Shown piece by piece: positions 1 to 45,381 of a stretch of DNA of 45,381 nucleotides. A model generated the notes under the pieces. It was not told the DNA's origin. It was given only the letters and a program-made list of their open reading frames with translations, and made no database searches. Source of the stretch: Actinomycetaceae bacterium (lineage in GTDB: Bacteria; Actinomycetota; Actinomycetes; Actinomycetales; Actinomycetaceae); NCBI GenBank assembly GCA_030524055.1, contig JAUNHH010000011.1, forward strand, positions 36,451 through 81,831, written 5' to 3'. A program made the position numbers and the translations under genes. How positions within the stretch are numbered: position 1 is the first letter of the stretch; every line of letters starts with the position of its first letter.

Positions 1-142
1 CCGAAGGATCTGACCCCCAAGCTGACCACTCGCTCCTGTTACCAAGATCATTCCAATACTCCTATGGTTGTTGTCGATAACCACCCTGGCTACCCTGAAA
101 CATCCTCAAACCCAACAGAGGACCCCACAAGGAGGCACTTTC

Positions 143-574
143 ATGTCAGTGACGAACACTAATGTCACCATCACCGACAACGCCCACGCCGCAGAACTCG
201 AACCCTGCGGAAAAACCGAACACCCCGACTGCGGATTGCGTGACATCCTCGATCGAGTTGGCGACAAATGGTCAGTACTCGTCATTGTCGAACTGGTATC
301 TGGGCCACGACGCTTCCGACAACTCCACCGCGCACTTGACGGCATTTCCCAGCGCATGCTCACCCTCACGGTACGCAGGCTCGAACGAGACGGACTCATC
401 CTGCGCACCGTCTACCCAACAGTGCCCCCTCACGTTGACTACCGTCTCACCCCAATGGGAGCAAGCCTTACCCATCTGGTCAAAGCACTCGCCGACTGGT
501 CCCTCACCCACAAAGAAACAATCGCCAACGCCAGAGCCCACTACGACCAACGCCAACAAAACCAAGAACCATAA
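143..574 (+). CDS. HxlR-family winged-helix transcriptional regulator
   Basis: A 143-residue protein with the HxlR pattern: a cysteine-containing N-terminus (EPCGKTEHPDCGLRDIL), then GDKWSVLVIVEL, the recognition-helix region ISQRMLTLTVRRLERDGL and the wing YRLTPMG. HxlR proteins are cytoplasmic dimeric DNA-binding repressors or activators that often respond to reactive electrophiles and usually control a divergent oxidoreductase. Any such target would lie left of the window. The start at 143 is chosen over the upstream ATG at 68 because AAGGAGG lies 7 nt before it. The stop codon is directly followed by a dprA 3' remnant, so this gene occupies the place where dprA normally precedes xerC. Codons end mostly in C or A. 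The family call is firm; the target is unknown. Confidence 0.9.
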   Translation: MSVTNTNVTITDNAHAAELEPCGKTEHPDCGLRDILDRVGDKWSVLVIVELVSGPRRFRQLHRALDGISQRMLTLTVRRLERDGLILRTVYPTVPPHVDYRLTPMGASLTHLVKALADWSLTHKETIANARAHYDQRQQNQEP

Positions 575-648
575 TCCTTGGCGCCCTTGGCTACCTCGAA
601 TTGCGCGGCCTGATCCGCTCTGACGCCACCGGGTGGGCCAGACGCTAA
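575..648 (+). pseudogene. dprA: dprA 3' remnant (C-terminal winged-helix end)
   Basis: Frame 1 from 577 to the TAA at 646-648 reads LGALGYLELRGLIRSDATGW followed by ARR, which resembles the last residues of the DprA/Smf C-terminal winged helix. No start codon or RBS belongs to it, and upstream the same frame runs into the HxlR gene. In actinobacteria dprA commonly lies directly 5' of xerC, exactly this position. I infer that the HxlR gene displaced all but the last 24 or so codons. Whether a near-complete dprA lies to the left of the window cannot be seen. The identification rests on a short match plus synteny. Confidence 0.65.
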
Positions 649-706
649 AAACCGCACAGAACCAGCCTCTCGGCACCACCACCCCCAAGAAAACACCCAC
701 ACCCCG

Positions 707-712
707 TAGTCT
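707..712 (+). promoter_or_regulatory. -10 element TAGTCT of leaderless xerC
   Basis: TAGTCT lies exactly 6 nt before the xerC ATG at 719, so the predicted transcription start coincides with the start codon. GGAG at 713-716 is only 2 nt from the ATG, too close to act as a normal Shine-Dalgarno sequence. Confidence 0.5.
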
Positions 713-718
713 GGAGTA

Positions 719-1630
719 ATGAACCCCCGCCCACCACTACATGCCTGGCGCGACCACCTCACCCACGGCAAAGGCCTCGGCGAAAACAGCATCCGCTCCT
801 ACTGGACCGACCTCACCCAATGCTTCACCTTCCTCGGTCTTGACAACACCGCCACCGCCGCCGACATCACCCACGCCATGACCACCCGCAACCTCCGCGC
901 ATGGCTCGCCAACGCCGCCGAACATGGCGCCAGCCGATCCACCCTGTCCAGACGCACCTCCTCACTGCGCTCCTTCAGCAAATGGGCCCACGAAGAAGGA
1001 CACATCCCCCACGACGTCACCACCGCCCTCGTCACAGCACGACCAGACCAACGCCTCCCCGCAGTCGAAGGCGTAGACAACACCCGACACCTCCTCAACT
1101 ACCTCCACGAACAAACCCACGACAACAACCCCACCGCCATCCGCAACTGGGCCATGCTCGAAGTCCTCTACTCCGCCGCCATCCGCGTCTCCGAACTCGC
1201 CAACCTCGACACCACCTCCCTCGACCCAGCCACCGCCACACTCAGAATCCACGGCAAAGGCAATAAAGAACGCATCGTCCCCCTCGGAGACCCCGCCCTC
1301 GACGCCCTCCACCAATGGCTCGGCGCCCCACGCGGCGCACTCGCCCAAGCCGGCGAAAAAGCCCTCTTCGTCGGAGACAAAGGACGAAGAATCGACCCAC
1401 GCATTATCCGCACCATCGTCCACCGATCCTGCACACAAGCCGGAATCAAAGACCTCGCCCCACACGCCATCCGCCACAGCGCCGCCACCCACATGCTCCA
1501 AGGCGGCGCAGACCTACGCGCAGTCCAAGAACTCCTCGGACACGCCTCACTCCACACCACCCAGCGCTACACCCACGTCGACGCCGCCCGCCTCTCCGCC
1601 ATCTACCAACAAGCCCACCCCCGCGCATAA
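719..1630 (+). CDS. xerC: Tyrosine recombinase XerC
   Basis: A 303-residue tyrosine recombinase with an N-terminal SAM-like core-binding domain (about 1-100) and a C-terminal catalytic domain. The catalytic set is complete: R156 (AAIRVSEL), K180 (HGKGNKER), H249 and R252 (PHAIRHSAATH), H275 (LLGHAS) and nucleophile Y284 (TTQRYTHV). With XerD it resolves chromosome dimers at dif near the septum. Its place before rpsB matches actinobacterial xerC rather than a phage integrase, and there is no adjoining att site or phage gene. Third codon positions are almost entirely C or A, unlike the ribosomal genes downstream. Confidence 0.93.
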   Translation: MNPRPPLHAWRDHLTHGKGLGENSIRSYWTDLTQCFTFLGLDNTATAADITHAMTTRNLRAWLANAAEHGASRSTLSRRTSSLRSFSKWAHEEGHIPHDVTTALVTARPDQRLPAVEGVDNTRHLLNYLHEQTHDNNPTAIRNWAMLEVLYSAAIRVSELANLDTTSLDPATATLRIHGKGNKERIVPLGDPALDALHQWLGAPRGALAQAGEKALFVGDKGRRIDPRIIRTIVHRSCTQAGIKDLAPHAIRHSAATHMLQGGADLRAVQELLGHASLHTTQRYTHVDAARLSAIYQQAHPRA

Positions 1631-1640
1631 CCCCACCCAC

Positions 1641-2243
1641 CTACCCATCCCACGGCTTCAACACCACCCGCGACGACAAAAAACCCAAAGGATTCACATA
1701 GCTCTTCCGATCCACACGCACCCCCCAATGCAAACCACCCGGCACATGCCCAGGCAACACCACCCCCAACTCCTGCCCACGCACCACCCGATCCCCACGC
1801 CGAACACGAGGCGACACCGGCTCAAAAGTCGCACGCACCCCATCAATCTCCACCGACACCACCTCACGATCAGCCACCAACCCCGCATACACCACAACCC
1901 CATCAGCAGGAGAAACCACCACCGCACCCACAGGCACATCCAAATCCACCCCACGATGCCCACTCAACCACGGCTGATCAGGCGGATCAAAAGCACGACT
2001 CACCGCCACCGGCCCACCAGTTGGCCACGACCACGGACGCTGATCAGAAGAAACAGCGGCAACACGTGCAGCGCTCGCGGCTGGGCTGGTATTAGCCGAT
2101 AGCGCGGCGTCACTCCAGACCAGGCCAAGACACAGAGACATGATGGCGCCCATTAGTGCCCGCCAGAATAGAGAGCACCAGAAAGGCGTCTTCACCGAGG
2201 CAAGAAATAGGGGAGAAGGCTCTGGAGGTAGTGCAGATCTCAT
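1641..2243 (-). CDS. M23-family (lysostaphin/LytM-like) peptidase, secreted
   Basis: A reverse-strand protein of about 200 residues with a hydrophobic signal segment (ALMGAIMSLCLGLVWSDAA) and an M23 domain: GHRGVDLDVPVG carries the first zinc His and Asp, followed by SPADGVVVYAG and PGGLHWGVRVD. M23 proteins cleave or remodel peptidoglycan outside the membrane. The usual HxH third-ligand motif reads GLH here, so its first His is absent; this variant probably keeps the zinc but may have altered activity. The start is uncertain: 2243 is an ATG, and an ATG at 2309 and a GTG at 2195 are also possible. Downstream of about residue 60 nearly all codons end in G or T, while the N-terminal part has mixed usage. 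The gene is convergent with xerC. Confidence 0.8.
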   Translation of the reverse strand: MRSALPPEPSPLFLASVKTPFWCSLFWRALMGAIMSLCLGLVWSDAALSANTSPAASAARVAAVSSDQRPWSWPTGGPVAVSRAFDPPDQPWLSGHRGVDLDVPVGAVVVSPADGVVVYAGLVADREVVSVEIDGVRATFEPVSPRVRRGDRVVRGQELGVVLPGHVPGGLHWGVRVDRKSYVNPLGFLSSRVVLKPWDG

Positions 2244-2263
2244 CCCCCTACTGTCCACCAGCG

Positions 2264-2275
2264 CCCCGCCCTCGT
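2264..2275 (-). repeat. Dispersed 12-mer ACGAGGGCGGGG
   Basis: Exact copy on the reverse strand, just upstream of the preferred M23 start (or within its N-terminal codons if the longer form is used). One of 15 exact copies in the window. Confidence 0.85.
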
Positions 2276-2389
2276 AAATGGGAGAAAGAAGCACCTGTGG
2301 AAAGCGCATTTTCGACCTCAACCCAATTGTGGACGAGGACGGGGATGCGCTTCACATTCTGTAGGTTCTAAGCTGGCCAATATTTCCGC

Positions 2390-2395
2390 TAGACT
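2390..2395 (+). promoter_or_regulatory. Candidate -10 TAGACT for rpsB-tsf
   Basis: TAGACT fits the TANNNT pattern seen elsewhere in the window and would start transcription near 2402, just before a perfect hairpin, giving a leader of about 205 nt. No clear -35 element is visible. Confidence 0.35.
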
Positions 2396-2401
2396 TCCTG
2401 T

Positions 2402-2606
2402 GCACCTGCCCAGCAGGTGACTTCGCGTGCCATTTCCGCATACTCCGCTTTTAGGGCGGCACGGGTGCGGGGCAAATCCGGCAATGGTCCCCACGTGGGC
2501 GCCGGAATGTTATGGCACCAGGCCCTTTAGTGCCACTAAAGGGAAGAACCGAATCCGGGCTCTATGAGCCCATATATACCCGCACCCTGCGGGGAAAGGA
2601 TGAGCC
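2402..2606 (+). promoter_or_regulatory. Structured rpsB 5' leader
   Basis: The non-coding stretch before rpsB holds three perfect hairpins: CACCTGC/GCAGGTG at 2403-2419 (loop CCA), CCCTTTAGT/ACTAAAGGG at 2523-2543 (loop GCC) and CCCGCA/TGCGGG at 2579-2593 (loop CCC). The last ends directly before the ribosome-binding purines GGAAAGG. In other bacteria S2 represses rpsB-tsf through the mRNA leader; a similar role here is inferred from position and structure only. Confidence 0.45.
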
Positions 2607-3542
2607 ATGGCAGTCGTTACCATGCGCCAGCTGTTGGAATCTGGCGTCCACTTTGGACACCAAACCCGCCGGTGGAACCCGAAGATGAAGCGCTTTATTC
2701 TCACCGAGCGCAATGGCATCTACATTATCGACCTCCAGCAGACCATTGCTGATATTGATATCGCCTATGACTTCGTAAAAGAAACCGTTGCCCATGGTGG
2801 CACCATTCTTTTCGTGGGCACCAAGAAGCAGGCTCAGGCAGCTGTCGCCGAGCAGGCCTCCCGCGTGGGAATGCCCTATGTCAACCACCGTTGGCTCGGC
2901 GGTATGCTCACCAACTTCAACACTGTTGCCAAGCGTCTTCAGCGCCTGAAGGAACTTGAGCAGATTGACTTCGACGATGTTGCCGCCTCTGGCCACACTA
3001 AGAAGGAATTGCTCATGATGCGTCGTGAGCTCGACAAGCTTGACCGCACCCTGGGTGGCATCCGCGATATGTCTAAGGTTCCTTCCGCCGTGTGGATTGT
3101 GGACCCCAAGAAGGAACACCTCGCTGTTTCTGAAGCACGCAAGCTCAATATTCCGATTGTGGCCATCCTTGATACCAATGCGGATCCGGATGAAGTTGAC
3201 TACCGTATTCCCGGCAATGACGACGCCATCCGCGCTGTCGAATTGCTGACCCGCGTGGTTGCCGAAGCTGTGGCCGAAGGTCTGCTGTCCCGCTCGGCTC
3301 CCCGTAAGTCCGGCCAGGACGATGCTCCCGCGGCCGAGCCTTTGGCCGAATGGGAACGCGAACTCCTTGAAGGCACTGACAACGCTGCTGCTGAAGAGCC
3401 CGCAAAGGCAGAAGCCCCCAAGGAAGAAGCGGCAAAGGACGAGGCCGAAGCTCCTGCCAAGGAAGAAGCACCCGCCGCGCAAGAGGCAGAAAAAGCTGAG
3501 TCAGCTGACGTTGCTGAAGCAGATGCCGAAAAACAGGACTGA
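2607..3542 (+). CDS. rpsB: 30S ribosomal protein S2
   Basis: A 311-residue S2. The core (about 1-235) begins with [20 protein letters not shown] and contains [31 protein letters not shown] and [13 protein letters not shown]. The C-terminal 70 or so residues form an Ala/Glu/Lys-rich, acidic low-complexity tail common in actinobacterial S2 and probably disordered. S2 sits on the 30S subunit near the mRNA exit and is needed for S1 binding where S1 is present. A GGAAAGG ribosome-binding site precedes the ATG. It forms the usual rpsB-tsf unit, with tsf starting 30 nt downstream. Confidence 0.98.
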
Positions 3543-3572
3543 GTAGGGATTAGTTAAGAGAGGAAATGCCAC

Positions 3573-4400
3573 ATGGCGAATTTTACCGCTGCTGATGTGA
3601 AGGCTCTGCGCGAGCAGACCGGCGCCGGAATGATGGATGTCAAGAAGGCACTGACCGAGGCCGATGGCGACGCCGAAAAGGCTCTAGAAATTATCCGCCT
3701 CAAGGGGTTGAAGTCCCTGTCCAAGCGTGAAGGCCGTCAGGCTTCCGCTGGTCTTCTGGCTGCTCGTGTCGAGGGCGGGGTTGGCGTCCTCGTTGAGGTC
3801 AACTCTGAAACTGACTTCGTTGCCAAGAACGAGAAATTCATCGATTTCGCTGGACGCATTCTGGACGCAGCTGTTGCTTCCGGTGCTGCCGATCTTGAGG
3901 CCCTTCTGGCTGCTCCGCTGGGCGAGAGCACCGTTCAGGACTCCCTCAACGAAATGGCCGCTGTTATTGGCGAAAAGCTGGAAGTGCGTCGCGTTGTGCG
4001 CGTTGAGGGCGACAATGTTGACCTCTACCTGCACCAGACCAGCCCCGACCTGCCCCCGCAGGTGGGTGTCTTCGTCGTGACGGACGCTGCTGGCGCCCCC
4101 ATTGCCCGCGACATCGCTATGCACGTTGCGGCCTACAACCCCGCCTACCTGGACCGCGATTCCATCCCTGCTGATGTGCTGGAGAAGGAACGCGCCACCC
4201 TGGAGAAGATCACCCTTGAGGAAGGAAAGCCCGAGGCTATCGTTCCCAAGATCGTTCAGGGTCGTCTGGAAGGCTTCTTCAAGGAGCAGTGCCTGATTGA
4301 TCAGGCATACGCCAAGGAGCCCAGCAAGTCCGTTGGACAGATTCTGTCCGAGGCCGGTGCTGTGGTGACCAATTACGTGCGTGTGCACGTTGGCGCCTGA
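3573..4400 (+). CDS. tsf: Elongation factor Ts
   Basis: A 275-residue EF-Ts, the guanine-nucleotide exchange factor that regenerates EF-Tu-GTP. The N-terminal UBA-like domain carries the signature LREQTGAGMMDVKKAL, followed by KGLKSLSKREGRQASAG and the core repeat ETDFVAKNEKF. The length is normal for the high-GC Gram-positive type. A GAGAGGAAA ribosome-binding site precedes ATG 3573. The gene follows rpsB and is followed by a strong hairpin. An 11/12 copy of the dispersed 12-mer (TCGAGGGCGGGG, 3769-3780) lies in the gene and encodes part of VEGGVG. Confidence 0.98.
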   Translation: MANFTAADVKALREQTGAGMMDVKKALTEADGDAEKALEIIRLKGLKSLSKREGRQASAGLLAARVEGGVGVLVEVNSETDFVAKNEKFIDFAGRILDAAVASGAADLEALLAAPLGESTVQDSLNEMAAVIGEKLEVRRVVRVEGDNVDLYLHQTSPDLPPQVGVFVVTDAAGAPIARDIAMHVAAYNPAYLDRDSIPADVLEKERATLEKITLEEGKPEAIVPKIVQGRLEGFFKEQCLIDQAYAKEPSKSVGQILSEAGAVVTNYVRVHVGA

Positions 4401-4412
4401 CATTGTGATCGT

Positions 4413-4436
4413 GGCCCCGCCCAGATGGGCGGGGCC
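4413..4436 (+). terminator. Hairpin after tsf
   Basis: A perfect 10-bp GC stem, GGCCCCGCCC/GGGCGGGGCC, with a 4-nt loop directly after tsf. No U tract follows, so it may be only a partial terminator or processing site before pyrH. Confidence 0.6.
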
Positions 4437-4472
4437 ATCGTATAACCCTGACCTGCTGCGAGGAGGATCCTT

Positions 4473-5210
4473 ATGACGTTGCCCCGACGTGTTCTACTTA
4501 AACTCTCTGGAGAGGCCTTTGGCGGCGGAGCCGTTGGCCTTGACCCCGTTGTTGTCCGCGATATTGCCCAGCAGATCGCGCAGGCAGTTCACCAGGGCGT
4601 CCAGGTGGCCGTTGTTGTTGGTGGCGGCAACTTTTTCCGCGGGGCAGAACTGTCCCGCTCAGGGTTAGACCGCTCGCGCGCAGACTATATGGGCATGTTG
4701 GGTACTGTTATGAATGCCCTCGCCCTGCAGGACTTTATTGAGCAGGCTGGCGTGCCTGCTCGTGTGCAAAGTGCTATTGCTATGCAGCAAGTCGCTGAAC
4801 CGTATATTCCGCTGCGAGCCATTCGACATATGGAAAAAGGCCGGGTCGTCATCTTTGGTGCTGGCGCCGGAATGCCCTATTTCTCGACGGATACAGTGTC
4901 GGCTCAGCGGGCTTTGGAAACTCATTGCGATGAGCTTCTGGTAGCAAAAAATGGTGTAGATGGGGTTTACGATGCGGATCCGCGCATTAACCCCGAGGCA
5001 CGCAAATTGGATTTTGTGTCCTATACAGATGCTTTGGCCCAGGGCCTTAAAGTGGTGGATACCGCCGCATTTGCCCTGTGTCAAGATAATGGTTTGACAA
5101 TGCGCGTCTTTGGGATGGCTGAACCTGGCCATGTCACGGCGGCCCTTTGCGGCGAAAGAATCGGTACGCTTGTCTCTGCCGAGAACCACGAGTCACAGGA
5201 GCAAAAGTGA
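4473..5210 (+). CDS. pyrH: Uridylate kinase (UMP kinase)
   Basis: A 245-residue bacterial UMP kinase of the amino-acid kinase fold. It phosphorylates UMP to UDP in cytoplasmic pyrimidine nucleotide synthesis and acts as a GTP-activated, UTP-inhibited hexamer. Motifs seen: [13 protein letters not shown] at the N-terminus, [40 protein letters not shown] and [20 protein letters not shown] ribosome-binding site precedes the ATG. The stop overlaps the GTG of frr (GTGA), so the two are translationally coupled. Confidence 0.97.
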
Positions 5211-5764
5211 TCGACGACATCTTATTAGAAGCCGAAGAGAAAATGGACCGGGCAGTCCAGGTCGCCCAAGGCGAGTTTGGAAATATCCGAACTGGCCGCG
5301 CCAACTCTGCCATGTTCGAGCAGCTTTTGGTTGACTACTACGGTGCCCCAACCCCCATGCAACAACTGGCTTCCTTCCAAATCCCAGAAGCACGCACAGT
5401 ATTGATCTCTCCTTTTGATCGCACTGCGACCCAAGAAATCATTCGCACTCTGCGCGAATCAGATCTGGGCGTCAACCCTACCGATGACGGCAATGTTGTC
5501 CGCGTTTCTCTGCCAGCACTCACTGAAGAGCGCCGCAAGGAGTACGTCAAGCAAGCGAAAACCAAGGCAGAAGATGCCCGCGTGGCTGTGCGCGCAGTGC
5601 GCCGCAAAGCCAAGGAATCGCTTGATCGCCTGAAGAAAGATGGCGAGGTCGGAGAAGACGAGGTCGATCGCGCAGAAAAGTCCCTGGAAGCAACCACCAA
5701 GAGCCACGTTGAGAAGATTGATCAACTCCTCGCCACCAAGGAGAGCGAGCTTTTGACCATCTAA
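5207..5764 (+). CDS. frr: Ribosome recycling factor
   Basis: A 185-residue RRF, which with EF-G splits post-termination ribosomes. Family features: [19 protein letters not shown], then PMQQLASF and, near the end of domain [19 protein letters not shown], followed by the long helical bundle with [20 protein letters not shown]. The GTG at 5207 is chosen because it overlaps the pyrH stop as GTGA, is preceded by AGGAG, and gives the normal RRF length; a longer frame back to 5147 would add an unrelated tail. Its TAA shares one base with the cdsA ATG. Confidence 0.97.
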
Positions 5765-6657
5765 TGGCATCGCGTTCTCTTTTTACCGGGCTGCGGGATA
5801 TCTTTTCGCCCCAGCCCACCCAAGAACGTCCCCCAGCCCCAACAGGAGCTGGGGGAAGAGACCTTCCAGCGGCAGTCATTACCGCCATTGCCCTGGTTGT
5901 TCTTGTGGTCCTCGGCCTGGCCTTTGCCCCAACCATTGTTGTGGTCCTTGTTGCCGCTTTAGCGCTGAGTGCGACATGGGAAATAGCAGGAGCCCTCGCC
6001 AGGGTCGGTATCCGTATTGCTGTCCCACCGCTGTATGTGGGCGCATTAGGGATGCTGACATGTGCGTGGACTCTTGGCGCCGAAGCCCTAATGGCTGCCC
6101 TCCTGATGACCTTTTTTGCCGTCCTCGCCTGGGTGCTTTTAGGGGATCGTGATCGCCCTCGTGGAGTAGAAGCGACGGCGTCAATATTCGTCGCTGTCTA
6201 CGTGTCTTTTCTTGCCTCCTTTGTGCCCCTCATGCTGCGTGATGCCCCCACGCCATGGGTGCTGATTGTGCACGTCATTGTGACGGCCACTAATGACACG
6301 GGCGGCTGGTTGGCCGGCTCACTTTTTGGGCGCCACCCGATGGCGCCGCGCCTCTCACCTAAGAAATCCTGGGAAGGCTTTATTGGCTCGGTTCTTACCT
6401 GTATCGCTATGGCGATTCCGGCCTTTATGCTGCTGGGTGCCCAGTGGTGGTGGGGTCTAATTGCGGGGGTTCTCACTGCCATCGTGGGTACCTTGGGAGA
6501 CCTCACAGAATCCCTGATAAAACGCGAAGTGGGTCTGAAGGATATGTCGAATCTTTTGCCCGGCCATGGAGGTATTCTTGACCGAGTTGATGCCCAACTA
6601 TTAACCGCCCCACTGTTCTATTTTCTTTTCATCCTTGCACTCGGAGGACCTCAGTGA
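5764..6657 (+). CDS. cdsA: Phosphatidate cytidylyltransferase
   Basis: A 297-residue polytopic membrane enzyme that makes CDP-diacylglycerol from phosphatidic acid and CTP, the entry point to anionic phospholipids. Many hydrophobic segments are visible, for example VITAIALVVLVVLGLAFAP and LLMTFFAVLAWVLLGD. The C-terminal CDP-DAG synthase signature is present around DTGGWLAGSLFGRHPMAPRL, SPKKSWEGFIGS, GDLTESLIKREVGLKD and LPGHGGILDRVDA. The start overlaps the frr stop by one base and the stop overlaps rlmN as GTGA. Confidence 0.95.
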   Translation: MASRSLFTGLRDIFSPQPTQERPPAPTGAGGRDLPAAVITAIALVVLVVLGLAFAPTIVVVLVAALALSATWEIAGALARVGIRIAVPPLYVGALGMLTCAWTLGAEALMAALLMTFFAVLAWVLLGDRDRPRGVEATASIFVAVYVSFLASFVPLMLRDAPTPWVLIVHVIVTATNDTGGWLAGSLFGRHPMAPRLSPKKSWEGFIGSVLTCIAMAIPAFMLLGAQWWWGLIAGVLTAIVGTLGDLTESLIKREVGLKDMSNLLPGHGGILDRVDAQLLTAPLFYFLFILALGGPQ

Positions 6658-7904
6658 CTGTGTCGCGTACCGCTCGCCGGGAAGTGCGCCCTACCGACCA
6701 ATTGCCGGAAGGGGCAACCACTCCTGATGCACGCCCAGTGGTCTCCTTTACTGCCAAGCGGCGCGGAAAGGCTCCCGCGCATTTAGTGGATTTTGACAGC
6801 GCGACCCGACGTGCCATGACAAAAGAAATCGGTCTGCCTGCATTCCGTGCGGACCAATTATCCCGGCACTATTTCGATCATTACATTGCCGATCCGGAAG
6901 CAATGACAGATATTCCGGCTTCCGCAGCAGAAGTGATTTCCGAAAAGCTTTTCCCCGCCCTCGTTACTGAAGTCATGGCCCTGCGTGCAGACCAAGGTAA
7001 GACGATTAAACACCTCTGGGAACTTTATGATGGGGCCCGCGTTGAATCAGTTTTAATGCGTTACCCTGGGCGCACAACATTATGTGTTTCTTCCCAAGCA
7101 GGATGCGGAATGGCATGTCCTTTCTGTGCTACCGGACAAATGGGATTAACTCGTAATCTCTCCACCGCAGAAATTATCGATCAAGTTCGTCGCGCCCACC
7201 TGTCATGCGTTAATGGTGAACTTGATGGTGGCCCCACGAGACTGTCGAATATTGTCTTTATGGGAATGGGTGAGCCTTTAGCGAATTGGCCCGCATTAGT
7301 GGGCGCATTACATCGCCTCACCCAACCGTCCCCAGAAGGTTTTGGAATGTCAGCGCGTGGAATTACCGTCTCCACAGTTGGCTTAGTTCCTGGAATCGAG
7401 AAACTTGCGGCTCCTGGCTTACCTGTCACATTAGCTGTGTCACTCCATGCCCCTGATGACGATTTACGCGATGAATTAATTCCCATTAATTCCCGCTGGA
7501 AAGTTGGGGAACTTCTTGATGCTGCTCGGCAGTATTTCCTTTCTTCAGGGCGACGAGTCTCCATTGAATATGCCCTGATTAAGGATATGAATGACCAAGC
7601 ATGGAGGGCACAACTTCTCGCCGATGAATTAAATCGTCGAGGACATGGATGGGTTCATGTTAATCCGATTCCGTTAAACCCAACGCCGGGTTCTATTTGG
7701 ACTGCCTCTACGCAGCATGCACAAAATGAATTCGTTTCTACCCTGCGCGCTAACGGCATTTCTACGACGATTCGCGATACCCGTGGATCAGATATTGATG
7801 GTGCGTGCGGGCAATTAGCCACTGCAGTTAAAGAGGGACGTCGTCGTCCTTTACCTCACCCGACCGCCCCGTCCCGGGGTTCGAGTTCCAAGGAGGACAC
7901 ATGA
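6654..7904 (+). CDS. rlmN: 23S rRNA (A2503-C2)/tRNA (A37-C2) methyltransferase RlmN
   Basis: A 416-residue radical SAM methyltransferase. The cluster cysteines are C151, C155 and C158 (CGMACPFC), preceded by CVSSQAG; the FMGMGEPL motif follows; and the methyl-carrying C-terminal Cys is C385 in IDGACGQLA. The enzyme methylates A2503 of 23S rRNA and A37 of some tRNAs. It is longer than the Escherichia coli protein because of a basic N-terminal extension of about 45 residues. GTG 6654 overlaps the cdsA stop and follows GGAGGACC. The stop overlaps the ATG of the next gene. Confidence 0.96.
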   Translation: MTVSRTARREVRPTDQLPEGATTPDARPVVSFTAKRRGKAPAHLVDFDSATRRAMTKEIGLPAFRADQLSRHYFDHYIADPEAMTDIPASAAEVISEKLFPALVTEVMALRADQGKTIKHLWELYDGARVESVLMRYPGRTTLCVSSQAGCGMACPFCATGQMGLTRNLSTAEIIDQVRRAHLSCVNGELDGGPTRLSNIVFMGMGEPLANWPALVGALHRLTQPSPEGFGMSARGITVSTVGLVPGIEKLAAPGLPVTLAVSLHAPDDDLRDELIPINSRWKVGELLDAARQYFLSSGRRVSIEYALIKDMNDQAWRAQLLADELNRRGHGWVHVNPIPLNPTPGSIWTASTQHAQNEFVSTLRANGISTTIRDTRGSDIDGACGQLATAVKEGRRRPLPHPTAPSRGSSSKEDT

Positions 7905-8455
7905 GTAACGCCTTCCCCCGCGTGGGCGTTCTGCGCCGCGGATACGATCCCAGTGCCGTTGATGACTTCTTCGTCGATGCCCGACATGCGTACGAGGGCG
8001 GGGCCCCACCCGAAGAATTCAGCTCCGACCAGGTTCGACGGGCCACATTCTTCCTAAAACGCAATGGTTATGAAATCGACTCGGTTGATTCTGCGATGTG
8101 CCGCCTGGAGGCTGCATTTGTTCAGCGTGACCGGGCGGCCTTTATTGCCTCCCATGGCGAACAGGCCTGGTATGAACAGGTCGCTGAACGCGCCACCACC
8201 CTTTACCCGCGCCTGCGTCGGCCTCATGGGGAGCGCTTTTCTCGTCCTGCAGCTGGTGAGAAAGGCTACTCTACAGAAGCAGTTGATGAACTCCTTGATC
8301 GTCTCGCCGCATTTTTCGATGACCGTGGTGATATTGGCGTCGAAGATATCCGTCACAGTGTTTTCCCGATAGCTCGCGCTAAGTCTGCCTACGCGGAAGG
8401 TCCGGTTGATGCCTTTTTAGGGCGCGCTATCGACATCCTCTTGGCGGTGAATTAA
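7901..8455 (+). CDS. DivIVA-motif repeat protein
   Basis: A 184-residue protein starting inside the rlmN stop (ATGA). It shows four spaced copies of a DivIVA-N-terminus-like motif, roughly F-x-x-x-R-x-GY-x4-VD: LRRGYDPSAVDDFF, LKRNGYEIDSVDSAM, GEKGYSTEAVDELLDRL and KSAYAEGPVDAFLGRA. DivIVA N-termini bind curved membranes and recruit growth or division machinery, but the long coiled coil of true DivIVA/Wag31 is absent. It is embedded in a coupled operon between rlmN and dxr. An exact 12-mer (7992-8003) encodes part of YEGGAP. The domain call is good; the function is unknown. Confidence 0.8.
   Translation: MSNAFPRVGVLRRGYDPSAVDDFFVDARHAYEGGAPPEEFSSDQVRRATFFLKRNGYEIDSVDSAMCRLEAAFVQRDRAAFIASHGEQAWYEQVAERATTLYPRLRRPHGERFSRPAAGEKGYSTEAVDELLDRLAAFFDDRGDIGVEDIRHSVFPIARAKSAYAEGPVDAFLGRAIDILLAVN
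7992..8003 (+). repeat. Dispersed 12-mer ACGAGGGCGGGG
   Basis: Exact copy inside the DivIVA-motif gene, where it encodes part of the residues YEGGA. It shows that the word is tolerated or selected inside coding sequence. Confidence 0.85.
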
Positions 8456-9685
8456 ATGACGGATCTGGCTACCTCTGATCACCCGACGTCGGTAGTCCTT
8501 CTTGGGTCAACGGGCTCTATTGGCACCCAGGCACTTGAGGTGATTGCCCAGCACAGCAAGCGTTTCACCGTGGTGGCTTTGGCTGCTGGCGGCGGCGACC
8601 TGAATCTTCTTGCCCGTCAGGTGGTACAGGTTCGTCCCCAGGTTGTGGGGATTGCTCGCGGTAGCGCTGAGGATTTAGCGCAGGCGATAACACGCTACGC
8701 ACCAAGTCAGCCATTGCCAGAAATCCTTTCTGGGCCGCAGGCAGCCACCCAGATTGCAGGTTCCCATCCAGAAGCGGTTGTCCTCAATGGAATTACTGGA
8801 GGCGTAGGCTTAGAGCCCACCTTGGCAGCACTGTCCTGCGGCGCCACCCTCGCTCTGGCAAATAAAGAATCCCTCGTGGTGGGCGGCCCATTGGTCCGGG
8901 CTGCTACCCAGCGCCCCGGCCAGATTATCCCGGTAGATTCCGAGCACTCTGCAATTGCCCAGGCGCTTCTTAGTGGCGTCCACGAAAAAGGCCTGACCAG
9001 TCCTGTCGTCACCGGGAAATCCGAGGTGGCGCACCTGGTTTTGACAGCCTCCGGCGGCCCATTCCGGGGCCGCAACCGCAGTGAACTTGACGCAGTGACT
9101 GCCCAGCAGGCCCTGGCCCATCCCACATGGGATATGGGACCGGTAGTCACCATTAATTCATCAACACTGGTCAATAAGGGCTTGGAACTGATTGAAGCCC
9201 AGATTCTTTTTGACATTGAGCCAGCCGATATTCAAACGGTCATTCATCCGCAGTCCATTATCCATTCCATGGTCACGTGGAAAGATGGGGCAACTATTGC
9301 TCAGGCATCACCGCCTGATATGCGTCTGCCGATTGCTCTGGGACTCACTTGGCCTGGGCGCCTCGACGATATTGAAAAGCCATTGACGTGGGATACGCCC
9401 CAGTCGTGGACTTTTGAACCCATCGATTCGGCGACGTTCCCAGCAGTGGATTTAGCACGCGAAGCGGTGGCAGCCTCGGCTACGCACCCGGCTGTTTTTA
9501 ATGCCGCCAATGAAGTCTTCGTCGATGCATTTATTGCGGGGACTATTCGCTGGCTCGATATCGTCGATAATCTGCGTGACGTTGTCGCAGCCCACGAGGG
9601 TATTACTGACCCAGATTTGGACGCTATCCTTGGCGTTCAAGAATGGGCTCGAGAATATGCTCATCACCGTATTGCAAGTAAGTAG
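8456..9685 (+). CDS. dxr: 1-deoxy-D-xylulose 5-phosphate reductoisomerase
   Basis: A 409-residue enzyme of the MEP isoprenoid pathway; it converts DXP to MEP with NADPH and a divalent metal. The N-terminus has the Rossmann motif VVLLGSTGSIGTQALEVI; LALANKESLVVGG and PVDSEHSAIAQAL carry the substrate and metal contacts; SGGPFRG and HPTWDMGPVVTINSSTLVNK follow. The start is the ATG directly after the preceding TAA. It is co-directional with rseP and belongs to the same pathway as ispG about 3 kb downstream. Confidence 0.97.
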   Translation: MTDLATSDHPTSVVLLGSTGSIGTQALEVIAQHSKRFTVVALAAGGGDLNLLARQVVQVRPQVVGIARGSAEDLAQAITRYAPSQPLPEILSGPQAATQIAGSHPEAVVLNGITGGVGLEPTLAALSCGATLALANKESLVVGGPLVRAATQRPGQIIPVDSEHSAIAQALLSGVHEKGLTSPVVTGKSEVAHLVLTASGGPFRGRNRSELDAVTAQQALAHPTWDMGPVVTINSSTLVNKGLELIEAQILFDIEPADIQTVIHPQSIIHSMVTWKDGATIAQASPPDMRLPIALGLTWPGRLDDIEKPLTWDTPQSWTFEPIDSATFPAVDLAREAVAASATHPAVFNAANEVFVDAFIAGTIRWLDIVDNLRDVVAAHEGITDPDLDAILGVQEWAREYAHHRIASK

Positions 9686-9693
9686 GGGAGTTT

Positions 9694-10926
9694 ATGGGGT
9701 CTTTACTGGGTATTGCCGTAGTCGTTGTTGGATTGGTTATTTCGGTAGCGATCCACGAACTCGGGCATATGTATTTCGCTAAGCGTTATGGTGTGCCAGT
9801 TCCAGAATATGCAGTCGGCTTCGGGCCGATTCTCCTGAAGAAGACTATTGGCGAAACCCAGTATTCATTCCGCGCTATTCCTTTAGGAGGTTTTGTCCGT
9901 ATTCTCGGTATGTTTGCTCCCGCTCGGGAAGGTGTGAGAACCACTAATCGAAAAGGCAATCCTACACTTGCGGAAGAAGCTCGCCGCCAAAGTGCAGAAG
10001 AAATCGAACCCTGGGGCGAAGAGCGTGCTTTTTACCGTTTGAGCGTTCCGAAAAAAATCATGGTCATGTTTGCTGGCCCACTGACAAATTTGATTCTTGC
10101 GGTGGTCCTCACCGTGGGCACCATGATGGGGATTGGCCATCAGCAGCCTACGACTACTGTGCGAGACGCTCCTGAAACGGTAACGACAGAGGCCGGACAG
10201 GTTCCTGGGCCTGCCTATGCTGCTGGTATTCGCCAGGGTGACCGTATTGTCTCCGTGGCAGGCACTCCAATTGACGAATGGGCCGATATTGGCACCGTTT
10301 TGGCATCCACTGAAGGCGATGTCACTGTTGTTGTTGAGCGCGGCGGCGAAACCCTGAATCTCACTGCTACCCCAATGGTCAGTGAAGACGCGCGTCGTCT
10401 GGCCATTAGATCCCACCTAGAGTATGTTCCCGCCTCGCCAACTCAAGTGGTAGAAACCTTGGGGAATATGGCCTTTGGCACCGCGGCATTGGTGGCACGT
10501 CTGCCTATGGCCGTGTGGGATGTGGTTGTCACTCTTTTCAGCGATGCAGAACGCGATCCTTCTGGCGTGGTTTCCGTAGTGGGCGTGGGCCGACTCGCTG
10601 GCGAAATTACAGCCGAGGATTCCGCCCTCGGAATCGAAGATCCTCGAGCAATCTGGTCAGTTCTCCTCATGCTCGTGGCGTCAATCAATATGGCCTTATT
10701 TGTCTTCAATTTGATTCCTTTGCCACCGCTCGACGGTGGGCACATTATGGGTGCCCTTTACGAGGGCGGAAAACGCGCCTTCGCGCGTTTACGTCAAGCG
10801 CCTGACCCTGGTCCCAGCGATACTGCCCGACTCATGCCCTTAACCTATACAGTTGGCGCAACACTATTAGTGATGAGCGTGATCCTCATTATTGCTGACG
10901 TTATTAAGCCTATTTCTCTGGGATAG
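9694..10926 (+). CDS. rseP: Site-2 protease family zinc metalloprotease (RseP/Rip1-like)
   Basis: A 410-residue M50 intramembrane protease. HELGH at residues 21-25 supplies the zinc ligands and catalytic Glu, and NLIPLPPLDGGHI near residue 345 gives the third ligand. A PDZ domain sits between (about 160-235: AYAAGIRQGDRIVSVAGTPI). Four hydrophobic segments are predictable. In actinobacteria such enzymes cleave anti-sigma factors and other membrane substrates. GGGGAG lies before ATG 9694. The dxr-rseP-ispG order is conserved, but here two unrelated genes lie between rseP and ispG. Confidence 0.93.
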   Translation: MGSLLGIAVVVVGLVISVAIHELGHMYFAKRYGVPVPEYAVGFGPILLKKTIGETQYSFRAIPLGGFVRILGMFAPAREGVRTTNRKGNPTLAEEARRQSAEEIEPWGEERAFYRLSVPKKIMVMFAGPLTNLILAVVLTVGTMMGIGHQQPTTTVRDAPETVTTEAGQVPGPAYAAGIRQGDRIVSVAGTPIDEWADIGTVLASTEGDVTVVVERGGETLNLTATPMVSEDARRLAIRSHLEYVPASPTQVVETLGNMAFGTAALVARLPMAVWDVVVTLFSDAERDPSGVVSVVGVGRLAGEITAEDSALGIEDPRAIWSVLLMLVASINMALFVFNLIPLPPLDGGHIMGALYEGGKRAFARLRQAPDPGPSDTARLMPLTYTVGATLLVMSVILIIADVIKPISLG

Positions 10927-11047
10927 CGATCCTATTATCTGGATTGTCCAGAATCTCCTAGTATTCCTAACGTTGGCACTGCTCCGCTCCTGAAACATTC
11001 GTGTCACTTTCAGTGGCAGTCGTTGAGTGTTGCTTGCAGGTGTGAGT

Positions 11048-11053
11048 TAGGCT
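11048..11053 (+). promoter_or_regulatory. -10 element TAGGCT of a leaderless gene
   Basis: TAGGCT lies exactly 6 nt before ATG 11060 and TTGAGT lies 19 nt upstream of it. This favours ATG 11060 over ATG 11054 as the start of the next gene. Confidence 0.5.
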
Positions 11054-11059
11054 ATGTGC

Positions 11060-11569
11060 ATGACAACACAACCTGCTCAACTACCTCAGTCTAATGAGGT
11101 GCGTACAGCGTGGACTATGGCAGCATGGTTGCTTATTTTTCTTCCTGTACTGGAACTGCTCGTCATGGTTGTTGATGGGGCTGCAGGTTGGGAGATTCTG
11201 ATTTTTTTCTTGAGGGCTGCCCCTTTCCAAGTGGTGATTCACCTGATCATTGCGATTTGTGCCTCTCGGTCACAAAAATTTGCCTCCGAGCGCCCAATTC
11301 CACGGCATTTGACGTGGACAATGTGGGCGTATTTAGGTTTCGCATTACTCAGCGCGTTCATATATCCCTCTATCGAAGAGTATCGGGACTTTTCCGTTCT
11401 CACCGCCCTTGGATTCAGTAAGGGGTTTGCATTCAGCGTTGCTCAGGGCTGTGTCAGCCTTACTGTTGTTCTTCTCTTGGCTCTTCTGTTTATCTGGTGC
11501 GATGATCTTGATAGGGCGCATAAAGCACGGCAAAAACAACAAAGAGAAGGCTCCGCGCGTGGGGAATAG
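11060..11569 (+). CDS. Small four-helix membrane protein, unknown
   Basis: A 169-residue hydrophobic protein that I do not recognise. About four membrane segments are visible: MAAWLLIFLPVLELLVMVV, EILIFFLRAAPFQVVIHLII, MWAYLGFALLSAFIYP and LTVVLLLALLFIW. The C-terminal tail is basic (DLDRAHKARQKQQREG) and presumably cytoplasmic. The start at 11060 is chosen because TAGGCT-N6-ATG gives a leaderless transcript; ATG 11054 is the alternative. It lies alone between rseP and a convergent aldo/keto reductase and shares a bidirectional terminator with it. Neighbours give no clue to function. Confidence 0.7.
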   Translation: MTTQPAQLPQSNEVRTAWTMAAWLLIFLPVLELLVMVVDGAAGWEILIFFLRAAPFQVVIHLIIAICASRSQKFASERPIPRHLTWTMWAYLGFALLSAFIYPSIEEYRDFSVLTALGFSKGFAFSVAQGCVSLTVVLLLALLFIWCDDLDRAHKARQKQQREGSARGE

Positions 11570-11618
11570 CTTTTGACGGCAGTTGCGGTCAGGACAACCC
11601 TCAATAGAACCTCACTTA

Positions 11619-11666
11619 GCGGGGTGCACTACGCCAGGCTCGAAACGCCGACGTAGTGCACCCCGC
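11619..11666. terminator. Bidirectional terminator hairpin
   Basis: A perfect 15-bp inverted repeat, GCGGGGTGCACTACG/CGTAGTGCACCCCGC, with an 18-nt loop. It sits between the convergent small membrane protein gene and the aldo/keto reductase. No strong U tract follows on either side. Confidence 0.75.
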
Positions 11667-11678
11667 ACAGTTAGTGCT

Positions 11679-12671
11679 CTACCAGCGGTCGTGCACGTGA
11701 GGACGGGCATACCGGTCATAAAGATCAGCTAAAGCCGCCTGGAAATCCTCACTCAACGCTGGCAGATTCGCCGCCTGCGCATTCGCACGGGCCTGCTCGG
11801 CATTACGTGCTCCAGGAATCACCGTAGTCACCCCTTCAAGGCCAGCAATCCACGCTAGGGCTACTTGTGCCGGTGTTGCACCCTCGGGCCCATATTCGCC
11901 GCAGAGTCGAGCAAATTCGGCCCCGGCCTCGACACCGACATCAAAGGGAATCCCCGAGAAGGTTTCCCCAATGTCAAAAGCCGACCCATCACGGTTATAG
12001 GTCCGATGATCAGATGCTGGGAAAGTCGTATCGGCACGGTACTTGCCTGACAGTAAACCTGAAGCCAGTGGAACACGAGCAATAATGCCTACCCCAGCCT
12101 CGCGGGCGGCAGGCAAGACCTCTTCAATGGGTTTGCGTCGCAGGATATTCAGAATGATCTGGATACTCGCCGCCCCGCCCTCGATTGCTAATAGTGCTTG
12201 ATCGCAGGTCTCTACCGACGCTCCAAAGGCGCGGATCCGGCCTTCATCTACCATCTCGCGCAGTGTCTCCCAGGTTGCGGGGTTGTTCAGCACCTCGGTA
12301 GGAGGGCAGTGCAATTGCACCAGGTCCAGGGTGTCTACCCCCAGCAATTCCCGGCTGCGATCATTCCATGTCCGCATTGCCTCCGGCGTGTAGTTCTCAG
12401 GGCGCTGCTCGACGCGTCGCCCCATTTTTGTGGCCACAACCAATCCCTCATTCGGGTGGCGCGCCACAAAACGTCCTACCAGCGACTCCGAGCGTCCATC
12501 ACCGTACACATCTGCGGTGTCAATAAAGGTGACCCCCGACTCCAGTGACGTGCTCAAAACCTCATGTGCTTCTTCCTCGGTGACATCACCCCAGTCAAAG
12601 CCCAATTGCCATGTGCCAACACCAATAATTGATGCCTCAAAGCCGCTGGAACCTAAGGTCCGCTTTTCCAT
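11679..12671 (-). CDS. Aldo/keto reductase
   Basis: A 330-residue TIM-barrel oxidoreductase of the aldo/keto reductase superfamily (AKR11/YajO-type by general look). The catalytic tetrad is visible: D51 (FIDTADVYG), Y56, K82 (VVATKMG) and H121 (LVQLHCPP). It uses NADPH to reduce aldehydes or ketones in the cytoplasm; the substrate is unknown. A nucleotide-binding segment ([19 protein letters not shown]) is present near the C-terminus. The ATG has only a weak GGGA upstream. The gene is divergent from ispG, with the ispG promoter about 115 bp away. Confidence 0.9.
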
Positions 12672-12787
12672 CTGTCAATCCCATCATCATTGATTTGCTG
12701 CGCCATCGGTCGTGTGGGGCGCTCCTTCTATTCAACCATGTGGTCAGCTGCGCATCAGTGAATGCACGCGGGCAGCACCATTTGCGC

Positions 12788-12793
12788 GATAAT
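12788..12793 (+). promoter_or_regulatory. -10 element GATAAT of leaderless ispG
   Basis: GATAAT lies exactly 6 nt before GTG 12800, with no ribosome-binding purines between them, so translation of ispG probably begins at the 5' end of the mRNA. Confidence 0.5.
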
Positions 12794-12799
12794 GGCACG

Positions 12800-13957
12800 G
12801 TGACTCAGATCGATCTTGGTATTCCCACCGTCAAGGACACTGGCTTCCCGCGCAAACCCACACGCCAATTGATGGTGGGTAATGTGCCCGTTGGTGGGGG
12901 AGCACCTGTATCCGTCCAATCGATGACGACCACAAAAACCCACGATATTGGCGCCACCTTGCAGCAAATCGCTGAACTTACTGCTACCGGTTGCGATATT
13001 GTCCGTGTCGCATGCCCCACAGATAAAGACGCTGAGGCTCTGCCGATTATCGCCAAGCAATCCAATATCCCCGTCATTGCCGATATTCATTTCCAGCCGA
13101 AATACGTTTTTGCCGCTATTGAGGCTGGTTGCGGTGCAGTACGCGTCAACCCGGGGAATATCCGCAAATTCGACGACCAGGTTGAAGCCATTACCCGCGC
13201 TGCGCGTGACCATGGCACCTCGATTCGTATTGGTGTGAATGCGGGCTCGCTCGACAAACGCATGTATGAGCGTTTTGGTGGTCCCACTCCCGAAGCCCTG
13301 GCTGAATCCGCCATCTGGGAAGCCTCCCTTTTTGAAGAGCACGACTTCCACGACTTCAAAATCTCGGTTAAGCACCACGATCCTGTCACCATGATCCGCG
13401 CCTATGAGATCCTTTCAGAAAAGGGGAATTGGCCGCTCCATCTGGGTGTGACTGAGGCTGGGCCAGCCTTCCAAGGCACTATTAAGTCTGCGACCGCCTT
13501 TGGTGCGCTGCTGCGTCAGGGTATTGGCGACACGATTCGGGTTTCCCTTTCCGCCCCACCCGTTGAGGAAGTCAAAGTCGGGATCCAGATCCTCCAATCC
13601 TTGGGCCTGCGCGAACGGACGCTAGAAATTGTCTCCTGCCCATCCTGTGGCCGGGCTCAGGTGGATGTGTATACCCTGGCCGAAAATGTCACCGAAGGCC
13701 TGAAGGATCTCACCGTTCCGCTGCGTGTCGCCGTTATGGGTTGCGTCGTCAATGGGCCAGGAGAAGCCCGGGAAGCTGACCTTGGGGTTGCCTCCGGTAA
13801 TGGCAAGGGACAGATCTTTATCCGCGGAACCGTTGTCGATACTGTGCCCGAAGACCAGATTGTCGAAACCTTGATTCGTCGCGCGAATGAACTCGCCGAA
13901 GAAATGGGCCTCGAAGCAGGGGAAGGCGCAGTCGAGGTCTTGCCCGTTACGCGCTGA
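12800..13957 (+). CDS. ispG: 4-hydroxy-3-methylbut-2-enyl diphosphate synthase (flavodoxin)
   Basis: A 385-residue MEP-pathway enzyme that converts MEcPP to HMBPP with a [4Fe-4S] cluster. The TIM barrel begins [20 protein letters not shown] and [10 protein letters not shown]; the cluster ligands lie in [12 protein letters not shown] and the [10 protein letters not shown] motif; [13 protein letters not shown] is also typical. GTG 12800 is chosen because it gives the family length, and because GATAAT lies 6 nt upstream with no Shine-Dalgarno, suggesting a leaderless mRNA; the open frame back to 12629 overlaps the divergent reductase and has no family similarity. Confidence 0.95.
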
Positions 13958-14097
13958 CAGTGGCGAGGCCAGGGGAGGACTTCCCTCGCAACTCCACCTG
14001 ATATCAGGCGAAAAAGTAGTGGGTGCGCTACGGTGAGAGGGAATCGTCGTGCTGGCACCTCAATGAGGTAAACCACATCTGTGGAGGATATAGATCT

Positions 14098-14640
14098 ATG
14101 CGTAAACGAACCCTCATTGCTTTAGGCCTTCTTGCTGGCGCCGCTGCGCTGGCCAAAGCGACTAGCGGGCTTACCCGTATTGGGATGACCGCCTCAGAAG
14201 CCGCCATTTCCCTACCCGGGGATATGGAAGTGCCCATGGCTGACGTGGTGGTTGATCGCAGTGTCGATATCCAGGCCCCAGACAGTATTGTCTGGTCCAT
14301 CGTCGATGACTTGGTGGGCAAGATCGAAATCGGCATGGAAGAACGCGGAGGGTCGGACGCTATAGGCCCGGTTGTCATCCGTGAAGAACGTGATTGCTTG
14401 GTGGTTAAGATTCCTTTGGCTGGGGATCCTGCGGAAGAAACTACTTTCCCCTCCACCTGCGCATTTGTCCTCCTTCCTATGGCTAATGGTCGTACCCGCC
14501 TCCATTTGCGTGAACGTCACCTGTCCACTGAAACAGTTCCCGCATGGAAAGTACGCGCCGCGCTAGCCATTGAATTGCCCTCAGCAATGGCTCTATTGAA
14601 TGACGTGAAAAAGGCTGCCGAGGTCGCTGCTGCCGTCTAA
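14098..14640 (+). CDS. Membrane-anchored SRPBCC-like protein
   Basis: A 180-residue protein with a basic N-terminus and one hydrophobic segment (RTLIALGLLAGAAALAKATS). The rest starts with VVVDRSVDIQAPDSIVWSIV, the usual opening of SRPBCC/START-like lipid- or hydrophobic-ligand-binding folds, and ends with a helix rich in Ala. The ATG at 14098 is chosen because GTGGAGGA lies upstream. A candidate -10, TACGGT (14029-14034), would give a leader of about 60 nt. It lies alone between ispG and proS. The fold call is tentative and the ligand unknown. Confidence 0.55.
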   Translation: MRKRTLIALGLLAGAAALAKATSGLTRIGMTASEAAISLPGDMEVPMADVVVDRSVDIQAPDSIVWSIVDDLVGKIEIGMEERGGSDAIGPVVIREERDCLVVKIPLAGDPAEETTFPSTCAFVLLPMANGRTRLHLRERHLSTETVPAWKVRAALAIELPSAMALLNDVKKAAEVAAAV

Positions 14641-14687
14641 ATAGGCAATAGCAGCACGCTAATGCAGATAGCGCCCAAATCTCCTTC

Positions 14688-14723
14688 ACGAGGGCGGGGC
14701 GGGACCTTCACGATGTTCCGCCC
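14688..14723 (+). terminator. 12-mer-containing hairpin after the SRPBCC-like gene
   Basis: An exact ACGAGGGCGGGG (14688-14699) runs into a 9-bp stem, 14697-14705 with 14715-14723 (one G-U pair, loop of 9). It lies about 50 nt after the gene and before proS. No U tract follows. Confidence 0.5.
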
Positions 14724-14768
14724 AATCCACCTCTTGAGTGCTGGCACACGGCACTTCGGCACCTAAGC

Positions 14769-14774
14769 TACGCT
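14769..14774 (+). promoter_or_regulatory. -10 element TACGCT of leaderless proS
   Basis: TACGCT lies exactly 6 nt before GTG 14781, and the intervening TAACCT contains no ribosome-binding purines. Confidence 0.5.
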
Positions 14775-14780
14775 TAACCT

Positions 14781-16601
14781 GTGCTGAGAACTTTATCGTC
14801 CTACTTTCTGCGGACCCTAAGAGAAGATCCCGCCGATGCGGAGGTCGCGTCCCATAAACTTTTAGTGCGTGCGGGATATATTCGTCGCACGGCTCCTGGT
14901 ATTTATACCTGGCTACCTTTAGGCTTGCGCGTCTTGCGTAAAGTAGAAGACGTTGTCCGGGAAGAAATGGATGCAATGGGTGCCCACGAAGTGCATTTCC
15001 CTGCGCTTCTTCCGGCAGAACCCTATAAGGCCACTCAACGGTGGGATGATTATGGCCCCACGCTTTTTACTCTGAAAGACCGTAAAGACGCGGATTATCT
15101 TTTAGCGCCAACGCACGAGGAAATGTTTACCCTCCTGGTCAAGGACATGTTTTCCTCGTATAAGGACCTGCCCTTAACCCTGTATCAGATCCAGACGAAA
15201 TATCGAGATGAAGCCCGCCCTCGTGCTGGCATTATCCGCGGACGCGAATTCGTCATGAAAGATGCCTACTCTTTCGATATTGACGACGAGGCTTTAGCTC
15301 AGTCTTATCAACGCGAACGTGACACCTATGAGCGTATTTTTACGCGCCTTGGGTTGGATTACGTCATTGTGTCGGCAATGTCGGGGGCAATGGGCGGCTC
15401 ACAATCAGAAGAATTCCTCCATCCCAGCCCCATTGGTGAAGATACCTTTGTGCGCTCTAGTGGCGGCTATGCCGCCAATGCAGAAGCGGTGACAACCCCT
15501 GTCCCGCAGGCTTTGCCTATTGATGGGATTCCCGAGGCAGTTGTACTGCCCACCCCGGATTCACCCACTATCGAATCTTTGGTGCGCCTGGCCAATGAGC
15601 TACACCCGCGCACCGACCGCCCCTGGGAGGCTGGCGACACTCTGAAGAATGTGGTGGTCACGCTGACCCATCCGGGGGGCGCCAAGGAGCTTCTCGTCGT
15701 GGGCGTGCCAGGGGATCGCGATGTTGATATGAAACGCTTGGAGGCTGCTGTAGCCCCAGCAGAAGTAGATGTTGCGACCGCTGCTGAACTTGCCGAACAC
15801 CCAGAGTTAGTTCCAGGATATATCGGCCCGCAGGTCATCGGACCCAATTCGCCGCTTCGTACCACCAGCGAGGACGGAGCCCCAACGGGCAGTGTCCGCT
15901 ACCTGCTCGACCCGCGCATTGTAGATGGCACTACGTGGATTACTGGTGCCAATGCGGTTGACCAGCACGTCTTTTGGCTGACCAAAGGCCGCGACTTTAA
16001 CGCAGACGGCACGATTGAAGCTGCTGAAGTGCGTGAAGGTGACCCTGCTCCGGACGGCTCTGGCCCGCTGCAATTAGAGCGTGGAATCGAACTCGGACAT
16101 ATCTTTGCTTTGGGTCGTAAATATGCTGATGCCCTGGGCCTGAGCGTGTTGGACGAGAATGGCAAAGCCCGTGTGGTCACTATGGGCTCCTACGGCATTG
16201 GCGTGTCCCGCGTGATGGCGGCATTGGCAGAGAAATACCATGACGATCGGGGCCTGGCCTGGCCAGCTCCTATTGCTCCTTTTGATGTGCATCTTTTGGC
16301 CACTGGCAAGGGCGATGACCTTTTCACTGCGGCTGCGGACTTGGCTGCCACTTTAGATTCTGCTGGTCTGGATGTTCTTTACGATGACCGCCGTAAAGTC
16401 AGCGCAGGCGTCAAATTTGCTGATTCTGAGCTGGTTGGCATTCCCATTTCTGTGGTGATTGGCCGTTCTTTTGCCGATGGGCTAGTGGAAATCCGCGTGC
16501 GTACCAATGGTGCGCGTAAAGAAGTTCCTATTGCCGAGGCCTCCACCATTATTTCTGAGGCGCATCAAGCATTAATTCGCGGCGAGGAAGTGACCTTCTA
16601 A
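14781..16601 (+). CDS. proS: Prolyl-tRNA synthetase (bacterial type)
   Basis: A 606-residue class II synthetase that charges tRNA-Pro. Motif 1 lies near [39 protein letters not shown] is motif 2; [16 protein letters not shown] is motif 3. Between motifs 2 and 3 lies the INS editing domain (about 225-395), which deacylates Ala-tRNA-Pro and marks the bacterial rather than the archaeal/eukaryotic-like form. The C-terminal anticodon-binding domain includes [23 protein letters not shown] 14781 appears leaderless. The TAA is followed with no gap by def, so the two are coupled. Confidence 0.97.
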
Positions 16602-17093
16602 ATGGGTATTCGTGATATTCGCATTATTGGAGACCCCATTTTGCGCACCGCCTGCGATGAGATTACCGATATTGACGCTCGCGTGAAATCTCTGGTCGAG
16701 GACCTCCTGGAAACTGTCGATATGGATGGGCGCGCAGGCCTTGCTGCCAACCAAATTGGTGTGGGCCTGCGAGCATTTTCGTGGAATATTGACGGCGACA
16801 TTGGGTACGTCCTCAACCCGCGAATTACCGCATTATCGGAAGAGGACTACCAAGACGGCGACGAAGGCTGTTTATCAGTGCCCGAATTGTGGTATCCCAC
16901 TCGGCGTGCCTGGTATGCCCGAGTTGAAGGAATAGACCTCGATCGCAAACCCGTGGTTGTCGAAGGCGAAGAGTTAATGGCTCGCTGCCTACAGCACGAA
17001 TGCGACCACCTTGATGGGCATCTCTATATTGATCGCCTTGAGCGGCAGGTGCGGAAAAAGGCGCTGCGCGATATTCGCAACGCCGGTTTCTAG
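16602..17093 (+). CDS. def: Peptide deformylase
   Basis: A 163-residue metallo-deformylase that removes the N-formyl group from nascent proteins at the ribosome exit. All three motifs are intact: GLAANQ (46-51), EGCLS (88-92, Cys metal ligand) and HECDH (132-136, two His ligands and the catalytic Glu). The ATG abuts the proS stop, so it depends on proS translation for initiation. The region to the next gene, DUF3145 at 17371, shows no recognisable gene. Confidence 0.97.
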
Positions 17094-17370
17094 TCTGCGT
17101 ATTGCTGGTTGGCGCCTCGCTGCCTGCGCTGCGTTTCAGCAAGCCGTTAGCGGCCTACCGCCGGGTTATGCCCAGGTGGGCCGCGTCCGGCTGCGGCCCT
17201 CACAGACAGCAGGCTGTGCGGAAGTTATGCAGTGGATGTGCCCGAGTGGCGCAACTACTGCCAACCATGACACAATCAGCACATAACCACGCGCAGCATT
17301 GCTGCGACTCGATGTGACATGTCGAGAGGACGTAGGGGAAGACGATCCTCAAAACCGACTGGAGGTCACA

Positions 17371-17871
17371 ATGAGAGGGACGTACACCCGTGGTGTGTTC
17401 TTCGTGCACTCAACGCCACCGGCGCTGTGCCCACATATTGAGTGGGCTGCAGGAACGGCGTTGGGTCAAGAGCTGCACCTTCAATGGTCGGCTCAGGAAG
17501 CGGCACCTGGCATGGTGCGCACCGAGTTTTCGTGGGTTGCCCCCGCAGGCTCAGGCGCACGCCTCGCGTCAGCTTTGCGCGGCTGGGAACACCTTCGGTA
17601 CGAGGTCACTGAAGAGCCTTCTATGGGCGCTGACGGTGGCCGGTGGTCGCACACCCCATCCCTGGGGATTTTCCACGCCCAAATGGATTCTGTGGGCAAT
17701 GTGGTGGTCCCTGAAGATCGGGTTCGTGCGGCATTAGAAAATGCCACCACAATGGAAGATCTCCGTGCGCGCCTTGACCTTGCCCTCGGGCAGGCCTGGG
17801 ATGACGAATTGGAGCCTTTCCGCTATGCCGGTGCTGGCGTCGCTGTGCGCTGGTTGAATCGAGTGGGCTGA
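17371..17871 (+). CDS. DUF3145 family protein
   Basis: A 166-residue protein of an actinobacteria-specific family, recognised by its opening RGVFFVHSTPPALCPHIEWA and a C-terminal acidic helix. The function is not known. In several actinobacteria the family is found next to fatty-acid synthesis genes including acpP, and here too the next gene (5 nt downstream) is an acyl-carrier-like protein. ATG 17371 is chosen because GGAGGT lies 5 nt upstream; the open frame extends to 17299 without a ribosome-binding site. Confidence 0.85.
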   Translation: MRGTYTRGVFFVHSTPPALCPHIEWAAGTALGQELHLQWSAQEAAPGMVRTEFSWVAPAGSGARLASALRGWEHLRYEVTEEPSMGADGGRWSHTPSLGIFHAQMDSVGNVVVPEDRVRAALENATTMEDLRARLDLALGQAWDDELEPFRYAGAGVAVRWLNRVG

Positions 17872-17876
17872 GGCCG

Positions 17877-18221
17877 ATGGGCACTATTGGTGAGCTCCTC
17901 GGCTATTCCTTTAACGAGCCGGAGGATTCCTCTTCTGAGGACTCCTCCGGTCAGTTGTCACCCAACAACAGTGCCCCACAGGAAACCGCTGAAGAGCGCG
18001 CCATGGCTGTAGTGCTAGAACACACAGATCTTGACCCAGCCGCAGCCCGTCACGATCTGACCCTAGCGGGGGATCTGGATCTTGATCGTATTGGCCTATG
18101 GACAATGGTCACCGCTATTGAACATAGCCTTGGCGTCACATTCCCTGATAGTGACGTCAATTCGTGGACGACTTTAGGTGACCTGCTGGCTTCGGTTGCT
18201 TCACAAGACACAAAAGAATAA
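17877..18221 (+). CDS. Acyl-carrier-protein-like protein lacking the phosphopantetheine serine
   Basis: A 114-residue acidic protein. The C-terminal 75 residues align with acyl carrier proteins: AMAVVLEHTDLDPAAARHDL, then LDLDRIGLWTMVTAIEHSLG, then VTFPDSDVNSWTTLGDLL. In true ACPs the helix-2 start reads D-S-L, with Ser carrying 4'-phosphopantetheine; here it reads D-R-I, so no prosthetic group can be attached at the usual site. The N-terminal 40 residues are Ser/Glu-rich and probably disordered. It is co-transcribed with the DUF3145 gene and followed by a strong terminator. A structural or regulatory ACP mimic is one possibility; loss of function is another. Confidence 0.7.
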   Translation: MGTIGELLGYSFNEPEDSSSEDSSGQLSPNNSAPQETAEERAMAVVLEHTDLDPAAARHDLTLAGDLDLDRIGLWTMVTAIEHSLGVTFPDSDVNSWTTLGDLLASVASQDTKE

Positions 18222-18282
18222 GTGCAGCATATATATATAGGGACGTCTATTTTCTCGCTATAGGTGTCTATGTATTTCATCG

Positions 18283-18316
18283 AGCGGACAAGCAAATCAG
18301 CCCTTGTCCGCTTTTT
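18283..18316 (+). terminator. Rho-independent terminator before lysE
   Basis: A perfect 10-bp stem AGCGGACAAG/CTTGTCCGCT followed by TTTTTC, the best canonical terminator in the window. It ends the DUF3145/ACP-like unit. Its U tract almost touches the -10 element of lysE, so it could instead attenuate a longer transcript. Confidence 0.85.
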
Positions 18317-18317
18317 C

Positions 18318-18323
18318 TATTAT
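18318..18323 (+). promoter_or_regulatory. -10 element TATTAT of leaderless lysE
   Basis: TATTAT lies exactly 6 nt before ATG 18330. No Shine-Dalgarno sequence is present because the space is filled by the terminator. Confidence 0.5.
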
Positions 18324-18329
18324 CGCTAC

Positions 18330-18923
18330 ATGCACTTATTTGCCACTGGATTTTTCACGGGTTTAGGTTTGATTGTCGCCATTGGCGCTCAAAATGCGTG
18401 GATTATGCGCCAGGGTATTCGGAGGGAATATGTTGGTATTGTCGTTTCCCTCTGTATTGTCTCCGATATTGCCCTTATCGCGGTAGGAACATTAAGTGTG
18501 GGTGCGCTAGGGCAGGGCGCCCCCTGGATTTTAGAGATCCTCAAATGGGGTGGGGTTGCCTATCTTCTCTGGTTTGCCTTTTCGTCATTCCGATCGGCAA
18601 TGAAGGGCAATGCGGGACTGAAAAGCCAAGAAGCACCATCAGCACGTTCGGTTGTGGCCACAACACTGGCACTGACTTTTCTCAACCCTCATGTCTACCT
18701 CGACACTGTCATCATGCTTGGGACACTCGCCAACTCCTTTGGTCCACAACGGTGGTTGGTCTCAGGTGGGGCAATGGTTGGTTCGGCTCTGTGGTTTACG
18801 CTCTTAGGCTTTGCTGCCCGTGCTTTGTCTGGCCCACTGAATCGTCCATCCACGTGGAAGTGGCTGGATATATGTGTGGGCGTGATTATGCTTTTTGTTG
18901 CGTGGATGCTGGCCACAAGCTGA
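18330..18923 (+). CDS. LysE/ArgO family amino-acid exporter
   Basis: A 197-residue inner-membrane exporter with about six membrane segments. The start FATGFFTGLGLIVAIGAQNA carries the family's GAQNA motif, followed by the hydrophilic loop around SARS and LTFLNPHVYLDTVIMLG, both typical. LysE/ArgO proteins export lysine or arginine when their cytoplasmic level rises. ATG 18330 is chosen because a terminator occupies the bases just before it and TATTAT lies 6 nt upstream; the longer frame from 18264 would translate the terminator stem. No LysG-type regulator lies next to it. Confidence 0.9.
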   Translation: MHLFATGFFTGLGLIVAIGAQNAWIMRQGIRREYVGIVVSLCIVSDIALIAVGTLSVGALGQGAPWILEILKWGGVAYLLWFAFSSFRSAMKGNAGLKSQEAPSARSVVATTLALTFLNPHVYLDTVIMLGTLANSFGPQRWLVSGGAMVGSALWFTLLGFAARALSGPLNRPSTWKWLDICVGVIMLFVAWMLATS

Positions 18924-18940
18924 TTCGCAGGTTTTTGCCA

Positions 18941-18963
18941 ACGAGGGCGGGCCCCGCCCTCGT
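18941..18963. terminator. Inverted pair of 12-mers between lysE and the surface-protein gene
   Basis: ACGAGGGCGGG and the exact reverse-strand 12-mer CCCCGCCCTCGT abut to make an 11-bp inverted repeat with a 1-nt centre. It lies between two convergent genes and probably serves both directions. The opposite-strand hairpin just beyond it supports termination there. Confidence 0.65.
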
Positions 18964-18967
18964 GAAT

Positions 18968-19018
18968 GGAATAAAGAAAACAGTGAGGCCCGAACGCCCT
19001 TGTCCGGAACTCACCGCG
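18968..19018 (-). terminator. Reverse-strand terminator of the surface-protein gene
   Basis: Read on the reverse strand, GGTGAG pairs with CTCACT around an imperfect upper stem (TTCCGGAC with GTTCGGGC), and the stem is followed by GTTTTCTTT. It lies about 40 nt beyond the stop at 19058. Confidence 0.65.
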
Positions 19019-19057
19019 TTTTCTTGGTCATGACCTGCCTGGTGGAGATAAGACGGA

Positions 19058-20290
19058 TTAACGGCGATGAGTGCGGCGAGATAAGACCGCAGTGCCCACA
19101 CCACCCAAGAAAATCACCGCTAAACCCAGCATGGGTAGGCCCGAAGCGCCAGTAGTCGCCAAATCTTCCTGATTTGAGGAGGTTGCTTCTTCACTCCTGG
19201 CTAGGCTGGTCGCTGGGCGGATCACCTCACCAGACAATTGGTCCTCGTCCGTAATCTGTGCTTCGTCGTCACTGACAGCAGGAACTTCGCCCTCAGATTG
19301 CGATATTTCATCAGTATGTCCGGACTGTGCGGAGGCCACAGCGCCGCTTTGTGGCCCTGACTGTGGGGCAGAAGGGGACTGCCGAACCGCAGAAGACTGC
19401 GCCGCATCTGCGGCTACTGACTGTGCCTGATCGGCTCCTGATTGCGGGGCTGTGGGAGTGCTCATCGTGAGATCAGCGCTCGCTGTACGACCGGATTTCT
19501 CACCTGTTGCTGTCACTGTGACAGTGGGGCCCACCTGAGTCGAAGGAATGGTTAATTCCGCTGAGACAGCGCCCTCGTCATTGGCAATACCTGTGACTGG
19601 AGCAAATCCGGGGGCAGTAAAAGTCACCACTTCATTGGCAGTAAAACCTGTGCCCTGAGCAGTGACAACCTGCCCTGGTGTTGCTGACTGAGTAGATAGT
19701 TCTAGGGCAGCGGCACGTTCAGGTTGAGCATAAACCTCAATTGTTCCCTCGGAGGAATAGAAAACCTTCCCCCCAGCCTGGCAGGATGCGGCTGGTATGG
19801 AATATGTTCCTGGTGCCAAACCAGTAATGGTCACTATCAGATTGCCTGTAGTTGGATCGATACTGGGGGTGGCTGCAGCAAAACTTCCTGTGCCTGCATT
19901 GCCTGAACGCACAGCTGTTGAGCCATCATCGCGAATATCAATCGTGGCGTTAAAGGTGCTGGATGCCGAGGGTGCGCTGTTTCCAGATTGCGCAGAAGTG
20001 GAGCTGGGAGCATTGGCCACAATGCTGAGGTCCAGCGACATTTCCGAGGTGGAATGAGGAATCGGCGTACTCGAAGTTCCCCCAGGGGTGCACCCAGCAA
20101 TAGCAAATGTAATGGAGGTGCCCTCAGGGACTTTCCAATAGGGCTTTTGCTCGCCAGACTGACCCGATGTCGATTCATCATCAACAGTGATGGTGATATG
20201 GGAGTCGGCTGCCACAGCAGCACCTGAGATGGGTAACGCAATTGCCGCCCCCATACCAAGTGCTGCTAGGGCAGCAACGATCTTCCTCAT
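19058..20290 (-). CDS. Sortase-anchored surface protein (LAxTG)
   Basis: A 410-residue secreted protein. A Sec signal peptide (MRKIVAALAALGMGAAIALP, then AVAADS) precedes the mature chain. A pair of beta-rich domains includes a TIG/IPT-like segment (ATPGQVVTAQGTGFTANE to TVTVTATG). A Ser/Gln-rich linker repeats QSG (APQSGADQ, SAPQSGPQSGAV, SAQSGHTD). The C-terminus has a sorting signal: LATTG at 377-381, a hydrophobic helix and SRRTHRR. LAxTG fits class E sortases of high-GC Gram-positives, so the protein should be linked to the wall. AGGAGG precedes the ATG. It is probably an adhesin or wall-architecture protein; the ligand is unknown. Confidence 0.85.
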   Translation of the reverse strand: MRKIVAALAALGMGAAIALPISGAAVAADSHITITVDDESTSGQSGEQKPYWKVPEGTSITFAIAGCTPGGTSSTPIPHSTSEMSLDLSIVANAPSSTSAQSGNSAPSASSTFNATIDIRDDGSTAVRSGNAGTGSFAAATPSIDPTTGNLIVTITGLAPGTYSIPAASCQAGGKVFYSSEGTIEVYAQPERAAALELSTQSATPGQVVTAQGTGFTANEVVTFTAPGFAPVTGIANDEGAVSAELTIPSTQVGPTVTVTATGEKSGRTASADLTMSTPTAPQSGADQAQSVAADAAQSSAVRQSPSAPQSGPQSGAVASAQSGHTDEISQSEGEVPAVSDDEAQITDEDQLSGEVIRPATSLARSEEATSSNQEDLATTGASGLPMLGLAVIFLGGVGTAVLSRRTHRR

Positions 20291-20438
20291 TCGAAGCTTC
20301 CTCCTGTGTACATGGGGAGTGGTGGGCCTACAGTCACTGAGCTCAGGGATTGCGTCACCACCGACCCCAGAAATAATACAAGACCAGGCGGCTTTCCGAA
20401 ACCACCTTGAGGAGGAATCACAACGCGTTTTCGGGCGC

Positions 20439-20444
20439 TAGTAT
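20439..20444 (+). promoter_or_regulatory. Candidate -10 TAGTAT for tdk
   Basis: TAGTAT is followed 28 nt later by the thymidine kinase GTG, with GAAAGGA between, so this gene would have a short leader. Confidence 0.35.
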
Positions 20445-20472
20445 CGACGTGCTCACCTGAAAGGAACCGCAC

Positions 20473-21108
20473 GTGGCGAAATTGTATTTCCGTTATGGGG
20501 CCATGAATTCCGGTAAATCCACGGCTCTACTTCAAGCGGCATTTAATTATGAGGAACGCGGCCAACGGGTTTTACTGGCAAAACCGCTTATTGACACGAA
20601 AGGTTCCGACCAGATTGTGTCTCGTTTAGGCGTGAGCCGTCAGGTAGATCTATTAGTCCCACCTGAGCAGGATCTTTTTGCGGTGATGAAAGAAAAGGCG
20701 TCGGGGCATGATGCCGAAGCGTTATTACCTGATCTTCCTGAGGCCGCTATTTCCTGTCTTCTCGTTGACGAGGCGCAGTTTCTGACCCCCGCCCAAATTG
20801 ATGATCTTCTGCACGTAGCTATTGAGTTGGATATTCCGGTCCTGGCCTACGGGATTCGCACAGACTTCCGTACTGTGTCTTTTCCCGGCGCCCAGCGTCT
20901 CCTTGAAGTCGCTCATTCTTTAGAGGAACTGAAAACGATTTGCCGCTGCGGACGTAAAGCAATGTTTAATGGGCGTCTGGTTGGCGGAAAATTCGTTTTT
21001 GATGGCGATCAGGTGGCTATTGATGGGGTAGAAGTCGGTTATGAGTCCTTATGCCCTGCGTGCTACCTGCGCGCTGGAGGGACATTGCCCTACCGCGCTC
21101 AGCGCTAG
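20473..21108 (+). CDS. tdk: Thymidine kinase
   Basis: A 211-residue type II thymidine kinase, which phosphorylates thymidine for salvage. The P-loop GAMNSGKST lies at 9-17, the Walker B-like LLVDEAQFL near 97-104, and the C-terminal zinc ribbon uses CRCG and CPAC. The substrate loop around GGKFVFDGDQV is recognisable. GTG 20473 follows AAAGGA. The gene stands alone, divergent from the surface-protein gene and ended by a large 12-mer hairpin shared with convergent aceE. Confidence 0.96.
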   Translation: MAKLYFRYGAMNSGKSTALLQAAFNYEERGQRVLLAKPLIDTKGSDQIVSRLGVSRQVDLLVPPEQDLFAVMKEKASGHDAEALLPDLPEAAISCLLVDEAQFLTPAQIDDLLHVAIELDIPVLAYGIRTDFRTVSFPGAQRLLEVAHSLEELKTICRCGRKAMFNGRLVGGKFVFDGDQVAIDGVEVGYESLCPACYLRAGGTLPYRAQR

Positions 21109-21143
21109 AAAGTAGCCTTCCACAGGTCTTTCCCTGACGTAAT

Positions 21144-21193
21144 ACGAGGGCGGGGCCCGCACCTGATGATCTGGGTGCGAACCCCGCCCTCGT
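21144..21193. terminator. Inverted pair of exact 12-mers between tdk and aceE
   Basis: ACGAGGGCGGGG (21144-21155) and its exact complement (21182-21193) form the base of a long stem extended by CCCGCACC/GGGTGCG. It lies between the convergent tdk and aceE genes, an arrangement well suited to bidirectional termination. Confidence 0.75.
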
Positions 21194-21214
21194 ATATTGG
21201 ACGGAACTTAACGA

Positions 21215-23953
21215 TCAGTCCTCGACTTCGCCTTCAGCGGGAATCGCGCAGTTGAAGAGGTCATAACGGTCAATGGCCTGCTGAATAACAGAGCGATCGA
21301 CAACGCCATCCTCAGCCAGTGCCGCAAGAGTACGGGTCACAATGGATTCTGGATCGACGTGGAAGTAACGGCGGGCTGCGCGACGGGTATCAGAGACACC
21401 AAAACCGTCAGCACCCAAAACGTGGTACTTCCCTGGAACCCACTTGCGGATCAGGTCAGGAACCATCTTGTCGTAGTCAGATGAGGCAATGAAGGGGCCT
21501 TCTGCTCCGCTGAGGCGTTGAGTCACAAAGGGAACGCGCTGTTCCTCATTCGGGTGGAGGAAATTGTGTTCCTCAACCTCAACAGCGTCACGGCGCAGCT
21601 CGGTCCACGAGGTTACGGACCACACGGCCGCGTCAATACCCCAATCGGCGGCCAGCATTTCCTTGGCACGAATTGCCCAGGGCACACCGACACCAGAGGC
21701 AAGGATCTGCACCTTATGGCCACTGCCAGAATGATCCGCCACCTTGTAAATGCCACGGAGAAGGCCTTCGCGGTCGAGGTTTGCGGGCTCGGCGGGCTGC
21801 GAAACGGGCTCGTTATAGACCGTCAGGTAGTACATGACATTCGGGTCGCGGCCATCTTCTGGCCCATACATCCGCTGCAGACCGTCGTAGACAATGTGGC
21901 GGATTTCGTAGGCATAGGCCGGGTCATAGGCAACAAAACCGTGGTTGGTAGCCGCCATAATCGGTGAATGCCCATCCAGGTGCTGCAGGCCTTCGCCAGT
22001 CAGCGTGGTACGGCCAGCGGTGGCACCAATGACGAAGCCGCGGGCAAGTTGGTCAGCAGCTGCCCAGAAAGAATCGCCAGTACGTTGGAACCCAAACATC
22101 GAGTAGAAGATGTAGAAGGGCACCATTGGCAGGTTATGGGTGGTGTAGGCCGTGCCCGCTGCCTGCAGGGCTGCGGCTGAACCGGCTTCAGTAATACCCG
22201 TATGCAGAACTTGGCCCTGCTGCGATTCCTTATAGGACAGCATGAGGTCAGCATCAACAGCGGTGTAGTTCTGTCCGTGAGTATTGAAGATCTTCGCGGT
22301 GGGGAAGATCGCATCAAGGCCGAAGGTACGGGCCTCATCGGGAATAATCGGCACAATGTAGGGGCCGACATTCTTATCTTTGAGGAGGTCCTTCATTAGG
22401 CGCACAAGGGCCATAGTGGTGGCCACTTCCAGCTGACCTGAGCCCTTAGATAGAGCCTCAAAGGGGCGTGCGGGCAGTTCTGGCAGCTTAGGATCGGCGC
22501 TATCGCGGCGCTCTGGCACCCACCCACCCAGCTTTTCGCGGCGCTCTTTCATATAGATCAGTGCCGGGTGGTCTGCTGGCGGCATGTAATACGGCGGCTT
22601 GTAAGGATCAGCTTCAAGCTGCTCGTCAGTAATCGGGATTTCCAGACGATCGCGCAAAGCCTTGGCATCATCCAAGGTCAATTTCTTCATCTGGTGGGTC
22701 GAGTTACGGCCAGCAAAATTCGAGCCCAGAATGTAGCCCTTAATGGTGTGGGCGAGGATCACAGTGGGCTGACCGGTATGGTCCATTGCGGCTTTGTAGG
22801 CGGCATAGACCTTACGGTAGTCGTGGCCACCGCGTCCCAGTGCCCAAATCTGCTCGTCACTCCAGTTTTCTACCAGTGCCTTGGTCCGTGGGTCGCGGCC
22901 AAAGAATTGCTCGCGGACATAACCGCCATCATTGGCTTTAAAGGTCTGGTAGTCACCGTCCAGGGTCTCATTCATCACATTGACCAGGGCGGAGTCTTTA
23001 TCAGCAGCCAGCAGCTGATCCCAGCCACGGCCCCAGATCACCTTAATGACATTCCAACCAGCGCCCTTAAAGAAGGCTTCCAGTTCCTGGATGATCTTGC
23101 CATTACCGCGCACAGGGCCATCAAGACGCTGGAGGTTACAGTTAATGACGAAGGTGAGGTTATCCAGTCCCTGTTGGGCAGCTAATTGCAGCATGCCGCG
23201 TGATTCGGGCTCATCCATTTCGCCATCGCCAATGAAGGCCCAAGTGTGCTGCTGGGAGGTGTCTTTCAAGCCGCGCATGTGCAGGTAACGGTCAAACCAG
23301 GCTTGGTAAATGGCGGCTGCGGGGCCTAGGCCCAGTGACACGGTGGGGAACTCCCAAAATTCGGGGAGTTGGCGTGGGTGCGGGTAAGAGGGGAGGCCAG
23401 CTGCAGTGGAGACCTGCTGACGGAAGCCATCCATTTCCTCTTCGCTGAGGCGGCCTTCAAGGAAGGCGCGGGCGTAGGGGCCGGGGGAGGCGTGGCCTTG
23501 GAAGAAGACGTGGTCTCCGCCGCCGGGATGGTCCTTGCCGCGGAAGAAGTGGTTGAGGCCGACTTCGTACAGGGTGGCAACTGAGGCGTAGGAGGAAATA
23601 TGTCCACCTACTTTGACGCCGGGACGTTGAGCGCGGGTGACCTGAACAGCTGCATTCCACCGGATCCAGCGACGGTACTGGCGTTCGATGGCTTCATCAC
23701 CCGGGAAGAATGGTTCATCTTCAACGGGAATGGTGTTCACATAGGGCGTTGTGTACTCCATGGGAAGTTGAACGCCAGCTCGACGTGCCCGGTCAAGCAT
23801 GTGTAACAGGATGTACCGGGCGCGGGGCCCACCTTTTTCGTCGATGAGACCGGAGAGGGATTCGATCCACTCAGCGGTTTCGGCGGGGTCGTTATCGGGA
23901 ACCTGGGTAATCAGTCCGTTGACGACAGGATGGCTCTCGCTCGTTGTGCTCAC
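21215..23953 (-). CDS. aceE: Pyruvate dehydrogenase E1 component (homodimeric)
   Basis: A 912-residue thiamine-diphosphate enzyme that decarboxylates pyruvate and passes the acetyl group to E2 lipoamide; the lipA and lipB genes further along serve this complex. Features seen: [52 protein letters not shown] (ThDP-binding GDG) with a later [14 protein letters not shown], and [20 protein letters not shown] in the pyrimidine-binding domain. The length and architecture are those of the single-chain E1. GTG 23953 is chosen because GAGGAAGAGG lies just upstream. It is divergent from DUF3052. Confidence 0.97.
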
Positions 23954-24002
23954 GAATTCCTCTTCCTCGTTGCGACTCGACGTGGGTGCACGTCTGCGTG
24001 CT

Positions 24003-24017
24003 GACAACAATATTGTC
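24003..24017. promoter_or_regulatory. Inverted repeat GACAA-N5-TTGTC upstream of aceE
   Basis: The imperfect palindrome contains CAATATTG and lies about 50 bp upstream of the aceE GTG, in the divergent aceE/DUF3052 region. It could be an operator for a pyruvate- or acetate-responsive regulator; this is inference from symmetry and position. Confidence 0.3.
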
Positions 24018-24130
24018 GCCGTTCAAACGCTCCTTGGCGACCCCCTAAGGGGGGTGCAGGCAATGAGAAACCACTCAAAATTCCTAGGCGTGACTTTGTG
24101 CACCCGGCACCACAAGCCCCAAAGGTGTCC

Positions 24131-24136
24131 TACGAT
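24131..24136 (+). promoter_or_regulatory. Candidate -10 TACGAT for the DUF3052 gene
   Basis: TACGAT would start transcription near 24143, giving a leader of about 53 nt before ATG 24196. Confidence 0.35.
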
Positions 24137-24195
24137 GGTGACGTGAAGTGCACTATGGAGAGAATCGCTTCCGTGCCGTGCCACCGGGGGTCGAT

Positions 24196-24594
24196 ATGGG
24201 AGTGAATCTGGGATTCAAGCCTGGTCAGGTGATTCAGGAGTTCTACGTCGATGATGATTGCGACGAGACTCTGCGGTCAGCTGTCGAAGAGGCAACAGGG
24301 ACAGCATTAGTTGATGTCGATCATGCTGATGTTGTTGACGGCACCATTGTCTGGTGGCGGGCAGAAGACGCCGAAGAGGATGATCTTGCTGACGTCCTCG
24401 TTGACGCTGTGTCCAATCTGGATGATGGTGGGCTGATTTGGGTGCTCATACCTAAACCCAAGCGGCCTGGAGCCGTGCCGGTATCCGATGTTGAGGAAGC
24501 TGCCCAAGTAGCAGGGCTGAGCTCCACCTCTGCAGCCTCAGTTGGCCAGGATTGGGCGGGGATTCGTCTCACGGCTCGTCCTCGTAGCCGCTGA
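24196..24594 (+). CDS. DUF3052 family protein
   Basis: A 132-residue acidic protein recognised as the actinobacterial DUF3052 family from MGVNLGFKPGQVIQEFYVDD, the acidic middle, DGGLIWVLIPKPKRPG and SDVEEAAQVAGLSSTSAASV near the end. Its function is unknown. In actinobacteria it is often found beside aceE, as here. ATG 24196 is chosen because ACCGGGGG lies 5 nt upstream and the family begins MGVNLGF; the frame extends to 24148. Confidence 0.88.
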   Translation: MGVNLGFKPGQVIQEFYVDDDCDETLRSAVEEATGTALVDVDHADVVDGTIVWWRAEDAEEDDLADVLVDAVSNLDDGGLIWVLIPKPKRPGAVPVSDVEEAAQVAGLSSTSAASVGQDWAGIRLTARPRSR

Positions 24595-24694
24595 GGGTGA
24601 CACCTACAGAAGGGGACTTGGCGCACTTATTGACATAGCTCATATGTGCGGCGTGCCATGTGTGCTTCGCTGGAATGGTGCGCCAGGTTCTCGC

Positions 24695-24700
24695 TATGCT
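24695..24700 (+). promoter_or_regulatory. Candidate -10 TATGCT for tRNA-Val
   Basis: TATGCT is 22 nt upstream of the mature tRNA 5' end. A consensus TTGACA is present further up at 24630-24635, but at the wrong spacing for this hexamer. Confidence 0.3.
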
Positions 24701-24722
24701 TGCGTGGTGCCGAAATGGCATG

Positions 24723-24796
24723 GGGCCTGTAGCTCAGTTGGTCAGAGCGCTGCGTTTACACCGCAGAGGTCGTCGGTTCGAGACCGGCCGGGCCCA
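24723..24796 (+). tRNA. tRNA-Val (anticodon UAC)
   Basis: A complete cloverleaf: acceptor GGGCCTG with CGGGCCC (one G-U pair), D-arm GCTC/GAGC, anticodon stem CTGCG/CGCAG with loop TTTACAC (anticodon TAC, reading GUA and related Val codons), T-arm GTCGG/CCGGC with loop TTCGAGA, and discriminator A. The 3' CCA is not encoded. A terminator follows within 60 nt, so it is a single-tRNA transcription unit. Confidence 0.97.
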
Positions 24797-24821
24797 CTTT
24801 CCTTGAGTTTTCATTCGTGGT

Positions 24822-24856
24822 GGCGCGTCCCATTGTGGTCGCGCCTTTTTCTTTTT
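24822..24856 (+). terminator. Rho-independent terminator of tRNA-Val
   Basis: GGCGCG pairs with CGCGCC around a 12-nt loop, followed by TTTTTCTTTTT. The dispersed 12-mer begins two bases later. Confidence 0.85.
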
Positions 24857-24857
24857 G

Positions 24858-24869
24858 ACGAGGGCGGGG
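24858..24869 (+). repeat. 12-mer ACGAGGGCGGGG, left flank of the tandem array
   Basis: Exact copy immediately before the tandem array. Together with the reverse copy at 25352-25363 it brackets the array as an inverted pair. Confidence 0.85.
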
Positions 24870-24898
24870 CGCCGGGTGCTTTAGGTCCCGGCCCGGAA

Positions 24899-25350
24899 AA
24901 CCTGATCTGCCGAGGTAGGCGTGGCCTGTTGGTGCCGCCCGGACAACAACCCGCCGCCAGGACGTGTTTTCACATGCCATTTGACGTTGTGGACGCGGTT
25001 TATCAATTCGGCCGGTAGCCCGTTGTTGGCCTGTAATTGGTGACCTGGGCAAATAGGTGGAGCCTCGGGGCCCAGGTGCCTATTCGCATCGGGCCAGGTG
25101 GACAACCCGCCGTCAGGACGTGTTTTCAGGCGGCAATTGTCGTTGTGGGCGCGCTTTGTCAGTTGGGGCTGCGCGGCGGAAATTTCTGACCTGGGCAAAT
25201 AGGTGGGGCCTTGGTGTCCGGGTGCCTATTCGCATCGGGCCAGGTGGACAACCCGCCGCCAGGACGTGTTTTCAGGCGGCAATTGTCGTTGTGGGCGTGG
25301 TTTATCAATTCGGTCTGCTGGCCTGCAATTGGTGACCTGCATAAATAGTC
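24899..25350 (+). repeat. Tandem array, three units of about 146 bp
   Basis: Units begin at AACCTG (24899), GACCTGGGCAAATAGG (25042) and GACCTGGGCAAATAGG (25188), with a partial unit at GACCTGCATAAATAG (25334); periods are 143, 146 and 146 bp. Most conserved is a block around ACAACCCGCCGCCAGGACG and TGTTTTCA (about 24944-24971, 25100-25127, 25246-25273), followed by GTTGTGG and TTTRTCARTT. Units 2 and 3 carry an inverted repeat, ACCTGG/CCAGGT with AATAGG/CCTATT. No ribosome-binding site or conserved frame supports translation. It could be a multi-copy small RNA, a protein-binding array or a decayed element; I cannot assign it. Confidence 0.85.
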
Positions 25351-25351
25351 A

Positions 25352-25363
25352 CCCCGCCCTCGT
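25352..25363 (-). repeat. 12-mer ACGAGGGCGGGG, right flank of the tandem array
   Basis: Exact reverse-strand copy closing the tandem array. The following 190 bp up to the cupin gene hold only a candidate -10 (TACACT, 25499-25504). Confidence 0.85.
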
Positions 25364-25554
25364 ACGGCAATATAAACCACCACCACGAACGCATTTTTGG
25401 TGCGCAAAGGCCATTCTGATGGAGCTTTGTGGGCGCGCCACCACAAGTGGCAAGGAGGGCGCTGCCAACTTTCGCGCCAATTCATCTGAGATCAGCGTTA
25501 CACTTTCAGTGTTGCCGTTGGCTTTCTCTATTTGCCACCACCCGAGGAGGAATG

Positions 25555-25983
25555 ATGAGCACGGTTCCTTTTGAGCAGGTTTTCCCAACCGGCGAGCCCA
25601 ATGATGCGCTCAGTCAGTACTTTTCTGGACGCAGTTTTATTGCACACCTTGTTGACGGCACAGTTCCAGTCATGAATGTGACTTTCGAGCCGGGCTGCCG
25701 TAATAACTGGCATATTCACCACGGCAGTAATGGCGCAGGCGATCAAATCCTTATCTGCACTGCTGGCAGTGGCTGGTATCAGGAAGAGGGTAGTGATGTG
25801 GTGAGTTTAGAGCCAGGATCTGTAATCCGTGCTCGTGCAGGGGTGAAACATTGGCATGGTGCTAAAGCAGATTCGTGGTTTTCTCACCTTGTGTTTATTA
25901 CTCCGGGGGAGGATCTTGGCCACGAATGGCTAGAACCTGTCAGCGACGAGGTATATAACGCGCTTCCGCTCAGCACCAACTAG
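25555..25983 (+). CDS. Cupin-domain protein
   Basis: A 142-residue single-domain cupin. Motif 1 is NNWHIHHGSNGAGDQILICT, giving two His ligands and the acidic position partly altered, followed by GSGWYQEEG; motif 2 is PGSVIRARAGVKHWHGA, with the last metal His. It resembles small cupins often linked with carboxymuconolactone-decarboxylase-like or lyase activities, but the substrate is unknown. GAGGAGG precedes two adjacent ATGs (25552 and 25555); the second has the better spacing. It is convergent with the PhzF gene. Confidence 0.85.
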   Translation: MSTVPFEQVFPTGEPNDALSQYFSGRSFIAHLVDGTVPVMNVTFEPGCRNNWHIHHGSNGAGDQILICTAGSGWYQEEGSDVVSLEPGSVIRARAGVKHWHGAKADSWFSHLVFITPGEDLGHEWLEPVSDEVYNALPLSTN

Positions 25984-26006
25984 CGCATATCGTTGCTTTT
26001 TTATCT

Positions 26007-26039
26007 ACGAGGGCGGGGCAGTGCAGATTAGCACTGTCC
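26007..26039. terminator. 12-mer-containing hairpin between cupin and PhzF genes
   Basis: An exact 12-mer (26007-26018) leads into a 9-bp stem (GGGCAGTGC with GCACTGTCC, one G-U pair). It lies between convergent genes. No U tract follows in either direction, so termination is inferred from position. Confidence 0.5.
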
Positions 26040-26058
26040 AGCCCAAAAAAAGCGCCAA

Positions 26059-26901
26059 CTAAATCCGCGCTGTTCCACGGAAAAGGGTATGGGTTCTTCC
26101 CGAGACCCAGATATGTCCTGACTCATCCGGAGTAATAATGATCTCTCCAGCGCGCCCGAGCTTTTGCCCCTGAGAGACGCGATAACTCCCATTGACCACG
26201 CCACTTCGGATAAACCATTGCCCTACTGAAGCATTGAGAGATCCACATACTGGATCTTCAATCACACCAATACGTGGAGCGAATGCACGAATCTCAAAGT
26301 CCTGTGGCGATCCTTGTGGATAAGCGCCAATCACACCCACCATAGCGTCAGGAACAAGAGAGAAATCAGGCTCAATAGCGAGAACTTCTTGTGCTGTGGC
26401 CACACGAAGAATTGCCCACCCTGGGCCGTTATCGACCCATTGATGTGACACCACTTGTTGTGGCAAGAGGCCACATGCGGCAATAAGGCGGCTCCGATAG
26501 TCTTCGTCTATATCCCCACTGCGCAGCGTGGGTGGCGCCTCGAATGCAAGGGTGTCTCCTCGCTGGAGAATCTGGACCAAGTCAGCTTCGCACTCTTGAA
26601 TAATCATGCCAGTGCTATTTGGTGTGCCACCATTTTCCAACCAAGCATGTGCCGAACCTAAGGTTGGGTGCCCAGCAAAGGGTAGCTCTCCACCAGGGGT
26701 AAAAATCCGCAGGCGATAATCAGCATCCTGCCTAGTAGGTGGAAGAATAAAAGTCGTCTCTGAAAGATTCGTCCAGCGCGCGATTTGCAACATGATGGCA
26801 TCACTAATGCCTTCCGCATTGAGGACCACCGCCACCGGATTACCGTGGTAGGGGCGCGAAGAAAACACGTCAACCTGAGCAAAGGGGCGTTGCTGAGTCA
26901 T
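26059..26901 (-). CDS. PhzF-family isomerase/epimerase-like protein
   Basis: A 280-residue protein of the PhzF/diaminopimelate-epimerase fold. The N-terminal half holds VDVFSSRPYHGNPVAVVLNA and TNLSETTFILPP, whose Glu is the likely catalytic acid/base, and GELPFAGHPTLGSAHAWL; the second half holds GVIEDPVCGSLNASVGQW. Most family members have unknown substrates; PhzF itself acts in phenazine synthesis, but no other phenazine gene is near. ATG 26901 is chosen because GGAGGA lies 6 nt upstream. It is followed on the same strand from the TetR gene and may be co-transcribed with it. Confidence 0.9.
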   Translation of the reverse strand: MTQQRPFAQVDVFSSRPYHGNPVAVVLNAEGISDAIMLQIARWTNLSETTFILPPTRQDADYRLRIFTPGGELPFAGHPTLGSAHAWLENGGTPNSTGMIIQECEADLVQILQRGDTLAFEAPPTLRSGDIDEDYRSRLIAACGLLPQQVVSHQWVDNGPGWAILRVATAQEVLAIEPDFSLVPDAMVGVIGAYPQGSPQDFEIRAFAPRIGVIEDPVCGSLNASVGQWFIRSGVVNGSYRVSQGQKLGRAGEIIITPDESGHIWVSGRTHTLFRGTARI

Positions 26902-26980
26902 ATAGTCCTCCAGGTGATCGTCGCTCGCAGAAAGAGCAATCCTAATTACGGAAAGGCTCTCCATATACTGGCGTTGCTCT

Positions 26981-27511
26981 TTAGAGTAGCTCAGATAGGA
27001 GGTCTGCGATCTGGTCAGGACTTTCTTTCATGCCTCCACTGACCCATTGGCGAATGAGGTGGGCAACGCCTGCCTCTTTAAAGGTACGGATATAGTGCAC
27101 CTCTGTATCACTGAGGTGAGGATATTTTTCGCGGCAGCGCTGCTCAAAATACATCCGCTTAGCGGCAAAAACCCGATCGAATACGCTAGAGGAATTCTGA
27201 ATAAGCGCATTGGCCATAGCAGGATTGTCGGCTAAAAGCGGCAAAATCGCATTGGCTAAATCTGGGACCCTCTGCCCCGTTTCTTTTTGGGCTTCCAGAA
27301 CTGACAGAAAGCCGCCAATTTGGTCCTCAATAAGATCGGCAAAAAGTTCCTCAGGGGTGGAATAGTGCAAATAAAAGGTGCCTCGACTCAAGTCTGCTTG
27401 ACGACATAAGCGCGCCACACTCACCTTAGATAAAGGCTGAGTTTGTAATAGCTCAACTAATGCTGATTTCAACGCTTCCCTCGTGTATCGCGTTTTCCGT
27501 GAGTCCTGCAT
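26981..27511 (-). CDS. TetR-family transcriptional regulator
   Basis: A 176-residue regulator. The N-terminal helix-turn-helix reads TREALKSALVELLQTQPLSK then VSVARLCRQADLSRGTFYLH YST, the TetR signature; the rest is an all-helical ligand domain. It most likely represses its own operon with the PhzF gene and the divergent MBL hydrolase gene 139 bp away. ATG 27511 is chosen for the GGAGGA 4 nt upstream. The ligand is not predictable. Confidence 0.92.
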   Translation of the reverse strand: MQDSRKTRYTREALKSALVELLQTQPLSKVSVARLCRQADLSRGTFYLHYSTPEELFADLIEDQIGGFLSVLEAQKETGQRVPDLANAILPLLADNPAMANALIQNSSSVFDRVFAAKRMYFEQRCREKYPHLSDTEVHYIRTFKEAGVAHLIRQWVSGGMKESPDQIADLLSELL

Positions 27512-27650
27512 TATTCCTCCGCTGAACACTTTGTGGTGAAGTGTCTATTTCCGATCACCCTGCGCGTAAATGCCCATGGCGTTTAATCCTTACCCAATCT
27601 ACCATTGACTCAGAAATCGTGGACCTCTATAGAAATAAGGAAGCCTACTA

Positions 27651-28358
27651 ATGCGACTCAAAAAATATGAGGGATTCTGGCAAGCAACTCTTCTACCTCG
27701 ACTCTTTCCTGTGAATGTCTACTTTATTCGCGAAAATGACGGCCTGACATTAATCGACACTGCTGTGCCAATCGCAGCGCGTCATATTCTCCGCTGCGCA
27801 CAGACAATTGGTGCGCCGATTAAAAGAATTGCTCTCACTCATGCGCATTATGATCACGCTGGCGGCGTTGACCATCTGAAGAGGGCGGTGCCTGATATCG
27901 AATTGATTGCCTCCACACGAGAAGCCCCTCTTCTCGCAGGTGATATTGCCCCACTGCCTGGGGAATATTCCGTTAACGGCGAACTTCCTGGCAATTACCA
28001 GGCTATTGAATCTCAACCTGATCGCCTCGTAGACAATGGGGAAGAAGTCGGCGAACTGACTGTTATTTCCACGCCAGGACATACACCCGGCCACATTTCC
28101 TTTTTCCACGAAAAAACGGGTGCCCTTTTTGCCGGTGACGCTTTCCAAACTCGAGCCACTATTGCTGTAGCAGGGGATAGGGTTCCGCTATTCCCCTTTG
28201 TCGCAATGGCCACCTGGGATAAACACCGTGCCTATCGCAGCGCAGAAATACTGGCTGATCTCCCCGTGCGCTATTTAGCCACTGGACATGGTGAAGTCCT
28301 TACCGACCCTAAAAATGCCATGCATGCGGCCCTAGAACGTGCCAAAAAGAACTTCTAA
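27651..28358 (+). CDS. MBL-fold metallohydrolase
   Basis: A 235-residue metallo-beta-lactamase-fold hydrolase. The metal motif THAHYDHAGG is intact, followed by STPGHTPGHISFF, FAGDAFQT and the C-terminal LATGHGEVL. Fold members hydrolyse esters, thioesters or similar; here the substrate is unknown. AAGGAAG precedes the ATG. Its divergent arrangement with the TetR gene suggests control by that regulator, perhaps as a detoxification module with PhzF. Confidence 0.92.
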   Translation: MRLKKYEGFWQATLLPRLFPVNVYFIRENDGLTLIDTAVPIAARHILRCAQTIGAPIKRIALTHAHYDHAGGVDHLKRAVPDIELIASTREAPLLAGDIAPLPGEYSVNGELPGNYQAIESQPDRLVDNGEEVGELTVISTPGHTPGHISFFHEKTGALFAGDAFQTRATIAVAGDRVPLFPFVAMATWDKHRAYRSAEILADLPVRYLATGHGEVLTDPKNAMHAALERAKKNF

Positions 28359-28403
28359 ACAGCGTCCGGCCCCAGAGGAAAGCCTGCTTGCCTGAGTAGC
28401 CTT

Positions 28404-29075
28404 CTATACAGTTGGCGTCATCACGATCAGAGTTCCTAGTGTCGCTAAAGTCCACGAGGTTAAAGATCCGACGAGAAATTCTTCTGCTTTAGCTCCGCCC
28501 TCGTCCTTGGAAATTTCGGGGAAACGGATTACACCCTTTGCAGCGACGACAACGGCCACACCAATCCCATTACCTGTAAATGCCAATAGGAGGATGAGGA
28601 TTCGCTCTAATGCGCCAATCCACCGTCCGCCGCGAAAAGAGGGCAGAGGTGGAGGAGTATCGACTTTCCGTGTGGCCGTATCCAAAACTGCTGATACGAA
28701 TTCATTAGCGGGTAGGGCAAGAAGAAGAATTGCCCCAATAATCGTCATTAAGGTGCTGCCTCGAATAGATTCGCTAGGGCTACCCACCAGATAGGGAATA
28801 ACGACGGCAATCGGCACTAAAGCCCAGGACCATATCAACGCCAACCCACGCAAGTCCCTGACCAGAATGGCCCATAACGCGCCAATAGTGACAATAGGAA
28901 GAACCCAAGGCCCTGGTGTCACTAATGGTCCAAAACCCAGCCCTACCAGAAGAACAGCAGAGATAATTATCGCTGTAATCTGGATAATAGGGGACAGAGT
29001 AGGACGGTATATTCGCAAGGCCAAAGCTACCGTCAAAGGCAATCCGCACGCCAAAAGAATCAGTGGGAGAATCAT
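28404..29075 (-). CDS. Polytopic membrane protein, partner of the SatD-like regulator
   Basis: A 223-residue protein with about six hydrophobic segments: LPLILLACGLPLTVALAL, IIQITAIIISAVLLVGLGF, VLPIVTIGALWAILV, ALIWSWALVPIAVVIPYLV, LMTIIGAILLLALPANEF, and two more near the end. I do not recognise a family. ATG 29075 overlaps the stop of the SatD-like gene (ATGA) and follows GGAGGGG, so the two proteins are made together and probably work together. A one-mismatch 12-mer (28493-28504) encodes KDEGGA. Confidence 0.75.
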   Translation of the reverse strand: MILPLILLACGLPLTVALALRIYRPTLSPIIQITAIIISAVLLVGLGFGPLVTPGPWVLPIVTIGALWAILVRDLRGLALIWSWALVPIAVVIPYLVGSPSESIRGSTLMTIIGAILLLALPANEFVSAVLDTATRKVDTPPPLPSFRGGRWIGALERILILLLAFTGNGIGVAVVVAAKGVIRFPEISKDEGGAKAEEFLVGSLTSWTLATLGTLIVMTPTV

Positions 29076-29728
29076 TTGTCCCCTCCAATCAACGCAGCAA
29101 AATAGTCTCGGGAATGTAGTAACGCGGCTCCACCACAACGATGGAAGGTCTGCGAAATAGCAGATTGAGAAGAGCGTTCTTCTTTTGCAATCTCGACCTG
29201 CGTGCGCCCAAATAATAGTCCTGCAGTAATCCGCCGTTCTTTCGGCTTTAAACGGGCAATAATATGATCGCGCAAAGTCAAAGCGGCATTCACACTCGCC
29301 ACTAAAGCATGATCAATATTCGTATCCTCACCGGCCCGCCAACCTGTACGCAGCCATGACAATCCTGAATCCTCCATTGCGTGCACGTGATCAATTGCCT
29401 CGCGGGCACTCCACCATGCGGAGCCGTCCTGAATGCCCGTGGGCTGGTCAGGATTCAAAGGCTTCGCGCTTCCTGCTCCAATCCCAAAACGTAAATCCCG
29501 ACCTTCCGGCAAAATAAGGTGCGCCCGCAAGGTCACGTTCACAGCAGTCGCCAAGTCAGCGGCAACCAACTGAAATTCATCGCCAGTGGTCGCCCAGGGC
29601 ATTTGAGTGAGAGCAAGCCCGTCGCTAGCCCTGCGTAAAGCGGCGAGAAACTCTTCCTGAGCTGCCGCTCTATCAGCAAGTTGGCGAGAGCCCACAATGT
29701 CAGCAAGCACCGCATACTGTATTCCCAT
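29072..29728 (-). CDS. SatD-family protein: cyclase-like domain plus HTH
   Basis: A 218-residue protein of the SatD family. The N-terminal 145 residues show AVLADIVGSRQ, TTGDEFQLV, RFGIGAGSAK and DGSAWWSAREAI, which in order and spacing recall class III nucleotidyl cyclases (metal Asp in DIVGS, GDxF, RxGIxxG, AR). The last 70 residues contain a sigma-region-4-like HTH (LKPKERRITAGLLFGRTQVE and IAKEERSSQSAISQTFHRCG). Predicted role: a cytoplasmic regulator sensing or making a nucleotide. ATG 29728 has TATCGT 6 nt upstream, hence leaderless. A palindromic operator lies directly behind that -10. SatD biology is poorly known; the cyclase link is my inference. Confidence 0.75.
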   Translation of the reverse strand: MGIQYAVLADIVGSRQLADRAAAQEEFLAALRRASDGLALTQMPWATTGDEFQLVAADLATAVNVTLRAHLILPEGRDLRFGIGAGSAKPLNPDQPTGIQDGSAWWSAREAIDHVHAMEDSGLSWLRTGWRAGEDTNIDHALVASVNAALTLRDHIIARLKPKERRITAGLLFGRTQVEIAKEERSSQSAISQTFHRCGGAALLHSRDYFAALIGGDK

Positions 29729-29734
29729 GGCTCC

Positions 29735-29740
29735 ACGATA
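29735..29740 (-). promoter_or_regulatory. -10 element TATCGT of the leaderless SatD-like operon
   Basis: On the reverse strand TATCGT lies exactly 6 nt before ATG 29728. Confidence 0.5.
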
Positions 29741-29743
29741 ACG

Positions 29744-29764
29744 CTTATATCCGATCGATATAAG
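29744..29764 (-). promoter_or_regulatory. Palindromic operator CTTATATC-N5-GATATAAG
   Basis: A perfect inverted repeat with 8-bp arms and a 5-bp centre, located 3 bp upstream of the -10 of the SatD-like operon, that is, across the -35 spacer. This position suits a repressor or activator. The HTH-bearing product of the first gene is the obvious candidate to bind it, which is inference. Confidence 0.6.
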
Positions 29765-29843
29765 TAAAAACGCGGAGTTGTGTGGATTGAGTAGTGCCAA
29801 GGGTTGGCGAAAAACGGCAGTGCCCGTTCTTCAGTGGCCATGG

Positions 29844-29880
29844 ACGAGGGCGGGGCCGCTCCTTAAAGAAACAGCCCCGC
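29844..29880. terminator. 12-mer-containing hairpin downstream of ndh
   Basis: An exact 12-mer (29844-29855) whose GCGGGGC pairs with GCCCCGC at 29874-29880. It lies 23 nt past the ndh stop and upstream of the SatD-like operon, so it probably ends ndh transcription. Confidence 0.55.
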
Positions 29881-29902
29881 ATGACAGCACATCACGTGCG
29901 CC

Positions 29903-31243
29903 CTATTCCTTCCCAGATACGAGTTTCCCAGAGGAATATGCGCCCAAACGTTCCAAGGCCAAGCGTCCCACCAATTGCTGGTTAGTCGTGGTGCGCTGAG
30001 AACGTGCACCAGAAATAAAGCTAATAAACCAGTGCAAAAGGGTGCCCACCTGCGACTTAAAGCCAACGATATAGAGCAGGTGCAGGAAGCACCAGGCCAC
30101 CCAGGCGAAGAAGCCGGTCAATCGGAACTTCCCCATCTGCACAACGGCTTTAAAGCGAGCAATGGTCGCCATCGAGCCTTTATCTTTATAGGAAAAAGCA
30201 GCATGACGTGGAGCCCTGCCAACAAGGCGAGCCTTAATTAAATCCGCAGCAAAACGCGCTGATTGAATGGCTCCCTGTGCAACGCCAGGAACTCCTGGGA
30301 CGGCCATCATGTCGCCCAGGACAAAGATTTCTGGGTGATTAGGGACAGTCAGGTCAGCGTTAACAACAACCCGGCCAGCGCGGTCAATTTCGCAGCCTGT
30401 GCGCTCAGACAGGACTTTGCCAAGTGGCGACGCCTGGACACCAGCGGCCCATACCTTACACACGGATTCAATTCGCTCGATATTGCCCTCTTTGTCGCGA
30501 ATCGTCACTGAAGTGTCATCCACATCGGTGACAATGCGTCCGGTGAGGATTTCCACGCCCATTTTCTCTAGCGATTTCCGGGTGCTTTCAGAAAGGCGTT
30601 CGTCGAAAACAGGCAGGGGGCGATCAGCGCCATCCACTAAAATGACACGCGCCATGCGTGGATCGAAATTCCTGAACTCGCCACGCAATGTCTTTGAGGC
30701 TAATTCACGGATTTGCCCGGCCATCTCTACGCCAGTTGGACCTGCCCCAACCACAACAAAGGTCAGGAGTTTCGCAATCTGCGCTGGATCAGATTCAATT
30801 TCTGCTAACTCGAAGGCGCCAAAAATCCGGGCACGCAATTCAAGGGCATCGTCAATGGTTTTCATTCCGGGAGCAAAGACAGCAAATTCATCTTTCCCGA
30901 AATAGGATTGGCCGGCTCCAGCGGCCACAATCAGCGTGTCATAGGAGGTTGTTTCAGCGCGATTGTGATTGCGCCAATGGACGATTTTATTGTCCGTATC
31001 AATATCTTCAACCAGCGCCTGCAAAATGGTGATATTACGTTGGCCTTTAAGGATTTCTCGGCTAGAAGGAGCGATTTCCCCTTCAGAAAGAATGCCTGTG
31101 GCCACCTGATAAAGCAGGGGTTGGAAAAGGTGGTGGGAGGTCTTTGCTAGCAGGGTAATATCAGCATCTGCATGCCGCAGCCGCCGTGCCGCAATAAGGC
31201 CAGCAAAACCCGATCCAATAATGACAATGCGATGCCTGCTCAC
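29903..31243 (-). CDS. ndh: Type II NADH:quinone oxidoreductase (NDH-2)
   Basis: A 446-residue flavoprotein with two Rossmann folds: the FAD motif IVIIGSGFAGLIAARRL at the start and the NAD motif VVVGAGPTGVEMAGQ in the middle, with later FVLGDMMAVPGVPGVAQGAI near the FAD/quinone site. The C-terminus carries hydrophobic helices (FAWVAWCFLHLLYIVGF) for membrane docking. It feeds electrons from NADH to menaquinone without pumping protons. GAGGAGG precedes GTG 31243. It stands as a single-gene unit. Confidence 0.93.
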   Translation of the reverse strand: MSRHRIVIIGSGFAGLIAARRLRHADADITLLAKTSHHLFQPLLYQVATGILSEGEIAPSSREILKGQRNITILQALVEDIDTDNKIVHWRNHNRAETTSYDTLIVAAGAGQSYFGKDEFAVFAPGMKTIDDALELRARIFGAFELAEIESDPAQIAKLLTFVVVGAGPTGVEMAGQIRELASKTLRGEFRNFDPRMARVILVDGADRPLPVFDERLSESTRKSLEKMGVEILTGRIVTDVDDTSVTIRDKEGNIERIESVCKVWAAGVQASPLGKVLSERTGCEIDRAGRVVVNADLTVPNHPEIFVLGDMMAVPGVPGVAQGAIQSARFAADLIKARLVGRAPRHAAFSYKDKGSMATIARFKAVVQMGKFRLTGFFAWVAWCFLHLLYIVGFKSQVGTLLHWFISFISGARSQRTTTNQQLVGRLALERLGAYSSGKLVSGKE

Positions 31244-31387
31244 GCGGAATCCTCCTCAAAGAAATAGCGAAGGGTAGATTAGCGTAAATTGTTGCCCTGA
31301 AATAGGGCCATCTAGGTGACGATCCCCACGCACGCGGAAAGCAAAGGCAAAACGCAGATAAAACGGCAGGTGTATTCCCACCCGCGC

Positions 31388-31418
31388 GGGCGGGGTGTGA
31401 ATTAAACCCCGCCCTCGT
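31388..31418. terminator. 12-mer-containing hairpin downstream of lipA
   Basis: GGGCGGGG (31388-31395) pairs with the reverse-strand exact 12-mer (31407-31418) around an 11-nt loop. It lies 18 nt past the lipA stop on the reverse strand. Confidence 0.65.
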
Positions 31419-31435
31419 CCATGAGGAACCCAGCC

Positions 31436-32503
31436 CTAGGCTGACACCGCCTGACGGGCTGCCTCACGCGCTGCCCGAGCAGCCCTGCGCGAGCGTAGAT
31501 TCTCCAAAACAGTGCTGGCTTCCTGCAAAGTCGATCCCTGCTCCGCTAAATGCGCTAAACGCTGAGGAATCTCGCGGCCGCGCGCCTGCATGCCGCGGGC
31601 CCACAGTGCTCCTGCGCGATAGGAAGAACGCACCAACGGCCCTGCCATTACCCCGGCAAAACCAATAGCCTCCGCTTCAGCTGCCAATTCGAGGAATTCT
31701 TCTGGGTGGACCCACCTGTCAATAGGATGGTGTAGGGGAGAGGGGCGCAAATACTGAGTCAATGTCAATAAATCGCAGCCAGACTCATGTAACGCCTGCA
31801 TTGCTTCAAGAATCTCGTCGCGAGTTTCCCCCATACCTAAAATCAGATTCGATTTCGTCATCATTCCTAAATCGGAGGCGTGACGAATCATTGCAAGGGA
31901 ACGCTCAAAACGAAATGCCGGGCGAATCTTTTTAAAGATGCGCGGCACCGTTTCCAGATTATGGGCGAAAACTTCCGGGCCAGCCTCAGCAATAAGCTCA
32001 ACGCCATCCATTTGCCCACGGAAATCATCGACTAATAACTCCACCCCTGTTGACGGAGTTTTCTCGTGAATAAGGCGGCAGGTTTCGGCATATAGCCAAG
32101 CAGCACCATCAGGTAAATCATCGCGAGTAACGCCAGTAATAGTGGCATAGCGCAAACCTAAACCGGCAACAGATTCCGCTACACGCCGCGGTTCGTCGGT
32201 GTCATATTCTGTTGGTCGTCCGGTGGCAATATTGCAAAAATCGCAGCGCCTGGTGCAGATTCTCCCACCTAAAAGGAATGTGGCTTCGCGGTCTTCCCAG
32301 CATTCGTGGATATTGGGACAATTCGCTTCGGCGCACACAGTATGTAATCCCTGCGAGGCCGATAATGACCGCATATCCATATAGTTTTCGCCTGAGCGCG
32401 CATGTTGGCGAATCCAATCAGGCTTATTCTCAATAGGAGTTTCCGCATTACGCACTTCAATACGAAGAAGTTTGCGGCCCTCAGGTTCGGGAATAGTGCT
32501 CAC
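31436..32503 (-). CDS. lipA: Lipoyl synthase
   Basis: A 355-residue radical SAM enzyme that inserts two sulfurs into protein-bound octanoyl groups, making lipoate for E2 and GcvH proteins. The auxiliary cluster motif CX4CX5C is [12 protein letters not shown] and the radical SAM motif CX3CX2C is CTRRCDFC; the C-terminal [11 protein letters not shown] is also conserved. The GTG start overlaps the lipB stop as GTGA, so lipA is the second gene of a coupled lipB-lipA operon. Ala/Arg-rich C-terminal tail. Confidence 0.97.
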
Positions 32504-33228
32504 AGGGTTCCTTTAGGTGAAGTTGTTGGTGCCTGCGCTTCAAGTCGCTCAAAATCTGCGCTCCCGTCTTCCCAGACAAGGGGGGTTCCTGGGCGTTCAA
32601 GGCAGGAATCAATAGAGTGAACGAGGGCGGGGACCATTCTCCGCGCGACAACGGCAACTGTTGTATCCACACCTTCTTGGTCTAAAGAGGTCACATCAGC
32701 ATCGGTGAGGCCGCAGGGAATAATCCCAGAAAACGCGAGTTCCGGATCAATATTGACATTTAATGCCAGGCCATGAAGAGTCACTGCACGGGCAATCTTT
32801 AAGCCAATCGCGCAGATTTTCCTATCGGTTTTACCCGGTTCAACAATCCAGGCTCCAGCACGTCCAGAAATAGCCACGGCTGGAATATTCCAAATGGACC
32901 GTAAAGCGCCTAAAACCCCGCCCTCGACACTGCGAATCCACGCCACAGAGTCAACAGGTTCGCTCAATTTCACGATCGGGTACACCACTAATTGTCCGGG
33001 CCCGTGCCACGTTGCCGACCCAGCCCTATCTGTATGAATAACGGGCAGTGAAGAATCAGGAATGTCTTCGGGGCGTGTATGCCGACCAGCAGTCCACGTC
33101 GGAGTGAACTCGGCCAAAATAAGGACGTCGTCTGCGCCAGCCAGTACTTCTCCATGAAGGAGTCGCTGAAGGGCATCGACTTCCTGGTAGGCAATAGGGC
33201 CCCGAGGAAGTAAATCAATGATGCGCAT
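32500..33228 (-). CDS. lipB: Octanoyltransferase
   Basis: A 242-residue enzyme that transfers octanoyl from acyl carrier protein to lipoyl domains, the step before lipA. Motifs: [56 protein letters not shown] (catalytic Lys) and GIIPCGLTD (catalytic Cys). ATG 33228 has TACCAT exactly 6 nt upstream and no Shine-Dalgarno, so it is probably leaderless. One exact and one near-exact 12-mer (32621-32632, 32916-32927) lie inside the gene. Confidence 0.96.
32621..32632 (+). repeat. Dispersed 12-mer ACGAGGGCGGGG
   Basis: Exact copy inside lipB, encoding on the reverse strand the residues VPALVH. Confidence 0.85.
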
Positions 33229-33234
33229 CCAAAT

Positions 33235-33240
33235 ATGGTA
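33235..33240 (-). promoter_or_regulatory. -10 element TACCAT of leaderless lipB
   Basis: On the reverse strand TACCAT lies exactly 6 nt before ATG 33228. The opposing -10 of the Nif3 gene begins 7 bp away. Confidence 0.5.
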
Positions 33241-33247
33241 GCCCGCT

Positions 33248-33253
33248 TAGGCT
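33248..33253 (+). promoter_or_regulatory. -10 element TAGGCT of the leaderless Nif3-like gene
   Basis: TAGGCT lies exactly 6 nt before ATG 33260, with no purine-rich ribosome-binding site. Confidence 0.5.
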
Positions 33254-33259
33254 TATCTC

Positions 33260-34108
33260 ATGACATCACTGTGGACCCTCGCTGACCTAACGGCGTATAT
33301 GGATACTCTTTTCCCCCCAAGCACTGCTGAAGAATGGGATCGTGTGGGATTGGTTTTAGGTAATCCCGTGCGGGAAATCCGCAAGATTCTTCTCGCTGTC
33401 GATCCCGTTGCTGCCACTGTTGATGAGGCTATTGCCACAGGGGCTGATCTTTTATTGACCCACCATCCTCTTTACCTTCGGGGTACATCTTTCCTCCCGG
33501 AAAGCGACCCTAAAGGCAGCCTTGTTGCCCGCCTTATTCGCGCCAATATTGGCCTTTTTACAGCGCACACTAATGCTGACGTCGCAGCACATGGAGTTGC
33601 GCAATCTCTAGCTGACCTGGTTGGACTAGCGGATACAGAGGTTCTTGCCCCGGCAGGCGTCGATAGTGAGGGTCGGCCGATTGGCCTGGGACGAGTTGGC
33701 ACTGTCCCCGAAATGACATTAGGTGCTTTTGCTGATGAAGTCGCCCGTAAACTTCCTGCGGGTCCACATGGCCTTTTCGTTGGCGGTGACGAATCACAAC
33801 TCATTCACCGCGTTGCCGTCAGTGGCGGGTCTGGTGACCATTTCCTTAGCGCTGCTCGTTTCGCGAGGGCGGATGTCTACCTCAGTGCAGACCTGCGCCA
33901 TCACCCTGCCTCGGAATCCTTAGAAGGGGGCAGCCCTGCCCTCCTATGCGGCAGCCATTGGGCAACAGAATGGCCATGGCTTCCTGTCTTAGCTCGCCAA
34001 CTGCGTGACGAAGCAGCGCGAAGCGGGGTGTCCTTAGAGGTGGAAGTCTCTACTATTGTCACCGAGCCATGGACCGCCCACCGCCCAACCATCGGAGGAA
34101 CCCAGTGA
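33260..34108 (+). CDS. Nif3-like dinuclear metal centre protein
   Basis: A 282-residue protein of the NIF3/YbgI family (COG0327, GTP cyclohydrolase I type 2-like). Features: WDRVGLVLGNPVREIRKIL, ATGADLLLTHHPLYLRG (His pair of the metal site), GLFTAHTNADVAAHGV (His and Asp) and GSGGDHFLSAA in the second half, with CGSHWATEWP near the end. Proteins of the family form toroidal hexamers with two metals; the physiological reaction is unsettled. It probably begins at the mRNA 5' end. The stop overlaps the GTG of the next gene; in many actinobacteria it pairs with a zinc-ribbon protein, as here. Confidence 0.92.
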   Translation: MTSLWTLADLTAYMDTLFPPSTAEEWDRVGLVLGNPVREIRKILLAVDPVAATVDEAIATGADLLLTHHPLYLRGTSFLPESDPKGSLVARLIRANIGLFTAHTNADVAAHGVAQSLADLVGLADTEVLAPAGVDSEGRPIGLGRVGTVPEMTLGAFADEVARKLPAGPHGLFVGGDESQLIHRVAVSGGSGDHFLSAARFARADVYLSADLRHHPASESLEGGSPALLCGSHWATEWPWLPVLARQLRDEAARSGVSLEVEVSTIVTEPWTAHRPTIGGTQ

Positions 34109-34839
34109 ATGCCAGCGCTGCTAGTCAGCTTCTACTCTTGGAATTGCAAGGCCTAGACCTGCGTGAATCCCGTCTGCGTCATACTCGCGACTCTCATCCT
34201 GCTCACGCTACCGTGCGTGAACTTGCTGGCCGCGCGGAAGATCTGAATCGTGCGGCGATTAGCCAAAGTGCAGTCATTGCCGATATTGAACGCGAAATTG
34301 CTCGATGCGAGGCAGAAATTGAGAAAGTCCGCGCTCGTCGGGAACGGCAGCAGGGTCGTATTGATCGCAATGAAGTGCCTCTGCGTGACATTAATCCAAT
34401 GCAGCATGAAATTGCGCAAATGGATACACGTCTGACTACTTTGGAAAATGCGCAACTCGCCTCAGAAGAAAAAGCCGAAGCTGCACGCGATGCTCAGGCC
34501 GCTATGAAAGAAGAAGCCGAGGCTATTCGTACCGATGTGAATAAGGCGAAAGCCGAATTCGCTGCCGATATTGAGGCCACCGATAATGAACTTCGTGAGG
34601 TTCTTGCTGCCAGGCGGGACCTTGTTGAACGTATTGGCAGCGATCTGATTGCTGAATATGACCGCTCACGTAAACGCAATGGGGCACTTGCCGTTATTGA
34701 AGTGCGTGATGGGGTGCCGCAAGGAATCGCTACGGAACTATCTCCCGCGGAACTCGAGGACATCCGGCGCACGCCAGAAGATGAACTCTATTGGGCAGAA
34801 TCCACTGGCCAAATCGTGGTGCGTACATCTTCCGAATGA
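34105..34839 (+). CDS. Coiled-coil protein of the C4 zinc-ribbon family lacking its cysteines
   Basis: A 244-residue protein, nearly all helical coiled coil (residues about 5-190, heptads rich in Ala, Glu, Arg, with the family segment INPMQHEIAQMDTRLTTLE). It belongs to the C4-type zinc-ribbon/DUF164-like family that follows nif3 in actinobacteria. In relatives the end reads C-x-x-C then CPECG; here the equivalent positions read VRDGVPQG and WAESTGQIVVR, so all four zinc cysteines are gone. The coiled coil is intact and the gene is translationally coupled to nif3 (GTGA), so the protein is probably still made. GTG 34105 follows GGAGGA. Confidence 0.85.
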   Translation: MNASAASQLLLLELQGLDLRESRLRHTRDSHPAHATVRELAGRAEDLNRAAISQSAVIADIEREIARCEAEIEKVRARRERQQGRIDRNEVPLRDINPMQHEIAQMDTRLTTLENAQLASEEKAEAARDAQAAMKEEAEAIRTDVNKAKAEFAADIEATDNELREVLAARRDLVERIGSDLIAEYDRSRKRNGALAVIEVRDGVPQGIATELSPAELEDIRRTPEDELYWAESTGQIVVRTSSE

Positions 34840-34850
34840 CGAGGGCGGGG
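34839..34850 (+). repeat. 12-mer ACGAGGGCGGGG, likely serving as ribosome-binding site
   Basis: Exact copy beginning on the last base of the preceding stop and ending 3 nt before ATG 34854. Its GAGGGCGGGG can pair with the 16S rRNA tail, so the word seems to double as the Shine-Dalgarno sequence. Confidence 0.8.
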
Positions 34851-34853
34851 GAA

Positions 34854-36218
34854 ATGGTCACTGTTACTCTCAAGGAATTTGGCGGTGTTGAACAGGCCAG
34901 ATTGTGGTTAGAGTACGGTCCAGAAATAGCCACCCATACCTTTATTGGCTACCTTCGATTGGCGCGCTATTTTGGCAATGCTATTTCCCTCGACAGGAAT
35001 CAGGTTCTTGACGGGATTATCCTTTTGTCACTAGGACCCAAACGTCTCCTTGAATGTTTGGGCGCGGAACCTGGACAGACCAATCCCGTGATTATTCGCG
35101 GCGCTGCGCCCAGTGGAGATGGCGACTATGAGTACGGCGGCACACGATTACAGCAACGTCAGAATGCCGCTGCAGTATTTACTGCCTATCAGAAGGAAAT
35201 GGTCGAGCAATTAGGGGTTTCTTCGGCCCAAATTGCCAATGAACCACAGTATATTGCTGATGAATTGTCCTGGGTATATGTCGATCATGATCAGGCACTC
35301 CAGCGCGCACTTCGTCGAAATGCTGTCGTCTTCACTCAGAACGCTCACTATGTCGATATTGCGACGCAGCGTGCCGAATGGCTTCAGGCGATGGAAGACG
35401 GCTGGTTCACATTAGATACCTGGGCGGTTGTCTCCTCCGAGCAATTTTCTCACTCCCTGAAAGACGAAAAAGTATTACGCACGATCACTGCGCGGAATCG
35501 TGATTTATGGGAGTCATTTAAGGTAGCGAGCGACACATGTGGAACCCGCCGCTCTGCGATTCTGTCGTCCCTCAAGGAAGAGACCTCCCTATCTGACGCA
35601 CAAAAGAGAATTCTTTATGACTGGTGGGATCGCACATTGTGTGCAGAAATCGCCACTGTCAATGGCGATCAGATGATCCGGCTGACCCCTTATAGCGAAG
35701 AAGCTTATGGAAGCGAGCAGAATCTTGCTTCCGCCCTCGGATTGGTGACTCGACCCACGTGGCGACAGGGCATTCTTGGTGCGCTCATGCCCAAACTTTT
35801 GCCTGTCAGCCATCCTGAGGTGGTGATTGGGGGCCAAATTATTGAGACGCTGAGCTTTATTTCAGACAGTGACTACACCGCTCTCGTTGCACATACGCGT
35901 AGTTTGGTGACGTCATTTTGGGAAAAGCCCACATCGAAAGCCCGACTTTTTGATCTGTCTATGGCGACACTGAATTACGAAATTGATTCTCAGCGGTGGG
36001 GGAGAATTGTTATTACATTGGCTTTGCGCATTTCCCTATTAGTTGCCGCTTTGGCTGTGATTGCTATTGTGGAAATGATGGGCTATACCTTCGGTGGGAT
36101 GACTGCAACGGTCAGCGCATGTGCCGGCTTTGTTGCTGCACTACCATGGAGTGATATACGTTTTCTTTTCCGCCTCAGTCCATGGAAAATGCATGGAACG
36201 CTACGAATAGAGAAATGA
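34854..36218 (+). CDS. Protein of unknown function with two C-terminal membrane segments
   Basis: A 454-residue protein that I do not recognise. The first 390 or so residues look soluble and mixed alpha/beta, without clear motifs; the end has two membrane helices (RIVITLALRISLLVAALAVI, then MTATVSACAGFVAALPW), so the bulk is probably on one side of the membrane. The start is set at ATG 34854 because the purine-rich 12-mer lies just upstream; ATG 34836, which overlaps the preceding stop as ATGA, is an alternative. It is in line with nif3 and followed 1 nt later by a Nudix gene, so the four may share one transcript. Confidence 0.75.
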   Translation: MVTVTLKEFGGVEQARLWLEYGPEIATHTFIGYLRLARYFGNAISLDRNQVLDGIILLSLGPKRLLECLGAEPGQTNPVIIRGAAPSGDGDYEYGGTRLQQRQNAAAVFTAYQKEMVEQLGVSSAQIANEPQYIADELSWVYVDHDQALQRALRRNAVVFTQNAHYVDIATQRAEWLQAMEDGWFTLDTWAVVSSEQFSHSLKDEKVLRTITARNRDLWESFKVASDTCGTRRSAILSSLKEETSLSDAQKRILYDWWDRTLCAEIATVNGDQMIRLTPYSEEAYGSEQNLASALGLVTRPTWRQGILGALMPKLLPVSHPEVVIGGQIIETLSFISDSDYTALVAHTRSLVTSFWEKPTSKARLFDLSMATLNYEIDSQRWGRIVITLALRISLLVAALAVIAIVEMMGYTFGGMTATVSACAGFVAALPWSDIRFLFRLSPWKMHGTLRIEK

Positions 36219-36219
36219 T

Positions 36220-36786
36220 ATGGATCCTATTTCCCAGCGGGCACACAATAATGGTCTCCAAGAGGGGACGGCGACAACTCAATTTACGGCACTGGACGGT
36301 CTGGTCCGCCTCGATTCTTTCACTGCTGCATTACCTTCAGGGCACTATCCCTATATTCGTCTACTGACAGCATCTGGGCGTGACGGAGCTGTTGTTATTC
36401 CCTTTCATAATGACCAGGTGCTTTTTATTCGGCACCCTCGTCCCATTCCCGGTGTACACCTGTGGGAATTTCCTCGAGGAATGGGAGATCCTGAAGACCT
36501 GTCCCTTGAAGACACCGCCATTCGTGAACTGAAGGAAGAAACAGGACTATCTGCGCATCAGCTGGAATTTCTGGGGTTTATTTACCCGGACTCCGGAATT
36601 CTCGCTAATCGAGTCGGCGTATATATTGCGTATATTTCGCCCGAGGGTGAAATCCTCGATCCTGATGAAGCCTCTGAATCTGCATGGGTATCGGTTGATA
36701 GAGCTATTTCTGAATTGGGTGGCGATGGATTCGACGGGATGACATTGGCAGCATTAAGCCTATTGACGCAGGCAAAACCTCGATAA
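36220..36786 (+). CDS. Nudix hydrolase
   Basis: A 188-residue Nudix protein. The Nudix helix is RELKEETGLS, preceded by LWEFPRGMGDPEDLSLEDTA. Compared with the GX5EX7REUXEEXGU box, there is one extra residue before RE and the usual Gly-Glu of the loop reads PEDLS. FIYPDSGILANRVGVYIAY and the layout recall ADP-ribose pyrophosphatases, which recycle ADP-ribose. ATG 36220 lies 1 nt after the preceding TGA. The substrate is not certain. Confidence 0.85.
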   Translation: MDPISQRAHNNGLQEGTATTQFTALDGLVRLDSFTAALPSGHYPYIRLLTASGRDGAVVIPFHNDQVLFIRHPRPIPGVHLWEFPRGMGDPEDLSLEDTAIRELKEETGLSAHQLEFLGFIYPDSGILANRVGVYIAYISPEGEILDPDEASESAWVSVDRAISELGGDGFDGMTLAALSLLTQAKPR

Positions 36787-36817
36787 CCCTGGAGACGCTG
36801 TGTGCTCCCTATGTCGC

Positions 36818-37633
36818 TTAGGTGGTCACTAGGGTCGCAATAGTGCGCAGGCCACCGCCCACTTTTTTCGTCGCCCCAAGTTCAACACTATGCGCGCCAT
36901 GCGGCGCTCCTTTAGCGTCAATAAAGGAAATAGTGTCAAGGACATCGGTGATCGTCTGGGCAATGTCATTAGGGTCGCTGGCCTGTGCCCCGCCCTCGTG
37001 ACGCAAAAGTGAATGCACCACTAAACCGCGCCATTTCTTTGCATCATGACTAATGGTTTGGCGTTGCCCATTTATCTCGCGAACAACGGATAACTCCACA
37101 CAATGCCCTCCCGCTGTTGGGCAGGCTTGGCGATACGGGCCAGAACGGCAATCAAGGATAATTCGATCCGTAACTTCGGCTTTTAAGGCCCGCTCTAAAT
37201 ATGGCCGCCATAATTGCGTCATTGCACCCACACCCGGCAATTTGACCCCCATCGCCAGACGGTAATTCGGGATATAGTCCCCCGGTGCCACTACACCAAA
37301 AAGGCCAGAGAAAATACGCACACGCTCGGATAAAATCTCCGCCGGAATATCCCCCAAGTTTGCTGCCTCAAAAAGAACGCCGCTAAAAACCTGGCGTGCA
37401 GGCCCGCACGGAGAATCCATTAATCGTGCATTCGCCTCTAAAGCCTCTTCGCGCCCGCGTGCACCCACTCCAAGAATCTGTGCGGCCTCCTGCGTATTCC
37501 CCAAATGTTCCACATGAGAGATGACCTGAGAACGCACATCAGATAACTCAGGGAAAATCAATGTTGACAGATCTAAAGTCGGCCCGGTTACAGGGGCTGT
37601 TTTCCCCTCGGATGGGGGTAACCACATCAGCAT
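36818..37633 (-). CDS. yaaA: Peroxide stress protein YaaA family
   Basis: A 271-residue protein of the YaaA/DUF328 family, recognised by the start MWLPPSEGKTAPV, RVRIFSGLFGVVAPGDYIPNYRLAMG and the middle LDCRSGPYRQ, with VVHSLLRH near the end. In Escherichia coli YaaA limits free iron during peroxide stress and binds DNA. The gene reads away from rnpB, with about 85 bp between them. An exact 12-mer copy (36988-36999) lies within the gene and encodes part of LRHEGGAQ. Confidence 0.9.
   Translation of the reverse strand: MLMWLPPSEGKTAPVTGPTLDLSTLIFPELSDVRSQVISHVEHLGNTQEAAQILGVGARGREEALEANARLMDSPCGPARQVFSGVLFEAANLGDIPAEILSERVRIFSGLFGVVAPGDYIPNYRLAMGVKLPGVGAMTQLWRPYLERALKAEVTDRIILDCRSGPYRQACPTAGGHCVELSVVREINGQRQTISHDAKKWRGLVVHSLLRHEGGAQASDPNDIAQTITDVLDTISFIDAKGAPHGAHSVELGATKKVGGGLRTIATLVTT
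36988..36999 (-). repeat. Dispersed 12-mer ACGAGGGCGGGG
   Basis: Exact reverse-strand copy inside yaaA, encoding part of HEGGAQ. Confidence 0.85.
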
Positions 37634-37704
37634 TACCTCAGCATAAATGTCACCAGGCGCCCAGGGTACCTGTGTCCGCGGTAAATCACCCGCGTGAACT
37701 GGCG

Positions 37705-37710
37705 TAAACT
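37705..37710 (+). promoter_or_regulatory. -10 element TAAACT of rnpB
   Basis: TAAACT followed by 6-7 nt places transcription start at 37717-37718, the first base of the P1 helix. The same TANNNT-N6 spacing is seen at the leaderless genes. Confidence 0.5.
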
Positions 37711-37717
37711 AGGGTCC

Positions 37718-38091
37718 GCGAATGAGATAGTCAGGCGGCCGCGGCGCACTTCGCTGCGTCGAGGAACGTCCGGGCTCCACAGGGCAAGGTGGTGGCTAAC
37801 GGCCACCCGGGGTGACCCGCGGGACAGTGCCACAGAAAAGACACCGCCACGGATTTTCCGGGGTAAGGGTGAAAAGGTGGGGTAAGAGCCCACCAGCGGT
37901 GCGGGTGACCGCATCGGCTAGGTAAACCCCACTTGGAGCAAGACCGAGCAGCAGACGCCACGGGTGGCCCGCCCAATGTCTGCGGGTAGGTTGCTAGAGG
38001 CCTGCGGCAACGCAGGTCCCAGATGGATGGTCGCCACTGCGTCGCTTCGGCGACGCAGGACAGAACCCGGCGTATCGACTATCTCATTCGC
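37718..38091 (+). ncRNA. rnpB: RNase P RNA (class A)
   Basis: The catalytic RNA of RNase P, which matures tRNA 5' ends. The closing P1 helix is a perfect 15-bp pairing: GCGAATGAGATAGTC (37718-37732) with GACTATCTCATTCGC (38077-38091). Inside are the conserved GAGGAACGTCCGGGCTCC, the P4-adjacent AGTGCCACAGAAAAGAC, GGTAAGGGTGAAAAGGTG and the 3' AGATGGATGGTCGCC followed by AGAACCCGGCGTATCGACT. The length (374 nt) is usual for actinobacteria. No clear terminator follows before the convergent gene at 38163. Confidence 0.96.
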
Positions 38092-38162
38092 CCACTCATC
38101 ACTAGGTGGACTATGCGGCGTCACCTGACAGCCAGCGCACGTGGCCTGCACTCCTCCGGAAG

Positions 38163-38594
38163 TTACTCTGTTGGAACTTCAGAGTCCTCATCCACCCCTG
38201 CTGCCTCACTCTGGGGCCCTGCCCCTTCACTCTGGGGTCCGACTCCGTCGCTTTGCGACTCCAATGCTCCACTTTGGAAAAGACGGTCCCGAGCAATCCG
38301 CTCAAGTCTCTCCCGTTCAATAGAGGTTCCAGGGAGGGTGGAATCAGAGTTTTTCCGCAGCTCTTCTTGTAGCTCTACCGCTTCCTTGGCTTGTTCTAGC
38401 TGCCGCTTATTTTCAAGGCGCTGTTCCTGCTTCTGCTGCAGCTCAATAAGCCCGTCAACATGATGCCCTCGTCTGTCGTAACCAAACAGCAAAATAAAAA
38501 GGCACAAGGCGACCGCAAAGAGAACGCGAAGACTATTCTTCCCTCGCGCTACACGGTTTTTCTTCCCGTCGTCACGTGAATCGTCATCCACCAA
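38163..38594 (-). CDS. Single-pass coiled-coil membrane protein, FtsB/DivIC-like
   Basis: A 143-residue protein: basic cytoplasmic head (KKNRVARGKNS), one membrane helix (LRVLFAVALCLFILLFGY), then a coiled coil (LIELQQKQEQRLENKRQLEQ onward) and the segment SIERERLERIARDRLF, which resembles the end of FtsB/DivIC septum-formation initiators. The tail is an acidic repeat (ESQSDGVGPQSEGAGPQSEA). The start is TTG 38594, with GAGGA 6 nt upstream; GTG 38591 is an alternative. It follows the proline-rich membrane protein by 14 nt in the same operon. The family call is tentative. Confidence 0.6.
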   Translation of the reverse strand: MVDDDSRDDGKKNRVARGKNSLRVLFAVALCLFILLFGYDRRGHHVDGLIELQQKQEQRLENKRQLEQAKEAVELQEELRKNSDSTLPGTSIERERLERIARDRLFQSGALESQSDGVGPQSEGAGPQSEAAGVDEDSEVPTE

Positions 38595-38608
38595 GTCAGG
38601 TCCTCACT

Positions 38609-39916
38609 TCATTGGTCCTCGAGTGACACCGACCAATACACTGGCTGAGTAATTTCCCCATTCTCCTGAGCAATACCAACGGTCACAGTATTAATCTCGT
38701 TAATATCTTCGGTGGGAACAAGGAATACATACACGATTTCCGTATAGCCCTTGTCTGTAGGGCGAGTATGGGCCGTCAATTGCGACCATGAACGAAGATC
38801 GCTGCTATTGAGTTCCAATGTTGCCTGCGGTATGGGCGAATTAGAGGAGTATTCATGTACTAGCAGAGACATAATTGTCATGCCCTCTGCGGATTCTAAA
38901 GCGGGTAAATCTGATTGGGCTGACTGTGGAATATTCTTAAAGTCAACACCGATTGACTGAAAAAAATAGGTGCGCTGTGTATCGGCTGAATCTTGCTGAA
39001 AGATGATTTGCCAGTCTTTGGCCGCTGCAGGATTATATATTTCGGCGCCAAGTCCGTCAGGTGCGCTTGAATTCAGTGTGCGAATACGGGGTGGGTACGG
39101 TTCCTCATCGGTTGCCTCCCGCACCGGATATTCCTTGAAGATGTCCTTGATATCCAGATCCGACTGATTGAGATCGGGAAGCGTCGGCGTTGCTGGTTCG
39201 CGCGTCCGCTCAAATTGGCGCGCAATTTCTGCACTTTTTTCGCGTTCGAGGACATTCTCGGAAGAATTGTTATCGCCACTATCCGAAAGAAAACGCCCAA
39301 AGGGAATAAGAAGGGCGATGACAATCATAATAATTGTCCCCACATGGGACTTTTTCTTTTTCTGCGTGGAGCCGGGCCGCGGCCTGGGCTGCCCCGTTTC
39401 GGTGTAATAGGGGTTCGTTGAAGCAAAAGTCGGGGAGGGGCTTTGTGCGTTTGACTGGCCCGCAGATGTGCCCTGCTGTTGGGGCCGTGTGGACTGTGTG
39501 GGACGAGGGCGGGGCGCGGATTGAGACGAGGTTTTCTGCCCGCTAGGCGCAGCAGTGTGCGCCTGAGGCGAGGAAGAAAAATTCCTCAGAGACTCCTCGG
39601 ATATGGAGCCCAAGGGGAGAAGATCAGCACCACTGGACAGACTTGGCGAAGCTGACCAGGCTCCGCCCTCGTCAATTGACGACGAATCGTCATTGCTCCA
39701 CGACAAACTGGGCGCAGCTGACCACCCCGGATCGAGTGGAGGTGGGGGCGGGGAGAAATCATCGGTCAAACTGCCAGTATCCTCAGATGAAGTAAAGAAA
39801 GACATCTGAGGTGCTGAACTATAGGACAGGCCGTCATCCTGACCATGACTAGGAAGGTCAGTTAATGGCATCCCCTCATGACTCTGGTTTCCCCCAGTGC
39901 TGCGCCCGCCCGTCAT
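38609..39916 (-). CDS. Proline/serine-rich single-pass membrane protein, unknown
   Basis: A 435-residue protein that I do not recognise. Residues 1-188 are low complexity and rich in Ser, Pro, Gln ([24 protein letters not shown]), then KKKKSHVG and a membrane helix (about 191-208, [13 protein letters not shown]), then an exported domain of about 220 residues. This inside-out layout is typical of actinobacterial envelope or division proteins with disordered cytoplasmic tails. ATG 39916 overlaps the ppgK stop (ATGA). An exact 12-mer encodes APRPRP and a one-mismatch copy encodes DEGGAW. Confidence 0.75.
39503..39514 (+). repeat. Dispersed 12-mer ACGAGGGCGGGG
   Basis: Exact copy inside the proline-rich membrane protein gene, encoding APRPRP on the reverse strand. 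A one-mismatch copy is at 39661-39672. Confidence 0.85.
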
Positions 39917-40662
39917 TGGTGCTCACTCGCGAAATAGGCGGCACCAACAATGCCAGCAGTATTAAAGAGCTGCGCCGGAACAATTGGCGCTTTCAGATCC
40001 AACAGTGGCAAGAACTTCTCGTGATTTTTCGACACTCCGCCACCCACAACAAAAAGGTCTGGCGAAAAGAGCATTTCAACGTGGGAGTAGTACCGCTGAA
40101 GGCGCTTTGCCCACTTTTTCCATGACAAGTCCTGCAGTGTTTTCTGGCCGGACGACGCACGCTTTTCAGCATCATGGCCATCAATTTCCAGGTGTCCCAA
40201 TTCCGTATTTGGAACCAGTGTCCCGTCAACAACAATGGCCGAGCCAATACCAGTACCCAGGGTCGTCAAAATAATAGTGCCTTCAACGCCTTTAGCTGCT
40301 CCAAAGGCGACTTCAGCAAGACCAGCTGCATCAGCGTCATTGAGCGCCCAAATTTCCCGGCCTAAATGGGTACGCATCACCTCATGAATATTGGCTCCTG
40401 CCCATGACTGGTCGAGGTTGGCAATAAAAGGAATTTGGCCGTGAATTACTGGCGCAGGGAAAGCGACACCCACAGGAATAGATTCTTTAACGCCTAACTG
40501 AGACAAGACCTCTTTGACGGTCAGGGCAACAGCTTCAGGGGTGGCAGGAGTTGGGGTGGGAATACGCACGCGTTCACTCGTGAACTCGCCTGTATCGAGG
40601 TTAACCAAGGCCCCTTTAATACCGGAACCGCCAATATCAATGCCGCACGCGACCCGTGTCAT
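39913..40662 (-). CDS. ppgK: Polyphosphate glucokinase
   Basis: A 249-residue ROK-fold kinase. The phosphate-binding loop [15 protein letters not shown], the catalytic region [32 protein letters not shown], and the polyphosphate-glucokinase signature [18 protein letters not shown] are all present. It phosphorylates glucose with inorganic polyphosphate or ATP and is typical of actinobacteria. CAGGAGGAA precedes the ATG. It heads an operon with the two membrane proteins downstream, a link with no obvious metabolic logic. Confidence 0.95.
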
Positions 40663-40729
40663 TGTTCCTCCTGAAGGACTCGGAAATACATAGTGTGGGA
40701 GTGAGGTGAGAAGGCCTAGAACCTAGTCT

Positions 40730-41623
40730 CTATGGCAGAGTCAAGATTTCGGCGCCATTTTCAGTGACCACCACAGTGTGTTCAAATTGGGCACTGCGTG
40801 AACGGTCCGCGGTCACAATGGTCCACTCGTCATCCCATTGCTCCCAGGCGATGTCGCCCAGAGTCAGCATAGGTTCGACGGTAAAGACCATCCCCACTTC
40901 CATTACCTCATTGTGAAGTGGGGCAGCATCGTAGTGGGGAATAATTAGGCCGGAGTGGAAGGCTTCGCCCACGCCATGTCCTGTATAGTCCCGGACAACT
41001 CCATAAGAAAAACGCTTGGCATAGGATTCAATGACACGGCCAATGACATTAATTTCCCGGCCCGGACGAATCGCTTTAATTCCCCGCATCATTGCTTCAT
41101 GTGTGCGCTCAATAAGGAGGTGTGATTCGGGGTCAACGGTGCCCACCTCAAACATTGCGCAGGTATCCCCATGAACGCCATCAATGTAGGCCGTAATATC
41201 GACATTGACAATATCGCCCTCTTCTAATGGACGATTATCAGGAATCCCATGGCAAATCACCTCATTAATTGAGGTGCATAATGACTTTGGGAATCCCATA
41301 TAGCCCAGGCAAGACGGGTAGGCACCAGCGTCAATCAGAAAATCATGCCCAATACGATCAAGTTCGTCGGTGGTCACCCCGGGCGCCACTGCTTCACCTA
41401 CAGATGCGAGCGCTTGTGCGGCGATCTGCCCTGCTCGGCGTATCCGCTCAATAGTATCCGCATCTTTAATATCTGAGGTGGTCACCACTTCAGGCCCATC
41501 GTGGAACATATATTCCGGTCGGGCAATATGCTCGGGAACACTACGTGTAGGGGAGATAACTCCGGGTTCCAAGGTCCCTAAAGGTGCACGGCGTGCGAGA
41601 TCAGAAGGCGTAGCCATAGACAC
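40730..41623 (-). CDS. map: Methionine aminopeptidase, type I
   Basis: A 297-residue metalloprotease that removes the initiator Met after def has acted. The five metal ligands are visible in order: [19 protein letters not shown] (two Asp), GHGVGEAFH (His), [10 protein letters not shown] (Glu) and [12 protein letters not shown] (Glu). An N-terminal extension of about 45 residues before [13 protein letters not shown] is a feature of the actinobacterial long form. The start is GTG 41623: TAGTCT lies exactly 6 nt upstream and there is no ribosome-binding site, so it seems leaderless; ATG 41617 is the alternative. Confidence 0.95.
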
Positions 41624-41629
41624 AGGATA

Positions 41630-41635
41630 AGACTA
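41630..41635 (-). promoter_or_regulatory. -10 element TAGTCT of leaderless map
   Basis: On the reverse strand TAGTCT lies exactly 6 nt before GTG 41623. Confidence 0.5.
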
Positions 41636-41724
41636 TATGCCCCGTCCTCGTTGGCTATGACCCAAAAATGTGCCCAAGGTGGGACAATGGGCACGCCCAT
41701 TTTCGTGTTCCTCTAGGAGAAGAC

Positions 41725-42549
41725 GTGTCTGCTCAATCCTCGCCGCAGTCTCAACCTCGCCGAGTACGTATTCACCATATTGCGCAGGCCAAGGCGGAGG
41801 GCACACCGCTGACAATGCTCACTGCTTATGACGCTCTCACCGCACCGCTTTTAGAAGAAGCTGGCGTGGATATGCTGCTGGTGGGGGATTCTTTAGGCAA
41901 TGTTGTTCTGGGGCATTCCTCAACGCTGAACGTCACGCTGGAGGATATGGAACGCGCCACGTCTGCGGTGGCCCATTCTGTGCGCCGGCCCCTGGTGGTC
42001 GCAGATCTTCCTTTTGGTACCTATGAGGCCAGCCCCGAGCAGGCTTTTGAATCTGCGGCGCGCTTAATGCGCGCGGGCGCTCATGCTGTGAAGTTAGAGG
42101 GTGGCTCGCCTCGTGTTGACGCTATTCGGATGTTGATCGAGGGCGGGATCCCGGTAGTTGGGCACCTCGGTTACACCCCTCAGTCCGATCATCTTCTTGG
42201 AGGGCCACGTATTCAAGGGCGCGGTGCTCAGGCTGAGCGCCTCCTGGCTGACGCCCATGCGCTTGATCAGGCTGGGGTTTTTGCCCTCGTTTTAGAAATG
42301 GTTCCGGATGATATTGCTACGCGAATCACTCGGGAAGTTTCAACCACGACCATTGGTATTGGCGCTGGCCCTCACACTGATGGCCAGGTTTTAGTGTGGT
42401 CAGATATGGCGGGAATGTCCTCGTGGGTGCCCTCTTTTGTCCGTCGTTTTGGCGAGGTCGGAGCCGAGATCACTAATGCTGCGCGCGCCTATGTGGATGC
42501 CGTACGAGAGGGGTCGTTCCCCGCTGAAGGGAACTACCACGCCGAATGA
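41725..42549 (+). CDS. panB: 3-methyl-2-oxobutanoate hydroxymethyltransferase
   Basis: A 274-residue TIM-barrel enzyme that adds a hydroxymethyl group from methylene-tetrahydrofolate to ketoisovalerate, the first committed step of pantothenate and CoA synthesis. Motifs: PLTMLTAYDALTAPLLEEAG, DMLLVGDSLGNVVLGH (metal Asp), VVADLPFGTYE, AVKLEGG and GHLGYTPQSDH, with LVLEMVP later. GTG 41725 is chosen because AGGAGA lies 4 nt upstream; the open frame extends to 41668. No panC or panD is beside it. Confidence 0.96.
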   Translation: MSAQSSPQSQPRRVRIHHIAQAKAEGTPLTMLTAYDALTAPLLEEAGVDMLLVGDSLGNVVLGHSSTLNVTLEDMERATSAVAHSVRRPLVVADLPFGTYEASPEQAFESAARLMRAGAHAVKLEGGSPRVDAIRMLIEGGIPVVGHLGYTPQSDHLLGGPRIQGRGAQAERLLADAHALDQAGVFALVLEMVPDDIATRITREVSTTTIGIGAGPHTDGQVLVWSDMAGMSSWVPSFVRRFGEVGAEITNAARAYVDAVREGSFPAEGNYHAE

Positions 42550-42588
42550 CGGTGGTGACCACTATGAGCTCATATATCGACAGAGGAC

Positions 42589-42594
42589 TATGAT
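42589..42594 (+). promoter_or_regulatory. Candidate -10 TATGAT for pheS-pheT
   Basis: TATGAT would start transcription near 42600, with GAGGAG before GTG 42643. No attenuator or Phe-rich leader peptide is visible. Confidence 0.35.
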
Positions 42595-42642
42595 GTCTTG
42601 CGGCGTCAATCGCGCCACAAAACCCAGGATGAGGAGAGATGC

Positions 42643-43728
42643 GTGGACGAGACCACATCTGCACTTGACCCCTTAGATGAGGCTGCGGTGTCCGCCCTCG
42701 TAAATGAGGGATTAGAAGCCATTGCTGGCGCAGATAGCCTCGCCGCATTTAAGGCTGTCCGCAACCGCCTTCTTGGTGACTCCGCACCCCTGGTTCTGGC
42801 CAACCGTACGATTGGTCAATTAGCTGGGGCTGATAAAGGTATTGCTGGGCGCAATCTTGGTGGCGCACGTAAAACCCTTAGTGCCGCTTTGGAAGAACGC
42901 GAAGAGGTGCTCCAACGGGAAGATGAAGCGCGCCGACTCATTGAAGAAGCTGTTGATGTCACCACGCCAACCCGGCGCACGGCACTAGGCTCTCGCCATC
43001 CTATTTCCACCTTGATTGAGGACATTGAGGATGTCTTCACCTCAATGGGATGGGATATTGCCCAGGGTCCCGAAATTGAACATGAGTGGTTTAACTTCGA
43101 TTCGCTGAATTTCAATGCAGACCATCCTGCCCGTCAGGAACAGGACACCTTGTACATTGATGGCACTTCAGCGGGGGGAAGCGGTGCTGAAGACGGGAAT
43201 CTCGTCATGCGTACCCATACCTCACCTGTGCAGGCTCGCGCCATACTCGAACGTGGAGTCCCGCTTTATATTGCGTGCCCGGGTAAGGTTTTCCGCGCAG
43301 ATGCACTCGATGCGACCCATACTCCGGTTTTCCATCAGGTCGAGGGTTTAGCTGTCGATGAGGGCCTAACTATGGCTCATCTCAAAGGGGTTCTCGACCA
43401 CTTTGCCAAATCAATGTTTGGTGACGAAGCGCGGGTCCGCCTTCGCCCCTCCTATTTCCCTTTCACTGAACCCAGCGCTGAGTTGGACGTGTGGTTCCCC
43501 CAAAAGAAGGGTGGGGCCGGATGGATCGAAGTTGGCGGATGCGGAATGGTCAATCCTAATGTTTTGCGTGCCTGCGGAGTTGATTCGGAGCGCTACACCG
43601 GATTTGCCTTTGGAATGGGCATTGAAAGGACACTAATGCTACGTCACGGCATTGCAGATATGCATGACATTGTCGAGGGCGATGTGCGTTTTTCCCAGCA
43701 ATTCGGACTGTATGGAAAGGGCCGCTGA
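42643..43728 (+). CDS. pheS: Phenylalanyl-tRNA synthetase alpha subunit
   Basis: A 361-residue catalytic subunit of the alpha2-beta2 enzyme that charges tRNA-Phe. An N-terminal coiled coil (about 5-95) binds tRNA, and the class II core begins with HPISTLIEDIEDVFTSMGWD. Motif 2 is near FRADALDATHTPVFHQVEGL; motif 3 is GFAFGMGIERTLMLRHGI; EPSAELDVWFP is also conserved. GTG 42643 is chosen because GAGGAG lies 6 nt upstream; a longer frame from 42598 lacks one. pheT follows after 1 nt. Confidence 0.97.
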   Translation: MDETTSALDPLDEAAVSALVNEGLEAIAGADSLAAFKAVRNRLLGDSAPLVLANRTIGQLAGADKGIAGRNLGGARKTLSAALEEREEVLQREDEARRLIEEAVDVTTPTRRTALGSRHPISTLIEDIEDVFTSMGWDIAQGPEIEHEWFNFDSLNFNADHPARQEQDTLYIDGTSAGGSGAEDGNLVMRTHTSPVQARAILERGVPLYIACPGKVFRADALDATHTPVFHQVEGLAVDEGLTMAHLKGVLDHFAKSMFGDEARVRLRPSYFPFTEPSAELDVWFPQKKGGAGWIEVGGCGMVNPNVLRACGVDSERYTGFAFGMGIERTLMLRHGIADMHDIVEGDVRFSQQFGLYGKGR

Positions 43729-43729
43729 T

Positions 43730-45381
43730 ATGCCAATGATTCCCCTCAGCTGGCTGGGAGAACATGTTGATGTTCCCGCAGGTACAAGCGTAGAAGACTT
43801 AGCTGCCGCACTGGTGAAAGTCGGCCTTGAAGAAGAAACAATTCACCCCGCTAAAGTCATCGGGCCCCTTGTGGTTGGCAAGGTACTGACGCTGGTCAAA
43901 GAAACCGCCTCAAATGGGAAAACCGTCAACTATTGCCGCGTCGATGTCGGGCAATACAATGACGCCCCTGGAACGGGGAAAGAAAAATCCGACCTGCCTA
44001 GCCGCGGGATTATTTGTGGCGCCCATAATTTTGTCGAGGGCGACCTGGTTGTTGTCTCACTGCCTGGCGCTGTTTTGCCTGGCGGATTTGAAATCGCTGC
44101 GCGAAAAACCTACGGGCATATTTCTGATGGCATGATTTGTTCTGCCAGGGAATTGGGCCTTGGCGAGGACCACAATGGCATTATTGTTCTGACCCAGGCC
44201 TACCCGGATCGAGAAATTCCTGCCCCTGGCACCGATCTTTTGTCTTTCCTTGGGCTCGGCGAGGAAATCCTCGAAATTAATGTGACCCCGGATCGGGGCT
44301 ATTGCTTCTCTATGCGTGGAGTGGCCCGCGAATACTCCCATTCCACAGGAGCCGCATTCACTGATCCTGGGATTGTTGGCGGCGCTGTCACAGCTGTTCC
44401 TCAGCCAAGCGATACTGCCTTCCCTGTAGTGTTGGATGATTCTGCGCCAATCCATGGACGCGCAGGATGCGACCGGTTTACGACCCGCATTATCCGGAGA
44501 GTAAACCCCGCTGCCCCCACTCCGCGGTGGATGGTGGAACGCTTAGAAGCCGCAGGAATGCGTTCGCTCTCCCTCGCAGTCGATGTGACAAACTACGTCA
44601 TGCTTGATCTAGGGCAACCCATGCATGCCTACGATTTGGCGGCACTCCAGGGCCCGATTGTGGTACGCCGCGCGAATCCTGGCGAAAAACTGGTCACCCT
44701 GGATCAAGTGGAACGCATCCTTGATGCTGAAGATCTTCTAATTACAGATTCACCCTCCGGCCAAGGGAGCCGCATTATTGGCTTGGCTGGCGTGATGGGT
44801 GGCGCCTATTCGGAAGTGGAAGAATCAACAACAGATATCCTCCTTGAAGCTGCCCACTTCGACCCCACTTCGGTAGCGCGCTCGTCGCGTCGCCATCGCC
44901 TCACTTCTGAAGCGTCGAAGCGTTTTGAACGCGGAGTAGATCCCGAATTGGCGCCTGTGGCCGCACAATATGCGGCTGAACTTCTCGCCACCTACGGCGG
45001 GGGAACAATTGGCGAGGAAGTGGGTGATGTCAATGAGTTGACCCCCACCCAGCCTCTGATTTTCCCTCTTGATGAGGCTAAGCGCCTGACAGGAGTGGAT
45101 TACTCACCCGAGCGTATTGTCGAACTTCTCGAAATGATTGGCGCCCGCGTTGCCACTACTGCCAGTGGGGCTCTTGAGGTAACACCGCCCTCGTGGCGAC
45201 CCGATCTGACCGGTCCGGCTCACCTTGTCGAAGAAATCGCTCGTATTGATGGCTATGACCGTATCGATACGGTATTGCCAACGGCTCCGGCAGGAGGAGG
45301 CCTGACCCTAGCTCAACGCGCTCGCCGCGGACTCCACCGTAGCCTGGCAGAGGCTGGTCTTGACGAAGTCCTGTCCTATCC
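43730..45381 (+). CDS. pheT: Phenylalanyl-tRNA synthetase beta subunit (5' part)
   Basis: The first 550 codons of the beta subunit; the gene runs off the window with no stop. It starts MPMIPLSWLGEHVDVPAGTS. The N-terminal EMAP/tRNA-binding domain (about 40-150) includes IICGAHNFVEGDLVVVSLPG; the B3/B4 editing domain includes NVTPDRGYCFSMRGVAREYS and SLAVDVTNYVMLDLGQPMHA; then the B5 DNA-binding-like domain, in which a one-mismatch 12-mer (CACCGCCCTCGT, 45183-45194) is read as PPSWRP. The catalytic-like C-terminal domain and anticodon-binding domain lie beyond the window. ATG 43736 is an alternative start. Confidence 0.96.
   Translation, partial: MPMIPLSWLGEHVDVPAGTSVEDLAAALVKVGLEEETIHPAKVIGPLVVGKVLTLVKETASNGKTVNYCRVDVGQYNDAPGTGKEKSDLPSRGIICGAHNFVEGDLVVVSLPGAVLPGGFEIAARKTYGHISDGMICSARELGLGEDHNGIIVLTQAYPDREIPAPGTDLLSFLGLGEEILEINVTPDRGYCFSMRGVAREYSHSTGAAFTDPGIVGGAVTAVPQPSDTAFPVVLDDSAPIHGRAGCDRFTTRIIRRVNPAAPTPRWMVERLEAAGMRSLSLAVDVTNYVMLDLGQPMHAYDLAALQGPIVVRRANPGEKLVTLDQVERILDAEDLLITDSPSGQGSRIIGLAGVMGGAYSEVEESTTDILLEAAHFDPTSVARSSRRHRLTSEASKRFERGVDPELAPVAAQYAAELLATYGGGTIGEEVGDVNELTPTQPLIFPLDEAKRLTGVDYSPERIVELLEMIGARVATTASGALEVTPPSWRPDLTGPAHLVEEIARIDGYDRIDTVLPTAPAGGGLTLAQRARRGLHRSLAEAGLDEVLSY

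Follow-up and report, generated by a model that had tools for sequence, protein, structure and literature searches.

The 12-mer ACGAGGGCGGGG, in its fuller form AT(T/G)NACGAGGGCGGGGC, is probably, at roughly two chances in three, the species dialect of a putative DNA-uptake sequence of this Actinomycetaceae genus, a reading that includes a Tad/Flp-based competence mechanism. The word has the features of an uptake sequence in copy number, strand balance, intergenic and paired placement, dialects and accompanying competence genes. No earlier report of an uptake sequence in Schaalia or Actinomycetaceae was found in a literature search with most subscription papers outside its coverage, and the two papers listed for the word itself were unrelated. 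The earlier note on the window (the whole analyzed stretch of 45,381 nucleotides) had likened the 12-mer to a genome signal word and knew of none in actinobacteria; its reading was supported, and among the analogies offered there the DNA-uptake sequence fitted best, with uptake as a putative function.

Copy number, motif and placement

A genome-wide count, set beforehand as a check, gave 1001 exact copies of ACGAGGGCGGGG in the 3.03-Mb genome, far from the expectation of about 1. There was no strand bias (500 forward, 501 reverse), and the copies were not limited to the window. The reversed word, used as a control, occurred once in the same genome. Expectations scaled up from a 486-kb sample were 0.5 to 1.6 copies for Markov orders 1 to 4, and 8 copies for order 5, which already takes in part of the word.

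The window contained 16 exact copies (9 on the plus and 7 on the minus strand) compared to 0.01 expected from shuffles, and 28 sites with at most one mismatch compared to 0.40 expected. All 15 exact positions given in the earlier note were correct and its total was one short, a minus-strand copy at 6953 having been overlooked. Its eight near copies were all real and four more one-mismatch copies were found (1021, 1291, 2333 and 15213). Its remark that most copies are followed by C agreed with 10 of the 16 exact copies, and copies lay both in genes and between genes in both orientations, as it had described.

Between or beside genes, exact words were located at 2264..2275 (−), between the called genes 1641-2153 (−) and rpsB 2607-3542 (+); at 14688..14699 (+), in the gap upstream of a class II tRNA synthetase gene, 14781-16601, which we infer to be proS; at 24858..24869 (+), 60 bases past tRNA-Val (24723-24797); at 25352..25363 (−), where no gene is called; at 26007..26018 (+), in a hairpin region about 40 bases beyond the 3' end of gene 26059-26964 (−); at 29844..29855 (+), between genes 29072-29728 (−) and 29903-31243 (−); and at 31407..31418 (−), between the latter gene and 31436-32503 (−). 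Within genes, the overlooked copy at 6953..6964 (−) lies in a radical-SAM gene, 6654-7904 (+), with a weak N-terminal RlmN match, and others were found at 7992..8003 (+) in gene 7901-8455 (+), where the word encodes a YEGGA stretch, at 32621..32632 (+), antisense in gene 32500-33228 (−), at 34839..34850 (+), where genes 34105-34839 and 34836-36218 (+) overlap, and at 36988..36999 (−) in gene 36818-37633 (−). The copy at 39503..39514 (+) falls in the long ORF 38609-39916 (−) or is intergenic, depending on the start chosen. One-mismatch copies included 3769..3780 (+) within tsf; the remaining ones start at 1021, 1291, 2333, 12173, 15213, 18941, 28493, 32916, 39661, 41640 and 45183.

Two sites form hairpins between converging genes. 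At 18941..18963, the near copy at 18941 (+) overlaps the exact copy at 18952 (−) between genes 18264-18923 (+) and 19058-20290 (−), with a folding energy of −21.9 kcal/mol (z −3.9). At 21144..21193, two exact copies, 21144 (+) and 21182 (−), make an inverted pair whose fold comprises two stems, one outer and one inner, with an energy of −43.7 kcal/mol (z −7.1).

The word is non-palindromic and 12 to 17 bp long. In 77 sites not wholly coding, the flanks were conserved as A at −4 (79%), T at −3 (81%) and C at +12 (83%), and conservation stopped near −4 and +12. In 387 kb, 100 of 112 one-mismatch neighbours varied at four of the twelve word positions. According to crude gene calls in the 486-kb sample, the word was about 6.6-fold denser between genes than within them, with 76 of 143 exact sites in the 14.9% of bases that are intergenic. 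In gaps of up to 600 bases, site density was 3.24 per kb between converging genes compared to 1.18 for tandem and 1.00 for divergent genes. Inverted pairs took in 24 of the 143 exact sites and were found in short gaps between converging genes.

Dialects and competence genes

The relatives share a genus-wide core, CGAGGNCG, spelled in species dialects. In nine relatives the dialect ACGAGGCCG[G/T]GG reached 376 to 673 copies, compared to only 3 to 10 of the window word, counts that were paired by list order, and in the relative G164 the dialect was CGAGGACG. Actinomyces culturomici, which belongs to the same genus, carried 190 copies of the window word compared to 2 to 11 in the other eight of nine source genomes counted from among the inverted-pair matches listed (at least 80). 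A strand bias suggested by an incomplete list of its copies was dropped, as 101 of them were forward and 89 reverse in total. Intergenic CGAGGNCG with its best base outnumbered every one of the 40 permuted words in 13 of the 19 genomes sampled; in the window genome, intergenic CGAGGGCG occurred 113 times, and permuted words 2.9 times on average. The dialects broadly track the tree of the genus, several of whose deep nodes have weak support. Among the sampled genomes the word was restricted to one genus, the extended pattern having 0 to 9 copies in 139 genomes of other genera compared to 298 in the window genome.

The core was also enriched in coding DNA with a frame bias, even where it was absent between genes, and was retained in the coding DNA of G152, G158 and G161. 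Motif fits for G168, G149 and G144 were discarded for drifting to codon periodicity, and the top word of G167 was rejected as a dialect, being part of a separate, longer repeat.

Judged from its genes alone, the window genome encodes ComEA, ComEC, DprA and a ComM-type gene, as well as two Tad/Flp loci, one tad-1-type and one tad-2-type; its two strong T2SSE matches are both Tad-type. Among relatives, tad-1 status was assigned from where the T2SSE match lies and how it scores, with an alignment check in six genomes with tad-1 and three without. All five relatives classed as tad-1-less had 0 to 3 inverted pairs, compared to a median of 14 in 28 tad-1 genomes, the window genome included. Few pairs were also present in six tad-1 relatives (G171, 0; G144 and G149, 3 each; G145, G151 and G159, 4 each), and in 3 of 15 tad-1 genomes (G171, G170 and G159) the intergenic core failed to beat the permuted words. 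The tad-1-less G152 was still enriched between genes (8 compared to a mean of 0.9 for permuted words). On the tree, no more than two independent losses of tad-1 can be counted. Four tad-1-less genomes were sampled, and these were rather AT-rich (49 to 57% GC; window genome, 55%). Two genomes were left out of the comparison: G150, 70% complete, with 3 inverted pairs, and G156, a 310-contig draft in which tad-1 was not seen, whose 18 inverted pairs and 108 window words (paired by list order) speak against a link to tad-1. The link is weakened by the presence of the core in tad-1-less genomes as well, and is partly restored by the intergenic counts and inverted pairs.

Alternative explanations

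The alternative that survives best, itself unlikely, is an iterated word of the HIP1 type that has no role in uptake and persists through methylation, repair or biased gene conversion. HIP1 of cyanobacteria is a palindromic octamer for which we know of no settled function, so that a word without a role is conceivable here too, and some tad-1 genomes lack the word while one tad-1-less genome has intergenic copies. The present word resembles HIP1 in being short and recurring throughout the genome, but it is longer, non-palindromic, about half intergenic and partly paired, and its dialects and full set of competence genes appear to exceed what this explanation predicts.

Improbable as well is a very frequent binding site of a chromosomal protein acting on the nucleoid, segregation or recombination (such as chi, KOPS or matS). 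The high copy number agrees with it, as does the presence of a degenerate word form on each of the seven sampled contigs, where no gap exceeds 8.2 kb. However, chi and KOPS are strand-polar relative to replication, and no such polarity was found here genome-wide (500/501) or along one 254-kb contig (38/32, interleaved), in counts made without reference to origin and terminus positions. The preference for intergenic gaps and for inverted pairs at converging gene ends also argues against it, and change or fading of the word among species of one genus is not what one would usually see at an essential site.

Very improbable is a transcription-terminator arm or a small mobile repeat of the REP/MITE kind. 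The inverted pairs fold well and sit between converging genes, and coding indels were commoner near sites (15/66 alignments) than at random places (16/330). Against this, 119 of the 143 exact sites had no partner within 60 bases, 66 of the 143 lay within genes, and 51 of 66 coding alignments, which cover 20 of the 66 coding sites, had no indel near the site. Neither window hairpin was listed among the T-tailed terminator-like sites, and the CGAGG core was not found in the hairpin after tsf of the window species. The word lacks the appearance of an inserted repeat: instead of a longer conserved unit, the flanks are unconserved beyond the motif and most coding alignments are free of indels. 

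A search for recently acquired mobile DNA, in which an uptake sequence would be depleted, gave only two tyrosine-recombinase genes and no island, and the widest gap on the sampled contigs carries core genes, e.g., rimM, trmD and rnhB. Two further findings speak against the uptake reading: spacing of the degenerate form on these contigs was roughly random, not even, and site 14688, the sole exact site of the window among four gaps compared by eye, was not seen at the same place in the 17 relatives shown.

Negligible in probability is a side effect of base composition or codon usage in GC-rich actinobacteria, a reading that the window genome already refutes. It would agree with the frame-biased coding enrichment of CGAGGNCG even in genomes without the intergenic core, and is contradicted by a sampled GC of only 55%, the expectation of about one copy genome-wide, the excess of intergenic CGAGGGCG over permuted words and the one copy of the reversed word compared to 1001.

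Proposed uptake mechanism and known systems

For the putative uptake sequence, the reader of the word is probably a Tad-pilus competence machine. In competent cells, the two tad loci would supply a Tad/Flp pilus that binds free DNA, and word-bearing DNA would be preferred by a minor pilin or some other surface component, with the result that DNA of relatives is taken up; the tad-1 pseudopilins and, second, ComEA are candidates only for this receptor. The DNA would pass ComEA and ComEC, with DprA and ComM aiding recombination. Since word-carrying fragments would enter more often, recombination would spread the word by molecular drive, copying it into permissive places, mainly intergenic gaps and converging gene ends, where pairs may also form hairpins. 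A shift in the base preferred by the receptor would produce a new dialect. Competence of the window species and biased uptake are likewise predicted by this scheme.

The broader proposition, on which our judgment is evenly balanced, is that this would be a third, independently evolved uptake-sequence system, the first known outside Proteobacteria and from a Gram-positive phylum, with a Tad/Flp competence pilus as its reader and at least three species dialects in one genus. After tad-1 loss, intergenic copies would have largely decayed and codon-constrained ones persisted, so that a lineage without sex would still carry a readable fossil of it. If true, self-recognition of DNA evolved again using another pilus, the genus, including Actinomyces culturomici, is predicted to be naturally competent and to exchange DNA along dialect lines, and the question of the receptor could be addressed in a Gram-positive system.

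In the available parts of a review (PMC5031613) and a terminator survey (PMC13020248), uptake sequences are named for two proteobacterial families. Those of Neisseriaceae (DUS) are described in the accessible text as about 10 to 12 bp long, with many copies and species dialects that track phylogeny around an invariant core (PMC3630211). The present word resembles them in length, copy number, permissive intergenic places, inverted pairs (DUS pairs are terminator-linked) and dialects around a shared core. In contrast, its letters are unrelated, it belongs to a Gram-positive phylum, and the T2SSE matches are Tad-type compared to a type IVa pilus with ComP, the uptake role of the word being putative. 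The Pasteurellaceae USS, with the consensus AAGTGCGGT in the portion available (PMC13020248), is similar in its many genome-wide copies and presence in terminators, and differs in its unrelated letters, in flanking T-rich positions that are weak here, in phylum and probably in pilus. Transformation of Micrococcus luteus needs Flp/Tad, comEA and comEC kinds of genes (PMC4322843), and the term "uptake sequence" is absent from that paper. As described there, M. luteus resembles the window species in its comEA and comEC and in its pair of tad loci, one of which has flp and a fused tadB/C.

Copy number, motif and placement of the word

The 12-mer ACGAGGGCGGGG occurs in 16 exact copies in the window (9 on the + strand, 7 on the - strand; 0.01 expected), and 28 sites lie within one mismatch of it (0.40 expected). 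The copies listed in the earlier note were all recovered, and one at 6953 on the - strand, overlooked there, brings the total to 16. A genome-wide count, suggested in the same note, covered 3,034,260 bases in 47 contigs and gave 500 forward and 501 reverse copies, not near the 0.5 to 1.6 expected under Markov models of order 1 to 4 (8 under order 5; scaled from a sample). The reversed word, used as a control, has one copy in the whole genome.

The motif was analyzed in 113 sites from 386,831 bases and later in 143 sites from 485,831 bases. Conservation around ACGAGGGCGGGG extends from -4 to +12, with merely weak T-rich positions outside. In the 77 sites that are not wholly coding, the flanking preferences were A at -4 (79%), T at -3 (81%), and C at +12 (83%); the 66 coding sites showed like but weaker preferences at these positions. 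One-mismatch neighbours differed at core positions 0, 6, 10, and 11 in 100 of 112 cases, the remaining eight positions totalling 12. An iterated matrix found 427 sites in the larger sample, or 879 per Mb.

By crude gene calls, on which site placement rests, the 143 exact sites comprise 76 intergenic, 66 coding, and 1 boundary site, with 14.9% of bases intergenic; the density was 1049 per Mb in intergenic versus 160 per Mb in coding DNA. Gaps of up to 600 b between two called genes carried 3.24 sites per kb where the genes converge, 1.18 in tandem, and 1.00 in divergent arrangement, and longer gaps 0.44 to 0.86. Twelve close inverted pairs take up 24 of the exact sites; the pair in the window at 21144/21182 has a computed fold of -43.7 kcal/mol (z -7.1). 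On contig C3 of the same genome the strands of the word alternate (38/32). A degenerate form of the word was found at 0.66 to 0.86 per kb on all seven sampled contigs, with near-random spacing and a largest gap of 8.2 kb. The second widest gap is overlapped by the gene for a 1815-aa RHS-repeat protein (12297-17744 of stretch L013).

No indel was present near the site in 51 of 66 coding alignments, covering 20 of the 66 coding sites, so that, judged from these alignments, substitution is the usual origin of coding copies. Since indels were commoner near coding sites (15/66) than at random places (16/330), such copies seem to be favoured in variable parts of proteins.

Proposed uptake role and competence genes

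The anatomy of the word matches the testable features of a DNA-uptake sequence, depletion in mobile DNA aside, and both competence of the cells and a role of the word in uptake are putative. The word failed the tests made for chi and KOPS, and likewise those made for HIP1 and for an inserted repeat.

In the same genome, ComEA (SLBB and helix-hairpin-helix) adjoins ComEC, which is present in 33 of the 35 genus genomes, both genomes without a match being incomplete. Directly upstream of the window (L025, 13527-16212) lie a Mg-chelatase gene of the ComM type and DprA, followed by the tyrosine recombinase of the window. In one tad locus (tad-1), tadB and tadC are separate genes; it also has tadA and three genes resembling pseudopilins, of which two have Tad-family matches. 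The second (tad-2) has tadA, a tadB/C fusion, a Flp-like pilin, and another two small genes. M. luteus is described as having two tad loci, one of them with flp and a tadB/C fusion, both of which its transformation requires (PMC4322843). Uptake sequences are named for Neisseriaceae and Pasteurellaceae in a 2016 review (PMC5031613), and the same families are named in a 2026 terminator survey (PMC13020248). No earlier report of an uptake word in the present group was found in the one open-access library searched.

Dialects in the genus and the tad-1 locus

In other genera of the family, ACGAGGGCGGGG has 0 to 15 copies (96 sampled genomes), and four same-genus relatives have just 7 to 10. Across 35 genomes of the genus, of which Actinomyces culturomici is one named member, ACGAGGCCG[G/T]GG has 376 to 673 copies in nine relatives and 169 in the window genome; ACGAGGGCGGGG reaches 93 to 190 copies in five others and fewer than 42 in the remainder. 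ACGAGGCCGGGG tops the 12-mer list in stretches of G009, G042, and G085, ACGAGGCCGTGG is likewise high in those of G009 and G042, and the G164 dialect is CGAGGACG (93 versus 14.1 expected in 120 kb). The extended pattern ATNGACGAGGNCGNGG has 298 copies in the window genome, 80 to 114 in seven relatives, 1 to 13 in four others, and 0 to 9 in 139 genomes of other genera.

In 13 of 19 sampled genomes, intergenic CGAGGNCG with the best of four bases was more frequent than any of 40 permuted words; the exceptions were G171, G167, G170, G158, G161, and G159. An unbiased ranking of intergenic 8-mers in small samples put a core word first in 4 of 23 genomes (the window species, G166, G009, and G164), and eight more had a core-like word, judged by reading, among their six listed 8-mers. 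A tree of nine concatenated proteins, with several weak deep nodes, placed the window species beside G166 (support 0.92), both with G at the base that varies between dialects, and the C-users G009, G042, G155, and G160 in one clade.

Judged by where the match lies and how it scores, G152, G158, G161, G162, and G167 (96 to 99% complete) lack a tad-1-type ATPase; none was seen in G150 (70% complete) or G156 (310 contigs). Alignment confirmed tad-1 in six relatives classed as having it, and the loci of G152, G158, and G167 as tad-2 only. The five genomes without tad-1 carry 0 to 3 inverted core pairs genome-wide, versus a median of 14 (range 0 to 65) in 28 genomes with it, the window genome included (Mann-Whitney p 0.0006; G150, with 3 pairs, and G156, with 18 that would count against the link, left out). 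Because the absences represent at most two independent losses (tree without G162) and some tad-1 genomes have few pairs (G171 0; G144 and G149 3; G145, G151, and G159 4), this is support for a link between word and tad-1, not proof.

CGAGGCCG was nearly all coding in G158 (61 versus 1 intergenic) and G161 (29 versus 2); in G152, 56 copies were coding and 10 intergenic. This coding bias in tad-1-less genomes fits a loss of uptake after which unconstrained copies decayed; codon preference also fits.

Other repeats and elements

GAGGACGTAGGGGAAGACGATCCTC, at 17326-17350 of the window just upstream of a conserved gene starting MRGTYTRGV, shows few changes across the relatives compared and looks like an RNA leader hairpin; its region had no Rfam match at the gathering threshold. 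At 2607-3542, ribosomal protein S2 resembles a 'sunset domain' variant model (515 of 710 bits, below the cut-off). G042 (L122, L123, L234, L256) has a further intergenic repeat that includes ATCCGGAT and GGATAGGTTA and is also present in G009, probably another repeat family; in G042 its 8-mers have 13 to 24 copies in 11 kb of intergenic DNA. In G157 (L166, L167, L252), GAACAGAGCGGAC-like repeats cluster intergenically, their component 8-mers having 12 to 21 copies in 6 kb of intergenic sequence. G167, a genome without the genus word, carries a repeat around CCTGAGGCAAAGG at 14 sites (L170, L171, L238, L248), with much of a 37-base model conserved.
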